DNA from: Bordetella parapertussis
GTDB lineage: Bacteria; Pseudomonadota; Gammaproteobacteria; Burkholderiales; Burkholderiaceae_A
Direction of reading: 5' to 3'
Length of the DNA stretch: 64,000 bases
Assembly: GCA_945877235.1 (NCBI GenBank)
Contig: CAMCRF010000010.1
Span: forward strand, 4,184 to 68,183
Shown: positions 1 through 64,000 of the stretch, one piece after another
Layout of the letters: every line of letters begins with the position of its first letter
How positions within the stretch are numbered: the first letter of the stretch is position 1
Made by a program: the position numbers and the translations under genes
The notes under the pieces: model-generated
Seen by the model: only the letters and a program-made list of their open reading frames with translations
Told to the model about the DNA's origin: nothing
The model's database searches: none

Positions 1-809
1 TGCGCGTCGCTTCTGGTATGCCCAATAAAGAGCATGGACTGGGTTCACGCCTGGGAATTGAGCTCCTCTGCGCTGCTGCGGCCTTCTTCATGTTGCCATT
101 CGCCATTGAGGCGGCTGGTTATGTTGGCGCGGTTGCCTTGCTCTGTGTCGTGTTTCTCGTGCTTTCGGTGAGCATTCTGCGGTTACCAGCCAGTGGTCGC
201 GAGCTCGACACCCACAGCGAGACCACTGTGGATCTGCGCATCACTAAGGAGGGGTGGATTGGACTGGGTGTGTTTGTGCTGTTCGCGATCGGCCAGATTG
301 GCGTCTATGCCTTCTTGGGGCAGTTGGCAATTCAAGATGGGGTCACTGAGGCTCAGCTTTCCTTTGTGCTTGCTGTGCTCAAGGTCATTGGGGCGGTTGC
401 GGCGATCGGCATTGGGCTGATTGGCCTGAAGTTTGGCGTCAAGCGGTCGCATGTCTTTGCCTTCCTGGGGCTCTTCGGATCGATGCTGCTGTTGGGCAGC
501 TCGGGCGGGTTTGCCGGCTATGCGGCGGGCGCCTGGCTCTGGGAGCTCTCCTTGGTTGCCAGCTGCGTGTACCAGACGGCTGCCATTTCACGCCTCGATT
601 CCAGCAACAAGGCCATCATGTTGGTGCCAGCTGCATTCGCATTGGCAGGCACCATTGGCCCAGCGCTCGCAGGCACGCTCGTTGCGCAGCACGGGTTTGG
701 GGCGTTGCTCACCTTTGGCGCTGTAACTGCGGCCATTCCTTTGTTGATGTATCTGCCGTTGGCCGGAAAAATTCGCGCACAGCTCTTGGCGTCAGCCCCA
801 GCGGTTTGA
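1..809 (+). CDS. MFS permease, C-terminal part (5' end outside window)
   Basis: The frame is open from the first complete codon at position 3, so the true start lies upstream; a Met at 18 is probably internal. The visible 267 residues form about eight hydrophobic segments interrupted by one polar loop near the middle (ending ITKEGW), which fits the last helices of the N-terminal half, the central loop and the C-terminal six helices of a major facilitator permease. The gene ends inside the convergent SDR gene (18-base overlap). Substrate cannot be read; its place beside steroid genes suggests uptake or efflux of a steroid or a degradation intermediate, which is inference. Confidence 0.75.
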   Translation, partial: RVASGMPNKEHGLGSRLGIELLCAAAAFFMLPFAIEAAGYVGAVALLCVVFLVLSVSILRLPASGRELDTHSETTVDLRITKEGWIGLGVFVLFAIGQIGVYAFLGQLAIQDGVTEAQLSFVLAVLKVIGAVAAIGIGLIGLKFGVKRSHVFAFLGLFGSMLLLGSSGGFAGYAAGAWLWELSLVASCVYQTAAISRLDSSNKAIMLVPAAFALAGTIGPALAGTLVAQHGFGALLTFGAVTAAIPLLMYLPLAGKIRAQLLASAPAV

Positions 810-1571
810 TTCCATTCCGCCGTCTACATCCAGTATCTTTCCGGTGATGTAGCGCGCTTCCCTGGAGAGCAGGAAAATGGCGGCATTGGCGATGTCTTCG
901 GTCTCTCCAATGCGCCCGAGGGGGATTGAGCCCGTCATGCCTTTCTCAATCTCAGGCGTGAGCACCCGGGCCAATGCATCGGTGCGAATTGGGCCTGGCG
1001 CTATGGCGTTCACGCGAATATTGCGCGGCCCGAGGTCCTGAGCCAGCTGTCGCGTGAGATGGTTGAGGGCCGCTTTTGCAGCGCCATAAGCTGCGAAATG
1101 CGGCTGTATGAGCCGACCAGCAGCCGAGGAAATATTCAACACGGCGCCACCGCCATTCGCCTTGAATCCAGTGAGGCAGGCCTGAATGGCTGTGTAAGCG
1201 GAGGTGACATTGAACCAAAGCACGTCATGAAAGGCCTGGGGGCTCATCTTGTCGATCGATGAGGGACCAGAGCCCCCCGCATTGTTCACCAGAATGGATG
1301 CTGGGCCGAGAGCAGACTGTGCGCTCGCAATGGCTGAAACGATCGATGCCTCGGACATCACGTCGGTTGAGATGCCCGTGGCGCGAACACCCAGCGCTTG
1401 AATGTCTTGGACCACATCGTTGAGCTCGGTCTGCGACCGTGACAAACAGGCAATCGGGTGACCCTTGCGGGCAAGCGCGAGTGCGATGGATCTGCCAATG
1501 CCCTTGCTGGCGCCTGTGACAATCGCTAAGCCTGGCGCTACGCCGGATTCGTTTCTTTTCGCGTCGTCCAT
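792..1571 (-). CDS. SDR family oxidoreductase
   Basis: A 259-residue classical short-chain dehydrogenase of normal length. The nucleotide-binding motif TGASKGIG is at residues 19-26, NNAG at 96-99, the catalytic Ser at 148/149, and YGAAK gives Tyr162 and Lys166. The C-terminus ends with a family-typical ITGKILDVDGG segment. It lies downstream of the flavin reductase gene on the minus strand and overlaps it by 34 bases, so the two are probably co-transcribed. A hydroxysteroid or hydroxyacyl-CoA dehydrogenase role is likely from context, but the position and stereochemistry of the substrate cannot be assigned from sequence. Confidence 0.9.
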   Translation of the reverse strand: MDDAKRNESGVAPGLAIVTGASKGIGRSIALALARKGHPIACLSRSQTELNDVVQDIQALGVRATGISTDVMSEASIVSAIASAQSALGPASILVNNAGGSGPSSIDKMSPQAFHDVLWFNVTSAYTAIQACLTGFKANGGGAVLNISSAAGRLIQPHFAAYGAAKAALNHLTRQLAQDLGPRNIRVNAIAPGPIRTDALARVLTPEIEKGMTGSIPLGRIGETEDIANAAIFLLSREARYITGKILDVDGGMESNRWG

Positions 1572-2509
1572 AGCGAGGGGAGTCCTGGGTCGGTATGCAC
1601 GATGACCTGCTTAAGGAGGGTAATCAGTGCCTGGGTTCCTGAGAGGCCAAGCCGCTCCGATAGGGCTTGACCAACGCCCTGGGCGTTGCGAATCAGATCG
1701 CGTGCAATCTGATGACCCTCTTGGGTGAGCGCGAACTCGCCCGAGAGCCGTTGAATGAACCCCAGCGTCACCAGCTTGGTCACGGCCTCTGGGGTCACCA
1801 TCAGGCCGGTGTAATTAATCAGCTCCTGAAGGGACTCGAGGTCCACTTGCCTGCGGATCAGCAAGGTGGCAAGGGTGAAAAAGCCGAGGTCGTCAAGCCC
1901 CAAGGGCTCATAGTGCTGGCGCATCTGGGCCAACACCTGATGGTGTGCGCGGCCCAAGAGGTATCCCAGTAGCTCGTCGTTGTATTCCGCAGTTGAGAGG
2001 TCTTCAGCCTCGCCCAGGGCAATCTGCTCCAGGTGGCTGGTCAGGGAGTACCGGCCCTTGGAATACGCGAGCGGTGCTCGGTCCGTCGCGTCAAACGCCA
2101 GGACCTCACCGAGCAAGACGTAATGATCTCCGGCCTCCACCACCGACGTTGTTTTGCACTGGAAGCGGGCAGCACACGACGGCAGCAGTGGCGCAGAGGT
2201 CATACCCTGATCAAGTGCTACACCCGCAAACTTGTCGACGCCGGGCTTGGCGAAGGTAGAAGAGAGTCCCTGCTGGTCGCTGGCGAGGATGTGAACATTC
2301 CAGTGCTCGGCCTGTGTGAAAGCGGCGAGGCTTTTGGCCGTTTTGGCAAGGCTCCAGAGCACGATGGGCGGAGAGAGCGAGACCGAGTTGAAGCTATTGG
2401 CTGTGACACCAACGGCCTCGCCGTCTTGGGCGCGCGTGGTCACAATCGTCACGCCCGTGGTGAAGGTGCCAAGCGCGCGTCTGAATTCTGTGGGGTCGAT
2501 GGCAGCCAT
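1538..2509 (-). CDS. hsaB: Flavin reductase of 3-HSA 4-monooxygenase, with C-terminal MarR-like domain
   Basis: Residues 1 to about 160 match the flavin reductase domain (FMN-binding split barrel; TTGVTIVTTR and GVTANSFNSVSLSPP segments) that supplies reduced flavin to two-component monooxygenases. Residues about 175-315 form a helical region resembling a winged-helix MarR-like domain, as known in the reductase of 4-hydroxyphenylacetate hydroxylase of Acinetobacter. Short HsaB proteins of actinobacteria lack this extension. The partner oxygenase HsaA is encoded far away at 34720-35907. The gene diverges from hsaC across a 107-base gap holding a perfect palindrome. TesA1 is the Comamonas name for this role. 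The HsaB role is inferred from context; the reductase fold is clear. Confidence 0.82.
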   Translation of the reverse strand: MAAIDPTEFRRALGTFTTGVTIVTTRAQDGEAVGVTANSFNSVSLSPPIVLWSLAKTAKSLAAFTQAEHWNVHILASDQQGLSSTFAKPGVDKFAGVALDQGMTSAPLLPSCAARFQCKTTSVVEAGDHYVLLGEVLAFDATDRAPLAYSKGRYSLTSHLEQIALGEAEDLSTAEYNDELLGYLLGRAHHQVLAQMRQHYEPLGLDDLGFFTLATLLIRRQVDLESLQELINYTGLMVTPEAVTKLVTLGFIQRLSGEFALTQEGHQIARDLIRNAQGVGQALSERLGLSGTQALITLLKQVIVHTDPGLPSLWTTRKETNPA

Positions 2510-2541
2510 GGGCTCATGGTTCGAGATTTACGACGGGGGGT

Positions 2542-2561
2542 CATCGTCTGCCTGGACGATG
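2542..2561. promoter_or_regulatory. Perfect 7-6-7 operator palindrome between hsaB and hsaC
   Basis: CATCGTC (2542-2548), six-base spacer TGCCTG, GACGATG (2555-2561): the two arms are exact reverse complements. It lies in the divergent gap, 33 bases from the hsaB start and 55 bases before hsaC. A possible -10 element TATACAT follows at 2591-2597, with no clear -35, which suits activator-dependent transcription. Related copies occur in other promoter gaps of this window. The binding protein is not known; the LuxR regulator at 14720 is one candidate. Confidence 0.7.
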
Positions 2562-2616
2562 TCCTCCAAGCGGTCGCTCGAAAGAATCTCTATACATCAT
2601 CCAGAAGGATAAGCCC

Positions 2617-3504
2617 ATGTTCCAGGTCCAAGAGTTGGCCTATGTCGTTGCAGCGCACCCTGATCTCTCGGCCTGGCGCACCTACGGGGAACAGGTCCTC
2701 GGTATGCAGGCGCTCGACGAGACCGGCGCGCTGCTGCTCAAAATGGATGAGCGTGCCTATCGCATTCAGGTTGAGCAAGGTGACCAGGCCCGCTACGTGG
2801 CCTCCGGCTGGCTGGTGCGCAACGAAGACGCATTTGAGTCCGCCCGTGCGCACTTCAAAGCGCATCAGGTAAAGGTTGAGGAGGGCTCACCCGAACTCTG
2901 TCAGAGACGTAAGGTGACTCAGATGCTGATCGTTCATGACCCATCGGGCAATCGGCACGAGCTGGTGTGGGGTTATCAGTCAGACTTTTGCCGCATGGTC
3001 TCGCCTGTTGGGGTGCCGCATTTTGTAACCGGTGACCAAGGCATGGGCCATGTCGTCCTGCCAGCCCCTCAGTTCGCTGAGACCGTCTCTTTCGTGCGCG
3101 ATGTCCTGGGTTTCGGGCTCTCTGATCTGTTCAACTTTAAGCCAGCACCCGAGGCGCCCGCATTGCCCATTCATTTTTTCCATTGCAACAACCCACGTCA
3201 TCACAGCTTGGCGCTTGCTGCTTTTCCGGTCCCCTCTGGCTGTGTTCACATCATGGTTGAGGTGCCCGACATGGCAGAGGTGGGTCGAGCCTTCGACCGC
3301 AGGATTGCACACCAAGTTGCTCTGTCTGCCACCCTTGGCCAGCACACCAACGATCGCATGATCTCCTTCTACATGAAGACACCCTCTGGTTTTGACGTAG
3401 AGGTCGGTACGGGGGGCGCGCAGGTGGACTGGCATGCACATGTCACCCATGAGTTCACCAAGGTGTCGCTCTGGGGGCACGACTTTTCGGTGGGGCAGGG
3501 CTGA
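2617..3504 (+). CDS. hsaC: 3,4-DHSA 4,5-extradiol dioxygenase (ring A cleavage)
   Basis: A 295-residue two-domain type I extradiol dioxygenase, the family's usual length. Fe(II) ligands are His145 (GMGHVVL), His211 (CVHIMVE) and Glu262 (DVEVGTGG). Second-shell catalytic residues are His195/196 (PRHHS), His243 and Tyr252, a spacing that matches BphC closely. HsaC (TesB in Comamonas) opens the aromatised A ring of 3,4-dihydroxy-9,10-secoandrostatrienedione. Start ATG is preceded by AGAAGGA at 2602-2608. It is first in a long plus-strand operon and shares one base with ipdA, although its direct pathway partner hsaD is at 57148. Confidence 0.93.
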   Translation: MFQVQELAYVVAAHPDLSAWRTYGEQVLGMQALDETGALLLKMDERAYRIQVEQGDQARYVASGWLVRNEDAFESARAHFKAHQVKVEEGSPELCQRRKVTQMLIVHDPSGNRHELVWGYQSDFCRMVSPVGVPHFVTGDQGMGHVVLPAPQFAETVSFVRDVLGFGLSDLFNFKPAPEAPALPIHFFHCNNPRHHSLALAAFPVPSGCVHIMVEVPDMAEVGRAFDRRIAHQVALSATLGQHTNDRMISFYMKTPSGFDVEVGTGGAQVDWHAHVTHEFTKVSLWGHDFSVGQG

Positions 3505-4385
3505 TGCTAGATAAAACCCAGTCGCTCGAGGCCTGTGCTGCACGCGTCAAAGACGGCATGACCATTGGTGTTGGAGGTTGGGGGCCCCGCCGCAAGCCCA
3601 TGGCATTGGTGCGTGAACTGATCCGTCAAGGCAGAAAAGACCTCACGGTCGTAACCTACGGTGGACCCGACGCAGGCATGCTCTGCGCTGCAGGCGCCGT
3701 CAAGCGACTCATCTATGGATTCGTCTCGCTCGACGCCATTCCGCTCGAAGCCCATTGGAGAAAGTCCCGAGAGAGCGGCGGTTTTGAGGCCATCGAGATT
3801 GATGAGGGCATGTTGCATTGGGGGCTGCGAGCAGCGGCCATGCGTCTTCCGTTTCTGCCGACCCGCGTGGGCTTGGGAACAGATGTCCTCAAGCACTATC
3901 CCGGCATTCGGCTCATTCAGTCCCCCTATGACGATCAAGAGTGGCTGGTGGCAATGCCGGCGTTGCGGCTCGATGCCGCCCTGATTCACGCCTCTCGCGC
4001 AGATCATTTGGGCAACACACAGAGCTTGGGTAGCGACCCGTATTTCGATGACCAGTTTGCGAGGGCAGCCGATCACGTCTTGGTGCAGACTGAGTTTTTG
4101 GTCCCCCGACTCGATCTCGTTCATAGCGACAGTGCGCACTTCAACCTTTTCGAACGAAGCCTTGTGACTGCAGTCTGTGAGGTGCCGGGTGGTGCGCATC
4201 CCACCACAGCCCCCACGCAGTACGGCTGGGACATGGGACATCTCAAAGACTACTCTGGCTTTGCCGAACAAGACCAAGGGTTTGATGCCTATCGGCAGCA
4301 GTTCCTCTCGGGATCCGAGGCCGACTACATCGAGGCAGTTGGCGGTCTGGAGCGGGTTCGTGCGCTCGCGCAGCCCATCTTCTAG
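3504..4385 (+). CDS. ipdA: COCHEA-CoA hydrolase, alpha subunit (CoA-transferase family I fold)
   Basis: A 293-residue protein of the glutaconate-CoA-transferase alpha fold, with the glycine-rich GMTIGVGGWGPRRKP segment near residues 18-32. In steroid degraders the IpdAB pair (ScdL1L2 in Comamonas) does not transfer CoA but hydrolytically opens ring C of COCHEA-CoA. The assignment rests on fold, on the adjacent beta subunit 8 bases downstream and on echA20, ipdC, ipdF and fadA6 in the same operon. The start overlaps the hsaC stop (TGATG). Without that context it would be annotated as a generic CoA-transferase subunit A. Confidence 0.88.
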   Translation: MLDKTQSLEACAARVKDGMTIGVGGWGPRRKPMALVRELIRQGRKDLTVVTYGGPDAGMLCAAGAVKRLIYGFVSLDAIPLEAHWRKSRESGGFEAIEIDEGMLHWGLRAAAMRLPFLPTRVGLGTDVLKHYPGIRLIQSPYDDQEWLVAMPALRLDAALIHASRADHLGNTQSLGSDPYFDDQFARAADHVLVQTEFLVPRLDLVHSDSAHFNLFERSLVTAVCEVPGGAHPTTAPTQYGWDMGHLKDYSGFAEQDQGFDAYRQQFLSGSEADYIEAVGGLERVRALAQPIF

Positions 4386-4393
4386 AGGATTTC

Positions 4394-5182
4394 ATGACCA
4401 CCTGTACCCTTGCAGAATTGATGATTGTGGCCGCATCTGAGGCATGGAGAGGCAACGGGGAGTTGCTGGCTAACGGCATTGGGCCTGGGCCTCGATTGGC
4501 TGCCTCCCTGGCAAAGCTGACCCACAGCCCCGAGTTGCTGATGACCGACAGCGAGAGTCGATTGGTTGAGGAGCCTGTACCCCTCGGCCCTCGCACAGGC
4601 CCCTTAGAGGGGTATGTCCCACGGTATTCGGGGCGCGCTGATTTTTCTCGCATCTTCGACATGGTCTGGAGAGGCAAGCGCCACGCCATGATCGGACCCA
4701 CACAACTGGACGGATGGGGTCAGACCAACCTCTCCTGTATCGGGGACTATAAACGACCTAAGTCAGCCATACTGGGCGTGCGAGGGCTGCCGGGCAACAG
4801 CATTTCGCATCGCAACTCTTTTTTCATGCCTGCGCATTCCAAGCGCGCCTTTGTGTCTAGGGTAGACATGGTCTCGGGCGCTGGCCGAGATCCTGCCCAG
4901 TGGCCGGACGGGAAGGTGCCAGAGATTCTGTTTGGCCTTGTGATCTCAAACCTCGGCGTTTTTGATTTCAATGCCCCTGTGGGCCAGATGCGTGTCTGCA
5001 GTCTGCATCCTGGCGTTCGCATCGACACCGTGATCGAGCAGACGGGTTTTGAGCTGTCCTACGATTCCAGTCCGGCTGTCACTGCAATGCCCACCGAGGA
5101 TCAACTCCAGCATCTTCACCGGCTCGACCCACATGACTTTCGCTCCAAAATCTTAAAGGGGAACCCCATTGTCGAAGCTTGA
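4394..5182 (+). CDS. ipdB: COCHEA-CoA hydrolase, beta subunit
   Basis: A 262-residue partner of IpdA with the CoA-transferase beta fold. GNGELLANGIGPGPRLAA near residues 20-37 and GPTQLDGWGQTNLSC near 100-114 are the recognisable glycine-rich stretches. It follows ipdA at once, with TAGAGGA just before ATG as ribosome site, and its end overlaps the next gene by 14 bases. The IpdAB complex opens the last carbocycle in steroid C/D-ring degradation. Strand, spacing and neighbours all agree; only the exact substrate is inferred. Confidence 0.87.
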   Translation: MTTCTLAELMIVAASEAWRGNGELLANGIGPGPRLAASLAKLTHSPELLMTDSESRLVEEPVPLGPRTGPLEGYVPRYSGRADFSRIFDMVWRGKRHAMIGPTQLDGWGQTNLSCIGDYKRPKSAILGVRGLPGNSISHRNSFFMPAHSKRAFVSRVDMVSGAGRDPAQWPDGKVPEILFGLVISNLGVFDFNAPVGQMRVCSLHPGVRIDTVIEQTGFELSYDSSPAVTAMPTEDQLQHLHRLDPHDFRSKILKGNPIVEA

Positions 5183-6074
5183 TGGCCCGAAGGTGAGTCG
5201 GCCCGACGAGAGTCAGTACGAGACAGATGCGCCCATCAAGACGGAGTTTAAGGACGGGGTGCTTTGGATCACCATGGACCGCCCTGCATTTCACAATGCC
5301 CAGAATTCTCAAATGACCTACGCGCTCGACGCAGCCTTTCGACAGGCGGTCGACGATGACGCGGTGCGGGTGATTGTGTTGAAAGGTGAGGGCAAACACT
5401 TCTCTGCGGGTCATGACATAGGCACCCCGGGACGTGATGTCAACAAGCCTTTTCCGAGGGTCCATCTCTGGTGGGATCACACCAACAAGCCCGGCGGCGA
5501 GTACCTCTATGTGCGTGAGCAAGAGGTCTATCTCAATATGTGTCGCCGCTGGCGTGACCTGCCCAAGCCCACGATTGCCATGGTCCAGGGAGCGTGCATT
5601 GCGGGTGGGCTGATGCTCGCCTGGGTCTGTGACTTCATCGTCGCATCAGAGGACGCATTTTTTCAGGACCCCGTTGTTCGCATGGGCATTCCCGGCGTGG
5701 AGTACTTCGCACATGCTTTTGAACTGCCCCCGCGAGTGGCCAAAGAGTTCCTGATGTTGGGCGAACGCATGCCCGCCCAGCGGGCCTTTGAGCTTGGTAT
5801 GGTCAATCGCGTAGTTCCTCGTGATGCGCTACAAGAGACTGTTGCAGCGATGGCAGACAAGTTGGCTCAGCAGCCTCGTATGGGTCTTGCACTGACCAAG
5901 CAGGCGATCCATCACGTGGAGGAACTCCGCGGCAAGCGCACCGCTATGGACGCAAGCTTTGCTTGGCACCACTTCGCGCATGTTCACAACGAGCAGGTGA
6001 CTGGCAATCTGCTTGGGGGGTTCGACGCCCAGTCAATGGCCAAAGCGAATAAGCAACAAGAGGGGCAGTCTTGA
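5169..6074 (+). CDS. Enoyl-CoA hydratase/crotonase family protein (ScdY-like candidate)
   Basis: A 301-residue crotonase-fold protein, longer than the usual 250-260 because of a loop rich in Trp and Tyr at about residues 90-120. The oxyanion-hole segments are GEGKHFSAGHDIG (about 73-85) and GACIAGGLML (about 139-148); a Glu occurs in PGVEYF (about 177). Translation probably starts at TTG 5169, because AAAGGGGA lies at a good distance and no ATG fits, which gives a 14-base overlap with ipdB. Comamonas has a C-ring hydratase, ScdY, encoded near ipdAB homologues, and this is the best candidate here. It is not EchA20, which is the next crotonase in the operon. Confidence 0.75.
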   Translation: MSKLDGPKVSRPDESQYETDAPIKTEFKDGVLWITMDRPAFHNAQNSQMTYALDAAFRQAVDDDAVRVIVLKGEGKHFSAGHDIGTPGRDVNKPFPRVHLWWDHTNKPGGEYLYVREQEVYLNMCRRWRDLPKPTIAMVQGACIAGGLMLAWVCDFIVASEDAFFQDPVVRMGIPGVEYFAHAFELPPRVAKEFLMLGERMPAQRAFELGMVNRVVPRDALQETVAAMADKLAQQPRMGLALTKQAIHHVEELRGKRTAMDASFAWHHFAHVHNEQVTGNLLGGFDAQSMAKANKQQEGQS

Positions 6075-7150
6075 TCCAGACCGAACTGACACGCCGTTTG
6101 GGGTGCAGAGCCCCCATCGTCCAGACTGCGATGGGCTGGGTGGCCGATGCCGGCCTGGTCATTGCCTCCACGCGCGCGGGTGCATTTGGCTTTCTCGCAG
6201 GGGCGACCATCGAGCCCGAAGACCTCGAGCCCCAGATCTTGCAAGTCAAGGCTGCGGTCGGACCAAACTTTGGCCTGAATTTTCATATGTTCCAAGAGAA
6301 TGCTGAAGACTGCATTCGGCTGGCCATTGCTCACGGGCTTCGGGCGGTCAGCTATGGGCGCGGACCAGATGCCAAGACCATTGCGCGGCTCAAGGACGCT
6401 GGCGTGCTCTGCATCCCGACCGTCGGCGCGGTCGAGCATGCCATGAAGGCTGAAAAACTAGGGGCTGACCTCATCACGATTCAGGGCTCCGAGGGGGGCG
6501 GCCATACGGGTCGCGTGCCGTCGTCTATTCTCCTACCTCAGGTGCTCGACGCGGTAAAGGTTCCCGTGATTGCTGCAGGTGGCTACAGCACTGGCCGCGG
6601 GCTCGCAGCTGCACTGGCCGCGGGTGCTTGCGGCATTGCCATGGGCACACGGTTCATGATGTCTGCGGAGTCCCCCACGCCCAAGCGCACGATGGCGCGA
6701 TACCTTGAAGTGAAGGACCCTGGCCAAATTCGCGTGACCGAAGCGGTCGATGGCCTTCGGCACCGCATGATCGAAACGGACTTGGTGCGCCGTTTGGAGG
6801 CCAGCTCTGGTCTGCGCAGACTCTTGGTTGCACTCGGAAATGCATGGCGATGGAAGGCGCAGACTGGGATGTCTGCGCAACATCTCGCTAAGGTTCTGGT
6901 GAAATCGTTTCGGGAGGACCCGACTGCTCTGGCCACGACCATCATGGCAGCGAACCAGCCGATGTTGATTCAGAAATCCATGATCGAGGACCGACCAGAG
7001 GAGGGCTTGTTGCCCTCAGGCCAGGTGGCTGCAGCCATTCGAAGCCAGGACACCTGTGAAGCGATTGTCAATGCGCTGGTCCAAGAGGCCGAGGCCTGCC
7101 TGCGTGCATCGACCCACTATGTATCGGAGCCCGTCAGTCATGCAGCTTGA
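6071..7150 (+). CDS. ipdC: IpdC-like flavin-dependent oxidoreductase (nitronate monooxygenase family)
   Basis: A 359-residue TIM-barrel flavoprotein of the nitronate monooxygenase/2-nitropropane dioxygenase family. GSEGGGHTGR (about 141-150) and AAGGYSTGRGLAAALAAGA (about 174-192) form the usual phosphate-binding loops for FMN, followed by GTRFMMS. In Mycobacterium IpdC belongs to the HIP-CoA ring-degradation pathway and is encoded beside ipdA, ipdB and echA20, as here. The likely start is TTG 6071, overlapping the previous stop (TTGA). The family is broad, so the IpdC name relies on synteny. Confidence 0.82.
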   Translation: MIQTELTRRLGCRAPIVQTAMGWVADAGLVIASTRAGAFGFLAGATIEPEDLEPQILQVKAAVGPNFGLNFHMFQENAEDCIRLAIAHGLRAVSYGRGPDAKTIARLKDAGVLCIPTVGAVEHAMKAEKLGADLITIQGSEGGGHTGRVPSSILLPQVLDAVKVPVIAAGGYSTGRGLAAALAAGACGIAMGTRFMMSAESPTPKRTMARYLEVKDPGQIRVTEAVDGLRHRMIETDLVRRLEASSGLRRLLVALGNAWRWKAQTGMSAQHLAKVLVKSFREDPTALATTIMAANQPMLIQKSMIEDRPEEGLLPSGQVAAAIRSQDTCEAIVNALVQEAEACLRASTHYVSEPVSHAA

Positions 7151-7919
7151 ATCACTCTCGTCCGCTTTCTCTGTGCATGCGGAGCCTAACGGCGTGGTGG
7201 AACTCGTGATCTCCCAGCCGCCCGTCAATGCCCTCGACAGCGGCCAGTGGCTGGCCCTGGCACGCCAGATTGAACAGATTGGCGCACACGCACTCACCCG
7301 CGTCTTGATCATTCGCTCTGAGGGCAGAGGGTTCTGCGCTGGCGTCAACATCAAAGAGCTCGACCAACACCCCGATCGCATTGTGGAGGTGAATCGGGGC
7401 AATTACGAGACGTTTCGTGCCATTCACCGCAGTCCGGTGCCTGTCATCGTCGCCGTTCACGGATTTGTGCTGGGCGGTGGCATTGGCATGACGGGCGCTG
7501 CCGACATTGTCGTGGCCTCTGAGTGCGCAAGCTTTGCGCTGCCTGAAGTCGATCGGGGGGCAATGGGCGGCGGGGCGCATTTGCAGCGATTGCTGCCTGT
7601 GCAAAAGGTGCGCGCAATGTTTTTTACTGGTGAGGCCTTGAGTGCGCGCGATGCAATGCCCTTCGGATTCATTGAGACGCTCGTGCCCCACAAGGACCAG
7701 TTGCGCAATGCAGCCCTGCGCATTGCCAACGTCATTGCTCAAAAGAGCCCATCCATGATCCGTTTGGCCAAAGAGGCGCTCAACGGCATTGAGGACGGCG
7801 ATCTCGAAGCGAAGTACCGATGGGAGCAGGGTTTTACGTTGCAGGCCTACACCACCCAAGACTCCAGCGAAGCGCGTCGAGCCTTTGTGGAAAAGCGCGA
7901 AGCCGACTTTAAGGAATAG
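7140..7919 (+). CDS. echA20: EchA20-type ring-D opening crotonase
   Basis: From ATG 7140 the protein has 259 residues. It carries SEGRGFCAGVNIKE (about 60-73), GFVLGGGIGM (about 105-114) and LPEVDRGAMGGGAHLQRL (about 132-149), which I recognise as very close to mycobacterial EchA20. EchA20 is a crotonase-fold hydrolase that opens ring D of the HIP-derived CoA thioester before IpdAB acts. A longer in-frame extension to 7056 exists but lies inside ipdC; starting at 7140 gives the usual length and an 11-base overlap. Comamonas ScdN is the counterpart. Confidence 0.88.
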   Translation: MQLESLSSAFSVHAEPNGVVELVISQPPVNALDSGQWLALARQIEQIGAHALTRVLIIRSEGRGFCAGVNIKELDQHPDRIVEVNRGNYETFRAIHRSPVPVIVAVHGFVLGGGIGMTGAADIVVASECASFALPEVDRGAMGGGAHLQRLLPVQKVRAMFFTGEALSARDAMPFGFIETLVPHKDQLRNAALRIANVIAQKSPSMIRLAKEALNGIEDGDLEAKYRWEQGFTLQAYTTQDSSEARRAFVEKREADFKE

Positions 7920-7925
7920 AACCGC

Positions 7926-9101
7926 GTGAAGCTCACCTATACCCCCGAGCAGATTGAATTCCGCCAAGAGGTTCGTGCTTGGCTAGCAAAACACAAGCCC
8001 ACTGAACGATTTGCTCACCATGAGATTCGAGAGGGCTTTCAGCAACACCGAGCCTGGGAGCAGACACTTGCGGATGCTGGGCTCAGCATGGTGACCTGGC
8101 CCGAGGGCTGGGGCGGCAGGGGCCGCAACCTGTTCGATTGGCTCATCTTCGAAGAAGAGTATTACGCAGCAGACGCCCCATTTCGCGTCAACCAGAACGG
8201 CATGTTGCTCTTGGGCCCGACGCTCATGGAGTTTGGAACCGAGGAGCAAAAGCAGAAGATCTTGCCGCGAATGGCCCGGTGCGAGGATATGTGGGCGCAG
8301 GCCTGGTCTGAACCGGGCGCTGGGTCCGATATGGCAGCCATCCGGTCTCGGGCTGAGCTGCGCGGAGACCGCCTGATCATCAACGGACAGAAGACCTGGT
8401 CCACCCGGGCACTCTTTGCCAACTGGGCATTTGGTCTGTTTCGCACCGATCCTCAATCGGAGCGTCACCATGGGCTGAGCTACCTCATGGTGCCCCTCGA
8501 CGCCAAGGGCGTTACCGTCAGACCCATCAAGGCGCTCAATGGCAAAGCTGCGTTTGCGGAACTCTTCTTCGATGACGTGGAGGTTGGTCTTGACCATGTC
8601 ATTGGTGAGGTGAACAAAGGGTGGCATGTGGCCATGGCAACCGCAGGGTTCGAGCGCGCACTCCTATTGCGATCTCCCGCACGATTTCTGCGCACTGCCA
8701 GCCAGCTTATGGAACTGGTGCGGCGGAGGCCAGATCGCCTGAAGGCAGACCCATCGATCGTTTCCGACTTGGTGAGGGTCTGGAGTCATACGCAGGCCTA
8801 TCAGCTCAATGCGTACTGGTCGGTCAGTCGCTACCTCAACGCAGAGGCGATTGGCGCAGAGTCTTCGGCCAATAAGGTGTTCTGGTCTGAGATGGATATT
8901 CACTTGCACGAAGTTGCGATGCGCGTGCTCGGGCCCGAATTCGAGTGCCTCCCAGAGGCCGAGCACTGGACCTCTCGGCCATCGACAGAGGCCGAGTGGC
9001 TGGAGGGCTTTCTGTTCTCGCTCGCTGGTCCTATTTACGCAGGAACCAACCAGATCCAGCGCAACATCATTGCAGAGCGCATGCTCGGCATGCCCCGCTA
9101 A
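7926..9101 (+). CDS. Acyl-CoA dehydrogenase, catalytic subunit of a heteromeric pair
   Basis: A 391-residue acyl-CoA dehydrogenase beginning with GTG six bases after echA20. The FAD/substrate motif AQAWSEPGAGSDMA is at about 124-137. The medium-chain catalytic Glu position near the C-terminus reads IYAGTNQIQ, so the base is missing there, but Glu243 in GFERALL occupies the position used by isovaleryl- and long-chain enzymes and by steroid ChsE-type subunits. The next gene encodes a shorter homologue lacking this residue, so an alpha2beta2 enzyme is likely, as for ChsE and IpdE enzymes. The neighbours point to HIP-CoA derivatives (IpdE1 or FadE30 role). Confidence 0.85.
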   Translation: MKLTYTPEQIEFRQEVRAWLAKHKPTERFAHHEIREGFQQHRAWEQTLADAGLSMVTWPEGWGGRGRNLFDWLIFEEEYYAADAPFRVNQNGMLLLGPTLMEFGTEEQKQKILPRMARCEDMWAQAWSEPGAGSDMAAIRSRAELRGDRLIINGQKTWSTRALFANWAFGLFRTDPQSERHHGLSYLMVPLDAKGVTVRPIKALNGKAAFAELFFDDVEVGLDHVIGEVNKGWHVAMATAGFERALLLRSPARFLRTASQLMELVRRRPDRLKADPSIVSDLVRVWSHTQAYQLNAYWSVSRYLNAEAIGAESSANKVFWSEMDIHLHEVAMRVLGPEFECLPEAEHWTSRPSTEAEWLEGFLFSLAGPIYAGTNQIQRNIIAERMLGMPR

Positions 9102-9113
9102 AGGAAGCAAGCG

Positions 9114-10190
9114 ATGGAATTTATTTTCACGACCGAGCAGGTCGAGTTCCGAGACGCGATCCGACGGTTTCTCATGGTCGAGGCGGCTCCAGAGTTCCTC
9201 CGTGAGATCTGGGAGACCGACAGTGGCCGATCGCCACTGCTGCGTCAGCGACTCGCTGAGCAAGGTCTTACGGCTGTGTCTGTGGCTGAGGCTCAAGGCG
9301 GGCTCGGTCTAGACGACGTCACTTGGTGCCTGCTGCTGCAAGAACTGGGGTACTTCGCCATTCCAGACTCCCTGGTCGATAGCGCTTACTTGGGCGTGGC
9401 CGTGCTTCAGGAGGCTCTGCCGCATGTCACTGCTGAGGATCGAGTCGAGATCGAATCACTCCTGACGCAGATCGCCGAGGGCACGCTTCGTGTGGCCGTT
9501 CACCATCCAGTCAATCGCTGGGTGGCGGATGCGGCAAATGCGGGGCTTCTGGTCTGGCTAGACGAGCAAGGGCTCGCCCTGTTGCGTCAGGGAGCGTTCA
9601 CACATACCCCGCAGCCGTCCTTGGACCTCTCGCGGCGGATCTCCCGTGTGGATGCAGTCCCCACACGCTGGGTGCTCACTGGGTCCGTCGTGAATGGAAT
9701 GCTTCGGTCTTTGGAGGCACGGGGTGCGCAGAGTGTTGCTGCCCAGTTGGTCGGGCTCTCCCAGCGCATGCTCGACCTCGCGATCGACTACACGAGCAGC
9801 CGTAAGCAGTTTGGAAAGCCAGTCGGAAGCTTCCAGGCTGTGAAGCATCTGCTCGCAGACGTAGCCACCTCGATTGAGTTCAGCAAACCTGCTGTGGCGT
9901 ACGCGGCGGCTGCCCTGGCTGCCCAGTCCCCGGGAGCGCTCAAGGCCGTACGCCACGCGAAGCTCTTGGCCACCGAGGCCGCACTCCTCGCAGCGCGCAA
10001 CACCATGCAGGCGCACGGTGCAATGGGATACACCTGGGAGGTCGATCTGCAAATGTTCATGAAGCGAGCCTGGGTGCTGGCGGGCTGGTGGGGTGATGCG
10101 CTTCATCATCAGGGGGCGCTCTGGGAGACGCTCACCACCACACCAGACTCCTGGGCTGTGAATCGAGGAATTGGACTGACCCATGCCTGA
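9114..10190 (+). CDS. Acyl-CoA dehydrogenase, non-catalytic partner subunit
   Basis: A 358-residue acyl-CoA dehydrogenase-fold protein. It keeps the FAD-contact motif RKQFGKPVGSFQAVKH (about 223-238) and the C-terminal HGAMGYTWE segment, but where the catalytic subunit has GFER it has LEARGAQS, and there is no YEGT motif. This is the pattern of the beta-like subunit in heterotetrameric steroid acyl-CoA dehydrogenases, where each partner supplies part of one active site. AAAGGAAG precedes ATG, and the gene overlaps the thiolase start by eight bases. Probably the IpdE2-like partner of the upstream gene. Confidence 0.84.
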   Translation: MEFIFTTEQVEFRDAIRRFLMVEAAPEFLREIWETDSGRSPLLRQRLAEQGLTAVSVAEAQGGLGLDDVTWCLLLQELGYFAIPDSLVDSAYLGVAVLQEALPHVTAEDRVEIESLLTQIAEGTLRVAVHHPVNRWVADAANAGLLVWLDEQGLALLRQGAFTHTPQPSLDLSRRISRVDAVPTRWVLTGSVVNGMLRSLEARGAQSVAAQLVGLSQRMLDLAIDYTSSRKQFGKPVGSFQAVKHLLADVATSIEFSKPAVAYAAAALAAQSPGALKAVRHAKLLATEAALLAARNTMQAHGAMGYTWEVDLQMFMKRAWVLAGWWGDALHHQGALWETLTTTPDSWAVNRGIGLTHA

Positions 10191-11337
10191 GGCCTACATC
10201 ATCGATGCGCTGCGCACACCAACCGGCAAGCGCAAGGGCAGCCTCGCGCAGATGCACCCCGCCGACCTGGCGGGTTCAGTGCTCTCAGCCTTGGTTGCTC
10301 GGCAGCCCATTCCAGCCGAGGACTATGACGACGTGGTCTTTGGCTGTGTTGACACCATTGGGCCTTTGGCTGGAGATATCGCCCGCACGGCATGGCTTGC
10401 TGCGGGACTGCCGCTCGAGGTTCCGGGCACAACGGTCGACCGTCAGTGTGGGTCTTCGCAGCAGGCCCTTCACTTTGCCGCTCAGGCAGTGATAAGTGGC
10501 ACGATGGATGTGGTTATGGTGGGGGGTGTTCAGACCATGACTGCAATCCCAATTTCCTCGGCCATGTTGGCCGGTCAGCCCTTGGGTTTCTCGGATCCTT
10601 TCTCTGGCAGCAAAGGCTGGAGGGCGCGGTTTGGCGACCAGCCTGTGAACCAGTTTTACGCGGCTCAGCGAATTGCAGACCATTGGTCGCTGAGTCGTGC
10701 GGACATGGAATCCTTTTCGCTGGAGAGCCACACCAGGGCACTCGGGGCCATGGCCAAGGGTGATTTCGATCGCGAGGTCTTGCGGCTCGCAGAGCTGGCC
10801 ATGGACGAGACACCGCGTCAGACCAGCCTCGAGAAAATGGCCACACTCGAACCCGTTATGGCCGAGTATCCCGCCATCACAGCGGGCGTATCCAGTCAGA
10901 CCTGCGATGCTGCTGCCGCACTGGTCATTGCTTCTGAGCAGGCGGTGAAACGTTATGGGCTCAAGCCCCGTGCGCGCATCCTGCACATGAGTGTCATGGG
11001 TGACTGTCCCATTTGGCATTTGCGTGCACCGATTCCCGCCACGCAGCGCGCACTGGCGAGAGCCGGCCTTCGAATGGCCGATATCGATCTCGCAGAGGTA
11101 AACGAGGCTTTTGCCAGCGTGGTCATGGCCTGGATGAAAGAGCTGGACTATCCCCATGAGCGCACCAATGTGCGAGGGGGGGCTATTGCGCTTGGCCATC
11201 CCTTGGGAGCCAGCGGCGCAAAGCTCATGACCACGCTCTTGCATGCCCTTGAAGACCGTGGCGGCCGATTGGGACTTCAAACCATGTGTGAAGGTGGCGG
11301 GCAGGCTAATGTCACGATTATTGAGAGGATGTCGTAA
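10183..11337 (+). CDS. fadA6: FadA6-like thiolase of C/D-ring degradation
   Basis: A 384-residue thiolase of normal length with the nucleophile Cys89 (VDRQCGSS), His339 (GHPLGASG) and acid/base Cys369 (MCEGGGQAN). In the steroid C/D-ring pathway FadA6 cleaves the oxoacyl-CoA left after IpdAB opens ring C, releasing acetyl-CoA. Its position between an acyl-CoA dehydrogenase pair and ipdF agrees with the FadA6 role; a second thiolase at 13515 is an alternative for the same step. The gene overlaps both neighbours, so translation is coupled. Confidence 0.83.
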   Translation: MPEAYIIDALRTPTGKRKGSLAQMHPADLAGSVLSALVARQPIPAEDYDDVVFGCVDTIGPLAGDIARTAWLAAGLPLEVPGTTVDRQCGSSQQALHFAAQAVISGTMDVVMVGGVQTMTAIPISSAMLAGQPLGFSDPFSGSKGWRARFGDQPVNQFYAAQRIADHWSLSRADMESFSLESHTRALGAMAKGDFDREVLRLAELAMDETPRQTSLEKMATLEPVMAEYPAITAGVSSQTCDAAAALVIASEQAVKRYGLKPRARILHMSVMGDCPIWHLRAPIPATQRALARAGLRMADIDLAEVNEAFASVVMAWMKELDYPHERTNVRGGAIALGHPLGASGAKLMTTLLHALEDRGGRLGLQTMCEGGGQANVTIIERMS

Positions 11338-12239
11338 TGGCAGCAGAGCTGGGTGCAGGTCGGGTTGTTGTAGTGACCGGCGGAGGGGCTGGTCTGGGGT
11401 TGGCCTATGTTAAGGAGTTGCTCGCGCAGGGCTACCGCGTGGTGATGAATGACCTCCATCAGCACACGCTCGATGATGCAGTCAGTCGCATGGGTGCGGC
11501 GCATCCCGCAGCAGCTGCCCATCTGGTGGGATTCGCAGGCGATATTGCCGAAATGGAGACCGCGCAAGGACTGGTTTCGCTTGCCCTGTCCTCCTTTGGT
11601 CGTCTCGATGCAGTCATCAACAATGCGGGACTACTGCGCGACAAAATGTTCGCAGGCCTTGAGGTCGGCGATTTTGATCTGGTCATGCGCGTTCATCTGC
11701 GCGGCCACTTCTGTCTCTCAAGCGTTGCAGTTCAGCATTGGCGCGATCAGGCCAAGGCCGGGCATCAGCCCACGGCACGGATTGTGAACACCACTTCCGG
11801 TGCGGGTCTGCAGGGTTCAATCGGGCAGTCCAATTATTCGGCCGCCAAAGGGGGCATTGCGACACTCACGCTGGTTCAAGCAGCCGAGTTGGCGCGCTAC
11901 GGCGTAACCGCAAATGCATTGGCGCCTGCAGCGCGAACAGCAATGACCCTCGCAGGCATGCCCGATCTTGTGAAGGCACCGAGCGACGGTCAATTTGATC
12001 ACTACGATCCGAAGAATGTCGCGGGCTTTGTCGCATGGCTATGCTCTGAGTCGTCCCAGCATGTGACGGGCCAGATCTTTGAGGTTGATGGAGATCGGAT
12101 TGGTCTGGCAGAGGGATGGGTCAGTGGTCCAGATCAGCGCAAGGGAGGTACCCGTTGGGAGCCCCATGAGGTTGGTGCTGTGGTTGACCAGCTGCTCAGC
12201 CAGCGCAGGCCGGCGCAGAAAGTCTGGGGGTCATCATGA
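11337..12239 (+). CDS. SDR, 3-hydroxyacyl-CoA dehydrogenase type
   Basis: A 300-residue SDR with TGGGAGLG (about 15-22), NNAG (about 97-100) and YSAAKGG for the catalytic Tyr and Lys (about 162-168). The C-terminus is some 40 residues longer than a classical SDR, ending in a polar tail, as in multifunctional HSD17B4-type hydroxyacyl-CoA dehydrogenases and their mycobacterial relatives near echA20. AGAGGA lies seven bases before the ATG, which shares its A with the thiolase stop. A beta-oxidation dehydrogenase step on a ring-derived CoA ester is likely. The substrate is inferred only. Confidence 0.8.
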   Translation: MAAELGAGRVVVVTGGGAGLGLAYVKELLAQGYRVVMNDLHQHTLDDAVSRMGAAHPAAAAHLVGFAGDIAEMETAQGLVSLALSSFGRLDAVINNAGLLRDKMFAGLEVGDFDLVMRVHLRGHFCLSSVAVQHWRDQAKAGHQPTARIVNTTSGAGLQGSIGQSNYSAAKGGIATLTLVQAAELARYGVTANALAPAARTAMTLAGMPDLVKAPSDGQFDHYDPKNVAGFVAWLCSESSQHVTGQIFEVDGDRIGLAEGWVSGPDQRKGGTRWEPHEVGAVVDQLLSQRRPAQKVWGSS

Positions 12240-13021
12240 TCGAGGCGCCTGTTTGCCCCCCCGGGCATGGCCTGCTCCGCGGCAAGCGAGCACTTCTCAC
12301 CGCGGCTGCTGGAGCGGGCATTGGCTACTCAGCCGCCGAGCGATTCCTGGCAGAGGGCTGCGAGGCCATTGTCATATCCGATATTCACGAGCGCCGTCTC
12401 CATGAGGCTGTTGAGCGTTTATCGGCGCTCTCGCCACAGGCGGTCGTAAAGGGTGTGCTGTGTGATGTCAGCCAGCAAGCCCAGGTCGATCACTTGGTTC
12501 AGCAGGCCCAAACATGCCTGGGCCGCATCGATGTACTCGTCAATAACGCTGGCCTCGGGGGCGAGAAGCGGGTCGTCGAGATGTCTGACGACGAATGGAA
12601 TCGTGTGCTCGATATCTCGCTCACAGGAACCTTTCGGATGACCCGGGCCGTATTGCCCATCATGCAGGCGCAAGGGTCAGGCGCCATTGTCAACAATGCG
12701 TCCGTCTTGGGCTGGAGGGCACAGAAGGCTCAGGCACACTATGCAGCCGCAAAGGCTGGCGTCATGGCTTTTACGCGCTGTGTTGCACTCGAGGCCGCCG
12801 AATTCGGTGTTCGAGTCAATGCAGTCTCACCTTCAATTGCACTGCACCCCTTCCTCAAGAAAAGTGCCGACCCCGCGCTGTTGGAGCGGCTCTCCGAGCA
12901 GGAAGCCTTCGGCCGAGCCGCCGAGCCCTGGGAGATTGCGAATGTGATGGTGTTCTTGGCCAGCGATTACGCCAGTTACTTGGTCGGTGAGTCGTTGGCC
13001 GTCAGCTCTCAGAGGGCATAG
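12236..13021 (+). CDS. ipdF: IpdF-type 5-hydroxy-HIP-CoA reductase/dehydrogenase (SDR)
   Basis: This 261-residue SDR is recognisable at family level as IpdF (ScdG in Comamonas). It shares GHGLLRGK, DIHERRL, VNNAGLGGEKRV, NNASVLGWRAQKAQAHYAAA and the ending VGESLAVSS with mycobacterial IpdF. The nucleotide motif is atypical, TAAAGAGIG in place of TGxxxGIG, which IpdF proteins share. IpdF acts on the C5 hydroxyl of the HIP-CoA intermediate. ATGA overlap with the upstream SDR shows translational coupling. Confidence 0.92.
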   Translation: MIEAPVCPPGHGLLRGKRALLTAAAGAGIGYSAAERFLAEGCEAIVISDIHERRLHEAVERLSALSPQAVVKGVLCDVSQQAQVDHLVQQAQTCLGRIDVLVNNAGLGGEKRVVEMSDDEWNRVLDISLTGTFRMTRAVLPIMQAQGSGAIVNNASVLGWRAQKAQAHYAAAKAGVMAFTRCVALEAAEFGVRVNAVSPSIALHPFLKKSADPALLERLSEQEAFGRAAEPWEIANVMVFLASDYASYLVGESLAVSSQRA

Positions 13022-13023
13022 CC

Positions 13024-13497
13024 ATGGCAGTTGAGATGGCAGTGTTTTCGAGCCCTGCCGATTTTGTGGCCCGAGAGGGCGCGCTCTTGGGCGTCACGGA
13101 CTGGGTCGACATCCCCCAATCTCAGATTCAGGCCTTCGCCGATGCAACGGGCGATCACCAATGGATTCACGTCGATGTGGAGCGGGCAACGCAGGGTCCC
13201 TTCGGAGCGACCCTTGCGCATGGCTATCTCGTGCTCTCGCTCGTGAATCGCTTCTTGCCCGAAATTGTCTCTGTAGAGAATATGGAAATGGGCCTTAATG
13301 TTGGATTGGATAAGGTGCGATTCCTCTCGCCTGTGAAGTCGGGGTCCCGACTGCGCGGCCGGGTTGAGTTAAAGCACGTCAAGCTGCTCGATGAGCGGTC
13401 TGTTCAAGTGACCATGACGGTCACGATCGAGCTTGAGGGCGCAGAGCGTCCGGCTTGTGTGGCCGAGCCCATTAGTCGCTATTTCTTTTCGGCCTGA
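13024..13497 (+). CDS. MaoC-like hydratase, single hot-dog domain
   Basis: A 157-residue hot-dog protein carrying a hydratase-2 motif: [12 protein letters not shown], in which the Asp and His of GDxxxIH are present while the usual Asn-Pro is Gln-Trp. [16 protein letters not shown] follows, as in MaoC-type (R)-enoyl-CoA hydratases. It begins two bases after ipdF. It may hydrate an enoyl-CoA made by the acyl-CoA dehydrogenase pair upstream. Which intermediate it takes is not visible in the sequence. Confidence 0.85.
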
Positions 13498-13514
13498 GGG
13501 CCAGGGGGTTTTAT

Positions 13515-14723
13515 ATGCATGAGGCTGTCATCGTCTCGACCGCGCGCACGGGCATTGGCCGCGCTTACAAAGGAGCTCTCAACGATACCGAGGCGCCTGT
13601 CATGGCCGCGCATGTGATCCGTCATGCAGTCGCCCGCGCACACCTGAAAGATGGCGAGGTTGACGATGTCATTCTGGGCGTTGCTGCCCAGCAGGGGACA
13701 CAGGGTTATACCGTGGGCAGGCTCTCGAATTACCTTTCTGGCCTGGGTGAGAAGACGCCGGGGATGTCACTTGATCGCATGTGTGCCTCTGGGTTGGTGG
13801 CAATCTCGAATGCCGCGAAGGACGTCATGGTGGGCGAGCGTGATGTGGTTGTGGCTGGGGGCTTTGAGTCGATCAGCCTGGTTCAGAACCAGCACAAGAA
13901 CAGCTACAAAGCCCAGTCTCAGGCAGTGCTCCAGGCCTACCCCACAGCCTATATCAGCATGATCGAAACAGCCGAGCTGGTGGCATCTCGTTATGGTGTT
14001 TCGCGCGCGGACCAGGACGCGTATGCGCTGATGAGTCAGCAGCGAACCGCTGAGGCCCAGGCAGCTAATCGCTTTGCGGAGGAGATTGTGCCCATGCCCT
14101 GCGAGCAGTTGCAGTTTGACTCGGAGGGCAAGCCCTCAGGCCACAAGACGGTAACGCTCGACCGTGATGAGGGCAATCGGGCGGACACTACGCTCGAGAA
14201 ACTTCAGTCCCTCAAACCGGTGCTCAAAGACGGCCAATGGTCGGGGCCCGGCCAGTGCATCACGGCTGGTAATGCCTCTCAGCTATCCGATGGCGCGAGC
14301 GCCTGCGTCGTGATGTCCAGAGAGAATGCTGCTGTGCGGGGACTCGCTCCCTTAGGGATTTATAGGGGATTGGCGCTGGCGGGTTGTCCGGCAGATGAAA
14401 TGGGGATAGGCCCGATCCATGCTATTCCCAAGCTTCTCCAGCGCCACGGCCTAAGCATTCAGGACATTGACCTCTGGGAGATTAACGAGGCGTTTGCCAG
14501 TCAGGTTCTGGCGGTGCAGCGAAACCTAGGAATTCCCCTAGACCGCATGAATGTAAATGGTGGTGCAATTGCCATAGGTCATCCCTTTGGAATGACCGGG
14601 TCCCGATTGGTTGGCCATGGGCTTTTGGAGGCGCGCCGCAGGGGTGCCAAATGGCTTGTGGTGAGCATGTGTGTCGGGGGTGGAATGGGCGCAGCGGCAC
14701 TGTTTGAAAGTCTTCCCGGTTGA
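13515..14723 (+). CDS. Acetyl-CoA acyltransferase (thiolase)
   Basis: A 402-residue thiolase with Cys90 (DRMCASGL), INEAFASQ, His356 (GHPFGMTG) and Cys386 ([11 protein letters not shown]), all catalytic residues intact. A purine-rich GAGGGCCAGGGGG stretch precedes the ATG. It differs from the FadA6-like thiolase in this operon and is nearer to general FadA/ScdF-type thiolases for beta-oxidation of the cleaved B ring. Its end overlaps the LuxR gene start. Confidence 0.85.
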
Positions 14724-15898
14724 GCAAAAACTGTATTGAACTCTCTCATTTCGCGGAGCTGGTGGATCGGATCTACCAGTCCGCCTATTCACCGCGCGAG
14801 TGGGTGGAGAGCCTCAATGCGATTCGTCAAGCCTTTCGATCGACCTACGCCACGCTGATTGTCCGCCCAGTCTCGGGGCACGATCCAGGGCTTATGGTCA
14901 ATGCAGGCCTTGCCGATGGGCAAGGCGGCGGCGTGGTGCCTGCCATTGAGTACTACAGTGCGCAGAGCCCCTTCATTGGCATGACCTCTCAGAGAATTTT
15001 TACCGTGCAGGACCTCATGTCGGAGGAGACGTGGGTTCGGTCAGATTACTACCAGACCTGGTGCGCGCCGCGGGGTGTTCACCACATCCTTGGCGTGAAT
15101 CTGCAGACCCTCGACACCGAGGGCTATCGGCTTCGGCTCACGCGGGCTCGGTCCGATGCAGCATTTTCCGACCTCGATCGCCAACTGCTCGCACTCTTGA
15201 TTCCTCACCTGCAGCGGGCCTTGCACCTGCAGACCCGGCTGGATACCTCTGAGCAGGTGGCCCATGTCTATGGCAGTGCGATTGGCAGCCTGAGTGTTGG
15301 TACCGTAACCCTGGACATCACGGGGCGGGTGCTTCAAATGAACTCGATTGCGCGTGCCCAGATCGATGCAGGCGATGCACTGAAAATCAGCAACGAGCGG
15401 CTTCATGCGCTGAACAACCAGGACAACCGCGAATTGCAGCGCATGGTTCAGGAAGCAGCCTCTCATGCCAATGGTGTCGAAGGGCCTGTGGGGGCGGTTT
15501 CTGTGACTCGCAACTCCAGTCCTCAGGGGCTAGGCGTCATTGTTCAGCGCCTCGGCCCCACGGTGTCATGGCTCAATGGCCGCCATCAGCCCGCCATCGT
15601 CTTGTTCCTTCGCGATCCCGAAATCAAAACCCAGCCGCCCTCCAAGGTAATTCAGCAACTCTTTCATTTCACGCCTGCAGAGACCACGCTTGCCATTGAG
15701 CTGGCCAATGGGCTCTCGCTGGACGAGGCAGCGGAGTTACTGAATATTCGTCGTAACACCGCGCGAGCTCACCTCCGGTCGATCTTCTCAAAGACGGGTG
15801 TACGCAGACAGACCGAATTGGTTCGGTTGATTCTTAACAGTGTGGTGTCACTGGGGCACCAAGGCGATCGCGAGCCTGAGCTCAGTTCGCTCTACTAG
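14720..15898 (+). CDS. LuxR-family transcriptional regulator, TesR-like
   Basis: A 392-residue protein with an N-terminal sensory region of about 300 residues and a C-terminal LuxR helix-turn-helix at about 310-375 ([17 protein letters not shown], then [19 protein letters not shown]). Comamonas TesR, the activator of steroid degradation, has this architecture. The likely start is TTG 14720, overlapping the thiolase stop (TTGA). It is the only complete DNA-binding regulator visible in the window apart from the MarR-like tail of hsaB, so it is the natural candidate to bind the recurrent CATCGTC-N6-GACGATG sites. That link is inference. The gene abuts a convergent permease without a terminator. 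Confidence 0.85.
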
Positions 15899-17212
15899 TT
15901 ACCCGCCGCTCACCTCGTCGCGGTAGGGGCGAATGGCAAGCGCATACACCCAGGCGGCCAGCGGAGCGGTTGCCACAATAATGCCCATGGCGTAGCGCAG
16001 GGACTCCTGCCCGTATGCGGGTTCAAGCAGATCGCTGATGGCTCCCACAATGATTGGCCCCACGCCCATGCCTGCCAGGGTAAACAGCAGAAGGAAAACC
16101 GCGTTGGCCAGCGAGCGCCGGTGCGGCACGCAAACGGTGCTTACTGCTGCCATGCTGGGGGCAATCCACCAGGTGGTGAAAAAGCCATGCAACATGCCAA
16201 AGAGCGCCGCGGTAGGGACGGGGATCGTACCCAGATGGCCGACCAGTCCTTGCGGCCACAGGAAGTAGGCGAGGCCCGCAGGGGTTGCCAGCAACAGGCC
16301 AACAATGGGTACACCCACTTGCCAACCAGGATTGCGTGCGGCCATGGTGTCGGTGAGCCATCCCGAGAAGATCGCGCCGGCAAAGGCGCCGCCCACAGAG
16401 ATCAATCCGAGCAACAGGCCCGCATCTTTCACGCTTAGCCCGTGTGAACGCATCAGGAAGCTGGGGCCCCAAATGCCAACGGAATACGCTTGAACTGCTG
16501 CGATGGCTGCGCCTATGCAAATGAACAAGTAAGCACGCTGTTTGAACAGAAACCGCAGACTCTCCTTGAGTGCTTCTGCAGTAACGGCCGCGGTCTCAGC
16601 GGCACTGTGTTGAGGGTCATAGCGCCCCCGGGGAGGCTCTTTGAGCGTGAGCAACATGAGAATGCCGAGTGCGATTCCAGGTGCACCCACCACCAGAAAC
16701 GCGGCTCTCCAGCCGTAGTGGTACGCCATATAACCTCCGACGCCCATACCCACCAACAGGCCAATGTGCGCACCAAGTGAGTAAATGCCCATGGCGAGTG
16801 AGCGGCGACGCTGGGGGTAGGAGTCTGCGATCAGCGAGAGCGAGGTTGGTGCCGATCCGGCTTCGGCCACTGCAACGCCCACCCGCGCGAGTGCGAGCTG
16901 AACGAAGCTGCCCGCGAGTCCGCAGAGCATCGTCATTCCACTCCAGGAAATGACATAGATCCCCATGAGACGAACTCGGTTGGTGCGGTCTGCCAAGCGC
17001 CCCATGAAGACGCCAATGAAGGCATAGAAGAGCGCGAACAAGAGCCCGGTAACGAGGCCCATTAAGGTGTCACTGACACCGAACTCTTGCTTGATGGGTT
17101 CGATGAGGACGTTGATGATGTTGCGGTCCACATAGTTCGCAACATAGCCCAGGACCAATAAAAACAGGGTGTAGTGAGAGTGTCGTGGAATTCGATCTTG
17201 CTCGGCTTGCAT
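15899..17212 (-). CDS. MFS transporter
   Basis: A 12-helix major facilitator of about 437 residues. The loop 2-3 signature GRLADRTNR and the opening helix with NYVDRNIINVLIEPIK are typical of organic-acid or hexuronate-type MFS permeases. I place the start at 17212, where AGGGGA stands seven bases upstream; an in-frame ATG at 17248 would add 12 residues and lacks such a site. It diverges from kshB across a gap holding an operator palindrome, so both are probably induced together. Steroid or bile-acid uptake across the inner membrane is likely but not proven. Confidence 0.87.
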   Translation of the reverse strand: MQAEQDRIPRHSHYTLFLLVLGYVANYVDRNIINVLIEPIKQEFGVSDTLMGLVTGLLFALFYAFIGVFMGRLADRTNRVRLMGIYVISWSGMTMLCGLAGSFVQLALARVGVAVAEAGSAPTSLSLIADSYPQRRRSLAMGIYSLGAHIGLLVGMGVGGYMAYHYGWRAAFLVVGAPGIALGILMLLTLKEPPRGRYDPQHSAAETAAVTAEALKESLRFLFKQRAYLFICIGAAIAAVQAYSVGIWGPSFLMRSHGLSVKDAGLLLGLISVGGAFAGAIFSGWLTDTMAARNPGWQVGVPIVGLLLATPAGLAYFLWPQGLVGHLGTIPVPTAALFGMLHGFFTTWWIAPSMAAVSTVCVPHRRSLANAVFLLLFTLAGMGVGPIIVGAISDLLEPAYGQESLRYAMGIIVATAPLAAWVYALAIRPYRDEVSGG

Positions 17213-17245
17213 GGCGTCCCCTGTTACGTTGTTGCAGGTTGAGCG

Positions 17246-17281
17246 CATCGTCCCTGATGCTCATCGTCCATTTAGACGACG
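17246..17281. promoter_or_regulatory. Operator palindrome plus extra half-site, MFS/kshB divergent promoter
   Basis: CATCGTC (17262-17268), spacer CATTTA, GACGACG (17275-17281): 13 of 14 arm positions fit the perfect site at 2542. A second exact CATCGTC half-site lies 16 bases upstream at 17246-17252. The block sits between the divergent MFS start (17212) and kshB start (17320) and can serve both directions. Confidence 0.65.
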
Positions 17282-17319
17282 AGAATCTCTCAGTCCAGAC
17301 CAATCATGAGCGCCTGATC

Positions 17320-18357
17320 ATGGCGCCCGACTACCACCCCCTTGTCGTTGATCGGGTTATCCCCGAGACCCCCGACGCCAGCACACTGGCACTCCAAATA
17401 CCCGCCTCACTGCAACCTCTTTTTCAGTTCGAGCCTGGTCAGTTCCTAACCCTTCGGATACCGCGTGAGGACCGCTTCTCCCCTCGCTGCTACTCGATTT
17501 CCAGTGGCAGCCCGACTTGCATCTCTGTAACGGTCAAACGCGTGCGTGGCGGTTTTGGGTCGAACTGGCTCCTCGATCACCTCAAGCCAGGTGACACGAT
17601 CGGTGTTCGTCCGCCCTCTGGTCGGTTCACACTTCGCCCCTCTGTTGCGCCGCTCGTATTTTTTGCAGCAGGCAGTGGCATTACGCCAATGATGTCCATG
17701 CTTCATCACGCAGCAGCTACGGGATCGACTCGCCTCATGGCAATGTTTTATGCGAACCAGTCTGCAGAACAGGCCATCTTTGGTGAGACGTTGAGGGTAT
17801 TATCGGAGGGATCGACACCCGCATTTCAGCTCTGTGAGTGGCTCGATGACGTCAGTGGTTATGCCACGGCCGAGGACATCCGCGGGTTCGCAACACGGTG
17901 GAGCGCTGCACAGTTCATGGTGTGCGGGCCAGAGCCCTTCATGCATCTTGTGATTCATACCCTCGAGGAGATGGGCGTACAGCCCGATCAGATCCAAACG
18001 GAGAAGTTTCAATCCCTCGCGGACGAACCTTTGGAACCCTCGATTGCGATGAGAGGGGCTGCCGATCAGACCGCGGGCTTTGCCGCGCTACTCGAGGTGA
18101 GCGTCTCGGGCGAGACCCACACCGTTCCTGTGCACACGGGGGAGACGCTTCTGGCCGCCATGGAGCGAGAGGGCCTTGCCATCCCCTATTCATGTCGAGA
18201 GGGCAGTTGTGGGAGTTGCATGGGCAAGTTGCTAGAGGGCACGGTAGAGATGGACGTTACGGACGCATTGAGCCCGAGGGAGCTTGAGCGGGGCTATGTG
18301 CTGACGTGTCAGGCGAGGCCGACCGCGGCTGTCCTGAGGCTTGATATCGATGCCTAA
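17320..18357 (+). CDS. kshB: 3-ketosteroid 9-alpha-hydroxylase, reductase component
   Basis: From ATG 17320 the protein has 345 residues, the normal KshB length. Order: FAD domain with RCYS at 56-59, NAD domain with GSGITPMMSM at 118-127 and CGPEPFM at 202-208, then a plant-type [2Fe-2S] domain with Cys292, Cys297, Cys300 and Cys330. It passes electrons from NADH to the Rieske oxygenase KshA, here encoded 43 kb away at 61945. The open frame extends upstream to 17185, but that part crosses the operator and is unlikely to be translated. It overlaps fadD3 by eight bases. Confidence 0.9.
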   Translation: MAPDYHPLVVDRVIPETPDASTLALQIPASLQPLFQFEPGQFLTLRIPREDRFSPRCYSISSGSPTCISVTVKRVRGGFGSNWLLDHLKPGDTIGVRPPSGRFTLRPSVAPLVFFAAGSGITPMMSMLHHAAATGSTRLMAMFYANQSAEQAIFGETLRVLSEGSTPAFQLCEWLDDVSGYATAEDIRGFATRWSAAQFMVCGPEPFMHLVIHTLEEMGVQPDQIQTEKFQSLADEPLEPSIAMRGAADQTAGFAALLEVSVSGETHTVPVHTGETLLAAMEREGLAIPYSCREGSCGSCMGKLLEGTVEMDVTDALSPRELERGYVLTCQARPTAAVLRLDIDA

Positions 18358-19894
18358 TTTGCCCAGCAGCAGTGTTCAGGCGCTGACTACCGCAGCGGCG
18401 CGTTGGCCAGACCGTGCTGCAGTGGTCGATCAGGGTCTTACCCTGAGCTTTCACGACTTGTCTGAGCGGGTCGCAGGTTTGCGGACTGCACTCACGCAAG
18501 CAGGGCTTCGACCCGGTATGGTCGTCGCGCTATGTGGTCCGAACAGCTGGCAGTGGATTGTCCAGGCATTGGCCGTTCAGTCGCTTGGCTGTGTCTTGCT
18601 GCCTTTGAGCACAAGATTGCGGCAGGCAGAACTGCAGGACATGCTCCAGCGCAGCCGTGCGTCCGCGGTCATTACTGTCAGTCGGTTCCTCGATTTCGAT
18701 TACCACGCTCTCTTTACTCACCTGCAGGCCGCGCTTGATTTTCGGCTCTGGGCCTGGGATTGGCCAGGGGGGGAGCAGATCCTGATGGCCACTCCCGAGC
18801 GTTGGCCTTCTGGCTTCTCTGAGCATGCACTCGAGCACGCAATTGCGGATCTCATGTTCACATCCGGCACAACGGGTAGGCCCAAGGGCGTGCTCTCGAG
18901 TCAGTCGCAGAACGCACGAGCGTTTGGTGCCTGGACCCAGGTGGTTGGGCTCTGTGAACAGGACCGCTACCTGGTTGTGAACCCCTTTTTTCATGCCTTC
19001 GGGTACAAGGCGGGCTGGCTGTCTGCCCTGATTCGGGGCGCCTGCATCTACCCCATGGCAGTGTTTGATGCACGCGCTGCATTGGCCACGATTGAGCGAG
19101 AGCGCATCAGCTTTCTGCCTGGACCTCCAACGCTCTTCCACGCGCTGCTGGATCACCCCGATCGAGCGCAATTCGATCTTCGGAGCTTGCGGGTCGCAGT
19201 GACGGGCGCCGCGACCATTCCGCCCAGCCTAATTAGACGCATGCGTGAGGAATTGCACTTTCAAACCGTGACCACCGCCTACGGACTGACGGAGTGCAGC
19301 GGTGTGGCAACGGTTTGTGACCCGCAGGCATCGGACGAGAAGATATCGACCACCAGCGGGCGTGCACTTCCTGGAGTAGAGGTGGAGTGCCACCGACCGG
19401 ACGGATCAACCTGTGCTCCCGATGAAGTCGGTGAGATTGTCATTCGCGGTTTTAATGTGATGCAAGGTTACTTTGAAGATGCCGCGGCCACGCGTGAAGC
19501 TATTGACGCTGAGGGCTGGCTGCACACGGGCGATGTTGGATCCATCGATGCACAGGGGTACCTCAAGATCACCGACCGCCTCAAAGACATGTACATCAGC
19601 GGTGGATTCAACTGCTACCCCGCCGAGATCGAGCGACTCATGCACAGCCATCCGTTGGTCTCCCAGGTTGCAGTGATCGGTGCGCCCGATCCTCGACTTG
19701 GTGAACTCGGGGTGGCGTTTGTTGTGAGGAAACCAGATGCAGTGCTCACAGCGTCCGAATTTCAGGACTGGTGCAAAACGGTGATGTCGAACTACAAGGT
19801 ACCCCGCAGGGTGGTGTTCGTCGAGCAGCTTCCGCTCAATGCGGCAGGGAAGGTTCAGAAGGCTGAGCTTCGGGCCCAGCTTGCGGACGCGTAG
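18350..19894 (+). CDS. fadD3: FadD3-like HIP-CoA ligase (AMP-forming)
   Basis: A 514-residue acyl-CoA synthetase from ATG 18350; an in-frame TTG three codons upstream has no ribosome site. Adenylation motifs in order: MFTSGTTGRPKGV (about 169-181), AYGLTECSG (about 306-314), GWLHTGDVG (about 386-394), DRLKDMYISGGFNCYP (about 406-421) and the catalytic Lys in NAAGKVQKAE near the C-terminus. FadD3 (ScdA in Comamonas) activates the propionate side chain of the HIP indanedione left after HsaD. Coupling to kshB and its similarity to the FadD3 group support this; other CoA ligases in the window resemble side-chain enzymes more. Confidence 0.82.
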   Translation: MPNLPSSSVQALTTAAARWPDRAAVVDQGLTLSFHDLSERVAGLRTALTQAGLRPGMVVALCGPNSWQWIVQALAVQSLGCVLLPLSTRLRQAELQDMLQRSRASAVITVSRFLDFDYHALFTHLQAALDFRLWAWDWPGGEQILMATPERWPSGFSEHALEHAIADLMFTSGTTGRPKGVLSSQSQNARAFGAWTQVVGLCEQDRYLVVNPFFHAFGYKAGWLSALIRGACIYPMAVFDARAALATIERERISFLPGPPTLFHALLDHPDRAQFDLRSLRVAVTGAATIPPSLIRRMREELHFQTVTTAYGLTECSGVATVCDPQASDEKISTTSGRALPGVEVECHRPDGSTCAPDEVGEIVIRGFNVMQGYFEDAAATREAIDAEGWLHTGDVGSIDAQGYLKITDRLKDMYISGGFNCYPAEIERLMHSHPLVSQVAVIGAPDPRLGELGVAFVVRKPDAVLTASEFQDWCKTVMSNYKVPRRVVFVEQLPLNAAGKVQKAELRAQLADA

Positions 19895-19909
19895 TCCCTA
19901 AGGACGATG
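19890..19909. promoter_or_regulatory. Operator-like palindrome upstream of SDR/NTF2/OYE operon
   Basis: CGTAGTC (19890-19896), spacer CCTAAG, GACGATG (19903-19909): the right arm is perfect and the left agrees at five of seven positions. It overlaps the fadD3 stop codon and stands 62 bases before the next start, in the only gap of this stretch, with the same 7-6-7 geometry as 2542. Confidence 0.5.
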
Positions 19910-19971
19910 ACCAGACCCCAAGCCACGGCGACAACATCACCCTATTCAAAACAGTTCACGAGGAGAGAGCA

Positions 19972-20796
19972 ATGCGGTTTTCAGGAAAGCTGGCACTGGT
20001 TACCGGGGCGGGGCAAGGCATGGGTCAGGCCATTGCTATGCGACTGGCGCGCGAGGGTGCGACTGTGGTTGCAGCGGACATTCGTGGGGATGCTGCACAG
20101 GCCACCATTACTCAGTGTGAGGGCTCTGGCCACTGGGGTGTGGCACTCGACGTATCGAAGAGTGACGCCGTGCAAGCGCTCTTTGCCCAGATTGAGCAGC
20201 GCTTCCATGGCATTCACATTCTGGTGAACAACGCAGGCATTGGATCCGCGCCGAATGATGGCTTTCCGAAGCTGCTCGAGCGGCTCGGACAGCGTGGTGC
20301 GCAATTGGCTAAGGGAGAGACCCCGACAGTTTTCCCCGATCTTATTGTGGACATGGAGGATGAGGGCTGGCATGGCGTGATGGGGGTCAATCTTCACGGA
20401 GCCTTCTATTGCCTCAGGGAGTCGGTACGACTCATGATCAAGGCAGGTATTCAGGGTTCGCTGATCAATATCTCGAGCACATCGGCAATGTCCGGTGAGG
20501 GCGGCCTTCATTACGTAACCTCAAAGGCGGCGCTGCACGGCCTCACTCGGGCGTTGGCCCGAGAACTGGGGCCTCGTGGAATTCGAATTAACAATGTGGT
20601 GCCAGGCCCCACCAACACGCCCATGATGCAGTCGGTGGGTGAAGACTGGATTCGCTCTATGGTTGCGGCCATTCCCTTGGGGCGCATGGCTGAGCCCGAT
20701 GACATTGCCCGTGTGGTTGCATTTCTCGCGAGTGAGGATGCAGCGATGGTGACGGGCCAGGATGTAGTCGCCAATGGCGGTTCTTACTTCAAGTAA
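19972..20796 (+). CDS. SDR family oxidoreductase with substrate-loop insertion
   Basis: A 274-residue SDR: TGAGQGMG at about 11-18, NNAG at about 86-89, YVTSK for Tyr and Lys at about 184-188. Compared with classical SDRs it carries about 25 extra residues after NNAGIGSA (about 93-125), a region that normally lines the substrate pocket. GAGGAGAGAG lies just before ATG. It starts a four-gene run with another SDR, a BaiE-like NTF2 protein and an old yellow enzyme. Oxidation or epimerisation of a ring hydroxyl (C7 or C12) of bile acids is a reasonable guess. Confidence 0.85.
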   Translation: MRFSGKLALVTGAGQGMGQAIAMRLAREGATVVAADIRGDAAQATITQCEGSGHWGVALDVSKSDAVQALFAQIEQRFHGIHILVNNAGIGSAPNDGFPKLLERLGQRGAQLAKGETPTVFPDLIVDMEDEGWHGVMGVNLHGAFYCLRESVRLMIKAGIQGSLINISSTSAMSGEGGLHYVTSKAALHGLTRALARELGPRGIRINNVVPGPTNTPMMQSVGEDWIRSMVAAIPLGRMAEPDDIARVVAFLASEDAAMVTGQDVVANGGSYFK

Positions 20797-20807
20797 GCGG
20801 AGGATTT

Positions 20808-21584
20808 ATGAGTGCATCACATCAAAAGCAGATTGCCCTGGTCACTGGTGGCGGCAGCGGAATCGGTGAGGCGACAGCCAGGCTGCTGGCCTCTCGGGGA
20901 GCCACCGTCATCGTTTGTGGTCGACGCGCAGAGCCACTTGAATCGGTGGCAGCGTCTATTCGTGCGGACGGTGGTCAGGCTGAGACACTGGTACTTGATG
21001 TATCGGATGAGGCCCAAGTGACCCAGGGTATTCAGGGCATCGTGAGCCGTCACGGCCAGATTGATCTTGTCGTCAATAACGCCATGGCCTACAGCTGGGG
21101 GGCCATTGAGGAGACGACAACAGAGGCTTGGCGATCAAACTTTCTAACCACGGTCGATGGGACCTTCTGGGCCTGCCGTGAGGCGGGCAAGCACATGAAG
21201 GCTCGCGGTACGGGTGCGATTGTGAACGTCTCGTCGATCTGCGGAATTTTTGGCATGCCCTGGATGGCGGGTTACTCGGCGGCGAAGGCTGCCGTATTGA
21301 ACTTCACCAAGGCCGTTGCCTCTGAGTGGGGGCCAGCGGGCATTCGGTGTAATGCGGTGATCCCAGGCGTAGTAGACACCCCCGCAACGGCAGGCATGCT
21401 GTCCGACGAAAAATCCCGCAGAAACACGGAAAAGCTCATTCCACTGCGGCGCGTGGCCAAGGCACATGAGGTGGCAACCCTCATTGCATTTCTCGGCTCG
21501 GACGAGGCGTCTTACATCACCGGTGCCTGTATTCCCGTTGACGGCGGACGGTCGGCCGAGCTCTACACGGTGCTAGAGGGGTGA
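20808..21584 (+). CDS. SDR family oxidoreductase
   Basis: A 258-residue classical SDR with TGGGSGIG (about 14-21), NNAM in place of NNAG (about 90-93), the Ser in VSSICG and YSAAK for the Tyr/Lys pair (about 157-161). GGAGG precedes the ATG at good spacing, and the gene follows the previous SDR by 11 bases. The Met in NNAM is a mild departure from the consensus. The context suggests a hydroxysteroid dehydrogenase acting in series with the neighbouring SDR and the BaiE-like protein. Confidence 0.87.
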   Translation: MSASHQKQIALVTGGGSGIGEATARLLASRGATVIVCGRRAEPLESVAASIRADGGQAETLVLDVSDEAQVTQGIQGIVSRHGQIDLVVNNAMAYSWGAIEETTTEAWRSNFLTTVDGTFWACREAGKHMKARGTGAIVNVSSICGIFGMPWMAGYSAAKAAVLNFTKAVASEWGPAGIRCNAVIPGVVDTPATAGMLSDEKSRRNTEKLIPLRRVAKAHEVATLIAFLGSDEASYITGACIPVDGGRSAELYTVLEG

Positions 21585-21589
21585 GCGCG

Positions 21590-22219
21590 ATGGATGCTCT
21601 GCTCGCTCGCGTGGATCGTCTCGAGTCAACGGAGGCCATTCGACAGCTAGTGGGGCGATATAGTCTGTCGCTCGACATGCGAGACCTCGATGCGCATGTG
21701 AATTTGTTTGCGCCCGATATTCGTGTGGGTCGCGAGAAGACGGGGCGTGCCCATTTGAAGGTCTGGGTGGACGACACGCTTCGTCACCAGTTCACTGGCA
21801 CGTCACACCATGTTGGCCAGCACATCATCGAGTTTGAGGACGCCGATCATGCACTGGGCGTGGTCTATTCGAAGAACGAGCATGAGTGTGGCGGTGAGTG
21901 GGTGATCATGCAAATGCTCTATTGGGATCAGTACGAACGAATGGACGGGCAGTGGTTCTTTCGTCGGCGACTCCCGTGTTACTGGTATGCGACAGACCTC
22001 AATCGTCCCCCAGTGGGTGAGCTCAAAATGAGGTGGCCGGGGCGCGCACCCTATGCAGGAACCTTCCACGACCTTTTCCCATCATGGAAGTCCTTCTGGT
22101 CAGGACCTGCCCTCTCCTCTCTGCCAGACCTTCCAGAGGTGGCCGCCCCCGCTCCCATCGATGGCTTTCTCCAGACCATGCGTGCTGGAGCCCCCGACCC
22201 CAAGATCCGCGTTCGCTAG
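21590..22219 (+). CDS. NTF2/SnoaL-fold protein, BaiE/Hsh2-like hydroxysteroid dehydratase candidate
   Basis: From ATG 21590 (GAGGGG eight bases upstream) the protein has 209 residues. The first 140 look like the SnoaL/NTF2 fold and show BaiE-like features. Tyr24 and Asp29 keep the spacing of BaiE Tyr30 and Asp35, a His-rich strand TSHHVGQH is at 71-78, and DQYERMDGQWFF at 113-124 resembles the matching BaiE stretch, followed by Arg125-127. BaiE removes the 7-alpha-hydroxyl of bile acids; Hsh2 of Sphingobium does so in aerobic degradation. A C-terminal extension of about 60 residues is extra. Delta-5-3-ketosteroid isomerase shares the fold but is only about 125 residues. Confidence 0.65.
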   Translation: MDALLARVDRLESTEAIRQLVGRYSLSLDMRDLDAHVNLFAPDIRVGREKTGRAHLKVWVDDTLRHQFTGTSHHVGQHIIEFEDADHALGVVYSKNEHECGGEWVIMQMLYWDQYERMDGQWFFRRRLPCYWYATDLNRPPVGELKMRWPGRAPYAGTFHDLFPSWKSFWSGPALSSLPDLPEVAAPAPIDGFLQTMRAGAPDPKIRVR

Positions 22220-22229
22220 AGGTGCTTAC

Positions 22230-23282
22230 ATGCCCGTCTTGTTAACTCCAGTTCAGATTGGTGCCTTCACGCTTCCGAATCGCATCGTGATGGCGCCCAT
22301 GACCCGCAATCGTGCAGAGCCGGATGGACGGGCATCGCCCCTTATGGCGCAGTACTACGAGCAGCGGGGTCGGGCGGGCATGGTGGTTGTTGAGGGCACC
22401 ACACCCTCACCCGATGGATATGCCTACGTGCGCATGCCGGGGCTCTGGTCGCACGCGCATGCTGAGGCGTTTCGTCCCGTTGTGGAGGGGATTCACCGAA
22501 AGGGGGGCATTGCAGTTTTACAGCTTATGCACGGTGGACGTGTTGCATCGGCAAGCAATCGTGGGCTTGTGGGCGGCAGAACTGTTGCACCATCTGCCGT
22601 GCAGCTTGAGGGAGAGATCTGGACAGACTCCTCCGGCATGCAGCCCCATGACGTCCCGCATGAAATGAGCCTGACCGACATTGCGGAGAGCATCCTTGGT
22701 TATGCGAGTGCAGCCCAGTTGGCCAGGAAAATTGGCTTTGATGGCGTGGAGTTGCATGGAACCTCCGGTTACCTGCCTTCCCAGTTCCTCTCTGAGAATG
22801 TGAATCAGCGTAAAGATGCTTATGGGGGCTCTCTTGAGAATCGCGCGCGATACTTTGTCGAGTTGATGCAGGCCCTTGTAGATGCTGTGGGAGCAGATCG
22901 AGTCGGTTTAAGGCTCTGCCCGGGCAATCCCTACAACGGAATCCAGGACTCCGATCCGGTGGCCTCTACGCGACTGCTGCTGCGCGAAGCACAGCACCGT
23001 GGCCTTGCTTACGCACACATCATGCGCTCACCATTGCCCACCCTCGATGCCATTGAACTTGCGAAGGCCAGTTTCTCAGGTGCCTTGATTCTCAACGACA
23101 GCTATCAGCCCGACTCTGCAGAGCAAGCCGTTGCCTCGGGCATTGCGAGTGCAGTGTCTTTTGGCAGGCATTTCATCGCGAATCCTGATTTGGTCGAGCG
23201 CATTCGCATGCAGACTCCGCTCGACAAATTCGATCGCAAGACGCTCTACACCGCGGGACCACAGGGCTATACCGACTATTGA
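22230..23282 (+). CDS. Old yellow enzyme family alkene reductase
   Basis: A 350-residue OYE from ATG 22230, with AGAGGTG upstream; the open frame continues to 22053 but there it lies inside the preceding gene. PNRIVMAPMTRNRAE opens the TIM barrel, and RKDAYGGSLENRARY at about 194-208 is the family signature. The carbonyl-binding pair is His176 and Ser179 (HGTSGY) rather than His-His or His-Asn, while the proton-donor Tyr181 is kept. It probably reduces an enone or dienone steroid double bond, for example one created by the dehydratase candidate upstream. Confidence 0.87.
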   Translation: MPVLLTPVQIGAFTLPNRIVMAPMTRNRAEPDGRASPLMAQYYEQRGRAGMVVVEGTTPSPDGYAYVRMPGLWSHAHAEAFRPVVEGIHRKGGIAVLQLMHGGRVASASNRGLVGGRTVAPSAVQLEGEIWTDSSGMQPHDVPHEMSLTDIAESILGYASAAQLARKIGFDGVELHGTSGYLPSQFLSENVNQRKDAYGGSLENRARYFVELMQALVDAVGADRVGLRLCPGNPYNGIQDSDPVASTRLLLREAQHRGLAYAHIMRSPLPTLDAIELAKASFSGALILNDSYQPDSAEQAVASGIASAVSFGRHFIANPDLVERIRMQTPLDKFDRKTLYTAGPQGYTDY

Positions 23283-23289
23283 ACCGTCG

Positions 23290-24063
23290 TTATTTGCCTT
23301 GCCACTCCGGCCGACGCTTTTCGATAAAGGCTTGCATGCCTTCTTTCTGGTCTCGAGAGGCGAAAAGCACCTGGTTTGCCTTGCGCTCGAGTGCCAGTGC
23401 GCCTTGAAGCGAGAGGTCTGCGCCCAGTTGCATGACCTCTTTAATTTGCATCACGGCGAGCGGCGGCATGCCTGCAATGCGGGATGCAAGCTCAATGCTG
23501 CGGTTTTCTAACTGACTGGCTGCGACGATCTCCGAGACCATCCCAGCCTTGTCGGCCTGCTCGGCACTGATCGGTTGACCGGTGAGCAGCATTTGCATGG
23601 CCTTGAAACGGCCGACCGATCGGAGCAGGCGCTGAGTGCCCCCGATGCCTGGCATGATGCCAATCTTGATCTCTGGTTGACCAAACTGCGCTCTATCGCT
23701 GGCGAGAATGATGTCGCAGTGCATGGCAAGCTCGCACCCTCCGCCCAGCGCAAACCCGTCGACAGCGGCAATCACCGGTTTTGGACAGTCCTGAATGGGC
23801 GCCCAGAGCAGCTCCGTATGACGTTGCCAGATTTCAATCGGCCCGCACCCCGCTAGGCTATGGATATCTCCGCCAGCCGCAAAATTTTCGCCGGCACCCG
23901 TCAGAATAATGATGCGCGTCTCATGGTCTTGCGCGAGTCTCGAGAATGCTGCCGAGAGGGCCTCTTGCAGGGGCAGGCTCAGCGCGTTCATGACCTCGGG
24001 GCGATTCATGGTGAGGCGTGTCACGCCCGGGCTGGGATGGTCTTCGAGAAGGAGCGATGTCAT
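23290..24063 (-). CDS. Enoyl-CoA hydratase
   Basis: A 257-residue crotonase from ATG 24063. Both catalytic acids are present: Glu in GGGCELAMHCD (about 108-118) and Glu in FGQPEIKIG (about 128-136), with GENFAAGGDI and GIGGTQRL completing the canonical set, so ordinary hydratase chemistry is expected. An in-frame ATG at 24099 would lie inside an operator palindrome and is less likely. It faces the CoA-ligase operon across a short shared promoter gap, which suggests a role in side-chain beta-oxidation. Confidence 0.9.
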   Translation of the reverse strand: MTSLLLEDHPSPGVTRLTMNRPEVMNALSLPLQEALSAAFSRLAQDHETRIIILTGAGENFAAGGDIHSLAGCGPIEIWQRHTELLWAPIQDCPKPVIAAVDGFALGGGCELAMHCDIILASDRAQFGQPEIKIGIMPGIGGTQRLLRSVGRFKAMQMLLTGQPISAEQADKAGMVSEIVAASQLENRSIELASRIAGMPPLAVMQIKEVMQLGADLSLQGALALERKANQVLFASRDQKEGMQAFIEKRRPEWQGK

Positions 24064-24096
24064 GTTCAAGAGATTCAAAGGATTGGGCAGTGCACT

Positions 24097-24116
24097 CATC
24101 GTCCGTCCGGACGACG
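24097..24116. promoter_or_regulatory. Operator palindrome, hydratase/CoA-ligase divergent promoter
   Basis: CATCGTC (24097-24103), spacer CGTCCG, GACGACG (24110-24116): 13 of 14 arm bases fit the perfect site at 2542, and the right arm equals that of 17275-17281. It lies 33 bases before each of the two divergent starts chosen here (24063 and 24150). An alternative hydratase start at 24099 would fall inside it. Confidence 0.65.
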
Positions 24117-24149
24117 AGCGATTGTTCCAAGTTTAAGAGCATCCTCTAC

Positions 24150-25994
24150 ATGAACGATATCCGCGCGATTCCTGTTATTCCTGCTCGAGAAGAGACGCAG
24201 GCCAGGCTCGATCGACGCGCTGCTGCTGCGGCGCAGTTCAAGCCGAAGGACCCCCACACCATTGCGGATCGATGGGCTGATGCCGTCCGCCGATGGCCCG
24301 AGCGGACCTTTCTTTGCTGGGCAGATCGCACCTGGACTTATGCGCAAGCCGACGCAGTCATCAATTCCTACGCCAATGTCTTGCTCGAGCACGGTGTGAA
24401 GCCAAGGCAGAGTGTGGCGCTCATGATGGAGAACCGGCCGGAGTTTTACTGGGTATGGCTTGCCCTGATGAAGCTTGGCGCACCCGCCGCGTTCATCAAT
24501 GTGCACTTGAACGACAAGCCGCTTGCACACGCTTTGAGAGAGACTCGGGCCACGCATTGGGTCTATGGCAATGAGTGCGCAGGTGCGGCTGCGCTTGAGG
24601 GGGTGGATCATCTGGCTCGCCTGTGGGTGGAAAACCCGCATTGGTCAGGTTCAGCAGACCCCGAGACGCTCAAGGGGCTCGAGCGTGTTCCTGAGCTCTC
24701 GAGGCTGGCCTCATTTGCACCCGTACATGATGTGCCCGCTGCCCAGCGGGCTGGCATGGTGGGTGAGGACGTCGCGCTCTACATTTTTACCTCAGGCACC
24801 ACGGGTCTGCCCAAGGCAGCACTCACCAGCCACATGCGCTGGATGATGGCGGGTGCGGTCATGGAATCTGTGCTGCAGACCAATGAGAGCGATGTCTTCT
24901 ATTGCTTTCTGCCGCTCTACCATGGAGCTGCTTCCATGGCACTCACATCAACCGCCCTGATGTGTGGATCATCTATTGTCTTGCGCAGAAAGTTCTCAGC
25001 GAGTCAGTTCTGGCCCGATGTGCGCCGTTATGGTGTGACCAGCTGCCAATACGTGGGCGAGATTATTCGCTACCTACTGGCACAGCCTGAGCGGCCAGAC
25101 GACAGACAGCACACGCTGGTTCGGCTCTCTGGAACCGGGCTCAACCGCGATACTTGGCTTCAGTTTCAGGGGCGTTTTGGTGTGCGCGATATTTTCGAGA
25201 GCTGGGGTTCGACCGAGGGCAATGTCAACAGCCTGAACCTCGATAACGTCCCTGGATCCTGCGGCCGTGTCCCATTCTGGGACAAGACCAACCTGCGCTT
25301 GATTCGGTATGACATCGAACACGATGAGCACCTGCGCGATGATCAGGGCCGATACATCATCTGCAAGCCGGGTGAAGTTGGCGAGGCTGTAGGCTTTATT
25401 GTGGAACATCCGGATATTGGTGGAGGCCGATTCGAAGGCTACACCTCGCAGTCTGAGACAGAGAAGAAGATTCTCCGCGGTGTGCTGTCTGAGGCAGACA
25501 AATGGTTTCGCACTGGAGATCTGCTCCGCGAGGACGAAAACGGGTATTTGTTTTTTGTCGATCGACTGGGCGACACCTTTCGCTGGAAGAGTGAGAACGT
25601 CTCGACACTCGAGGTGGCCTCGGTGCTTGAAGAGTTTCCGGGCGTTCTCTTTTTGATTATTTATGGTGTTGAGGTTCCAGGCTTTGAGGGTCGCGCTGGA
25701 ATGGCTGCCATTCAGATGCAAGACGGGGCAGACTTCAATGCGCAGGCCTTCTTTGAGTTTGCGAAGGCCCGCTTGCCACGCTATGCCCTGCCGCAGTTTC
25801 TGAGACTTGCAACCTCGCTTGACATGACGGGTACCTACAAGCTTAGGAAGGTCGATCTGCAGCGCCAGGCCTATGCCCAAACGTTGGTCGCTGATCCCCT
25901 CTGGGTTATTCATGAGGCACAGGGAAGCTACGTACCTCTCTCCGCTCAGACGCTGGCCGAGGCGGGCTATCCCCTGCACCCCCAGGATCGATGA
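24150..25994 (+). CDS. FATP/FadD6-type acyl-CoA synthetase (probable steroid side-chain CoA ligase)
   Basis: A 614-residue AMP-forming ligase from ATG 24150; the frame is open to 24018 but that part crosses the operator and the divergent gene. Motifs: IFTSGTTGLPKAALTSH (about 210-226), SWGSTEGNVN (about 350-359), WFRTGDLL and DRLGDTFRWKSENVST (about 452-486), then YKLRKVDL near the C-terminus. RWKSENVST in place of an SGG-type hinge is characteristic of the FATP/very-long-chain group, which includes bile-acid CoA ligases. It heads an operon with an MBL hydrolase, an acyl-CoA dehydrogenase pair and a second ligase. Activation of the C24 carboxylate is likely. Confidence 0.83.
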   Translation: MNDIRAIPVIPAREETQARLDRRAAAAAQFKPKDPHTIADRWADAVRRWPERTFLCWADRTWTYAQADAVINSYANVLLEHGVKPRQSVALMMENRPEFYWVWLALMKLGAPAAFINVHLNDKPLAHALRETRATHWVYGNECAGAAALEGVDHLARLWVENPHWSGSADPETLKGLERVPELSRLASFAPVHDVPAAQRAGMVGEDVALYIFTSGTTGLPKAALTSHMRWMMAGAVMESVLQTNESDVFYCFLPLYHGAASMALTSTALMCGSSIVLRRKFSASQFWPDVRRYGVTSCQYVGEIIRYLLAQPERPDDRQHTLVRLSGTGLNRDTWLQFQGRFGVRDIFESWGSTEGNVNSLNLDNVPGSCGRVPFWDKTNLRLIRYDIEHDEHLRDDQGRYIICKPGEVGEAVGFIVEHPDIGGGRFEGYTSQSETEKKILRGVLSEADKWFRTGDLLREDENGYLFFVDRLGDTFRWKSENVSTLEVASVLEEFPGVLFLIIYGVEVPGFEGRAGMAAIQMQDGADFNAQAFFEFAKARLPRYALPQFLRLATSLDMTGTYKLRKVDLQRQAYAQTLVADPLWVIHEAQGSYVPLSAQTLAEAGYPLHPQDR

Positions 25995-27064
25995 GTATCG
26001 GGCTGCAGTATCCACTGCCCAATCCGCCAGCTGCTGGTCAGACGTGCATGGTGGCCGATGGCGTGCTCTGGGCGCGCATGCCCATGCCATTTTCGCTCGA
26101 CCACATCAATGTGTATGTTTTGAGGGATCGGGATGGCTGGTGGGTTGTTGACACGGGTTTGAATCGCGAGACCTGCCGAAGACTTTGGCACGAGATTTGG
26201 GCTGGCCTCTCTCCTGCAGGGCCGCTTAAGGGGGTCATCTGCACCCACTTCCACGATGACCACACAGGCCTTGCGGGGTGGTTTGAGCAGGAGTGGCAGG
26301 CACCCATCTACATGTCCGTTCAGGAGTACCTGACGCTTGCGACGGATCGTCGGCTCTCCGATGTGATTGCAGCGCCTCCTGCGCATCACCTGAGGTACTT
26401 TCAGCGTGCTGGGTTCGATTACGACCAGACCACGACACTCTTGCAATCTCTGGCGGGAAGTTCTCATGGCCCCATGGTGCCGAGCCAATACCGCAGACTC
26501 AAGCACGGCGATGTCCTAACGATCGGAGAGTGCCATTGGCAAGTGATTGTGGGCTCCGGTCATTCACCAGAGCACGTCTGCCTGTATAGCGCCCAACTCG
26601 GGTTGTTGCTATCTGGCGATCAGGTGCTTCCCGGCATTACGTCTAATGTCTGCGTGACCCCCGTCGAGCCGCTGGCCAATCCGTTGAGGGACTGGCTTGA
26701 GTCTCTCGAGCGCCTCATGGCAGTGCCAGATGATGTTCTGGTTCTGCCCAGTCATCAGTTACCGTTCAAGGGGCTGCATGCTCGATTGCAGTTTCTGTAT
26801 GCCCATCACGAGCAGGCCTTGCGTGAGACGCGGCAGGCCTGCGAGGGCGAGGGTGCCGATGCGGTGTCTGTCATGCGGGTGCTCTTTCCGCGCATACGCT
26901 CGTCGATCGATCAGTTCCTCGCACTTGGAGAGGCGATGGCGCACCTTAATTATTTGCTTGCCCGAGACGATCTTGAGGCCCTTGAGCGTGAGGCCGGTGC
27001 GACACGCTACCGAACCCGTCATCGCGGCAGCTCACTCACCCACGAAGAATGGATACACGAATGA
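25991..27064 (+). CDS. Metallo-beta-lactamase-fold hydrolase
   Basis: A 357-residue MBL-fold protein with the metal motif THFHDDH (His86, His88, Asp90, His91), further ligand candidates in GSGHSPEH and SGDQVLP, and a last His in LPSHQLPF. The C-terminal 120 residues are helical, as in MBL proteins that hydrolyse thioesters or glutathione conjugates. ATGA overlap on both sides ties it to a CoA ligase and an acyl-CoA dehydrogenase. A thioesterase that recycles CoA or a lactonase are both possible. No established step of steroid degradation calls for it. Confidence 0.85.
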   Translation: MSIGLQYPLPNPPAAGQTCMVADGVLWARMPMPFSLDHINVYVLRDRDGWWVVDTGLNRETCRRLWHEIWAGLSPAGPLKGVICTHFHDDHTGLAGWFEQEWQAPIYMSVQEYLTLATDRRLSDVIAAPPAHHLRYFQRAGFDYDQTTTLLQSLAGSSHGPMVPSQYRRLKHGDVLTIGECHWQVIVGSGHSPEHVCLYSAQLGLLLSGDQVLPGITSNVCVTPVEPLANPLRDWLESLERLMAVPDDVLVLPSHQLPFKGLHARLQFLYAHHEQALRETRQACEGEGADAVSVMRVLFPRIRSSIDQFLALGEAMAHLNYLLARDDLEALEREAGATRYRTRHRGSSLTHEEWIHE

Positions 27065-28275
27065 GTCGCGCGAAATCAACAACTCCACAGGCGTTTCATA
27101 CGCTAGAAGACGACGCCTTCCGAGTCGCTGCCCGCGAGTGGCTCTCGGAGCACTGCCCTCCAAGTCTTCGTGGCCGGATCGCGCCATCGGAGATGATCTT
27201 TGGAGCGCGTGAGGTCCATTTCAAGACGGAGGAGCAACGCCGCTGGTTTGAGTCCATGCGTGACATGGGCTGGTTTGCACCCGACTGGCCACGTGAGTTC
27301 GGTGGTGGTGGTCTGAATGCGAGCCAGACCCGTATTCTCGAGTCGGAGATGAAGCGGCTGCAGTGCTTTCCCCCTCAGGTGAATCTCGGAGTCTGGATGC
27401 TAGGCCCGGTGCTGCTCGAGTTTGGGTCGGAGGAGCAGAAGCAGCGCTACTTGACGGAAATGACAGCGGGTACCTGCCGATGGTGCCAGGGATTCTCCGA
27501 GCCCAATGCGGGCTCTGATCTCGCAAGCCTCAAGACTTTTGCGCGGCGGGAGGGAGACCGTTTTATCCTGAATGGCAGCAAGATCTGGACCTCTCACGCC
27601 GGTGAAAGTGACTGGATGTACCTTTTGGCGAGAACCCGGAACGATGGCCCGAAGCAGGCAGGCATTGGCTTTTTTCTTGTTGATCTGCGCAGCGCTGGGG
27701 TTGAAATTCGACCCATTGACATGATCAGCGGCAAGTCTCATTTCTGCCAGGTTTTCTTTGATCATGTCGAGATCCCTGTCGATCAGCTCATTGGGCGTGA
27801 GGATCAAGGCTGGGAGATTGCAAAGCGATTGCTGGTCTTCGAGCGGTTGGCAATGTCGAAGTTTGACGACGGAGGTGCGCCATCCCTGGACTACGCGCAG
27901 CTGTTCAAGCAGGCAACGCTGCCCTCCGATGAGCGCTCCCTCATGTCACGTGAGCATTATTCGGCAGAGATTGACGACTGGTGTTTCAAGCTGCTCACCC
28001 GGCTCTCCTTTGAGGAGGGGCGCGCTGGACGCCCCACCCAAGCCATGACTGGCTGCTTCAAGTATCTCTCTGCAGAAATTGAAAAGCGACGTGCCGAGTC
28101 GGCCCTCAATGTGCTGGGACTGGAGGCACTCGAGCAGGCGCATCCGGTGGGGTATCACTGGATGCAAAGCAAGACGCTCTCGATTGCTGGAGGCACCTCG
28201 GAGATTCAGCTCAATATTCTGGCGAAGCGTATTTTAAAGATGCCCGATGAGCCGCAGGTCGGGGAGAACCGCTAA
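27061..28275 (+). CDS. Acyl-CoA dehydrogenase, catalytic subunit of a heteromeric pair
   Basis: From ATG 27061 (ATGA overlap) the protein has 404 residues. CQGFSEPNAGSDLASL (about 142-157) is the FAD/substrate motif. The C-terminal medium-chain base position reads SIAGGTSEIQ, so no Glu, but Glu261 in VFERLAM is in the isovaleryl-CoA dehydrogenase position. The next gene encodes the partner without this residue. Its surroundings (two CoA ligases) place it in the first beta-oxidation cycle of the C5 side chain, matching the role of Scd1AB in Pseudomonas stutzeri Chol1. Confidence 0.84.
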   Translation: MSRAKSTTPQAFHTLEDDAFRVAAREWLSEHCPPSLRGRIAPSEMIFGAREVHFKTEEQRRWFESMRDMGWFAPDWPREFGGGGLNASQTRILESEMKRLQCFPPQVNLGVWMLGPVLLEFGSEEQKQRYLTEMTAGTCRWCQGFSEPNAGSDLASLKTFARREGDRFILNGSKIWTSHAGESDWMYLLARTRNDGPKQAGIGFFLVDLRSAGVEIRPIDMISGKSHFCQVFFDHVEIPVDQLIGREDQGWEIAKRLLVFERLAMSKFDDGGAPSLDYAQLFKQATLPSDERSLMSREHYSAEIDDWCFKLLTRLSFEEGRAGRPTQAMTGCFKYLSAEIEKRRAESALNVLGLEALEQAHPVGYHWMQSKTLSIAGGTSEIQLNILAKRILKMPDEPQVGENR

Positions 28276-29415
28276 ATGCTCGCACTCTCTGAAGATACCC
28301 AAATGCTCGCCGAGAGCGCAGCCGATGTCTTGACTGGGCACGACTATCCAAGTGTCATCCGCGCACAACGGCCCCTAGGGCCGGCTGCTACCGGCTTTGA
28401 GGCTGAGCAGTGGCAGGCTGCCGTTGAATTGGGCTGGACTGGCATTGCCATTCCCGAGCCCTTGGGCGGCCTGGGATTCCCAGTTCAGGGACTCTTCGGG
28501 TTGTTCGAGTCCGCAGGCCGATCGCTGGCGGGCTTGCCCCTGCTCACCCAACTCGTCATAGCGCCCAGCTTGCTGTGTTCGGCGAGCGATAACTGGAAGC
28601 CCCGCACTGAGGCGATAGACTCTTTGGTGCAGGGAACGCAGTGGTTCGGCTTGGCACTCGATGAGGGCACACGTCACGCCCCTGCTCTTTGCCAGACCTT
28701 GGCAACGCCCTGCGGACTTGGCTGGTCATTGACGGGGCATAAGCGCTACGCACTGGATGCAACGCACGCGCAGTCGCTGCTGATCACAGCGTGTCTCGCG
28801 GACACCCAGGAGATGGCGCTTTTCTGCATTCCTGCAGACACACCTGGTGTGCAGGTCGACCCCTGTGCCTTGATCGATCAGCGCAGCCGTGCGCACGTCA
28901 CGCTCTCAAGCGTTGCGCTGGGTCCGGATGCCCTTGTTTACCGGGGCGCTGAGTTCACAGTCGCCATGGACCAAGCACTCTTGTTGGGTCGAGCCGTCGT
29001 GTCCGCTGAACTGTTGGGTATCTCTCAAACCGTTTTTGACACCACGCTGACATACCTCTCTCAGCGTGAGCAGTTTGATCGTAAGCTCGGAAGCTTTCAG
29101 GCCTTGCAGCATCGTATGGCAAGGCTTCATGCCGAGATTCAGCTTGCGAGAGCGGGTGTCCTCGGTGCTTTCGAGGCGCTCGAGCGTGGGCCTTCGGTTG
29201 CCACTTCAAGCGCAGTGGCCATGGCGAAATTCAAAGCAGGCGAGGTTTCAGACCTTGCCACCAATGAGGCCACGCAGCTGCATGGCGGCATGGGCGTAAC
29301 GAACGAGCTCAACATTGGCCTGTTTCTCAAGCGGGCGCGTGTGGCCGAGGCACTCCTTGGAGATCAGACCTACCAACTCGCGCAGTTGACCTCCCTAGAA
29401 GGAGCCTCGGCATGA
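28276..29415 (+). CDS. Acyl-CoA dehydrogenase, non-catalytic partner subunit
   Basis: A 379-residue divergent acyl-CoA dehydrogenase starting directly after the stop of its partner. REQFDRKLGSFQALQHRMA at about 256-274 is the FAD-adenine contact motif, and LHGGMGVTNELN is the C-terminal signature. No Glu is found at either known catalytic position (region around MDQALLLGRAVVSAE), and the SEPxxGSD motif is lost. This is expected of the beta-like half of an alpha2beta2 steroid acyl-CoA dehydrogenase. ATGA overlap follows with the ligase. Confidence 0.83.
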   Translation: MLALSEDTQMLAESAADVLTGHDYPSVIRAQRPLGPAATGFEAEQWQAAVELGWTGIAIPEPLGGLGFPVQGLFGLFESAGRSLAGLPLLTQLVIAPSLLCSASDNWKPRTEAIDSLVQGTQWFGLALDEGTRHAPALCQTLATPCGLGWSLTGHKRYALDATHAQSLLITACLADTQEMALFCIPADTPGVQVDPCALIDQRSRAHVTLSSVALGPDALVYRGAEFTVAMDQALLLGRAVVSAELLGISQTVFDTTLTYLSQREQFDRKLGSFQALQHRMARLHAEIQLARAGVLGAFEALERGPSVATSSAVAMAKFKAGEVSDLATNEATQLHGGMGVTNELNIGLFLKRARVAEALLGDQTYQLAQLTSLEGASA

Positions 29416-31109
29416 CACCGGTCTCATACTCGCCGCGTTTTTCTCCCCTGATTCAGGCCGGTGCACCATTTGAGCTGATTGAGCAAGAGGGCCTTCGACG
29501 GTTTAAACATGCGCCGCAGAGCCTTGTCCACATGCTGCATCGAGCCAAGCCAGAGGCGTTGGGTCAGACCTTTGTGGAGTGGCTGGATCAGTCCATGACC
29601 TTCAGTGCCTTTTTTCAGGAGGCAGAGCGCGTGGCGGGCTGGATGCTTGACCGAGGTCTTGAGCGAGGCGATCGTGTCTGCATCGCCATGCGAAACCGCC
29701 CGGAGTGGCTTGTGGCCGCCTGGGCCACGCTGATCGCGGGCGGTGTGTCTGCCCCGCTCAATAGCTGGGGGCGTCGAGAGGAGCTGGAACACAGCCTCGC
29801 AGTTGCAAAGCCTAAATTTGTATTTGTGGATCACCCCCGATGTGCGTTGGTATCTGCAGGTGCGCAGTCGCTCAAGGCAGATGTGGTGTTGGTCTCTCAG
29901 GTGATCGGGCGCGAAGGGGGGTGCGAGATGGGCACCTACCCAGTCCATCAGTATTCAGACATCGTCGCTACTCCTCGGGATTGGACCGCACCCACACTCC
30001 ATCCGTCTGATCAAGCGGTGCTGCTTTTTACCAGCGGCACGACCAGCAAGCCCAAGGCTGCAGTCTCGACCCATGATGCCGTCGTGCAATCGCTCATCAA
30101 CATTCAGCTCAACGCTGCGGTGTCGGGTATGACCTCACCGGAGCAGGTCAAGGCCATCATGAGCTCTGGGTTTACGCCGGCTGCACTCGTTGCAGTTCCG
30201 TTTTTTCATGTCAGCGGCTTTCACGCGCTCTTTCTTTTTGGCTTGGCCAGTCTTCGAAAGCTCGTGCTCGCATGGAAATGGGATATCCAGGAGATTGTTC
30301 AGTTGCTCGAGACCAAGCACGTCACGCAAATCAATGGCTCTCCCGCGATGATGCGAGAGCTGCTTGCCTCGAGCGCATTTCGCAACGCCAATCGCAGCAG
30401 TCTGGGCGCACTCGGGCTGGGTGGGGCAGCAGCCCCCGCGATGCTCATCGAGGAGATGCGCGCGCTGCTACCGCTGGGGATGATGGGGATTGGCTACGGC
30501 GCAACCGAGACCAACGGGCTGGGCGCGCAGACGTCTGGGCAGCCCTTTCTCGATCGGCCTCACGCATCGGGATACGTGAGTCCGCTGGCCGAGATTCGGG
30601 TGCGGGATCTCGATGGCGCACTTTTGCCGCATGGTGCAACGGGTGAAATTGAGATCCGATCCTCCGCAAATATGGTGGGCTACTGGGATGCAGATGCTGG
30701 GTGTCCCATGCCCTTGGAAGGTCATTGGTACGCGACGGGTGACGTGGGATTTGTCGATGAAGATGGCTACCTTCACATCGTCGATCGGGTCAAAGACATT
30801 GTGAATCGCGGGGGGGAGAAGGTGAGCTGTGCCGAGGTTGAGGCTGCGTTGCTGTCCTTACCCGGTGTGCGAGATGCGGTGGTCATGCCGCTTCCAGATA
30901 TGGAGCGGGGTGAGATTGTCTCGGCTGTTGTCGTGCTCGATCAACCCGCCTCGGCATCCTCCGACGCCCTTCGGGACCTGCTGATCGAGCGCCTAGCGCA
31001 TTACAAGGTGCCCGAGCGATGGGTGATCACTGACCAGGCTGTTGAGCGCACACCCTCGGGCAAACCCATTAAATCCCTACTCAAACCTCTGTTTGGGCTA
31101 AACGGCTAG
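29412..31109 (+). CDS. AMP-dependent acyl-CoA synthetase
   Basis: A 565-residue ligase with LLFTSGTTSKPKAAVSTH (about 206-223), IGYGATETNG (about 357-366), YATGDVGFVD (about 441-450), DRVKDIVNRGGEKVSC (about 460-475) and the catalytic Lys in TPSGKPIKS near the end. It closes the operon of the FATP-like ligase, MBL protein and acyl-CoA dehydrogenase pair. Bile-acid degraders need separate ligases for the C24 and C22 carboxylates, and this may be the second. The 3' end overlaps a convergent flavoenzyme gene by 12 bases. Confidence 0.84.
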   Translation: MTPVSYSPRFSPLIQAGAPFELIEQEGLRRFKHAPQSLVHMLHRAKPEALGQTFVEWLDQSMTFSAFFQEAERVAGWMLDRGLERGDRVCIAMRNRPEWLVAAWATLIAGGVSAPLNSWGRREELEHSLAVAKPKFVFVDHPRCALVSAGAQSLKADVVLVSQVIGREGGCEMGTYPVHQYSDIVATPRDWTAPTLHPSDQAVLLFTSGTTSKPKAAVSTHDAVVQSLINIQLNAAVSGMTSPEQVKAIMSSGFTPAALVAVPFFHVSGFHALFLFGLASLRKLVLAWKWDIQEIVQLLETKHVTQINGSPAMMRELLASSAFRNANRSSLGALGLGGAAAPAMLIEEMRALLPLGMMGIGYGATETNGLGAQTSGQPFLDRPHASGYVSPLAEIRVRDLDGALLPHGATGEIEIRSSANMVGYWDADAGCPMPLEGHWYATGDVGFVDEDGYLHIVDRVKDIVNRGGEKVSCAEVEAALLSLPGVRDAVVMPLPDMERGEIVSAVVVLDQPASASSDALRDLLIERLAHYKVPERWVITDQAVERTPSGKPIKSLLKPLFGLNG

Positions 31110-33257
31110 GGCAGCCTCAAAACCAGATCGCAGGGCTCCTTCAATGTACCCAAGGGCCTGGTAGTCACCCAGCGCCTTCCATGGAATCTGGGCAGCATCC
31201 AAGGTGCGCTTCAGCTCCGCTTGCGCGTCGCTTGCCAAGCCCTCTTGCGCCGCATTCGCGATCACCAGATCTGAGGGGTGGAGGATCTCAGTATGCTCGA
31301 CCACTTCCTGGGTATCGGGCTGCTTGGTTCGAGTCGTCACACAGAGCCCACCTGAAGGACCTACGCTTGCCTGTGCCCGAGTGATGAGGCGGGCCCCGTG
31401 ATCCTCCAGCCCTTCAATGACCCGCCAGCGACGCACGATCGAGAGCTCCCTTCCCAGTGACGGGCCGGGCTCAAGCACGGTAACCTTGCGTTTGTATTCG
31501 ACCAAGAGTTCAGCGAGCTCGAGACCGACGAGGCCACCGCCCAGAATGACCACGTGACTGCCAAATGGCAGGTAGACCGAGGCCCCCGTGCGAAGTCGAC
31601 TGACTGTATCGAGCAGCCCAAATCTCGCTGCAGCCCAAGCACCGTAACGAATGACGGGATTCAGGTGCATGGGCATTTGCTTGAGGTCACCCTCAAGCAG
31701 CGCACGCAGGCTGGGCCCACTCCAGACGCGCGTGTTTTCAAGTCCGCTGAGGTCGGGGGCCTCGGCATAACTCGCTCCGGTGGCCAGCAGCACCATGTTG
31801 GGTTTGAGCTGCAGAATCATTGAGGCCGTAACGGTCTGACCGAGCCTCACGGTGATGAGAGGGTGTTTCATCGCATGGTGGAGGTTATCGAGCAACGCCT
31901 CATTCTCGGGGTAGGCTAGGCTCGCCAGCTTGAGGCTGCCGCCCAGCGCATGGCCGCGCTCGAGCAATGTGACCGAGTGCCCTTGTTCTGCAGCAACCCT
32001 GGCAGCCTCCATACCAGCTGGCCCACCCCCCAAGATCACCACGTGTTTCGGGCGTGACGGGGCAGGACGTTGGGTCAAGAGATATTCCTGCCCAGTGGTT
32101 GGCTGCACCGCACATTTAACTCGCTCGTTGACGAAGATCTGCGAGACGCAGGTGTAGCAGTAGATACACGGCCTTACGCTTGCGATTTGTCCGGCACGCC
32201 ATTTGTTGGGCAGTTCTGGATCGGCGAGTAGCTTTCTTGCCAAGGCAACAAAGTCAGTTTTTCCGGTGCGCACGGCCTGCTCGCAGGCAGCAGCATCCAA
32301 GCGTCCCGCGGCAATCACTGGTAGCTCTGCCCCTGCTCGAATTGCGCTCGCCCATTCCAGAAAACCGGCGGGCCTCTGCACCAGGGGAGCCTCCGTGAAT
32401 GCAGACCCGCGTGTCAGGTTCGCGTACGCAGACACACTCACTGCTGCGGCACCGGCCGTCTTTGCGATCTTGGCGGCTGTAATCGCGTCATTGAGCGTGA
32501 TGCCGCCCTTCATGCCAATTTCTTGTGCATCCAGTCGGATCCACACAGGCATCTCTGGCCCAACCCGTTTTCTGACGGCCTCAATGACCTCGCGCATAAA
32601 ACGTGCGCGGTGCTCAATCGAGCCGCCATACTCATCTTCTCGCGTGTTGGTGTAGCCAGAGAGAAAACCGGCGATGAGGTAGGTGTGGGCACCATGGATC
32701 TCAATGCCGTCGAATCCTGCCTGCTGAGCGCGAGCCGCGGCATCGGAGAACCACTGAATCGCCGTGGCAATATCAGCGTGCGTCATGACCTGGATCTGTG
32801 GCTTGGTGCGCCCCGCCTGCGAGATAAATGCTGAGAGCTCCTCTTTGGTGAGGCGCTCCATCATGTTGCTCGATACACGAGGAGGCACCGAAGGTACCCA
32901 GAGCGGACGCCCCTCGGCCAGGTCTCGAACCGATGTTTTTCCTGCGTGTTGGAGTTGAACCGCAATCTTCGCTCCGTGTTGATGGACACGTTGCGCGAGC
33001 TTGGAGAGTCCAGGTATGAATTTGTCATCTGATAGCCCGACCTGGAATGGCTCCGCAGTGCCTGCCGGGAACGCGACGGAGACGACACCCATGGTTAAGA
33101 GGGCCGCACCGCCTTTTGCGCGCGCCTCGTAATACGACTGAATACGATCACCGCAGGTCCCGTCCGACTCCGCATAGTTCGACCCCATGGGGGCCATGAT
33201 GATGCGATTCTTGAGGTGGAGCGCGCCGATCTGTCCGGGTTCAAAAAGAGGGTTCAT
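31098..33257 (-). CDS. OYE/Fe-S/flavin oxidoreductase of the BaiCD/BaiH/2,4-dienoyl-CoA reductase type
   Basis: A 719-residue multidomain flavoenzyme. Residues 1-350 are an OYE-type FMN barrel with His188, His191 and Tyr193 (HGAHTY); Cys364, Cys367, Cys370 and Cys382 bind a [4Fe-4S] cluster with the C-x2-C-x2-C-x11-C spacing close to trimethylamine dehydrogenase. Residues about 400-719 hold two dinucleotide folds (VILGGGPAGMEAA and VILGGGLVGLELAE) for FAD and NAD(P)H. Bile-acid 3-oxo-Delta4 and Delta6 reductases BaiCD and BaiH share this plan. It is co-transcribed after an MFS permease (ATGA overlap). Reduction of a steroid enone or dienone is likely; general dienoyl-CoA reductase is the alternative. 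Confidence 0.85.
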   Translation of the reverse strand: MNPLFEPGQIGALHLKNRIIMAPMGSNYAESDGTCGDRIQSYYEARAKGGAALLTMGVVSVAFPAGTAEPFQVGLSDDKFIPGLSKLAQRVHQHGAKIAVQLQHAGKTSVRDLAEGRPLWVPSVPPRVSSNMMERLTKEELSAFISQAGRTKPQIQVMTHADIATAIQWFSDAAARAQQAGFDGIEIHGAHTYLIAGFLSGYTNTREDEYGGSIEHRARFMREVIEAVRKRVGPEMPVWIRLDAQEIGMKGGITLNDAITAAKIAKTAGAAAVSVSAYANLTRGSAFTEAPLVQRPAGFLEWASAIRAGAELPVIAAGRLDAAACEQAVRTGKTDFVALARKLLADPELPNKWRAGQIASVRPCIYCYTCVSQIFVNERVKCAVQPTTGQEYLLTQRPAPSRPKHVVILGGGPAGMEAARVAAEQGHSVTLLERGHALGGSLKLASLAYPENEALLDNLHHAMKHPLITVRLGQTVTASMILQLKPNMVLLATGASYAEAPDLSGLENTRVWSGPSLRALLEGDLKQMPMHLNPVIRYGAWAAARFGLLDTVSRLRTGASVYLPFGSHVVILGGGLVGLELAELLVEYKRKVTVLEPGPSLGRELSIVRRWRVIEGLEDHGARLITRAQASVGPSGGLCVTTRTKQPDTQEVVEHTEILHPSDLVIANAAQEGLASDAQAELKRTLDAAQIPWKALGDYQALGYIEGALRSGFEAALAV

Positions 33258-34543
33258 GCATGAGCTCCTGGCGTCTGTGGTTTGAGCTTTAGAAAAGCGA
33301 GAATGGAAAACAGCGGCGCGAGCGCGCTGACAGCGAGCGCTGGCCCTAGGGTGTGGGCCAGACCGAGGGAGGCGAGTAAGTCACTCACCATGCCAACCAG
33401 AACGGGTCCGAGACCGATGCCAATCAGGGTGCTCATCGAGGATAACGCGGCCAGTGAGAGGGCACGCGCCTGATCTCCTCCGAGCTTGGCCGCGGCGCTG
33501 AACGTCTCTGCGGTCCACCAGACAGAAAAAAATGCTGTCAGCGCACCAAAGACCAAACCGAGTGGCCAGACTCGGCCGGCCAGTGTGACGCCTACCTCCG
33601 ATGGCCAAAAGAAATACACGATGGCGGTGACAAAACCGAGGCCAACACCCCAGCAGGACACGCCGAATGACCAGCCACTCTCGTTGGGTCTGAATCGGTC
33701 GGAGAGCATGGCGCCGACCATCATTCCCAGCGCGGATGGAAGCCCAAACCCGAGCCCGGAGAGCAGGCCTGCATCTGCGAGTGAGAAGCCGTGCGTGCGA
33801 ACCAGGAACGCGGCGTTCCACATGGCCAATGAGTATCCGCCCAGGGTGTTGAGACCCGCCGCCAGCGCGAGCCAACGAAAGCGGGGGTTATTCAGCAGTG
33901 CCCGCCCAGATTCGACGGTCATTCGAATGACCCGGCCCACCGCAGGGACTGAGGCGTGTGGCCTGTCGCGCAGCACGATCCAGCATATCCCTGCTGAGAG
34001 GATTGCGAGGAGTGCGACTCCCCAGAAGACTGGGCGCCATCCGAGGCTACCCACGAGCACCCCTCCGAGAGCAAGACTTGCGACGGCTGACAGGGTTGGG
34101 GCTGCGGTTAGGACGCCCATGGCTGCGGCCTGTCGGTGCGGTGGCGCCAAGTCCGTGACGAGGGACATGGATGCAGGGGTGAGTCCTGCCTCCAGCACGG
34201 CATGGAGAAGCCTTGCAAACAGCAGCATCCAGAGCCCGTGGGCCCATGCAATACCCACGGCTGTGAGGCCCCAGGCTAGGAGTCCGACGGCGATCAGCAG
34301 GCGTCGATTCACTTGGCTCGCCAATTGGCCCATGGGCAGCGCAGTGAGTGCATACGCCACGGCAAAGAACGGGCCATTCACCAAGCCCATTTGTGTGTCT
34401 GAAAGGCTGAAGTCTATGCGCATGGGTTCGACGGCAACTGCCATGAGCTGCCGCCCTGAGAAGGTAATGGCATACCCTAGGAAGAGCGTCAAAAGCACCC
34501 ACTGGAGGGGCCGGTCGACCGACGGAGCACTGTGTTGAGCCAT
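33254..34543 (-). CDS. MFS transporter
   Basis: A 429-residue permease with 12 predicted helices. GYAITFSGRQLMAVAVEP in helix 1 and LPMGQLASQVNRR in the loop 2-3 region place it in the MFS. It is related to, but distinct from, the permease at 15899-17212. It overlaps the BaiCD-like gene by four bases and diverges from hsaA across the longest gap of the window, which carries several inverted repeats. A steroid or bile-acid carrier is likely; BaiG in gut clostridia is a bile-acid MFS paired with such flavoenzymes. Confidence 0.86.
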   Translation of the reverse strand: MAQHSAPSVDRPLQWVLLTLFLGYAITFSGRQLMAVAVEPMRIDFSLSDTQMGLVNGPFFAVAYALTALPMGQLASQVNRRLLIAVGLLAWGLTAVGIAWAHGLWMLLFARLLHAVLEAGLTPASMSLVTDLAPPHRQAAAMGVLTAAPTLSAVASLALGGVLVGSLGWRPVFWGVALLAILSAGICWIVLRDRPHASVPAVGRVIRMTVESGRALLNNPRFRWLALAAGLNTLGGYSLAMWNAAFLVRTHGFSLADAGLLSGLGFGLPSALGMMVGAMLSDRFRPNESGWSFGVSCWGVGLGFVTAIVYFFWPSEVGVTLAGRVWPLGLVFGALTAFFSVWWTAETFSAAAKLGGDQARALSLAALSSMSTLIGIGLGPVLVGMVSDLLASLGLAHTLGPALAVSALAPLFSILAFLKLKPQTPGAHA

Positions 34544-34578
34544 GGAGCCTGTAGGGTCACTCGGGAGAGACGGCTTGG

Positions 34579-34616
34579 CATCGTCCGGTCAGACTGCCTG
34601 ACAGCGCCTGTGTCAG
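34579..34616. promoter_or_regulatory. Operator half-site and overlapping inverted repeats in MFS/hsaA gap
   Basis: CATCGTC at 34579-34585 is an exact left arm; at the matching distance the right arm is degenerate (GACTGCC, 34592-34598). Overlapping it are GTCAG-N5-CTGAC (34588-34602) and CTGACA-N7-TGTCAG (34598-34616), both perfect. The 176-base gap from 34544 to 34719 holds no gene; TTGACT at 34664 may be a -35 box but has no well-spaced -10. Confidence 0.5.
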
Positions 34617-34719
34617 CCGAGCGTTCTCTCTGGCACCTGCGGAGCTAGTCTGTTTGCGTGATGTTGACTTCACTCGGAATTCATAACCTGCGGTCATTCC
34701 TACCCAAAGGAGCTTGACA

Positions 34720-35907
34720 ATGGATCGTGCACCAGATCAGTTGAAAATCGAAGCCCAGCTCATGGCGGCGGCCCGTGAGATTGGCCCTCGCCTCGCTGCC
34801 CGCGCCTATCAGGCCGATCAGGACATGCGCATCCCCGATGAGACCATCGCGGAAATGAAGGCCGCTGGCCTGTTCAAGATTCTTCAGCCCGCCCGCTGGG
34901 GTGGCTTTGAAATGGACCCCCGCACGTTCTACAAGGTGCAGACGGTCTTGGCGGAATACTGCATGTCCACCGCCTGGATCTACGGTGTCATGGGCGTTCA
35001 CCCCTGGCAGATTGCTCGCTACCCCATGAAGACCCAAGAGGAGATCTGGGGTGAAGATGTCAACACACTGGTTGCCTCGACCTACATGCCTACGGCGAAG
35101 GTCACCCCGGTCGAAGGAGGCTATCAGGTCAGCGGTCGCTGGGGCTTCTCCAGTTGTTGTGAGCATTCAAGCTGGTTCTTGCTCGGCGGCATTGTTCCCG
35201 AAGCCGATGGACGACCTCCTGAGCACGGCACCTTCCTCATTCCCCGGTCCGAAGTCACCATCCACAAGAATTGGGACACGCTGGGCATTCGCGGAAGCGG
35301 GAGCCACGATGTTGAAGTCAAAGGCTGTTTCGTGCCCGCCCACAGGGTCCAACGCACCAACAGCACCAAGGTCGACGACACCCCTGGACGCAAGGCCAAC
35401 ACCAATCCCATTTACAACCTGAGTTTTGCGTCGGTATTTGTTCGCGCAGTGTCCACTGCATGCATTGGCGGGCTGCGCGGAGCCATCAACGAATTCACAC
35501 GTTACTCGAGCCAGCACGTGGGGAACCACGGAAGCAAGACGGCCGAAGATCCGCAAGCCCAGCAGGCGGTTGTTGAGGCAATGTGTGCCGTCGACGCCAT
35601 GGAGTTGGTGCTCGAGCGTGACTACTCAGAAATGATGGATTACGCAGAGCGCGGAGAATTGCCTCCGGTCGAGAAGCGGCTGCTTTATCGCTACCACTCC
35701 TCCTCGGTTCCCTCTGCCTGTGCAGACCATGTCAGCACACTCATGCGGTGCATGGGTGCTCAGGGCATGTACAGCAAAAGCCCGATCGGTCGTATTTTCC
35801 GGGATATCCACCAGGCCCGTGGGCATATCGCAAATAACTACATGGCTCATGCCCGAGTCGCCGGAGCGGTCTTCCTGGGCCTGCCCAATCCCGATCCCTT
35901 CGTCTGA
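34720..35907 (+). CDS. hsaA: 3-HSA 4-monooxygenase, oxygenase component
   Basis: A 395-residue flavin-dependent monooxygenase of the acyl-CoA dehydrogenase fold (group D). The start is ATG 34720, seven bases after AAAGGAGC; the in-frame TTG at 34714 is too near that site. Typical HsaA/TesA2 stretches include QPARWGGFEMDPRTFY (about 52-67), STAWIYGVMGVHPWQ (about 83-97) and GSGSHDVEV (about 194-202). With reduced flavin from HsaB it hydroxylates 3-HSA to the catechol that HsaC cleaves. It shares one base with the downstream kstD. Confidence 0.92.
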   Translation: MDRAPDQLKIEAQLMAAAREIGPRLAARAYQADQDMRIPDETIAEMKAAGLFKILQPARWGGFEMDPRTFYKVQTVLAEYCMSTAWIYGVMGVHPWQIARYPMKTQEEIWGEDVNTLVASTYMPTAKVTPVEGGYQVSGRWGFSSCCEHSSWFLLGGIVPEADGRPPEHGTFLIPRSEVTIHKNWDTLGIRGSGSHDVEVKGCFVPAHRVQRTNSTKVDDTPGRKANTNPIYNLSFASVFVRAVSTACIGGLRGAINEFTRYSSQHVGNHGSKTAEDPQAQQAVVEAMCAVDAMELVLERDYSEMMDYAERGELPPVEKRLLYRYHSSSVPSACADHVSTLMRCMGAQGMYSKSPIGRIFRDIHQARGHIANNYMAHARVAGAVFLGLPNPDPFV

Positions 35908-37631
35908 TGAGCGAGTCACCCCAGGCGTTTGACGCCGAGTTTGACGTTGTCGTGGTGGGGTCTGGTGCAGGGGGCATGTTGGCAGCCCTGAGGGCCCATG
36001 ATCAGGGCCTTCAGGTCTTGGTGGTCGAGAAGGCAGAGGTCTACGGCGGAACCTCGGCCATCTCAGGCGGTGGCATTTGGATCCCAAACAACAGCCACGC
36101 CAAGCGCGCTGGTCTGAGCGATTCCGAGGCCGCCGCGACGCAGTACGTGCAGGCATCCGTCCAAGGAACGGTCGACGCTGATCGTGTCTCCACCTATTTG
36201 CGCGTTGCACCTGTGATGGCCGACTACCTCGAGCAGAAAACGCGCGTCCGTTATGCCGTAGCTGCCCAATACCCTGACTACTACCCCGAACTTCCCGGCG
36301 CTCTGGCGGGTGGTCGCACCCTCGACCCCGAGTTGTTTGACGCAAGCGTGCTCGGTGACGAGCTCAAACGGCTGCGTCCACCGTCTCCGACGACCCTGCT
36401 CATGGGCAAGATTGCCTGGACCGCACGGCAAGCTCACAAGGCCATGTCGAAGTCTTTCGGCTGGCGTTTCATGATTGTCTGGGCAATGCTGAAGTTCAGG
36501 CTCGATAAAAGTTGGCGCAGAAGAACAGGCCTCAAGCGTGACCGATACGCAGCGCTTGGCAGTGCCCTTGTCGCAGGCCTTCGCAGGTCCATGATGGACC
36601 GAGATATGCCTCTGTGGCTGAACTGCTCCCTCACTCAACTCGTCGAGCAGGGCAATCGTGTCGTTGGTATCGACGTGGTTCAGCATGGGGAGAAGAAATC
36701 CATTCGCGCGCGCCGCGGCGTGATTCTCGCCTCGGGAGGCTTTGAGCAGAATCAGGCATTGCGTGAGCAGCACCTGCCAAGTCCCACTTCAGCCAAGTGG
36801 AGTGCCACACCCGCAGGCCAGAACACGGGCGATGCCTTGCTGGCAGCCCAGCATCTCGGTGCTGCAACCGCGCTCATGAATTGGGCGTGGTGGTGTCCAA
36901 CCATTGGGGTGCCAAAGGAACCGAATCAGCGCGGGGTTTTTGCGGAGCGTGCCTTTCCGGGTGCGATTGTGGTCAATGGGCTTGGCTTGCGCTTCACGAA
37001 TGAGGCTGGGCCGTACCTTGAGTTCGGCAAGGCCATGTACGACGACCATCAAAAGACTGGTCAGACGCTGCCTGCCTGGGTCATTTTTGACGCGCACTTT
37101 CGCTTCCATTACGCGATGGGGCCCATCATGCCGGGGCAGATCATGCCCGACAGACGGATTCCCGCGGACTGGTGGAATGCTGTCCTTTGGACTGCAGATT
37201 CGCTCGATGTTTTGGCCGCCAAGATCGGCGTCGACGCGGCCGGTCTGAAGGCAACGGTCGAGCGTGTTAACGGATTTGCCAAGTCTGGAATAGACGCGGA
37301 CTTCGGACGGGGTGGGAATGTGTACGACCGCTACTACGGGGATGTCAATGTGAAGCCTAACCCTTGCCTTGCGCCAGTCGCGAAGGCGCCCTTCTATGCC
37401 ATGCGCATGGACGGTGGCGACATTGGCACGAAGGGAGGAATTTTGACCAATGCATCTGCACAGGTGCTGCGTGAAAATGGTCAGGCCATTGCAGGCCTCT
37501 ACGCCATCGGGAATTGCTCTGCCTCGGTCATGGGCAAGAGCTATCCCGGTGCGGGGTCTACGCTGGGACCCTCTATGACCTTCGGATACATCGCGGCAGA
37601 TCATCTCAGTCAAGTGGCTGTTGCGGCATGA
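35907..37631 (+). CDS. kstD: 3-ketosteroid Delta1-dehydrogenase-like flavoprotein
   Basis: A 574-residue FAD enzyme with GSGAGG at 18-23, YGGTSAISGGGIWIPNN at about 46-62, and the C-terminal region PFYAMRMDGGDIGTKGG followed by AGLYAIGNCSASVMG and YPGAGSTLGPSMTFG. The Tyr in PFYA and the GDxGTKGG loop correspond to active-site elements of Rhodococcus KstD. It introduces the 1,2 double bond needed for 9,10-seco opening. A Delta4 dehydrogenase or a relative acting on 5-beta bile-acid substrates remains possible. TGATG overlap with hsaA. Confidence 0.86.
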   Translation: MSESPQAFDAEFDVVVVGSGAGGMLAALRAHDQGLQVLVVEKAEVYGGTSAISGGGIWIPNNSHAKRAGLSDSEAAATQYVQASVQGTVDADRVSTYLRVAPVMADYLEQKTRVRYAVAAQYPDYYPELPGALAGGRTLDPELFDASVLGDELKRLRPPSPTTLLMGKIAWTARQAHKAMSKSFGWRFMIVWAMLKFRLDKSWRRRTGLKRDRYAALGSALVAGLRRSMMDRDMPLWLNCSLTQLVEQGNRVVGIDVVQHGEKKSIRARRGVILASGGFEQNQALREQHLPSPTSAKWSATPAGQNTGDALLAAQHLGAATALMNWAWWCPTIGVPKEPNQRGVFAERAFPGAIVVNGLGLRFTNEAGPYLEFGKAMYDDHQKTGQTLPAWVIFDAHFRFHYAMGPIMPGQIMPDRRIPADWWNAVLWTADSLDVLAAKIGVDAAGLKATVERVNGFAKSGIDADFGRGGNVYDRYYGDVNVKPNPCLAPVAKAPFYAMRMDGGDIGTKGGILTNASAQVLRENGQAIAGLYAIGNCSASVMGKSYPGAGSTLGPSMTFGYIAADHLSQVAVAA

Positions 37632-39238
37632 CATCAAAGCGGTTGGACGATGTTGATGTGATCGTTGTGGGTTGGGGTGTGGCAGGGGCGTGCGCCGCAC
37701 TTGAAGCCCTCGAGTCCGGGCTCTCCGTAGGCATACTCGATCGATTTTCTGGCGGTGGGGCCAGTCGAAAAAGCGGAGGCGTTGTCTATGCCGGAGGGGG
37801 CACCCGACACCAGCGTGCAGCGGGCTTCGAGGATTCCCCCCAGGCGATGTTTGAATATCTTCGTCATGAGGTCAGCGACGTCGTCTCCGAGGCAACGCTG
37901 CGACAGTTCTGTGAGGACAGCGTGGCGAACCTGCAGTGGCTCGAGGGCCATGGGGCACCCTACGCACATCAGGTCCCACCGGGAGGAAAGACCTCCTACC
38001 CCTCCGATGGCTACTATCTTTATTACTCGGGAAATGAGCTTGTGCCGGAGTGTGCGGGCTCGCTTGCACCTGCCCCTCGGGGGCATCGAACCGTCGGAAG
38101 CGGGCACGGCGGCGTGGTGCTCTACGATGCACTTCGAAAGGCCTGCGTGCGCAAGGGTGCCAAGATCTACACGCAGACGCGCATGACAGGGTTTGTTCGC
38201 GATGCCGCAGGTGCGGTTACCGGGGTGCTCGCGCAGCAGATACCCGCCGGGTCCCCACATGCCAGCAGGCATGAACAGCTCGCTCAGCGATCAGAGGCTG
38301 TGAACAACACGCGGCCCAAATTGGCCTCTAAGCTGCGCAAAATGGCGGAGGCCATTGAGCAGCAACAGGCCGAGGCTATCGAGATTCACGCGCGCAGGGG
38401 TGTTGTGCTTGCCACGGGCGGGTTCATTTTCAACCGCGACATGGTGCGTCAGTACGCGCCCAAGTATTCAGCAAACTTTCGCATCGGTTCCTCTGGCTGC
38501 CAGGGAGACGGGCATCGTCTGGCTGAGCATGCTGGCGCAGCACTCGATTACATGCACCATGCCACGGCCTGGCGTTTCATCAACCCACCATCAGCCTTGG
38601 TCGGGGGGCTCGCCGTGAATGCAGCGGGACAGCGCATCTGCAATGAGGAGACTTACGGCGCGCGTCTGGGCTATGCCATATGTGAGGAGAATGGCGGTAG
38701 GGCTTGGCTCATCCTCGATAGCCGAATCCGTTGGGCGGCCCTCAAGCAAATCCTTTTCGGTCGCTTGTGGTGGTTTCAGTGGGGGCCTGCCCTCATGTTG
38801 CTCTTCTTCCAAGCCAAGGCCGCAAGATCGCTTACTGCACTCGCGGCCCGAATCGGCCTGCCGGAGCGCGCCCTTGAGGCAGCGGTAGAGATCAACAATC
38901 AGAGTGCGAAGGGGCTCATCCCTGACCCGGTCGGTAAGTCGCCCGAGTCACGCGCGCTCATTCGAGGGCCTCGTTTCTTTGCTGTCGACATTGGTGTGGC
39001 CAATCCCTTCTTTCCGCTTGGCGCCCTTACGCTGGGTGGGGTTCGGGTCGATGAGGGAACCGGCGCCGTGCTGCGCCCTGATGCAAGCGTCATTCCCGGC
39101 CTCTATGCCGCCGGGCGTGCGGCCGTGGGCGTGGCATCCAACCGCTATGTCAGCGGCCTTTCATTGGCGGACTGCGTTTTCTCGGGGCGCCGGGTGGGTC
39201 GCGCGTTAGCGCATCAATCTCAAAAGGAACCGACGTGA
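37628..39238 (+). CDS. Second FAD-dependent ketosteroid dehydrogenase (Delta4/Delta1 type)
   Basis: From ATG 37628 (ATGA overlap) a 536-residue flavoprotein of the fumarate reductase/KstD group: GWGVAG at 15-20, GGGASRKSGGVVYAGGG near 42-58, and a C-terminal GLYAAGRAAVGVASNRYVSG in the FAD-binding position. It differs clearly from the upstream KstD and has a polar helical insertion of about 45 residues before HARRGVVLATGGF. In Comamonas, tesH (Delta1) and tesI (Delta4-5-alpha) are adjacent; this pair may be the same arrangement. Bile acids are 5-beta, so a Delta4-5-beta dehydrogenase is also plausible. Confidence 0.83.
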   Translation: MTSKRLDDVDVIVVGWGVAGACAALEALESGLSVGILDRFSGGGASRKSGGVVYAGGGTRHQRAAGFEDSPQAMFEYLRHEVSDVVSEATLRQFCEDSVANLQWLEGHGAPYAHQVPPGGKTSYPSDGYYLYYSGNELVPECAGSLAPAPRGHRTVGSGHGGVVLYDALRKACVRKGAKIYTQTRMTGFVRDAAGAVTGVLAQQIPAGSPHASRHEQLAQRSEAVNNTRPKLASKLRKMAEAIEQQQAEAIEIHARRGVVLATGGFIFNRDMVRQYAPKYSANFRIGSSGCQGDGHRLAEHAGAALDYMHHATAWRFINPPSALVGGLAVNAAGQRICNEETYGARLGYAICEENGGRAWLILDSRIRWAALKQILFGRLWWFQWGPALMLLFFQAKAARSLTALAARIGLPERALEAAVEINNQSAKGLIPDPVGKSPESRALIRGPRFFAVDIGVANPFFPLGALTLGGVRVDEGTGAVLRPDASVIPGLYAAGRAAVGVASNRYVSGLSLADCVFSGRRVGRALAHQSQKEPT

Positions 39239-39972
39239 ATCGATTTGAAGGCAAGACGGTGGTTGTCACGGGCGCTGCAAGTGGCTTAGGCCTGTGTGCT
39301 GCAAATCGATTTGTTGATGAGGGCGCACGGGTGGTGGGGGTCGACAAGTCGCCAGGCAACTCCGGGCGTTTTGAGTTGATCCAGGCCGATGTGAGTAAGC
39401 CCGAGGACTGGAGGCGCGTAGCCTCACACTGCCTCGGCGCAAGTGGACGGGTCGATGTGCTGGTGAACAATGCGGCCATCTTGATTGAGGGAACCATCGA
39501 GAGTGCAAGCCTAGACGACTTCCAAAAGACCATGATGGTGAATGTTCAGAGTGTCTTTCTAGGCTGCCAGACTTTCCTCCCCTTGATTGCCCAGTCCGGT
39601 GGTGGTGCGATTGTGAACATCGCGTCGATTGCAAGCCTGATGGGTATCGATAGCCACGCCGCTTATTGCGCGTCCAAAGGGGCCGTTGCTGCCTTGACCA
39701 AGAGCATTGCTGTTCACTGCAGAAAGTCCCGCAATCGGGTGCGCTGTAACTCAGTTCACCCCGACGGCATCCTGACCCCCATGCTCTTTGCGAGCTTGCC
39801 CTCGGGCGTTAAACCCGAGTTCATCAGCACCGAGCGGGATCCAATGAACCGCTTTTGCCCCCCCGATGATGTCGTGGCAGCTATTCTTTTTCTGGCGAGT
39901 GATGAGGCCAAATCCATTCAAGGCATTGAGATGCGCGTTGACAACGGGCAGTCCATCATGGGTCGCCCGTAG
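39235..39972 (+). CDS. 3-beta/17-beta-hydroxysteroid dehydrogenase (SDR)
   Basis: A 245-residue SDR with GTG start (GTGA overlap, AAAAGGA upstream). TGAASGLG is at 12-19, NNAA in place of NNAG near 81-84, YCASK holds the catalytic Tyr/Lys. The stretch SVHPDGILTPMLFASLP closely resembles the same region of the Comamonas testosteroni 3-beta/17-beta-HSD, as do VFLGCQ and the preceding CRK segment. It would oxidise 3-beta or 17-beta hydroxyls to ketones with NAD+. It ends 13 bases from a convergent aldehyde dehydrogenase gene. Confidence 0.88.
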   Translation: MNRFEGKTVVVTGAASGLGLCAANRFVDEGARVVGVDKSPGNSGRFELIQADVSKPEDWRRVASHCLGASGRVDVLVNNAAILIEGTIESASLDDFQKTMMVNVQSVFLGCQTFLPLIAQSGGGAIVNIASIASLMGIDSHAAYCASKGAVAALTKSIAVHCRKSRNRVRCNSVHPDGILTPMLFASLPSGVKPEFISTERDPMNRFCPPDDVVAAILFLASDEAKSIQGIEMRVDNGQSIMGRP

Positions 39973-39985
39973 TGAGGGATTCGAT

Positions 39986-41401
39986 TTATCCCTGATCGTT
40001 GACCTGGCCCGCCATGGCTGGCTCGAGCCAGTCGGGGTAAGGGGGGAGCACGCCCCACTCGGCGCGAGGGTCGACCGGGCCAGACACAAACACGGTTCTC
40101 ATGTGGCTCAGGCTCAGGAAGCCCTCTTTGCCATGGTAGTGCCCCATGCCAGAGGCACCAACGCCGCCAAACGGGGCTGAGAGCATCGCTGCGTGCATCA
40201 TGGCGTCGTTCACCGAGACGCCCCCGGAGAGCGTGTGTTGCAGGACTCTGTCTTGCTCTGCCTCGTCTTGTCCGAAGTAATACAGCGCGAGGGGGCACTC
40301 GCGTGATTGGATATCTGAGATTACCTGGTCAATCTGATCGTAGGCCTGTACCACCATAACGGGGCCAAAGAGTTCCTCCTGCATTGCAGCGGCTTGGGCG
40401 CTAGCTCCGATCAATAGGGTCAGCGGCAGCCGACGGTCAGCACCCGAGGTGTCTCCCGCCTCTGCGAGCGTCTCGACCCGAATGCCCCGAGACTGGGCAT
40501 CAGCGATCAGTCCAAGCAGGCGTGCATGGTGCCTGGCATTGACGACCGAGGTAAGGCATACATTGCCTCGGGTGCTGGGAGCGAGCTGCTGCATGGTGGC
40601 CCTCAAGGCCTCAACAAACGACTCGAGCTGCTCACTCGCGACGTAGCAGACATCTGGGTTTACGCAGAGCTGACCTGCGTTGGCGAGCTTGGAAATTGCG
40701 ATCTTGCGCGCAGCATCGCCAATATCTGCCGACCGTCCAATCACCGTGGGTGACTTCCCACCCAACTCGAGGGTCACGGGCGTGAGGTTTTGGCTCGCGG
40801 CCTGCATGATGATCTTTCCGACGCTGGTGCTGCCCGTGAACACCAAGTGTCCCAGCTTGCTGCTGGCAAGGTCTCTGGCCACATCTGCACCGCCTTGAAG
40901 ACAGGCCAATTCCTCCTCGGAGAAGTTGGCTTGGATGGCCTCTTTTACGACCTGTGCGGTCTTAGGGGTAACCTCCGAGGGTTTTAGGACGATGGGGTTG
41001 CCCGCTGCAAGCGCAGAGGACATCGGTGCAAACAGCGTAAAGATCGGCGCGTTCCAAGTGCCGATGATGCCAACCGGACCCTTGGGCTGCACTTGCACCC
41101 ATGCTCTTGCTCCCATCTGGTCGAAGGGACTGAAGACCTCGCGGGAGCTCGGAGCCATCCACTCCTCAACATGCGCACGGGCATATTTAAGTGGCGCAAG
41201 GCTTCCCAGAAGGTCGTTCATGATTGAGAACGCTTTATGTCGATTACCGAAGTCCTCGTGCATGGCTTGAGCGAGGGGGTCACGGAAGTCAACAAGGGCT
41301 TTGATAGCCCGAGTGAGGCGGTCGCGACGAAGCGCTGCCGAGGGCACAGGGTCTTTCCAGAAGGCTGACCACTGTCGATTGATGATGGTGTCGGCTGGCA
41401 T
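39986..41401 (-). CDS. Aldehyde dehydrogenase (coniferyl-aldehyde type; Sad-like candidate)
   Basis: A 471-residue NAD(P)-dependent aldehyde dehydrogenase from ATG 41401, with AAAGGA nine bases upstream; alternative Met codons at 41410 and 41455 lack that spacing. Catalytic Glu is in TLELGGKSP (about 206-214) and Cys in NAGQLCVNP (about 240-248); GIIGTWNAPI and FTGSTSVGK bind the cofactor. It has the short form of the coniferyl-aldehyde dehydrogenase group. In P. stutzeri Chol1, aldolytic cleavage of the bile-acid side chain gives a C22 aldehyde oxidised by Sad, and this gene beside the aldolase operon fits that step. Confidence 0.86.
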   Translation of the reverse strand: MPADTIINRQWSAFWKDPVPSAALRRDRLTRAIKALVDFRDPLAQAMHEDFGNRHKAFSIMNDLLGSLAPLKYARAHVEEWMAPSSREVFSPFDQMGARAWVQVQPKGPVGIIGTWNAPIFTLFAPMSSALAAGNPIVLKPSEVTPKTAQVVKEAIQANFSEEELACLQGGADVARDLASSKLGHLVFTGSTSVGKIIMQAASQNLTPVTLELGGKSPTVIGRSADIGDAARKIAISKLANAGQLCVNPDVCYVASEQLESFVEALRATMQQLAPSTRGNVCLTSVVNARHHARLLGLIADAQSRGIRVETLAEAGDTSGADRRLPLTLLIGASAQAAAMQEELFGPVMVVQAYDQIDQVISDIQSRECPLALYYFGQDEAEQDRVLQHTLSGGVSVNDAMMHAAMLSAPFGGVGASGMGHYHGKEGFLSLSHMRTVFVSGPVDPRAEWGVLPPYPDWLEPAMAGQVNDQG

Positions 41402-41473
41402 GTCGTGCATCCTTTCAAGGTTCAGAGGTAGAGACATCTTGAGGCGAATTAACACATGTCCGGTACGTGGGGG

Positions 41474-41493
41474 TATCGTCCTTTTGGGGTAAG
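41474..41493. promoter_or_regulatory. Weak operator-like site in ALDH/SDR divergent gap
   Basis: TATCGTC (41474-41480) matches the left arm of the recurrent palindrome at six of seven positions; at the proper distance the right arm, GGGTAAG, matches three of seven. It lies in the 126-base gap between the divergent starts at 41401 and 41528. Taken alone it would not be convincing. Confidence 0.3.
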
Positions 41494-41527
41494 ACCTTGG
41501 TCAGGGTCTCCCACTAGAGTTCAAGGC

Positions 41528-42307
41528 ATGACCAAGACAAGCGCAAGGCCTAAACGCGTCCTCATCACTGGGGGTACCAAAGGCATTGGGCTCGAGATTG
41601 TGAGGGCCTTTTCGGCTGCTGGAGATCAGGTGCTCACGACCAGCCGAAAGTTGTCCGAGGAACAGCAGGCCAATCTGGTCGCGCTGGGTGTGCATCACCT
41701 CGCAAGCGATGTGAGAGACGCTGAGTCTGTCGAACAGCTGTTTAAGAACGCCGAGCATCGATTGGGTGGCCTGGATGTTGTGATCCACAATGCGGGTGGC
41801 AGCCCCTTTGCATTTCACGACCAAGCCTCGCCACGGTTTATCGAGGGTGTATTGAGGCTCAACCTACTGGCTCCGATGCTCGTTGCCCAAAGCGCGTATC
41901 GCGCCTTTGTGCGCTCTGAGTCGAAGGGGGTCCTTGTGCTGATTGGCAGCGTTGCCGCCTGTCGCCCCTCCCCTGGAACCGCTGTTTATGGGGCCGCCAA
42001 AGCGGGAGTCTTGCACCTGGCGCAGTCACTTGCTGTGGAATGGGGTGACCGAGCGCGCGTGGTCTGCGTGAGCCCGGGCCTGATCGAGACCGAACAGGCC
42101 GAACTCCATTACGGCAATCGCGATGGGGTCACGGCCGTGGAGGCAACCATTCCGGCAGGTCGCATGGGTACACCTCTGGATGTCGCGAAGGCCTGTCTCT
42201 TTGCTGCATCGAGTGACGCCGACTACTGGTCTGGAACCAATTTGCTGTTGCATGGGGGTGGAGAGTGGCCTGCATTTTTGACGGCCCTCAACACCCCGAA
42301 ACCCTAA
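41528..42307 (+). CDS. SDR family oxidoreductase
   Basis: From ATG 41528 the protein has 259 residues: TGGTKGIG at about 15-22, HNAGG in place of NNAG (about 88-92), the Ser in IGSVAA and YGAAK for the Tyr/Lys pair. The frame is open to 41456, but that part covers the promoter gap. It leads the chsH2/chsH1/ltp2 operon, 16 bases before chsH2. A 3-hydroxyacyl-CoA or hydroxysteroid dehydrogenase role is likely. HNAG for NNAG is a mild departure from consensus. Confidence 0.85.
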   Translation: MTKTSARPKRVLITGGTKGIGLEIVRAFSAAGDQVLTTSRKLSEEQQANLVALGVHHLASDVRDAESVEQLFKNAEHRLGGLDVVIHNAGGSPFAFHDQASPRFIEGVLRLNLLAPMLVAQSAYRAFVRSESKGVLVLIGSVAACRPSPGTAVYGAAKAGVLHLAQSLAVEWGDRARVVCVSPGLIETEQAELHYGNRDGVTAVEATIPAGRMGTPLDVAKACLFAASSDADYWSGTNLLLHGGGEWPAFLTALNTPKP

Positions 42308-42323
42308 TCGACGAGAGGACGTT

Positions 42324-43334
42324 ATGTCAGATGAAGCGATGCCGGATTGGCTCCGACAGGCGCGGTCCCTGATTGGCAAACGCTATGGGCGTGTCCGGGC
42401 ATGGGATCCTGTGAATCAGCCCATGGCACGACAGTGGGCCGAGATCATGGGCGTCCAGAACCCGGTCTACCAAGACCCTCATCTCGCCCAAGCGGTCCAC
42501 GGACGATTGGTGGTGCCGCCTGCGATGCTCCAAGTCTGGTGTATGGAGGGGCCCGTTATGAATCACTATGCACCGGGCTCAACAGACGAGAACCCTTATG
42601 AGGTCCTCAAGCTCATGGAATCGCAGGGGTATGGGTCCGTCGTTGCTGTGAATTCCGAACTGAGCTTTGAGCGTTATTTGTCTCCTGGCGAGCAGGTGTA
42701 TTACGTCACTGACCTCCAGGACATCGGACCTGAGAAGACCACAGCACTTGGGGTGGGGTTTTTCGTAACTCTCATCATGACTTACTTTGTTGAGGCCACA
42801 CCCGGGAGTCCTGATGAAGGCCGTGACGAACGGATCGGCCAGTTGCTGTTTCGAGTATTTAAGTTTCGTCCCGCGGCGGCGCAACCTTCAGCTGCCGCGA
42901 CGGGCGGGGTTCAATTGCCAAAGGTTCCAGCGCCGGGGGTCAGCGACGACACGCGATTCTTCTGGGAGGGCGCGTCGCAGCACCGTTTACTGATTCAGCG
43001 GTGTAAGCACTGTGCAACCTTGCGGCATCCTCCCGGACCTGCTTGCTCCGATTGTCACTCACTCGAGTGGGACACCCTTGAGTCCAAGGGAACCGGAACT
43101 CTGTATTCCTATGTCGTGATGCATTACCCAGAGGTTCCGCCCTTTTCATACCCGAATCCCATCGGGCTCATTGCGCTCGACGAGGGCACGCGTCTCATCG
43201 CGGGGCTTCGGGGGTTCGATGCGCAGGTGCACCCCATCGGAACCCGGGTTCAAGTGCAGTTCGAGACTGTCGAGACCACCCAAGGGCCTATGGTCTTTCC
43301 CTTTTTCACGCCCACCCTTGCCGCGGGAGCCTAA
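42324..43334 (+). CDS. chsH2: ChsH2-like protein: MaoC-like domain fused to DUF35
   Basis: 336 residues. The N-terminal 170 form a MaoC-like hot-dog domain without the catalytic Asp/His motif, and the C-terminal part is a DUF35 domain with a zinc ribbon (CKHC and CSDC, Cys pairs 10 residues apart) followed by an OB fold. This is the ChsH2 plan: the N-half pairs with ChsH1 to make the hydratase, and the DUF35 half activates the aldolase Ltp2. Both partners follow at 44445 and 44852. The complex hydrates and then cleaves the C22 side-chain CoA ester, releasing propionyl-CoA. GAGAGGA precedes ATG. Confidence 0.9.
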   Translation: MSDEAMPDWLRQARSLIGKRYGRVRAWDPVNQPMARQWAEIMGVQNPVYQDPHLAQAVHGRLVVPPAMLQVWCMEGPVMNHYAPGSTDENPYEVLKLMESQGYGSVVAVNSELSFERYLSPGEQVYYVTDLQDIGPEKTTALGVGFFVTLIMTYFVEATPGSPDEGRDERIGQLLFRVFKFRPAAAQPSAAATGGVQLPKVPAPGVSDDTRFFWEGASQHRLLIQRCKHCATLRHPPGPACSDCHSLEWDTLESKGTGTLYSYVVMHYPEVPPFSYPNPIGLIALDEGTRLIAGLRGFDAQVHPIGTRVQVQFETVETTQGPMVFPFFTPTLAAGA

Positions 43335-43336
43335 CT

Positions 43337-44455
43337 GTGGACTTCACGTATTCAGAAGATCAACGCGCCATTCGAGAACTCTCCGAATCCTTGTTCGGCG
43401 ACCATTGCACAGATGCATACCAGGCAACTTGGGACAGGTCCCCCGAGTCCTTTGATCGGGGTCTTTGGGAGAAGCTCACCGCTGCTGGACTGCCTGCGTT
43501 GTTGCTCTCGGAGCAGAGCGGCGGGAGCGGGCTCGGCTTGACCGACCTTTCGGTCGTGCTGGAGTCTCAGGGGCGCTTCCTTGCCCCGGTCCCGCTCTAT
43601 GAACACGCGCTCTCCACAAGCCTACTGGAGTCTGCAGGCATGCTGACCGAGTCAATGGCATCTGGTGCATTCGTTGTTACCCTTGCACTCGACGCGCTTT
43701 TGGACCCGAGGGCAGGTGAATCGCGGCTCGACTCTCTTGGCGAAGCGGGCTTTCGACTCAATGGTCTTGTAGCGGCGGTTCCCTACGGTGACCAAAGCGA
43801 CGGTCTGGTGCTTGCAGTCGATCATGCAGGCGCTGCTCATCTTGTTTACGTGGACCTCAGATCCTCAGAGGGTATAACGCGTCTCGCTGGTCGATCGCAG
43901 CACCATCAGGGAATTGCAGATATCCGCTTCGCGAACACGCCTGTGAAAATCTTGCAGTCGGTGTCGGCCGAGCGAGCCCTCGACCGAGCGCTTGCAATGG
44001 CCTCGGCGGTAACGCTTGGGGTGCTTCAGGAGCAGGTCCGTCGCGCAGTGTCGTATACGTCTGAGCGTGTGCAGTTTGGTCGGGCCATCGGTACCTTCCA
44101 GGCGGTGCAAATGCGCATGGCAGACGCACAAATTGACTTGGAGGTGCTCAAGACCTCTCTGTTTCAACTGCTTTATCGAATCGATCAGGGGCTCGCCGCA
44201 TGTCCGCAGGCAAGCGCCACAAAGTTCTTAGCGAGTGAGGCAGCGCATCGGGTTGGCCATGGCGCGCAGCATGTCCACGGTGGGATTGGCGTTGATCAGT
44301 CCTACCCGATTCATCGCTACCTTTACTGGGCTCGAGCCATGGCAATGCGATTCGGTGGCAGCGGCGTTCATCTTGAACGGCTGGGGGACTGGTTGGACCA
44401 GCACGACGCTCTGGGTTGGAAGTACGACATGACGGAGGATGCCCATGCGTCCTAA
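43337..44455 (+). CDS. Acyl-CoA dehydrogenase, ChsE2-like partner subunit
   Basis: A 372-residue protein beginning with GTG two bases after chsH2. SERVQFGRAIGTFQAVQMRM (about 236-255) is the FAD-contact motif and HVHGGIGVDQSYP the C-terminal one. The SEPxxGSD motif and both catalytic Glu positions are absent, so it needs a catalytic partner, most likely the gene at 46035. Together they would dehydrogenate the 3-carbon side chain, like FadE29-FadE28 (ChsE1-ChsE2) of mycobacteria. It is unusual in lying between the two hydratase subunit genes. Confidence 0.83.
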   Translation: MDFTYSEDQRAIRELSESLFGDHCTDAYQATWDRSPESFDRGLWEKLTAAGLPALLLSEQSGGSGLGLTDLSVVLESQGRFLAPVPLYEHALSTSLLESAGMLTESMASGAFVVTLALDALLDPRAGESRLDSLGEAGFRLNGLVAAVPYGDQSDGLVLAVDHAGAAHLVYVDLRSSEGITRLAGRSQHHQGIADIRFANTPVKILQSVSAERALDRALAMASAVTLGVLQEQVRRAVSYTSERVQFGRAIGTFQAVQMRMADAQIDLEVLKTSLFQLLYRIDQGLAACPQASATKFLASEAAHRVGHGAQHVHGGIGVDQSYPIHRYLYWARAMAMRFGGSGVHLERLGDWLDQHDALGWKYDMTEDAHAS

Positions 44456-44855
44456 TGTTCGATTGGGAGAAAAGCTCCCGGACGAGATCATTCCCGTGAC
44501 GGTGCCTTTGGTCGCTGGTGGCGCTATTGCAACCCGTGACTATTTTCCGGGGCACCACGACTTGGAGGCGGCACGCGCACTGGGGTCCCCTCACATCTTT
44601 ATGAATATTCTCACCACCAACGGATTGGTCCAACGGTATGTTGAAAACTGGGCCGGTCACACCTGCGTGATTCACGTCTTGAAAATCAAGCTGGGCATGC
44701 CAAATTACCCGGGGGACCAAATGACCCTCTCCGGTGAAGTGAGAGAGATCCATCCTGAGACGGCACGGGTCACCGTGGAGATCAAAGGACGCAATGGCAT
44801 GGGTAACCATGTCACCGGCACGGTAGAGCTTAGCTTTATTGGGGGTGCGGCATGA
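44445..44855 (+). CDS. chsH1: ChsH1-like catalytic hydratase subunit
   Basis: A 136-residue MaoC-type hot-dog protein from ATG 44445, six bases after GGAGG (the ATG at 44439 touches that site). Asp32 and His37 (RDYFPGHH) keep the D-x4-H spacing reported for the active site of mycobacterial ChsH1. NILTTNGLVQRYVENW and IHVLKIKLGMPNYPGD fill the rest of the fold. With the ChsH2 MaoC domain it forms the heteromeric enoyl-CoA hydratase. It overlaps the acyl-CoA dehydrogenase by 11 bases and ltp2 by four. Confidence 0.88.
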   Translation: MRPNVRLGEKLPDEIIPVTVPLVAGGAIATRDYFPGHHDLEAARALGSPHIFMNILTTNGLVQRYVENWAGHTCVIHVLKIKLGMPNYPGDQMTLSGEVREIHPETARVTVEIKGRNGMGNHVTGTVELSFIGGAA

Positions 44856-46045
44856 GTGACCGATCATTTCCGTCGGGTCGCTGCGCGATCGTTGGGTTGG
44901 GGGCCACAGAGTTCTCCAAGCATTCTGGGCGAACAGAGATTCGTCTCGCCATGGAGGCCACGCTTGCAGCGCTCAGCGATGCGGGTATTGACCCCAAATC
45001 GGTCGATGGATTCTCAAGCTACAGCGTCGACAAGGTGCCCGAGTATGAAATTGCCCGACTCTTGGGCGCTGAGTCGGTCACCTTCTTTTCTCAGACTCCG
45101 CATGGCGGAGGGGCCGCGTGCTCACCCGTGCTCCAGGCAGTGCTCGCCATTGAGGCAGGAATCGCGAAAACGGTGGTGGTCTACCGCGCGATGAATGAGC
45201 GCTCTTGGTATCGGTTCGGCACTGGCAGTTATGGCTTTGGTTCGAGCCCACTATTTGAGAATGTCAATTACGGCTGGGTTATGCCTTATGGATTTCACAC
45301 GCCGGCGGGGTGGGTGGCCATGTTTGCCCAGCGCTACATGCATGAGTACGGTGCAACCAGTCTTGATTTCGGTCGCATATCGGTCGCCTCACGCGCGTTT
45401 GCTGCAACCAACCCGGCGGCTTTTTTCTATCAGAAACCGATCACGCTCGAGGATCACCAGGCCTCAAAGTGGATTTGTGAGCCGCTGCGTTTACTGGATT
45501 GTTGTCAGGAGTCTGATGGAGCGGTTGCCATGGTGATCACCGCAGCCGAGCGCGCTCGCGATCTCCCGACCAAGCCCGTATATATCCTTGGCGCTGCCCA
45601 AGGAATTGCCGCTGGTCAACAGATCATGACCTCGTACTATCGCCCTGACATCACTGCTTTGCCCGAGATGGACCTGGTCGCACGGCAGCTTTACGGGCAG
45701 AGTGGTCTGACCGCAGCAGATATTCAGACGGCAGTCATTTACGATCACTTCACGCCTTTTGTGCTCCCTCAGCTTGAAGCCTTTGGTTTTTGCAAACGGG
45801 GTGAGGCGAAAGATTTCATCCGTGCCGGTGAGCATGCTGCTGGAGGGCGGCTTCCCATCAACACCCATGGTGGTCAGCTCGGGGAAGCCTATATCCACGG
45901 TATGAACGGCATCGCCGAGGGCGTGCGTCAGGTGCGTAGGGCAGCGGTGAACCAGATTCGAGATGTGCAAAACGTATTGGTTACGGCGGGTACGGGTGTT
46001 CCCACCAGCGGACTCATTCTTGGAGCAGAGCCACATGTTCATTGA
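44852..46045 (+). CDS. ltp2: Ltp2-like steroid side-chain aldolase (thiolase superfamily)
   Basis: A 397-residue SCP2-thiolase-like protein. Tyr297 (IYDHFTPF) and Tyr347 (GGQLGEAYIHG) are at the places where Ltp2 has tyrosines proposed as catalytic; Cys90 (GGGAACSPV) is in the thiolase nucleophile region, though Ltp2 does not use thiolysis. It performs a retro-aldol cleavage of the hydroxyacyl-CoA side chain with the DUF35 domain of ChsH2, leaving a 17-ketosteroid. ATGA overlap with chsH1 and an 11-base overlap with the next gene. Confidence 0.9.
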   Translation: MSDRSFPSGRCAIVGLGATEFSKHSGRTEIRLAMEATLAALSDAGIDPKSVDGFSSYSVDKVPEYEIARLLGAESVTFFSQTPHGGGAACSPVLQAVLAIEAGIAKTVVVYRAMNERSWYRFGTGSYGFGSSPLFENVNYGWVMPYGFHTPAGWVAMFAQRYMHEYGATSLDFGRISVASRAFAATNPAAFFYQKPITLEDHQASKWICEPLRLLDCCQESDGAVAMVITAAERARDLPTKPVYILGAAQGIAAGQQIMTSYYRPDITALPEMDLVARQLYGQSGLTAADIQTAVIYDHFTPFVLPQLEAFGFCKRGEAKDFIRAGEHAAGGRLPINTHGGQLGEAYIHGMNGIAEGVRQVRRAAVNQIRDVQNVLVTAGTGVPTSGLILGAEPHVH

Positions 46046-47216
46046 TCTCACGGAACAGCAGCACGCACTGCGTATTCGCATTCGCGATTACTTCAAGTCT
46101 CTCCTCACGGATGACGACCGTCGTCAGTTACGTGGTGAGGAGGGTGGTGCAGCCTTTCGACGTATCGTCGGGCGTATGGGCCAGGATGGATGGCTCGCAG
46201 TGGGCTGGCCGAAGGAGCATGGAGGGCAAGGCTACTCTGCCACGGAGCAGTTGATTTTTTTTGAGGAGGCCAACATTGCTGGTGCGCCCCTACCCTTCGT
46301 CACCATCAGCACGGTTGCGCCCGCACTCATGGAGTCGGGCACCGAGGAGCAGAAGAAGGCCTTCCTTCCAGGTATGGCCTTGGGTGAAATCATTTTTGCA
46401 ATTGGATACTCAGAGCCCAGCGCGGGAAGCGATCTGGCTGTTTTAAGAACCACCGCCACCCCGGTGGGCGCACCACTCTCCCACTTCCTGGTGAATGGCA
46501 ACAAACTCTGGACGTCAGGGGCACACGATGCGGACTTTGTCTGGCTTGCTGCTCGCACCAGCCAAGACCTGCCACGCCACAAAGGCGTCTCGATTCTGAT
46601 TGTCGACACCAAAGCCAAAGGCTTCAGTCACACACTCATCCCCACCACAGCCAACCCAACGGCGGCGACTTACTACGACAACGTAGAGGTCCCTGCCTCC
46701 AGGTTGGTGGGTGAGCTTCACGGTGGTTGGAAGCTCATCACAGCCCAGCTCAATCACGAGCGACTCGGGCTCGGTAGCTGGGCAGACAAGATATTTGGAC
46801 CTTACACCCGCGTATTGCAGTGGGCCAAGGCACGAGATGAGTCAGGTCAACGCGCAATGGATAGGCCATGGGTCCGAGCAGCACTGGCCGAGTGCTATGC
46901 GCGGCTTGAGGCTATGCGGTTGATTAACTTTCGCATTGCACAAGATCTAGAGCACGGACAGATGGATGTCTCTCTGGCCTCTGTAACGAAAGTGTATGGC
47001 GCCGATACAAGCCTAGATGTGCTGCGTCGGCTGGTCGAGGTGGTTGGCAACAGTGGACTGGTGAGGGCTGGCTCGGCTGCAGAGCGTCTGATGGGGGAGT
47101 TGGACTACGAGACGCGCGGTGCCCCCATGCTCACCTTCGGCGGCGGCACCAATGAGATTCAGCGAGAGCTGATTGCGCAGTTTGGATTGCGCATGCCGCG
47201 ACCCGCGAGAACCTAG
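46035..47216 (+). CDS. Acyl-CoA dehydrogenase, ChsE1-like catalytic subunit
   Basis: From ATG 46035 a 393-residue acyl-CoA dehydrogenase: IGYSEPSAGSDLAVLR (about 123-138), Glu242 in LNHERLGL at the isovaleryl-CoA dehydrogenase base position, and FGGGTNEIQRELIAQFG at the C-terminus with no medium-chain Glu. Its frame is open upstream to 45963 within ltp2, but 46035 gives the usual N-terminus. The partner subunit is probably encoded at 43337, with chsH1 and ltp2 between. This pair would oxidise the C22-CoA side chain. Confidence 0.85.
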   Translation: MFIDLTEQQHALRIRIRDYFKSLLTDDDRRQLRGEEGGAAFRRIVGRMGQDGWLAVGWPKEHGGQGYSATEQLIFFEEANIAGAPLPFVTISTVAPALMESGTEEQKKAFLPGMALGEIIFAIGYSEPSAGSDLAVLRTTATPVGAPLSHFLVNGNKLWTSGAHDADFVWLAARTSQDLPRHKGVSILIVDTKAKGFSHTLIPTTANPTAATYYDNVEVPASRLVGELHGGWKLITAQLNHERLGLGSWADKIFGPYTRVLQWAKARDESGQRAMDRPWVRAALAECYARLEAMRLINFRIAQDLEHGQMDVSLASVTKVYGADTSLDVLRRLVEVVGNSGLVRAGSAAERLMGELDYETRGAPMLTFGGGTNEIQRELIAQFGLRMPRPART

Positions 47217-47318
47217 GGTAAACGACATCCGGGACTAACGCATTCGGACGATGAATCTCCTAGGCGACGGATCAGTATGTGGAAAGCGCAGCATGCGCCC
47301 GACAACTAGGAGGAGACG
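47217..47318. promoter_or_regulatory. Promoter gap of the TonB receptor with one operator half-site
   Basis: This 102-base gap holds a single exact half-site GACGATG (47247-47253) but no matching left arm at six-base spacing (ACTAACG there). AGGAGGAG before ATG 47319 is a strong ribosome site. No terminator is visible after the upstream operon, so read-through into the receptor gene is possible. Confidence 0.35.
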
Positions 47319-49592
47319 ATGAAGAGTAAGTCCCAGCAGGTGATGAAGGTTTCTGTAGTCGCGCTGACCGTTTCAGCGCTGTTCTCTGGCAGCGCATGGG
47401 CGCAAGAGAAGATTGAAGAAGTGGTGGTTACTGCTCAGAAGCGCGAGCAAAAGGCACAGGATGTGCCCATTGCGATCACCGCCATTACGGCTAAAGCAAT
47501 TGAGGACCGTGACGTCGAGTCTGTCGGTGATCTCAATGGCCTCGCCCCCAATCTACGCACTTCGACGGCACCGACCACTTCGCTGACCATCACCGCCAGT
47601 ATGCGCGGCATCGGGCAAGGGCAGCCTGCGATTTGGGGTGACCCGGCGGTTGGAATTTATGTGGATGGAGCCTTTGTCGGAAAAAACACGGGCGCCATGG
47701 TGGATGTCATTGACCTTGAGCGTATTGAAGTTCTTCGCGGCCCCCAGGGAACGCTGTTTGGGAGAAACACCCAAGCCGGCGCCATCAACTTCATTTCGCG
47801 CAAGCCCCTTGGGACACTCGCTGTAAATGCAAACCTTGAGGTGGGCAATTACGGTATGCAGTCCACTCGGGTTGGGCTCGAGCTGCCGAAGACAGGCGCA
47901 CTCAGTGTGGGTATGGCAGTCAAACGTGAAAAGCGTGATGGCTTGGTGGACGACTCGAACAACCCCGACTCCGATGGTTTTGGTAGTAAGGATCGCACCT
48001 CTGCGAGGATCTCTGCGAAGCTAGATATTTCCAAGAATGCGGTGTTGAACTATATGTACGACAACACCGACATCGATGAGACTCCCCGAGCGCTCACACT
48101 CTCAAGTCTTGGTAATGGCGGCTCAACCAACTACGGCTTAAATTTCTTTGGAAGGCTGCCCTCTAATGGCGCTGCGCTGGTCAGCAGCGAATACAAGACT
48201 TCTGTGCCTGCGGCCAAGGGCTATGAGTATGTTCAGGCCGTCAAGGTTAAGGGGCATAGGCTTCTGGGTGACTTCAATATTGCTCCCAACATGACGCTGA
48301 AGTACATCGGCTCATACCGCGACATGGAGTTCACTGACTTCTCGGATTATGGCGGTGGCTATGCGGCGAACTTGGGTGCGGTCATTCCAATGTACGTGGG
48401 CGGCCAGAACACCGTTTACGACAACCAGTCGCATGAGGTTCAACTCGTTGGAAGCACAGAGCGCATGCGCTATGTGGTGGGTTACTACCGTTTCAAAGAA
48501 GAAGGGGCCGTTCTCACAAAGAATTACGGCATCCTCGCGGGCAACGGTCAATCACGGTCCCGTGCGTCCTATGAGATTTCCACCGATGCGAGCGCGATGT
48601 TTGGTCAGGTCGACTTTGATGTAACCAAAGCGTTGACATTAACGGCTGGGTTACGTTCCACAACAGAGGACAAGTACGGCGCGGGCCGAACGCTCGCAGG
48701 TGGTGCAGCAACACCCTGGGAGCAAATCACGTTTGTAGTCCCTGGGTCGTCCGGCACGGGCCAGGCAGAGTTCAAGAAAAACACCCCCGTCTTCGCCCTG
48801 GGCTATAAGCTCGACGCAGAAACCAATCTCTATGCACGTTATGCCGTCGGATATCGGTCAGGTGGCTTCAATGTTCAATCAAACTCACCGTCCGATCGCT
48901 ACGAGCCTGAAACCTCGAAGTCCATCGAGGCAGGATTTAAGAGAACCTTTGCCAATGGAAAGGGAGTCTTGAATGTCGCCGTCTTCAACACGACGGTGGA
49001 AGATGCCCAGCAGTCCGTATTGCCCCCCGGTGGCATCACACCCAAGTTCTTGAACGCGGCAGAGGCAAGCATTCGCGGCCTCGAGGTGGATGGCGCAGTG
49101 AGGCTCTCGAACGACTGGACAGCTAACTTTGGTTACGGCTTTACCAACGGGAAGTTCGATAGCTTCGATAATGGTGGGGTGGATATCGGGCCCCTGGTTG
49201 CTTACCCTGGAACGCCTAAGCACAATTTCAACGTGAACCTCACGGGAACCCTTGCGAAGACTTCTGTTGGTCGTCTGCGTGCCCTTGCTGATGTGACATA
49301 TCAGGCCAAGTCGTACGCCATTGTTGCAACCCCCGGAAAAGCTGCAGGACAGCCTGGCGGTACCTCCCTTTGGGCCACTGAGGTTGCTGAACTCAAGTCT
49401 CTGCTCATGGTGAACGGCAAGCTCATGCTCTCCGATATTCAGGCCGGAAAGGGACGTGCGGAGGCCTATCTTTGGGTCAAGAATGCACTGAACAAGCGGC
49501 AAGAGAACTACCGGTTGAACCTCGGGTTTGTGGTGTCCTCCTGGACTGAGCCTCGCACCTTGGGTTTGGGTGTGACTTACAAATTTGACTAG
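47319..49592 (+). CDS. TonB-dependent outer-membrane receptor
   Basis: A 757-residue receptor. A Sec signal peptide covers residues 1-28 (cleavage after SAWA), followed by the TonB box EEVVVTAQ and a plug domain at about 45-160 with LRGPQGTLFGRNTQAGAIN, then a long beta-barrel ending in LGLGVTYKFD. The final residues VTYKFD keep the aromatic C-terminal pattern of outer-membrane proteins. It takes up large or scarce substrates with energy from TonB-ExbBD. Its position inside the steroid island, with an operator half-site upstream, suggests steroid or bile-acid uptake. A strong terminator follows. Confidence 0.93.
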   Translation: MKSKSQQVMKVSVVALTVSALFSGSAWAQEKIEEVVVTAQKREQKAQDVPIAITAITAKAIEDRDVESVGDLNGLAPNLRTSTAPTTSLTITASMRGIGQGQPAIWGDPAVGIYVDGAFVGKNTGAMVDVIDLERIEVLRGPQGTLFGRNTQAGAINFISRKPLGTLAVNANLEVGNYGMQSTRVGLELPKTGALSVGMAVKREKRDGLVDDSNNPDSDGFGSKDRTSARISAKLDISKNAVLNYMYDNTDIDETPRALTLSSLGNGGSTNYGLNFFGRLPSNGAALVSSEYKTSVPAAKGYEYVQAVKVKGHRLLGDFNIAPNMTLKYIGSYRDMEFTDFSDYGGGYAANLGAVIPMYVGGQNTVYDNQSHEVQLVGSTERMRYVVGYYRFKEEGAVLTKNYGILAGNGQSRSRASYEISTDASAMFGQVDFDVTKALTLTAGLRSTTEDKYGAGRTLAGGAATPWEQITFVVPGSSGTGQAEFKKNTPVFALGYKLDAETNLYARYAVGYRSGGFNVQSNSPSDRYEPETSKSIEAGFKRTFANGKGVLNVAVFNTTVEDAQQSVLPPGGITPKFLNAAEASIRGLEVDGAVRLSNDWTANFGYGFTNGKFDSFDNGGVDIGPLVAYPGTPKHNFNVNLTGTLAKTSVGRLRALADVTYQAKSYAIVATPGKAAGQPGGTSLWATEVAELKSLLMVNGKLMLSDIQAGKGRAEAYLWVKNALNKRQENYRLNLGFVVSSWTEPRTLGLGVTYKFD

Positions 49593-49617
49593 TTGTTCTC
49601 CTCGAGGTTGACTTTAC

Positions 49618-49642
49618 AAGGGGGGCTCGCCCCCCTTTTTTT
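49618..49642 (+). terminator. Rho-independent terminator after the TonB receptor
   Basis: AAGGGGGG at 49618-49625, a CTCG loop and CCCCCCTT at 49630-49637 form an eight-pair perfect stem, followed by a run of T to 49642. It lies 25 bases after the receptor stop and 16 bases before the next start. It is the only clear intrinsic terminator of the window. Confidence 0.92.
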
Positions 49643-49657
49643 ATTGGGAGGCATGAC

Positions 49658-51355
49658 ATGCGCACGATGGCTCTTTTGCTCTCATTCATTTTTTGGCTTT
49701 CATCGACCGCGCACGGGTACTCCTTCCCTGAGCGAAACCCCTACCTGCTCGATTCCGAGAACAACCAAGGCCATTGGAACGACGCGGCCACGGACAGTAC
49801 GCGGTGGCCTCTCAAGCTCGGTCATTTTCAGGTCAAAAATGTTTCTGATTTGGAGTTCAAGCCTAACGAGGCTCTCGGCATTCCCTTCTATTCCCGGCGC
49901 TACCCATCGGGGGAAGATGTTTCTTGGTTCTTCACCGGCTATCGCTTGCAGCGCATCCTTGACGATCAAGGGCGGCAGACCGTTGTAGATGACATTGCAC
50001 TCGTCCAGCCACCAACTGGCTATCAGGCGGTTCGTCCAGCAGAGCGAATCGAGCAGGGACGGGTGATTGAGTCACTCTTAGAGCAGGGGGACGAGGAGGG
50101 CCTCTCGCGCTATCTCTTGAGTACGTCGAATCGGCTCTCGAGTGCCGTTGAAGACCAAGTCCGTGGCGGCATCCTGTACTCCATGGTGGATGTGCAGGGT
50201 GGGTTTATCGGCACGAGTGCCAGAGGTATCATCCGCGTCCCTTTGCGGACACCAGATGAGCCACGCTCACAATTTGGTGTGCCGATTCGCATGCAGTTTC
50301 CTTCGTCTTTCTTCGATGATGAACGGGTCGCTCGTGCGACCATATTTCCGAAAGATGTGGTGTTTGGGTTGGGCATGACCTTCAATGGTTACATTGTGGT
50401 GAGCACGCTGGGCGGGCGTGTCATTACGCTCGATCGACAGACGCTCGAGGTTCGCTCCGAAATGCAACTCCCGCAGGCTGGTGAGGTCATCACCAATAGC
50501 TTCGCGACGAGCCAGGAGGCGGGTGGTGGGGCCGTTTATGTGGCGTCCAACATGGCGATGTATCGACTCGTCATCCTGCCAAATGGGGAGATATCTGATC
50601 AGGCCAAGGACGGTGCTTGGCGAGAGGCCTACGACCGAGGGGTTCGACTCAAGCGCGGCAAGATTTCAGATGGAACTGGTGCCACACCCACTCTAATGGG
50701 ATTTGGTCCCGACGAGGATCAACTTGTGGTGATCACCGATGGTGCTGCACAGATGCGATTGCTCGCATTTTGGCGGAATGATCCACCGAGGAGCGTTGAT
50801 GGACAACCCCGTCCTCGACTCGCAGGTCAGATTCCGGTGAGCTTTGGATTCACCTCCGATGTCATCCAATCTGAGCAGTCGGTCGCGGTCTACGGGCCAT
50901 ACGCATTCGTGATCAACAACATCATGCCGGAGGATGTAAGGCCTCTGCCAACCGGCGGTTCATACCTTCGGGGCTTGCTCGTAGGCGCCACTCGGCAGGG
51001 GCCACGAGGGGGTGCGATGTATCGATGGAACAGCACGCTCAGCCAGTGGACTTTGCTGTGGACTAAGCCCGAGATCATGCCGGTTGCCACGGTCCCAATG
51101 ATCAGCGGACCTTCGCGTGTTGTTGTTGTCAACGCATTTTTATCGAATCGCCCCAAAGAGAGTTTTCATTTGGGCTTTGATCTGGATTCTGGCAAAACGG
51201 TCCTGAGCGTAGCTGCCTCTCTTAATCCGGCATTTAACGGGGCCTTCTCTGGTATCAAGTGTGACGATCAGGGGTCGCTCTGGTACTCCACGATGCTGGG
51301 CCTTATCCGACTTGACGTCTCCAAGATGGCACCGACAGCATCGCCCACACCCTAA
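49658..51355 (+). CDS. Exported protein of unknown function, probable beta-propeller
   Basis: A 565-residue protein I do not recognise. Residues 1-20 form a signal peptide (MALLLSFIFWLSSTAHG), so it should be periplasmic, outer-membrane-linked or secreted. From about residue 150 it has repeated beta-strand blocks with turns such as GGFIGTSARGIIRV, NGYIVVSTLGGRVITLD, GGAVYVASNMAMYRL and QGSLWYSTMLGLIRLD, which resemble propeller blades of the SMP-30/strictosidine-synthase or quinoprotein kind. One Cys is seen in the mature part (IKCDDQ). GGGAGG precedes ATG. It sits between the TonB receptor terminator and an aldolase operon. A steroid-binding, hydrolytic or dehydrogenase role cannot be chosen from sequence. 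Confidence 0.8.
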   Translation: MRTMALLLSFIFWLSSTAHGYSFPERNPYLLDSENNQGHWNDAATDSTRWPLKLGHFQVKNVSDLEFKPNEALGIPFYSRRYPSGEDVSWFFTGYRLQRILDDQGRQTVVDDIALVQPPTGYQAVRPAERIEQGRVIESLLEQGDEEGLSRYLLSTSNRLSSAVEDQVRGGILYSMVDVQGGFIGTSARGIIRVPLRTPDEPRSQFGVPIRMQFPSSFFDDERVARATIFPKDVVFGLGMTFNGYIVVSTLGGRVITLDRQTLEVRSEMQLPQAGEVITNSFATSQEAGGGAVYVASNMAMYRLVILPNGEISDQAKDGAWREAYDRGVRLKRGKISDGTGATPTLMGFGPDEDQLVVITDGAAQMRLLAFWRNDPPRSVDGQPRPRLAGQIPVSFGFTSDVIQSEQSVAVYGPYAFVINNIMPEDVRPLPTGGSYLRGLLVGATRQGPRGGAMYRWNSTLSQWTLLWTKPEIMPVATVPMISGPSRVVVVNAFLSNRPKESFHLGFDLDSGKTVLSVAASLNPAFNGAFSGIKCDDQGSLWYSTMLGLIRLDVSKMAPTASPTP

Positions 51356-51359
51356 CGCG

Positions 51360-51379
51360 TCTCGTCTGTTTAAAGGATG
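51360..51379. promoter_or_regulatory. Degenerate operator-like palindrome before the aldolase operon
   Basis: TCTCGTC (51360-51366), spacer TGTTTA, AAGGATG (51373-51379): each arm fits the perfect site at 2542 at five of seven positions, with the same six-base spacer. It is placed 44 bases before the start at 51424, in a 68-base gap. Confidence 0.4.
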
Positions 51380-51423
51380 CGATAGCCCTATCCTTGGTTT
51401 TTACTAAGGCCATAGGAGACACG

Positions 51424-52635
51424 ATGAGCTTAAAAAATTCCGCAGCGATTGTGGGATGTGCGCAGTACAAGCCTGAGCGCTATGCCACTGCCCCTCGCAT
51501 GTTTCACCTCGAGCAGGTGGCCGACCTTGCTCGGCAGGCGTTGCAAGACAGCGGGCTTGCGGCCCACCAGATCGATGGGCTCGCCATCAATGGCCCTCAC
51601 TTTCATGAGGCCAGCGCCTTCGTGCCTGCGATGGCCGCTGAGTATCTCGGCTTGAACCTCCACTTCGGGGAGGTAGTGGATCTGGGTGGTACGAGTGGGG
51701 TTGGTATGGTCTGGCGTGCGGCAGCGGCGATCGAATTGGGTGTCTGCCAGGCCGTGTTGTGCGTCATTCCACAGCGTATGGCCCCTCTTGGCCCTGCCGA
51801 GGACCCCAATTGGATGATGAAGGCCATGCGATATGGCGGCCATAGTGCGGTCTTTGGTGCACCCGAGGCTGAGTTTGATTTGCCCTACGGACATCTTGGG
51901 CAAAACACGGGGTACGCAATGATTGCCCAGCGTTATAAGGGCATTTATGGGTATGACACCAGAGCCCTTGCCAAGATTGCAGTCGATCAGCGGGCCAATG
52001 CCCAGGCAAATCCAGATGCCTTGTTTTTTGGTCAGCCGATCTCCATCGAAGATGTACTGAACTCCCGCATGGTTGCAGACCCGCTGCACATGTTGGAGAT
52101 TGTCATGCCGGTGGCTGGTGGTGCTGCTCTGATCGTAGCCTCTAAAGAGCTCTGGTCCAAGGCACGGCAACGTCCGGCCGTGATCACTGGATTTGGCGAG
52201 CAACTCCAAACCAAATCCCCTTCGTATGCGCCGGATCTATTACAGACCCCGGTCGGTCCCGCATCGAGTCGCGCCTTTCAAATGGCTGGACTCAAGCCGT
52301 CTGACATGGATGTTGCGCAGATCTACGACTGCTACACCATCACGGTTCTTCTCACGCTTGAGGACGCAGGTTTTGCTCCGAAGGGTGAGGGCATGCGCTT
52401 CGTACAAGAGCACTCGCTTCGCTATGACGGAGACTTTCCGCTCAACACTCACGGGGGGCAGTTGAGCTTTGGTCAAGCGGGATCTGCTGGCGGCATGTCG
52501 CAGATCATCGAGGCGGTGCATCAAATCCAGGGTCGATGTGACACGCGGCAGATTGCGCAGTGTCACACCGCATTTGTCTCGGGCACCGGTGGTGTTATGA
52601 GTGAGCAGGGCGCACTGATTCTCCAAGGGGCATGA
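51424..52635 (+). CDS. Ltp-like thiolase-superfamily aldolase (Sal-type candidate)
   Basis: From ATG 51424 (TAGGAG upstream) a 403-residue SCP2-thiolase-like protein. Tyr301 (IYDCYTIT) aligns with the first catalytic Tyr of Ltp2, and THGGQL (342-347) is kept, but the second Tyr is replaced (GGQLSFGQAG). At the thiolase nucleophile site it has GGTSGV, no Cys. It is followed two bases on by a DUF35-MaoC fusion, repeating the aldolase-plus-DUF35 logic of ltp2/chsH2. In P. stutzeri Chol1 a related aldolase, Sal1, cleaves the C24 side chain to a C22 aldehyde; this is the best candidate here. Confidence 0.82.
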   Translation: MSLKNSAAIVGCAQYKPERYATAPRMFHLEQVADLARQALQDSGLAAHQIDGLAINGPHFHEASAFVPAMAAEYLGLNLHFGEVVDLGGTSGVGMVWRAAAAIELGVCQAVLCVIPQRMAPLGPAEDPNWMMKAMRYGGHSAVFGAPEAEFDLPYGHLGQNTGYAMIAQRYKGIYGYDTRALAKIAVDQRANAQANPDALFFGQPISIEDVLNSRMVADPLHMLEIVMPVAGGAALIVASKELWSKARQRPAVITGFGEQLQTKSPSYAPDLLQTPVGPASSRAFQMAGLKPSDMDVAQIYDCYTITVLLTLEDAGFAPKGEGMRFVQEHSLRYDGDFPLNTHGGQLSFGQAGSAGGMSQIIEAVHQIQGRCDTRQIAQCHTAFVSGTGGVMSEQGALILQGA

Positions 52636-52636
52636 C

Positions 52637-53590
52637 ATGGCGCAGACATCGACAAAGCCGCTTCCTCAGCCCACAGAGATTTCAGCGCCCTTCTGGCAAG
52701 GGTTGGCGCAGCAGCGGATTCTGATCCAGGCCTGCCAAGCTTGCGGACATCGTTTCTTTTTCTCTCGTCGGCACTGTCCCTCATGTTGGTCCGACGCGGT
52801 AGAACATACGGAGGCTAAAGGGCCCTTTCGGCTGCACACATTTACGGTCTCCCGCGTGCCAACCCTGCCTGAGTTTTTTGATGAAATGCCGCAATGCCTT
52901 GCGGTGGTCGAGCTCGAACCCGGGGTTCGCATGAATTCCGCGCTTCGTGGGGTTCATCCCGATAGCCTACCCATGGATGCCGCGTTGAGACCCATTTACG
53001 TGAATCGCGCTAACCAGACCCTGTTGTATTTCACGACGCTTGATTCTGAGGTCCCCACCATGATCGATGAGGGACAGGACCTGAAAGAGCATTCGGAACA
53101 GGACACGCTTACACAAGATCCGGGGCGTCAAGCGATTCACTTCAAAGATGTCACCGCGCTTCGAGCGTTGGTAGACGACGGATATACCGCCTTTAGCAAT
53201 TCAGTTCTGGTGGATCAGGCCTTGGTCAATACATTCGCTGAACTCACAGGTGATGACTACTGGATCCACACGGACCCAGAGCGCGCACGATCTGAGAGCC
53301 CCTTTGGCGGCACCATTGCGCATGGGGCATTGGTACAGGTCCTCATTTCTCGCATGCGCATTCCCTTTCGGCATGAGGTTGTCGGGTTTCAGTCCATGGT
53401 GAATTACGGTTCGAACAAGTTACGGTTTCCGTCCCCCGTTCCCGTGGGCTCGCAGGTGCAGGCGAGGGCTCGAATCGTCTCGGTGGAGGAGTTACCCAAA
53501 GGTACTCAGGTCAGCATAGAAATGCAGACCTTTGTGAGGGGGTTCGATCGCCCATCCGTGATCAACGAAATTGTTGTGCTGTACATGTGA
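52637..53590 (+). CDS. DUF35 domain fused to a MaoC hydratase domain (order reversed relative to ChsH2)
   Basis: 317 residues. The N-terminal part is a DUF35 domain with a zinc ribbon (Cys33, Cys36, Cys47, Cys50) and an OB fold to about residue 140. The C-terminal part is a hot-dog domain with a full hydratase motif (FAELTGDDYWIH, about 206-217, then SPFGGTIAHGAL). ChsH2 has the same two modules in the opposite order and with an inactive MaoC half. One protein could thus hydrate an enoyl-CoA and also activate the adjacent Ltp-like aldolase. This would suit the C24-to-C22 cycle of bile acids (Shy1-like role). Confidence 0.85.
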   Translation: MAQTSTKPLPQPTEISAPFWQGLAQQRILIQACQACGHRFFFSRRHCPSCWSDAVEHTEAKGPFRLHTFTVSRVPTLPEFFDEMPQCLAVVELEPGVRMNSALRGVHPDSLPMDAALRPIYVNRANQTLLYFTTLDSEVPTMIDEGQDLKEHSEQDTLTQDPGRQAIHFKDVTALRALVDDGYTAFSNSVLVDQALVNTFAELTGDDYWIHTDPERARSESPFGGTIAHGALVQVLISRMRIPFRHEVVGFQSMVNYGSNKLRFPSPVPVGSQVQARARIVSVEELPKGTQVSIEMQTFVRGFDRPSVINEIVVLYM

Positions 53591-54711
53591 TGAACACGTT
53601 GCCACTTGCGGGTGTCCGCGTTGTTGATCTCAGTCGATTGCTCCCGGGTCCCTACTGTTCTCAGCTGCTATTGCAACTTGGCGCGGAGGTCATCAAGGTT
53701 GAAGATGCGACCAAGGCAGATGGCGGTGACATGATGCGAAGCCTGGCGCCCGGACGTGACAGGCCGTCTCGTTTCTTCGATATTGTGAACGGTGGAAAGC
53801 GGTCTGTTTGTGTAGACCTCGGTCAAGCCGGTGGCCGAGCGTATCTTCATCGCCTGATTGCTGCGAGCGACATTGTGCTGGAGGGTTTTAGGCCGGGCGT
53901 AATGGCAAAGTTTGGACTTGACGGCCCGTCATTGATCAAGGCGCATCCGCGCCTAATCGTCTGTTCTATTTCTGGATTCGGTCAGGCCGGGCCGCTCGCG
54001 CTTGCACCCAGTCATGACATTAATTATCAGTCCTTAACCGGTGTGTTGCATCAGAACGCAACTGCCAATCAGGCTCCTGTGATCTCGGGCTTTCAAGCGG
54101 GAGATCTGGCTGGCGGAAGCCTGATGGCGCTCTCACTGATTCTGGCTGGTCTGGTTCAGGCACAGCGCTCCGGAGTGGGTCAGGTGATCGATGTCTCGAT
54201 GTCCCACGCGCTGGGTCTGCTTCAGCCCATGATGGCGTTCGAGTGCATGGATTTTGGAGAGGCTACGCCCGCTGGAATGGGCATGGTCACAGGTGGTATT
54301 GCGGCCTACAACGTATACGAAACTCGAGATCAACATTTCATGGCGGTTGGTGCCTTAGAGCCAAAGTTCTGGGCGGAGTTTTGCGAGCGGCTTGCGAGAC
54401 CCGATTTCCTCAAGATTGGTCACGTGTCAGGTGAGCGTGGACGGCAGGCCATTCGCTCTGTTGCAGAGGTCTTCAAGACGCGATCACGCAATGAGTGGGA
54501 GCAGGTCTTTGAGCAGGGCGCCTGCTGCGTCACACCTGTCCTCACCCCTTCAGAGGCACTTGAGCGAGGCTTCTTACGCACACGGCTCGATGCTTCAGTT
54601 CCCGTGCAGGACGGACCTCGTTTGGGTGAGGCAACGGAGGAGATCGGTCGCCGCTTAGGGTTGACACAGGACGAGCTCGAGCAATTGCGCGCAGAGGGAG
54701 CAATCCGATGA
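53590..54711 (+). CDS. Alpha-methylacyl-CoA racemase (CaiB/BaiF superfamily)
   Basis: A 373-residue type III CoA-transferase-fold protein. His142 (SHDINY), Asp172 (AGDLAGG) and Glu257 (VGALEPKF) fall exactly 16 residues after the catalytic His126, Asp156 and Glu241 of Mycobacterium tuberculosis MCR, with the same local motifs. This argues for racemase rather than CoA-transferase activity. It would invert a 2-methylacyl-CoA centre, such as C25 of a C27 acid or C20 of the C22 acid, before dehydrogenation. ATG 53590 shares a base with the previous stop; a GTG one codon earlier is the alternative. ATGA overlap follows. Confidence 0.88.
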   Translation: MNTLPLAGVRVVDLSRLLPGPYCSQLLLQLGAEVIKVEDATKADGGDMMRSLAPGRDRPSRFFDIVNGGKRSVCVDLGQAGGRAYLHRLIAASDIVLEGFRPGVMAKFGLDGPSLIKAHPRLIVCSISGFGQAGPLALAPSHDINYQSLTGVLHQNATANQAPVISGFQAGDLAGGSLMALSLILAGLVQAQRSGVGQVIDVSMSHALGLLQPMMAFECMDFGEATPAGMGMVTGGIAAYNVYETRDQHFMAVGALEPKFWAEFCERLARPDFLKIGHVSGERGRQAIRSVAEVFKTRSRNEWEQVFEQGACCVTPVLTPSEALERGFLRTRLDASVPVQDGPRLGEATEEIGRRLGLTQDELEQLRAEGAIR

Positions 54712-56324
54712 GTACGGGGTACAGCCTTGTTGATTACCTTGACGCAGTGGTCAGGGCACATCCGAATCGCATCGCAGTTGTCTTTGGTGATTGCGTCCTT
54801 ACGTTTGAGGGGCTTTCTGCCCTGTCGTGGAAGGCTGCTGCATGCCTTGCGCAGGCTGGCATTGGAAAAGATCAGACCGTGGGTCTCCATCTCTACAATC
54901 GGCCCGAATATATTGCAGCATTCTATGGCGCATGCCGGCTTGGGGCTATTCCCTTTAACGTGAACTACCGGTACGGAAGACAGGAGCTCGCTTACCTCTA
55001 TGCAGATGCAGAGGTCTCGGCGCTGTTCTGTGAGGATGAGCTTCATGAGATTGCGCAATCTGCGCTCTCGGATGTCAGTCGAGTAGCAAAGGTATGTTCC
55101 ATTCTCGATCTGCATGCCGCGGACGGAGAGGCTTTTAGGTCTGGCTGCCAAGGGCAAGCCGCCGCCATCTCCGGACATGACTTGTCCTTGCTCTACACCG
55201 GGGGAACCACAGGCATGCCCAAAGGGGTCATGTGGAGACACAGAGACCTCTACCACGGCGCACTCGGATCCGGTGCATTATTCCTTCGCTGCGACCCCAT
55301 CGAGACGCCACAGGCGCTAGAGTCCATGGTGGCGCACATGCCCGAGCTCCGGTATCTCGCCATCGCTCCACTGATGCATGGCGCCGCCTTCTGGTCTGCG
55401 CTGATTGGTCTGCATTCAGGGGTTGGATTGGTTTTGCTGCAAGATCGACATTTCAATGCCGAGAGCGTGTTGAATGTGATCGAAAAGGACCGAGTCAACA
55501 TCCTCGCCGTGGTTGGAGATGCCATGGCAATCCCGCTTGTGGAGGCAATCGAGCGCGAGCCTGATCGCTGGAACTTGTCGTCCCTCTTTCACTTCGGAAA
55601 TGGTGGCGCCGTGCTCTCTGCAGGGACCAAGTCGCGCATCCGAGCGCTTCTTCCGAAGATCCAGATCGGAGATGGGATGGGCTCCTCCGAGTCAGGCATC
55701 CTGGGTACTGGTGACGCACCTCCAGACGCCACTGGTCTTCTCAGAATTCCAGCTCGCGCGGACGTGACCGTTGTGGTCGATCGAGAGCGTTTGGCGCATC
55801 CCGGAGAGCAGGGCATGCTTGCGAGGACCGGGGCCATTCCGCTGGGTTACTGGCGTGACGAGGAAAAAACGCGACAGAACTTTGTCACGGTCAGCGGCGT
55901 TCGCTATGTCCTGACTGGTGATGCTGCGTTGCTCGACGATGATGGTTCTGTGGTGCTCCTGGGGCGCGACTCGCAGTGTGTGAACACGGGTGGCGAGAAG
56001 GTCTTTGTAGAGGAAGTGGAGACGCAGATTAAGACGCATCCCTTGGTGTTGGACTGTAATGCTGTGGGCATTCCCGATCCCAAGTGGGGTCAAAAATTGG
56101 TTGCTTTGGTTAGCCTTCGATCCGCAATGGACTCAGGGCTAACAGCCCAGACGCTAGAGGCGTCCATCATTCAGACCTGCCGAGAGAGCCTTGCTGCATA
56201 CAAGGCGCCCAAGCAGGTCTGGGTGGTTCCTGAAATACCCCGTGGCGCAAACGGCAAGGCGGATTATCAGTGGGCCAAGCGCACTGCAAATGCCATGTCG
56301 TCCCGAACCCAAGATGGACCCTAA
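54708..56324 (+). CDS. FadD19-like acyl-CoA synthetase
   Basis: A 538-residue AMP-forming ligase. LLYTGGTTGMPKGVMWRH at about 159-176 is nearly the same as in mycobacterial FadD19/FadD17, which activate steroid side chains, including the GVMWRHRD extension. FNVNYRYG at about 82-89, GMGSSESG, VLTGDAAL and RDSQCVNTGGEKVFVEEVE complete the set. ATGA overlap with the racemase gene suggests that the racemase acts on the thioester it makes. It is the third side-chain ligase candidate in the island, which implies different side-chain lengths are handled. Confidence 0.86.
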   Translation: MSTGYSLVDYLDAVVRAHPNRIAVVFGDCVLTFEGLSALSWKAAACLAQAGIGKDQTVGLHLYNRPEYIAAFYGACRLGAIPFNVNYRYGRQELAYLYADAEVSALFCEDELHEIAQSALSDVSRVAKVCSILDLHAADGEAFRSGCQGQAAAISGHDLSLLYTGGTTGMPKGVMWRHRDLYHGALGSGALFLRCDPIETPQALESMVAHMPELRYLAIAPLMHGAAFWSALIGLHSGVGLVLLQDRHFNAESVLNVIEKDRVNILAVVGDAMAIPLVEAIEREPDRWNLSSLFHFGNGGAVLSAGTKSRIRALLPKIQIGDGMGSSESGILGTGDAPPDATGLLRIPARADVTVVVDRERLAHPGEQGMLARTGAIPLGYWRDEEKTRQNFVTVSGVRYVLTGDAALLDDDGSVVLLGRDSQCVNTGGEKVFVEEVETQIKTHPLVLDCNAVGIPDPKWGQKLVALVSLRSAMDSGLTAQTLEASIIQTCRESLAAYKAPKQVWVVPEIPRGANGKADYQWAKRTANAMSSRTQDGP

Positions 56325-57102
56325 CCGCAAGGTTGCACTGGTTACAGGGGGCACGCGAGGAATCGGACTTGAGGCCGCAAGGCATCTCGCCCGATGTGGC
56401 TACCGCGTGGTCATTACAGGTCGCTCAGCATCAGGCGCAATGACCTCTGCTCTAAGCCTGCTTGAGGCTGAGGGCGGAAGTCCGATTGGTCTCGAACTCA
56501 ACCTAGAGGTGCTCCAAACTGCAGAGTCCCTCATTGCGAGAGTGCTCGGCGCGGCGGGCCGCCTCGACCTCGTCATTCAGAATGCTGTCTATCAGGGTGC
56601 TCTCAACCAGCAGCGATTATTCGATCTTCCCTTGGGTCAATTGGACCTCGCTTGGAGAGCGTCCATTACGGCTCCTGTGGCCATTGTTCGTGATGCGTTC
56701 ATGCACATGCACGGGCAGTCGACAGGCGGCCGAATCCTGGTCGTCGGATCCGGTGCGGGACGGTACGACCCTCCATCCGCAGCCGATCAGGGCGGGTGGG
56801 GGTATGTCTACGGAGCGTCCAAGGCGGCGTTGCACCGTCTCGCCGGTGTCATGCTCGCAGAGAGGCCTCAAGGTGGTGTGGTGATCATGACAGTGAACCC
56901 CGGGGTCGTGGATACGCCAGCACTCAGAGCAACCCTTGGACTCGATGCAGATCTCGTAAAAAAGTTGGGCGCCCAATCGGCGGGCGCTGTAGGTGAAATC
57001 TTTGCATGGCTTGCCGTGCAGGCCCCTTCAGAGCAATGGAATGGTAGGTTTGTCGACCTGCAACGACTCGCTTGGAAGGGGCCCGATCAGGGGCTAGTCT
57101 AA
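56314..57102 (+). CDS. SDR family oxidoreductase with variant NNAG motif
   Basis: A 262-residue SDR from ATG 56314, overlapping the ligase by 11 bases. TGGTRGIG is at 11-18, the NNAG motif is QNAV (IQNAVYQGA), the Ser is in VGSGAG and YGASK carries Tyr/Lys. Between Ser and Tyr there are several extra residues (YDPPSAADQGGWGY), and the substrate loop differs from its many paralogues here. A dehydrogenase for a side-chain hydroxyacyl-CoA or a ring hydroxyl is possible. The open frame extends to 56191 within the ligase and is not taken as start. Confidence 0.82.
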   Translation: MDPNRKVALVTGGTRGIGLEAARHLARCGYRVVITGRSASGAMTSALSLLEAEGGSPIGLELNLEVLQTAESLIARVLGAAGRLDLVIQNAVYQGALNQQRLFDLPLGQLDLAWRASITAPVAIVRDAFMHMHGQSTGGRILVVGSGAGRYDPPSAADQGGWGYVYGASKAALHRLAGVMLAERPQGGVVIMTVNPGVVDTPALRATLGLDADLVKKLGAQSAGAVGEIFAWLAVQAPSEQWNGRFVDLQRLAWKGPDQGLV

Positions 57103-57112
57103 TAAGACGATG
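57093..57112. promoter_or_regulatory. Operator-like palindrome upstream of hsaD operon
   Basis: GCTAGTC (57093-57099), spacer TAATAA, GACGATG (57106-57112): right arm perfect, left arm four of seven, sharing TAGTC with the site at 19890. It overlaps the stop of the upstream SDR and stands 35 bases before hsaD. Confidence 0.45.
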
Positions 57113-57147
57113 AGCCTGCGGCGGGCACGAAGCAGACTCAAGGGCAC

Positions 57148-57996
57148 ATGAGTTTTGAGGACAAGATAGTGCCCCTGCCCCCAGTTGATCAGTTTGTAAA
57201 ACTTCCTTCAGGCCTCACATTGCACTATTACGACCGGGGTGCGGGTGTTCCTGTGGTCTTTCTGCATGGCGCAGGTCCTGGAGCGGGGGCGTGGGCAAAT
57301 TTTAGTCAGAATTTCCCAGCGTTTGAGCGGGCCGGTGTGCGGTGCATTGGTGTCGACATGCCTGGCTTTGGGCATTCAGACAAGCCTGAGGATCTGCTTT
57401 ACAACGACGATACCTTCGATCGAACATTACTCGAATTTTTCGATGCCATCGATCTGAGCTCGGCGATTCTGCTGGGCAACTCGCTGGGGGGTGCCATCTC
57501 GCTGCGGTTTGCGCTTGATCATCCGAGTCGTGTCCGGGGGCTCATTCTCATGGCCCCAGGAGGGGTGGAAGAGCGCGAGACCTATTTCCAAATGACCGGG
57601 GTGCAGACGATGGTTCAAACCTTTCAGGCTGGACCGATGGATCTCGCGGCCATGCGAAAAGTGATGAGCTTGCAGATGTTCAACCCCGATCGCATACCCA
57701 CTGGACTGCTAGAGCAGCGGGTCGAGGTGGCTAAGCTTCAACCCTCCACGCTTTTTTCGACCATGCGCGTAGCGAATATGACTCCTCGTCTCAGCGAGAT
57801 TCAGTGCCCCATCCTGGGGTTCTGGGGGGTGAACGATCAATTCAATCCCCACACGGGTTCACTCAAAATCACACAGGCGTGCGCGCACACGCGCTTTGTC
57901 TTGCTCTCCCAATGTGGGCATTGGGTCATGCTGGAGCATCAAGACACCTTTGAGCGGGAGTGCCTGAGTTTTGTGAAGGAGGTGGCAGAGAGATGA
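57148..57996 (+). CDS. hsaD: 4,9-DSHA hydrolase (meta-cleavage product hydrolase)
   Basis: A 282-residue alpha/beta hydrolase of the MCP-hydrolase family: oxyanion loop LHGAGPGAGAW (39-49), nucleophile Ser112 (GNSLGG), Asp230 (GVNDQF) and His258 (CGHWVMLE). HsaD (TesD) cleaves the product of HsaC into HIP (DOHNAA) and 2-hydroxyhexa-2,4-dienoate. It opens the operon whose next three genes degrade that dienoate. Its ATG is 35 bases after an operator-like palindrome. Confidence 0.93.
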   Translation: MSFEDKIVPLPPVDQFVKLPSGLTLHYYDRGAGVPVVFLHGAGPGAGAWANFSQNFPAFERAGVRCIGVDMPGFGHSDKPEDLLYNDDTFDRTLLEFFDAIDLSSAILLGNSLGGAISLRFALDHPSRVRGLILMAPGGVEERETYFQMTGVQTMVQTFQAGPMDLAAMRKVMSLQMFNPDRIPTGLLEQRVEVAKLQPSTLFSTMRVANMTPRLSEIQCPILGFWGVNDQFNPHTGSLKITQACAHTRFVLLSQCGHWVMLEHQDTFERECLSFVKEVAER

Positions 57997-58784
57997 CTGC
58001 CTCCGATCATGCACGCTGGGCAGAGATGCTCAACACGGCGTTGCGTTCGCGTACGCCCATTCGACCGCTTTCTGAGCAAGCGCCGTCGTTGACGATTGAC
58101 GACGCCTACGAGATCTCACGTGCGTTCTGCAGTTATCGCATTGCTGCGGGAGACCGCATCGTGGGCAAGAAGATCGGTGTCACGAGCGCCGCGGTTCAGC
58201 AGATGTTGGGTGTTCATCAGCCTGACTTTGGGTTTTTGCTGGCTTCGATGGATGTCAGCGGTCTTGATTCAGTCTCGCTCTCTGAGCACGGTCTAATTCA
58301 ACCGCGGGCCGAGGGCGAGATTGGATTTCGACTCGCACGTGCCTTGATCGGTCCAGGTGTGACTGCGCAGGATGTACTCGATGCAACGGAGTGTGTGTTC
58401 CCTTGCTTTGAGATTGTCGACTCCCGGATTGAGAACTGGCAAATCAAGATTCAGGACACCGTTGCCGATAACGCTTCCTGCGGGGTCTATGTCTTGGGAG
58501 CCCCAGTGGCCATGCCGTTGGGCATGAGCCTTGCAGATGTGCATATGGTGATTCACAAGAACGGTGAGCAGGTTGCTGACGGCATGGGCTCGGCTGTACA
58601 AGGGCATCCTGCTCAGGCGGTTGCGTGGCTTGCCAATACGTTGGGCGCCTATGGCATCGAGCTCGGTGCTGGAGAGGTCATTCTCTCGGGTTCGTTGGCG
58701 CCGCTCTTGCCGGCCTCCGCTGGAGACTACTTCGTACTGAGCATGACGGGACTCGGCCAGGCTGAGATTCACTTTTCGAGATAG
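57993..58784 (+). CDS. hsaE: 2-hydroxyhexa-2,4-dienoate hydratase
   Basis: A 263-residue hydratase of the 2-oxopent-4-enoate hydratase/MhpD family from ATG 57993 (ATGA overlap with hsaD). [20 protein letters not shown] (about 57-76) and [12 protein letters not shown] (about 107-118), with the acidic metal ligands in EGE, are the characteristic segments; Glu in CFEIVDSRI adds to the site. It converts the dienoate to 4-hydroxy-2-oxohexanoate for the aldolase HsaF. The open frame from 57960 inside hsaD is not the start. Confidence 0.92.
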
Positions 58785-58797
58785 GTCGGGGGAAGAG

Positions 58798-59706
58798 ATG
58801 CAACGCGTTCCATGCGCAATTATTGGATCGGGAAATATTGGCACGGACCTCATGATGAAGCTCGCACGGTCAACCGTGCTTGAGCCCACGTGGATGGTCG
58901 GCATTGATGAGCACTCCGATGGCCTTGCCAGAGCGAGGTCGCTCGGGCTCAAGACAACCCACGAGGGTGTCCAGGGGTTGGTTCGGGCCACGCGGGCGGG
59001 AGAGATCGGGTTTGCTTTTGATGCCACCAGTGCGTATGCGCATGCCGAGAACAGTGCGCTGTTAAGGGCACGTGGTGTTCGCATGCTTGACCTCACGCCT
59101 GCAGCCATCGGCCCCTACTGCGTGCCCCCAGTCAATCTTCTCGATCACCTTACAGAGGACTGCTGGAATCTTAATATGGTCACTTGCGGTGGACAGGCCA
59201 CCATTCCCATGGTGTTCGCAGTCTCTCGGGTGCAATCAGTCCGATACGCTGAGATTGTTGCAACGGTCTCGAGCCGGTCTGCTGGACCCGGTACCCGCAA
59301 AAACATCGATGAGTTCACACGCACGACGGCTGGGGCCGTTGCGCGCGTCGGGGGTGCACGCGAGGGCAAGGCAATCATCATTCTGAATCCTGCAGACCCG
59401 CCCATCATCATGCGCGACACGATTCATTGCCTCACGGACGATGTGCCCGATCAGGCTGCGATCACGGATTCCGTGAACCGGATGGTTGCGGACGTGCAGA
59501 CCTATGTGCCTGGCTACCGCCTGGTGAATGGGCCTGTCTTCGACTCAAGCCAAGGGCTTCATCGCGTGTCCGTTTTCCTTGAGGTGGCCGGTCTTGGGGA
59601 TTACCTGCCCAAGTACGCAGGTAACCTCGACATCATGACTGCAGCCGCCACCAAGACCGCCGAGGTGATGGCTGGTCGTCTCTTTCCACAGGGGTTTTCA
59701 CAATGA
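58798..59706 (+). CDS. hsaG: Acylating aldehyde dehydrogenase (propanal/acetaldehyde)
   Basis: A 302-residue CoA-acylating aldehyde dehydrogenase. The NAD motif [10 protein letters not shown] is at 10-19 and the catalytic Cys130 in [10 protein letters not shown]. It forms a channelling complex with the aldolase encoded immediately downstream (ATGA overlap) and turns propanal, from the 6-carbon steroid dienoate, into propionyl-CoA. Length and motifs are as in MhpF/BphJ/TesF. GGGGGAAGAG precedes ATG. Confidence 0.94.
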
Positions 59707-60755
59707 CATTGGGTCAAGCGGATCGATTGAAGGGGCGAAAGGTCACGCTCCACGACATGTGCCTGCGAGATGGCATGCACCCTAAACGCCATCAGATCAG
59801 CCTTGAGTCTATGCGGGGCATCGCCGCTGGACTTGACGAGGCTGGCGTGCCGCTCATCGAAGTGACGCATGGTGACGGACTGGGTGGCGCGTCGGTGAAT
59901 TACGGGTTTCCGGCTCACTCCGATGAGGAATACCTCAAGGCGGTGATCTCTGTTGTGAAGCGTGCATCTGTCTCTGCATTGCTCCTTCCTGGCATTGGTA
60001 CGGTCGATCACCTGCGTATGGCGCATGATCTCGGCGTCAAGACCATTCGCGTTGCAACGCACTGCACGGAGGCCGATGTATCTGAACAGCATATTGGGCT
60101 CGGGCGCAAGCTTGGGTTAGATACCGTGGGCTTTCTGATGATGGCCCACATGCTCGAGGCCGATCGGCTGGTCGAGCAAGCCAAGCTGATGGAGTCGTTT
60201 GGTGCAAACTGCATTTACATCACTGACTCTGCTGGCTACATGCTGCCCGATGATGTTTCGACGCGGATCTCTGCGGTTCGATCTGCGCTCGACGCCTCAA
60301 CAGAGCTTGGCTTTCATGGTCACCACAACTTGGGCATGGGTATTGCCAACTCGCTCGCGGCGCTCGATGCAGGTGCTAATCGCATTGATGGTTCAGCTGC
60401 TGGGTTGGGCGCAGGTGCGGGTAACACGCCGCTTGAGGTCTTCAATGCTGTATGCGACCGCATGGGCATTCAGACTGGGGTGGACGTCTGGAAGCTCTCC
60501 GATGTGGCCGAGGACTTGGTCACCCCGATCATGGATGAGCCCGTTCGCATCGATCGAGAATCGCTCACGCTCGGTTATGCGGGTGTGTACTCATCCTTCT
60601 TGCTCTTTGCGAAGCGTGCAGAGGCGAAATACGGGGTGTCTGCGCGAGACATTCTGGTTGAGCTTGGGCGCAAAAAGATGATTGGAGGCCAAGAGGACAT
60701 GATCGAGGACACTGCAATCAATATGGCACGCGAAAGGGGTACTACCCATGCCTAA
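59703..60755 (+). CDS. hsaF: 4-hydroxy-2-oxohexanoate/-valerate aldolase
   Basis: A 350-residue class II aldolase (DmpG/BphI/TesG type). [15 protein letters not shown] at 18-32 contains the Arg-Asp of the active site, and [10 protein letters not shown] at about 200-209 the two metal-binding His; the C-terminal domain is the dimerisation part that contacts the dehydrogenase. It yields pyruvate and propanal. It overlaps hsaG by four bases and the next gene by eight. Confidence 0.94.
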
Positions 60756-61923
60756 GTTTTTTGATGACTGGCGCAAGACCTGTCCGTACTACACGGAGAG
60801 TCATGAGGCTTGGGCAGACACCGTCAAGCGCTTCGTAGAGCAAGAGATTCGTCCACACATCGACCAGTGGGAGGCCGATGGAATCTTGCCACGCGAACTT
60901 TATTTGAAGGCGGCCGACATCGGCATTCTTGGCCTTGGCTTTCCCGAGGAATACGGCGGCATCTCAGAGGGCATTGATAAGTTCCATGCCAACATCACCG
61001 GGGCAGAGCTCGCGGCCGCAGGTGCAGGCGGGCTGCATGCCGGGCTGTTGGTCTTCACCGTGGGGCTTGGAGCCATTCTTGCCATGGGCCCTGAGGCCAT
61101 GAAACGCCGAGTGGCCCCTGAGGTGCTGTCTGGCCGCAAGCTTTTGAGCCTCGGAGTGACCGAGCCCTCGGGTGGATCAGATGTCGCTGCGCTGCAGACG
61201 GTCGCTGAGCGCCATGGCGACGTTTACCGTGTGCGTGGCTCGAAAACTCTGATCACCGGCGGCACGCGCGCCGATTATTTTGTGACGGCTGTTCGAACGG
61301 GCGGGCCCGGTCATGGTGGGATCAGCCTCATGTTGATCGAGCGAGATTTCAAGGGTGTGAGCAGCACGAAGCTCGAGAAGATGGGATGGCACTGTTCAGA
61401 TACAGCGACTGTCTATTTCGATGACGTGGAAGTCCCAGCCGAGAATCTCATCGGCGAGGAGGGCAAGGCATTCGTTGGGCTTATGAGAAATTTCAATGCA
61501 GAGCGCATTGGCATTGCGACAACCTCCAATGCCTTTTCGATGGTCTGTCTCGAAGATGCATTGGATTGGGCCCAGCAGCGACAGACGTTTGGTAAGCCAC
61601 TCGTTCAGCATCAGGTCATCCGTCAAAAACTCTCCTCCATGACCCAGCGGATTTTCTCGACCCAAGCCTGGGCAGACCGTTGCACCCTCTCGCTCCAGAA
61701 TGGGCAAGACGATGCCGGTGAGATTGCACTTCTGAAAGTACATGCGACGCAGGCTTTTGAATATGTGGCGCGCGAGGCCTGCCAGATTCTTGGGGGTGCG
61801 AGTTACGTTCGGGGCTCTCGTGTTGAACGTATCTATCGAGAGGTGCGCCCGAACGCCATTGCCGGAGGGTCTGAAGAAATTATGTTGGACCTTGCAGCCA
61901 GGCAGCTTGGGTATTTGCGTTAA
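60748..61923 (+). CDS. Acyl-CoA dehydrogenase, stand-alone
   Basis: A 391-residue acyl-CoA dehydrogenase with [16 protein letters not shown] (about 135-150), FAD-contact motif [16 protein letters not shown] and C-terminal [19 protein letters not shown]. Glu252 in FNAERIG is at the long-chain/isovaleryl base position. Unlike the other three catalytic subunits it has complete motifs and no adjacent partner, so a homotetramer is likely. It lies between hsaF and kshA; a step after HsaF, or on a branched acyl-CoA from ring C/D, may be its task. Confidence 0.85.
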
Positions 61924-61944
61924 CCAATTCTGAGGAGGAAAGAC

Positions 61945-63039
61945 ATGGCAACCACAAAAGACTACAAGCTCGGCGACTTCACCTTCCCGCGGGGCTGGTT
62001 CATGATCGCGACCAGCGAGACCATCAATACCCACAAGCCGATTCCGGTTCGCTACTTCGGCAAAGACATGGTGCTCTTTCGGGGTCAGGCCTCAGGCAAA
62101 CCGATTCTTATGGATGCATATTGCCCTCACATGGGCACACACCTTGCCAATAACACCACCTCGTATGTTTTTATTGATGGGCATGGCACGAACATCGAGG
62201 GGGACGCTATTCGCTGTCCCTACCATGCATGGAAGTTCGATGCGTCGGGTAAGTGTGTCGACATTCCTTACCACGAAGGTCCCATTCCAGAGGCAGCCTG
62301 TGTTCAGTCATGGCCCGTTGAAGAGCGGCTTGGTGCCATCTGGGTCTGGCACGATCCCGAGGGGGGCCCTCCAGAGTGGGATGCCCCTTCTCGACCCGAG
62401 TGGGACGACGCCGGTTGGGTGCGATGGAAGTATGACGACCTTGGGGAGCTGGCGCAGCACCCCATGGAGATCATCGACAACATTGCAGATTACGGCCACC
62501 TTGGCCCCATCCATGGGTCAGAGGTGCAGAAGTACGAAAACGAATTCAAGGGCTACACCGCGACGCAGCGCCAGTGTGGCCCGCATCGCACCCTTGTGGG
62601 TGCAGATGGTGTGAGCCCCATTCTTCACACCCTGACCACTTACCATGGCCCCGGTTACCTGATCTCTGACATGACAGGCTACGCAGAGGCGGTGCTGTTG
62701 ATCTCGCACACCCCTGTGGAAGATGGAAAGGTGCACGTCTGGCATGCGCTCATGGTGAAGTCACAGCACAACCCTGCAACGGAGACGGACGTTATTGGGG
62801 CGCGGCAGTTTCAGGAGTCGAGCCGACTTGCGTTCATGCAGGATTTTGAAGTGTGGTCTAACAAGCGGCCCTGCTTCAACGGTATGTTTATTGCCAGCGA
62901 TGGCCCCTTCATGCGGGCACGGTGGTGGTACAGACAGTTTTACAACCCACGGGAAAAGGCCACTGAGTTTCTCGAGCGGTGTGAGGGCATTTACTCTCCT
63001 AAAGGCGTGGCCCCATACCAAACGGCAGAGTCGGTATGA
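61945..63039 (+). CDS. kshA: 3-ketosteroid 9-alpha-hydroxylase, Rieske oxygenase component
   Basis: A 364-residue Rieske non-haem iron oxygenase. The [2Fe-2S] ligands are Cys60 and His62 (CPHMGTHL) and Cys91 and His94 (CPYHAW). The mononuclear iron ligands fit the KshA pattern: Asp182 as bridge, His185, His190 (ADYGHLGPIH) and Asp300 (FMQDFEVW). The stretch between the two Rieske halves is 28 residues, longer than the roughly 16 of mycobacterial KshA. AGGAGG precedes ATG. 9-alpha-hydroxylation of the 1,4-diene-3-one makes ring B open without further enzyme. Its reductase KshB is at 17320. Confidence 0.93.
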   Translation: MATTKDYKLGDFTFPRGWFMIATSETINTHKPIPVRYFGKDMVLFRGQASGKPILMDAYCPHMGTHLANNTTSYVFIDGHGTNIEGDAIRCPYHAWKFDASGKCVDIPYHEGPIPEAACVQSWPVEERLGAIWVWHDPEGGPPEWDAPSRPEWDDAGWVRWKYDDLGELAQHPMEIIDNIADYGHLGPIHGSEVQKYENEFKGYTATQRQCGPHRTLVGADGVSPILHTLTTYHGPGYLISDMTGYAEAVLLISHTPVEDGKVHVWHALMVKSQHNPATETDVIGARQFQESSRLAFMQDFEVWSNKRPCFNGMFIASDGPFMRARWWYRQFYNPREKATEFLERCEGIYSPKGVAPYQTAESV

Positions 63040-63812
63040 CGAACCAGTACCTGGTCACTGGCGGGGCGTCCGGAATTGGCAAGGCGGTTGTCGAACGCCT
63101 TCGTTTGCATGGCTCTCGCGTTTTGGTTGTGGACCTTCGCGAGGGGGATATTCAGGCCGACCTCTCAACGCCGGATGGACGTGCGCAGGCGGTCAGCCAA
63201 GCCAAGGCCCTTTTGGCAGGTCGGCTTAATGGCTTGGTGCTCTGCGCGGGTCTCGGACCTCATGTCCCCAAGGCCTCAGCCGTGCTGGGCGTGAATTATT
63301 TCGGTGCAGTCGCCCTGCTCGATGGCCTCGAATCCGAACTGGCTGCAACCGATGGGGGCAATGCAGTCGTGATCTCCTCCGTGGCAGCAGCGCAGATGCC
63401 CTGGAAGAAAAACCCAGTTGCTGGACTCTTAGAGGCGGGAGACGAGGCTGGCGCAGTGGCTGCTCTGAGCCAGATGGGCGAGATGGCGGGCCAGATCGCC
63501 TACGCAGCAAGCAAGAATGCATTGACCGTTGCAATCCGCAAACGGGCCGTGGCATGGGGTCCCAAAGGCGTTCGCGTGAATGCAGTCGGTCCCGGTGTGG
63601 TGGAGACCCCACTGCTCGAGGGCGGACTCGCGCATCCAGTCTATGGCCCAGCCATTCGAAATTTCACCTGCCCGCTGGGGCGCTCGGGACGACCCGAGGA
63701 TATTGCGGCTCTGGTGGCTTTTCTGCTCTCTGCGGAGGCAGGGTTTATTCACGGGGCACAAATCTTTATTGATGGCGGAGCCGATGCCATGGCCCGCCCA
63801 ACGGAGTTTTAA
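63036..63812 (+). CDS. hsdA: 3-alpha-hydroxysteroid dehydrogenase/carbonyl reductase
   Basis: A 258-residue SDR strongly resembling Comamonas testosteroni HsdA: TGGASGIG (8-15), DIQADLSTPDGRAQA, NGLVLCAGLGP in place of NNAG, VNYFGA, the helical insertion KNPVAGLLEAGDEA before the catalytic YAASKNALTVAIRKRA, and the end GAQIFIDGGADAMARPTEF-like tail with MxRPTxF. It oxidises the 3-alpha-hydroxyl of bile acids and androsterone to the 3-ketone. ATGA overlap with kshA. This gene is one of the best arguments for a 3-alpha-hydroxy (bile-acid) substrate. Confidence 0.92.
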   Translation: MTNQYLVTGGASGIGKAVVERLRLHGSRVLVVDLREGDIQADLSTPDGRAQAVSQAKALLAGRLNGLVLCAGLGPHVPKASAVLGVNYFGAVALLDGLESELAATDGGNAVVISSVAAAQMPWKKNPVAGLLEAGDEAGAVAALSQMGEMAGQIAYAASKNALTVAIRKRAVAWGPKGVRVNAVGPGVVETPLLEGGLAHPVYGPAIRNFTCPLGRSGRPEDIAALVAFLLSAEAGFIHGAQIFIDGGADAMARPTEF

Positions 63813-63815
63813 CGC

Positions 63816-64000
63816 ATGAAAGTCTTAGTCACGGTAAAGCGCGTGGTGGACTACAACGTGAAGGTTCGGGTGAAGTCGGATGGAAGTGATGTGGACATTG
63901 CCAATGTGAAGATGAGCATGAACCCGTTTGATGAGATTGCGGTGGAGGAGGCGGTGCGGTTGAAGGAGGCTGGGGTGGCGAGCGAGGTGGTGGTGGTGAG
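63816..64000 (+). CDS. etfB: Electron transfer flavoprotein beta subunit, N-terminal part (3' end outside window)
   Basis: The first 61 codons are visible. [20 protein letters not shown] and [17 protein letters not shown] are the hallmark opening of EtfB. It starts three bases after hsdA and runs off the window end; etfA would be expected next. ETF accepts electrons from acyl-CoA dehydrogenases, of which the island encodes several, so its place at the end of the operon makes sense. Codon choice is far richer in G-ended codons (GTG, GAG, AAG, GCG) than in hsdA and kshA. Confidence 0.93.

Follow-up and report, generated by a model that had tools for sequence, protein, structure and literature searches.

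A 20-base palindrome recurs in promoter gaps of a steroid-degradation island in the window, i.e., the whole stretch of 64,000 bases analysed here, and it is very probably the operator of TesR, a LuxR-type one-component activator (14720-15898, forward strand), in a class II arrangement that is two-sided at divergent genes. A TesR dimer would bind the palindrome via its C-terminal GerE-type helix-turn-helix (HTH) and, given a -10-like box, recruit RNA polymerase from a centre at about -42.5, in the manner of class II activation. Where genes diverge, one palindrome would serve the promoters on both sides. The inducer may be a steroid or an early catabolite.

The eight 20-mers listed in a first-pass annotation of this DNA were all reproduced in the window, with their positions and arm scores. 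That annotation had described arms of seven bases around a spacer of six; the palindrome stands, but a weight matrix showed conservation one base further inward, with a consensus of about CATCGTCC-RWWY-GGACGATG, so that the inner spacer is about four bases (CATCGTCC-N4-GGACGATG). TAGTC is a frequent variant of TCGTC within the arms. The proximal half-site was the better one in 13 and the distal one in 12 of the compared sites, and we hence claim no half-site asymmetry.

We compared the rigid 14-base arm score in ten promoter gaps (969 bases) with that in the rest of the window. Some gene starts behind the gap list were set by hand from homologue alignment; one rightward start was used as 24162 and should be 24150. 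Matches of 14/14, 13/14 and 12/14 were found once, twice and once in gaps versus zero, zero and one elsewhere, and those of 11/14 twice versus six times. With 3 versus 41 matches at 10/14 and 2 versus 184 at 9/14, sites of these two classes are indistinguishable from chance on the 14-base score alone. Five of the ten gaps reached at least 11/14; over 2000 dinucleotide shuffles, the number of such gaps averaged 0.08 and never exceeded 2. As had been claimed, most promoter gaps carry the palindrome: nine of ten promoter-sized gaps have a site, and the gap between 49592 and 49658 has none (best 2.2 bits).

An independent weight matrix was built from 78 distant loci, leaving out the window and its two closest loci. 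Its nine top matches in the window include eight promoter sites. A match at 24140 (15.9 bits) was not counted as a site, since it spans the start codon at 24150. In a blind enumeration of gapped palindromes over 80 loci and the window, the motif ranked 4th to 6th, below three forms of two other repeats. Searches of plasmid and viral sequence collections gave no result.

Three window sites are two-sided, with -10-like boxes on both sides of the palindrome. The site at 2542-2561 (21.1 bits; 20/20 in both a MAG and Polynucleobacter) lies between the tesB operon (2617 on) to the right and a flavin reductase gene (1538-2509) to the left, with predicted -10 boxes AAGAAT rightward (2582-2587, forward strand) and AACCAT leftward (2516-2521, reverse strand). 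The site at 17262-17281 (22.9 bits; MAG 20/20, Polynucleobacter 18/20) would serve the rightward genes from 17320 and the leftward MFS gene at 15899, with AATCAT at 17302-17307 and CAACCT at 17236-17241. The third, at 24097-24116 (20.8 bits; MAG 20/20, Polynucleobacter 17/20), is flanked by the rightward acyl-CoA ligase operon at 24150 and the leftward enoyl-CoA hydratase gene at 23290; its boxes are GAGCAT (24137-24142) and GAATCT (24071-24076).

Two sites share the gap between 34543 and 34714, each with its own -10-like box. The first, at 34579-34598, is weak (9.5 bits only) and faces the leftward operon 33254/31098 on the reverse strand; its box at 34553-34558 is GACCCT, which reads CACCCT in the MAG, and we found no counterpart of the site in Polynucleobacter. 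Single weak sites of this kind are uncertain as true operators. The second, at 34644-34663 (forward strand, 10.4 bits, likewise weak), faces tesA2 (34714 on) with TAACCT at 34684-34689, and is kept at 20/20 in the MAG, where its flanks match at 6/20 and 10/20, and at 16/20 in Polynucleobacter.

The site at 41474-41493 (14.6 bits; MAG 20/20, Polynucleobacter 15/20) lies between the leftward aldehyde dehydrogenase gene at 39986 and the rightward side-chain operon from about 41552; neither side has the exact -10 pattern, and TAGAGT stands one base further out (41515-41520). What had been read as a lone half-site at 47247 proved to form the right arm of a degenerate but full-length site at 47234-47253 (forward strand, 12.7 bits; MAG 20/20), the putative operator of the TonB-dependent receptor gene at 47319. 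Its box in the window, CAGTAT, is one base closer (47273-47278), and the Polynucleobacter counterpart reaches 18.7 bits with GACACT. Three further forward-strand sites are candidate operators of the 19972 operon (19890-19909, 18.3 bits), the 51394 operon (51360-51379, 13.7 bits; MAG 19/20, Polynucleobacter 11/20) and a tesD-like hydrolase gene from 57148 (57093-57112, 18.0 bits; Polynucleobacter 16/20). Positions +21 to +26 read GACAAC at the first, without the final T, and TTTACT at the second, without the A; the third has CAGACT at 57133-57138. At 19890 and at 57093, the site takes in the final bases of the preceding gene.

A -10-like box 21-26 bases past the palindrome was found on 54 of 66 gene-facing sides versus 4 of 34 other sides, counted as first labelled, the labels having been set by hand from homologue maps. 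The signal consists of A at +22 and T at +26. Two of the four fitting sides labelled as lacking a gene do have one, i.e., P2 75589 leftward and CO 21617 leftward. Matrix matches from Comamonas and Collimonas were included only where a mapped window homologue adjoins; CT 138201 and CO 70319, which fit, and CT 190757 and CO 408, which do not, are omitted from the counts. In a separate set of 121 non-redundant distant sites, 85 had this spacing, compared with a mean of 5.9 and a maximum of 17 at other offsets. Counting only the window, the exact pattern occurs on 9 of its 14 gene-facing sides. A search for a canonical TANNNT box gave no enriched position. With the box at 21-26 bases, the palindrome would be centred at -42.5 from predicted transcription starts, and we therefore consider class II activation the fitting layout. 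The first-pass annotation had not noted the constant distance to the -10 box, the promoters on both sides of one palindrome or the additional site in the gap before tesA2.

Genome-wide tests were done in relatives of the source genome. Polynucleobacter sp. 30F-ANTBAC has a collinear island whose proteins are for the most part 40-80% identical, and all nine orthologous promoters there keep the site while their flanks have diverged. In all, sites are conserved in two collinear islands. In this nearly complete genome of 1.92 Mb, 8 of the 11 matrix matches of at least 16 bits fall inside the strict 70-kb homologous span, and 10 of 11 in a 79-kb stretch drawn to include two flanking matches; elsewhere there are about 12 matches of at least 14 bits. 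Within the genus, only 1 of 121 genomes encodes a full-length TesR, and it is the sole one with three exact consensus sites; one site occurs in 2 of the 120 others. Among 149 Pseudomonas genomes, the consensus was present in 21/21 with the TesR LuxR gene versus 27/128 without it (Fisher 1e-12), the latter being about the chance rate. For Comamonas testosteroni JL40 we retrained the matrix without 23 listed sources, all Comamonas loci among them, and found sites upstream of tesB (17.3 bits), tesA1 (14.5 bits) and tesA2 (19.8 bits). These units are the orthologues of those for whose induction TesR was reported necessary in strain TA441. A further point beyond the first-pass annotation is that the operator appears common to a wide TesR family and not peculiar to the window island.

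The first-pass annotation had proposed a single regulator for the island operons, perhaps the TesR-like LuxR protein at 14720. Conservation, island concentration, co-occurrence with the LuxR gene and the Comamonas site positions all support this. The gene at 14720 closes the tesB operon, just as that of TesR does in Comamonas. From 2617 to 14720, all 14 genes of the window have collinear counterparts in JL40 and likewise in Polynucleobacter. A GerE match at residues 318-370 scores 22.8 bits, just under the Pfam cut-off of 23.5; most homologues carry PF00196 among the matches listed, and the HTH residues are nearly invariant across 58 homologues (44-57% identity). Pfam matches at E <= 0.01 were to HTH families only, with no autoinducer-binding domain, and the sensor part is weakly GAF/PAS-like. 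Among the 57 gene models of the window, this is the sole DNA-binding protein recognised; none matched a TetR domain at thresholds from 0.01 to 1e-30.

A regulator encoded elsewhere than in the window might instead recognise the palindrome, with TesR acting indirectly, e.g., as a membrane kinase. TeiR has indeed been described as a polar, membrane-associated kinase, and descriptions of TesR include a DNA-binding activator as well as a membrane kinase (PMC6678751). However, in two genera the site goes together with the TesR gene, and it often adjoins that gene (e.g., in G128 C31, gene end 623337, site 623444); in the window protein, we saw neither a kinase domain match in Pfam nor a strong transmembrane stretch (highest 19-residue hydropathy mean 1.21). 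We consider this reading improbable. Bound TesR could also repress, since repressor sites, too, are usually palindromes close to a promoter, and a different Comamonas LuxR protein has been described as a repressor. We regard this as quite unlikely because the predicted position, -52 to -33 and upstream of the -10 box, is that of an activator, and because induction is reported to require TesR.

Chance matches or coding constraint would account for the common 9/14 and 10/14 matches in the window, but as an explanation of the whole site set they are refuted by shuffles, matrix ranking, two-genome conservation and genome-wide concentration; we give them hardly any weight, and the recurrent palindrome is real, as had been claimed. 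We judge an RNA hairpin or terminator just as negligible: inverted repeats of such a length can form RNA structures, but this one precedes a -10-like box by a constant spacing, on the gene-bearing side, and would thus mostly not be transcribed.

All parts taken together, we think it reasonably probable that TesR is a soluble one-component activator and not a membrane kinase, that the palindrome serves it as operator throughout steroid-degrading beta- and gammaproteobacteria, that a single copy activates class II promoters in both directions where genes diverge, and that the operator marks the whole pathway regulon, which in Polynucleobacter extends to TonB-ExbB for uptake energy and to ETF as electron acceptor. 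If so, the operator could help to detect steroid genes not yet known in any genome of this kind, to catalogue the steroid regulon of unstudied genomes and, as a promoter part, to build steroid biosensors. Being defined, it turns the choice between activator and membrane kinase into a simple binding and reporter test.

The lux box of Vibrio fischeri is a 20-base palindrome centred at -42.5, where a dimer of LuxR binds via its GerE-type HTH in class II activation. The window system resembles it in palindrome length, approximate position and HTH type, but differs in sequence and in having a weakly GAF/PAS-like sensor in place of an autoinducer-binding domain. KstR and KstR2 of actinobacteria likewise control steroid degradation pathway-wide; they are, however, TetR-type repressors, for which the window gene models gave no match at the thresholds applied. 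A 2021 review describes KstR/KstR2 homologues as absent from bile-acid-degrading Proteobacteria and the regulation of bile-acid degradation there as largely unknown (PMC8399759). The EdcR operator of Caenibius tardaugens is described as palindromic and located in a steroid gene cluster, but it reads TnnCnnTACnAnTnGTAnnGnnA, overlaps the -10 box and is a repressor site. In the literature searched, whose reach did not extend to the primary TeiR/TesR papers, we found no published operator for either protein. TeiR, as described (PMC6678751), would work by the different mechanism of a membrane kinase. TesR/TeiR of C. testosteroni nevertheless comes closest in gene and target: TesR of strain TA441 is reported to be necessary for induction of the tesB, tesA1 and tesA2 units, the Comamonas protein is 44.5% identical and comes last after the same tesB-scd genes, its targets are steroid-degradation genes, and the JL40 orthologues of these target units carry the same operator.

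The first-pass annotation had proposed a 20-base palindrome, CATCGTC-N6-GACGATG, as operator in the promoter gaps, and all of its quoted 20-mers were found in the window at the scores stated. Its 14-base arm score set the stronger sites apart but did not distinguish the weaker ones. A weight matrix seeded with this motif tests it more fairly. Its source was the gaps of 78 loci with LuxR genes of 43–48% identity; training used 210 sites from 71 loci and excluded the window and its two closest loci, L001 and L002. The top nine matrix matches in the window start at 17262, 2542, 24097, 19890, 57093, 24140, 41474, 51360 and 47234, and eight of them are promoter sites. The match at 24140 spans a start codon beside a promoter site and was not included among the eight. 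Next in rank are two matches within genes (11.6 and 11.2 bits). Two sites in the tesA2 gap score below these (10.4 and 9.5 bits), hence their support comes from conservation and spacing, not from score. The 57 gene models leave 56 gaps, ten of them promoter-sized, i.e., divergent or at least 30 bases long. Nine of these ten contain a site, and the best score among the remaining 46 gaps was 6.4 bits. The sole promoter-sized gap without a site is 49592–49658; for the gene that follows, 49658–51355, Pfam gave nothing at 1e-5, and neither the Polynucleobacter island nor that of a lake metagenome (MAG) has a counterpart.

The window genes form an island for steroid degradation by the 9,10-seco pathway. 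A domain scan (thresholds 0.01 to 1e-30) covered all 57 gene models, 51 by Pfam and 6 by NCBIfam only; four genes (4394, 44439, 49658 and 18–809) were without a Pfam match at the thresholds used. The models for HsaC (2617), HsaA (34714, tesA2), 3-ketosteroid dehydrogenase (35907) and HsaD (57148, a tesD-like hydrolase) were best or nearly best matches below the NCBIfam strict cut-off. Flavin reductase families, HsaB among them, matched gene 1538 with scores under the cut-off, whereas KshA_C matched 61945 above its own cut-off. Among the 57 models, the Pfam/NCBIfam scan found a DNA-binding domain only in 14720, the TesR orthologue. In its AlphaFold2 model (mean pLDDT 82, pTM 0.59), two alpha/beta parts resemble sensors and an HTH lies at the C-terminus. 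Best Foldseek matches were bacteriophytochrome sensory modules with TM of 0.26–0.35, so a GAF/PAS-like sensor part is only a lead.

The sites were kept in related islands while their flanks diverged. In Polynucleobacter sp. 30F-ANTBAC the island is collinear with the window (53 of 57 proteins matched), except that 39235 matched only at a paralogue and 61945/63036 are swapped in order. A 48.7-kb lake MAG contig spans 1538 to the start of 51394, minus one gene (49658). L001, the LuxR locus of 95% identity, belongs to a lake MAG of 2.2 Mb that bears the name Bordetella parapertussis; this label may be wrong, to judge from the collinearity with a Polynucleobacter island. A site of at least 15.0 bits was kept at 9/9 rightward promoters compared in Polynucleobacter. 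Site-anchored identity per 20 bases averaged 15.4 over these nine sites vs 5.4–6.3 in flanks, a comparison biased toward the site because the matrix chose the sites. For eight MAG sites the mean was 19.1 vs 10.6–13.0, six being identical at 20/20 positions.

The matrix was further run over 1,923,408 bases of the Polynucleobacter genome (two contigs, without the last 11 kb of one), and the proposed motif proved concentrated in the island. Of 11 matches of at least 16 bits, 8 lie in the window-homologous span (about 433.4–503.9 kb, contig C4), 2 just outside and 1 elsewhere; with the island redrawn as 429–508 kb to take in the two flankers, it holds 10/11 (binomial 5e-10 and 1e-13, respectively). 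At 14 bits, 11 matches fall in the island vs 12 in the rest of the scanned genome. Column-permuted matrices averaged 0.9 matches in the island and never exceeded 5. The flanking sites lie upstream of tonB-exbB (L200, 1679–1698) and etfB-etfA (L202, 2890–2909), which fits TonB-receptor uptake and acyl-CoA dehydrogenation; a TonB receptor gene is likewise preceded by a site. At 514765, a 15.8-bit match faces an acyl-CoA dehydrogenase gene, with its -10-like box one base closer.

Site and TesR gene also occur together across genomes. Full-length TesR was found in 1/121 genomes of the genus Polynucleobacter, eight others matching over the HTH only. Three exact ATCGTCYNNNNRGACGAW sites were present only in the TesR-carrying genome, and one site in 2/120 others. 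Among eight chosen genomes with TesR relatives the pattern was present in 8/8, with 0 for the reversed control. In 149 Pseudomonas genomes, TMGTCYRNNNRGACGATG, a pattern picked after Pseudomonas loci had been inspected, occurred in 21/21 with TesR (89 strand-matches) vs 27/128 without (31); both strand-matches in genome G157 are one site. Several Pseudomonas genomes have two or three TesR genes, and 8/9 matches of 38–41% identity below G267 were reported with one stop within the match. On a 259-kb contig of C. testosteroni JL40, 22/24 matches of at least 13 bits lie within 78–209 kb, the steroid-gene region, a few of them within genes. There is a site in front of each of tesB, tesA1 and tesA2, the one at tesA1 being weak (14.5 bits). 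According to PMC6895838, TesR is required in strain TA441 to induce tesB-tesR, tesA1-tesG and tesA2-ORF18.

The finding stands, with stronger support than the first-pass proposal could itself offer: from sequence we predict that the palindrome is an operator common to the TesR family and that its geometry is that of class II activation. The consulted parts of PMC6895838, PMC8700777, PMC13101464, PMC12502768, PMC8399759, PMC6678751, PMC12239570 and of literature listings contained no TesR operator; prior description is possible, subscription papers being mostly outside the search. The operator would show where to look for a long-open mechanism; the site type itself is already known. GCGAG-N4 and CTGCG-N8 gapped palindromes, in 8 to 13 of 80 loci, were even more enriched in gap regions and are perhaps dispersed repeats.

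Downstream of non-redundant sites, A+T content peaks at +22 to +26 from the palindrome end. We defined a -10 signature as A at +22 plus T at +26. It was present on 54/66 gene-facing vs 4/34 other sides of 50 sites from five sources (gene-facing: window 9/14, Polynucleobacter 14/15, MAG 8/13, Comamonas 12/12, Collimonas 11/12). Among 121 further distant sites, 85 carried it on some side; 30 other offsets averaged 5.9 and reached at most 17. Sites 2542, 17262 and 24097 have it on both sides, toward divergent genes; 41474 lacks the exact signature on either side. Several start codons (2509, 24150, 34543, 57148) lie 0–3 bases after the putative start 33 bases beyond the palindrome end; if this start is true, leaderless or nearly leaderless mRNAs are predicted. 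With the hexamer placed at -12 to -7, the palindrome would occupy -52 to -33, and its centre at -42.5 would match the position used in class II activation. The lux box is likewise centred at -42.5, and the palindrome described here would share its class II position.
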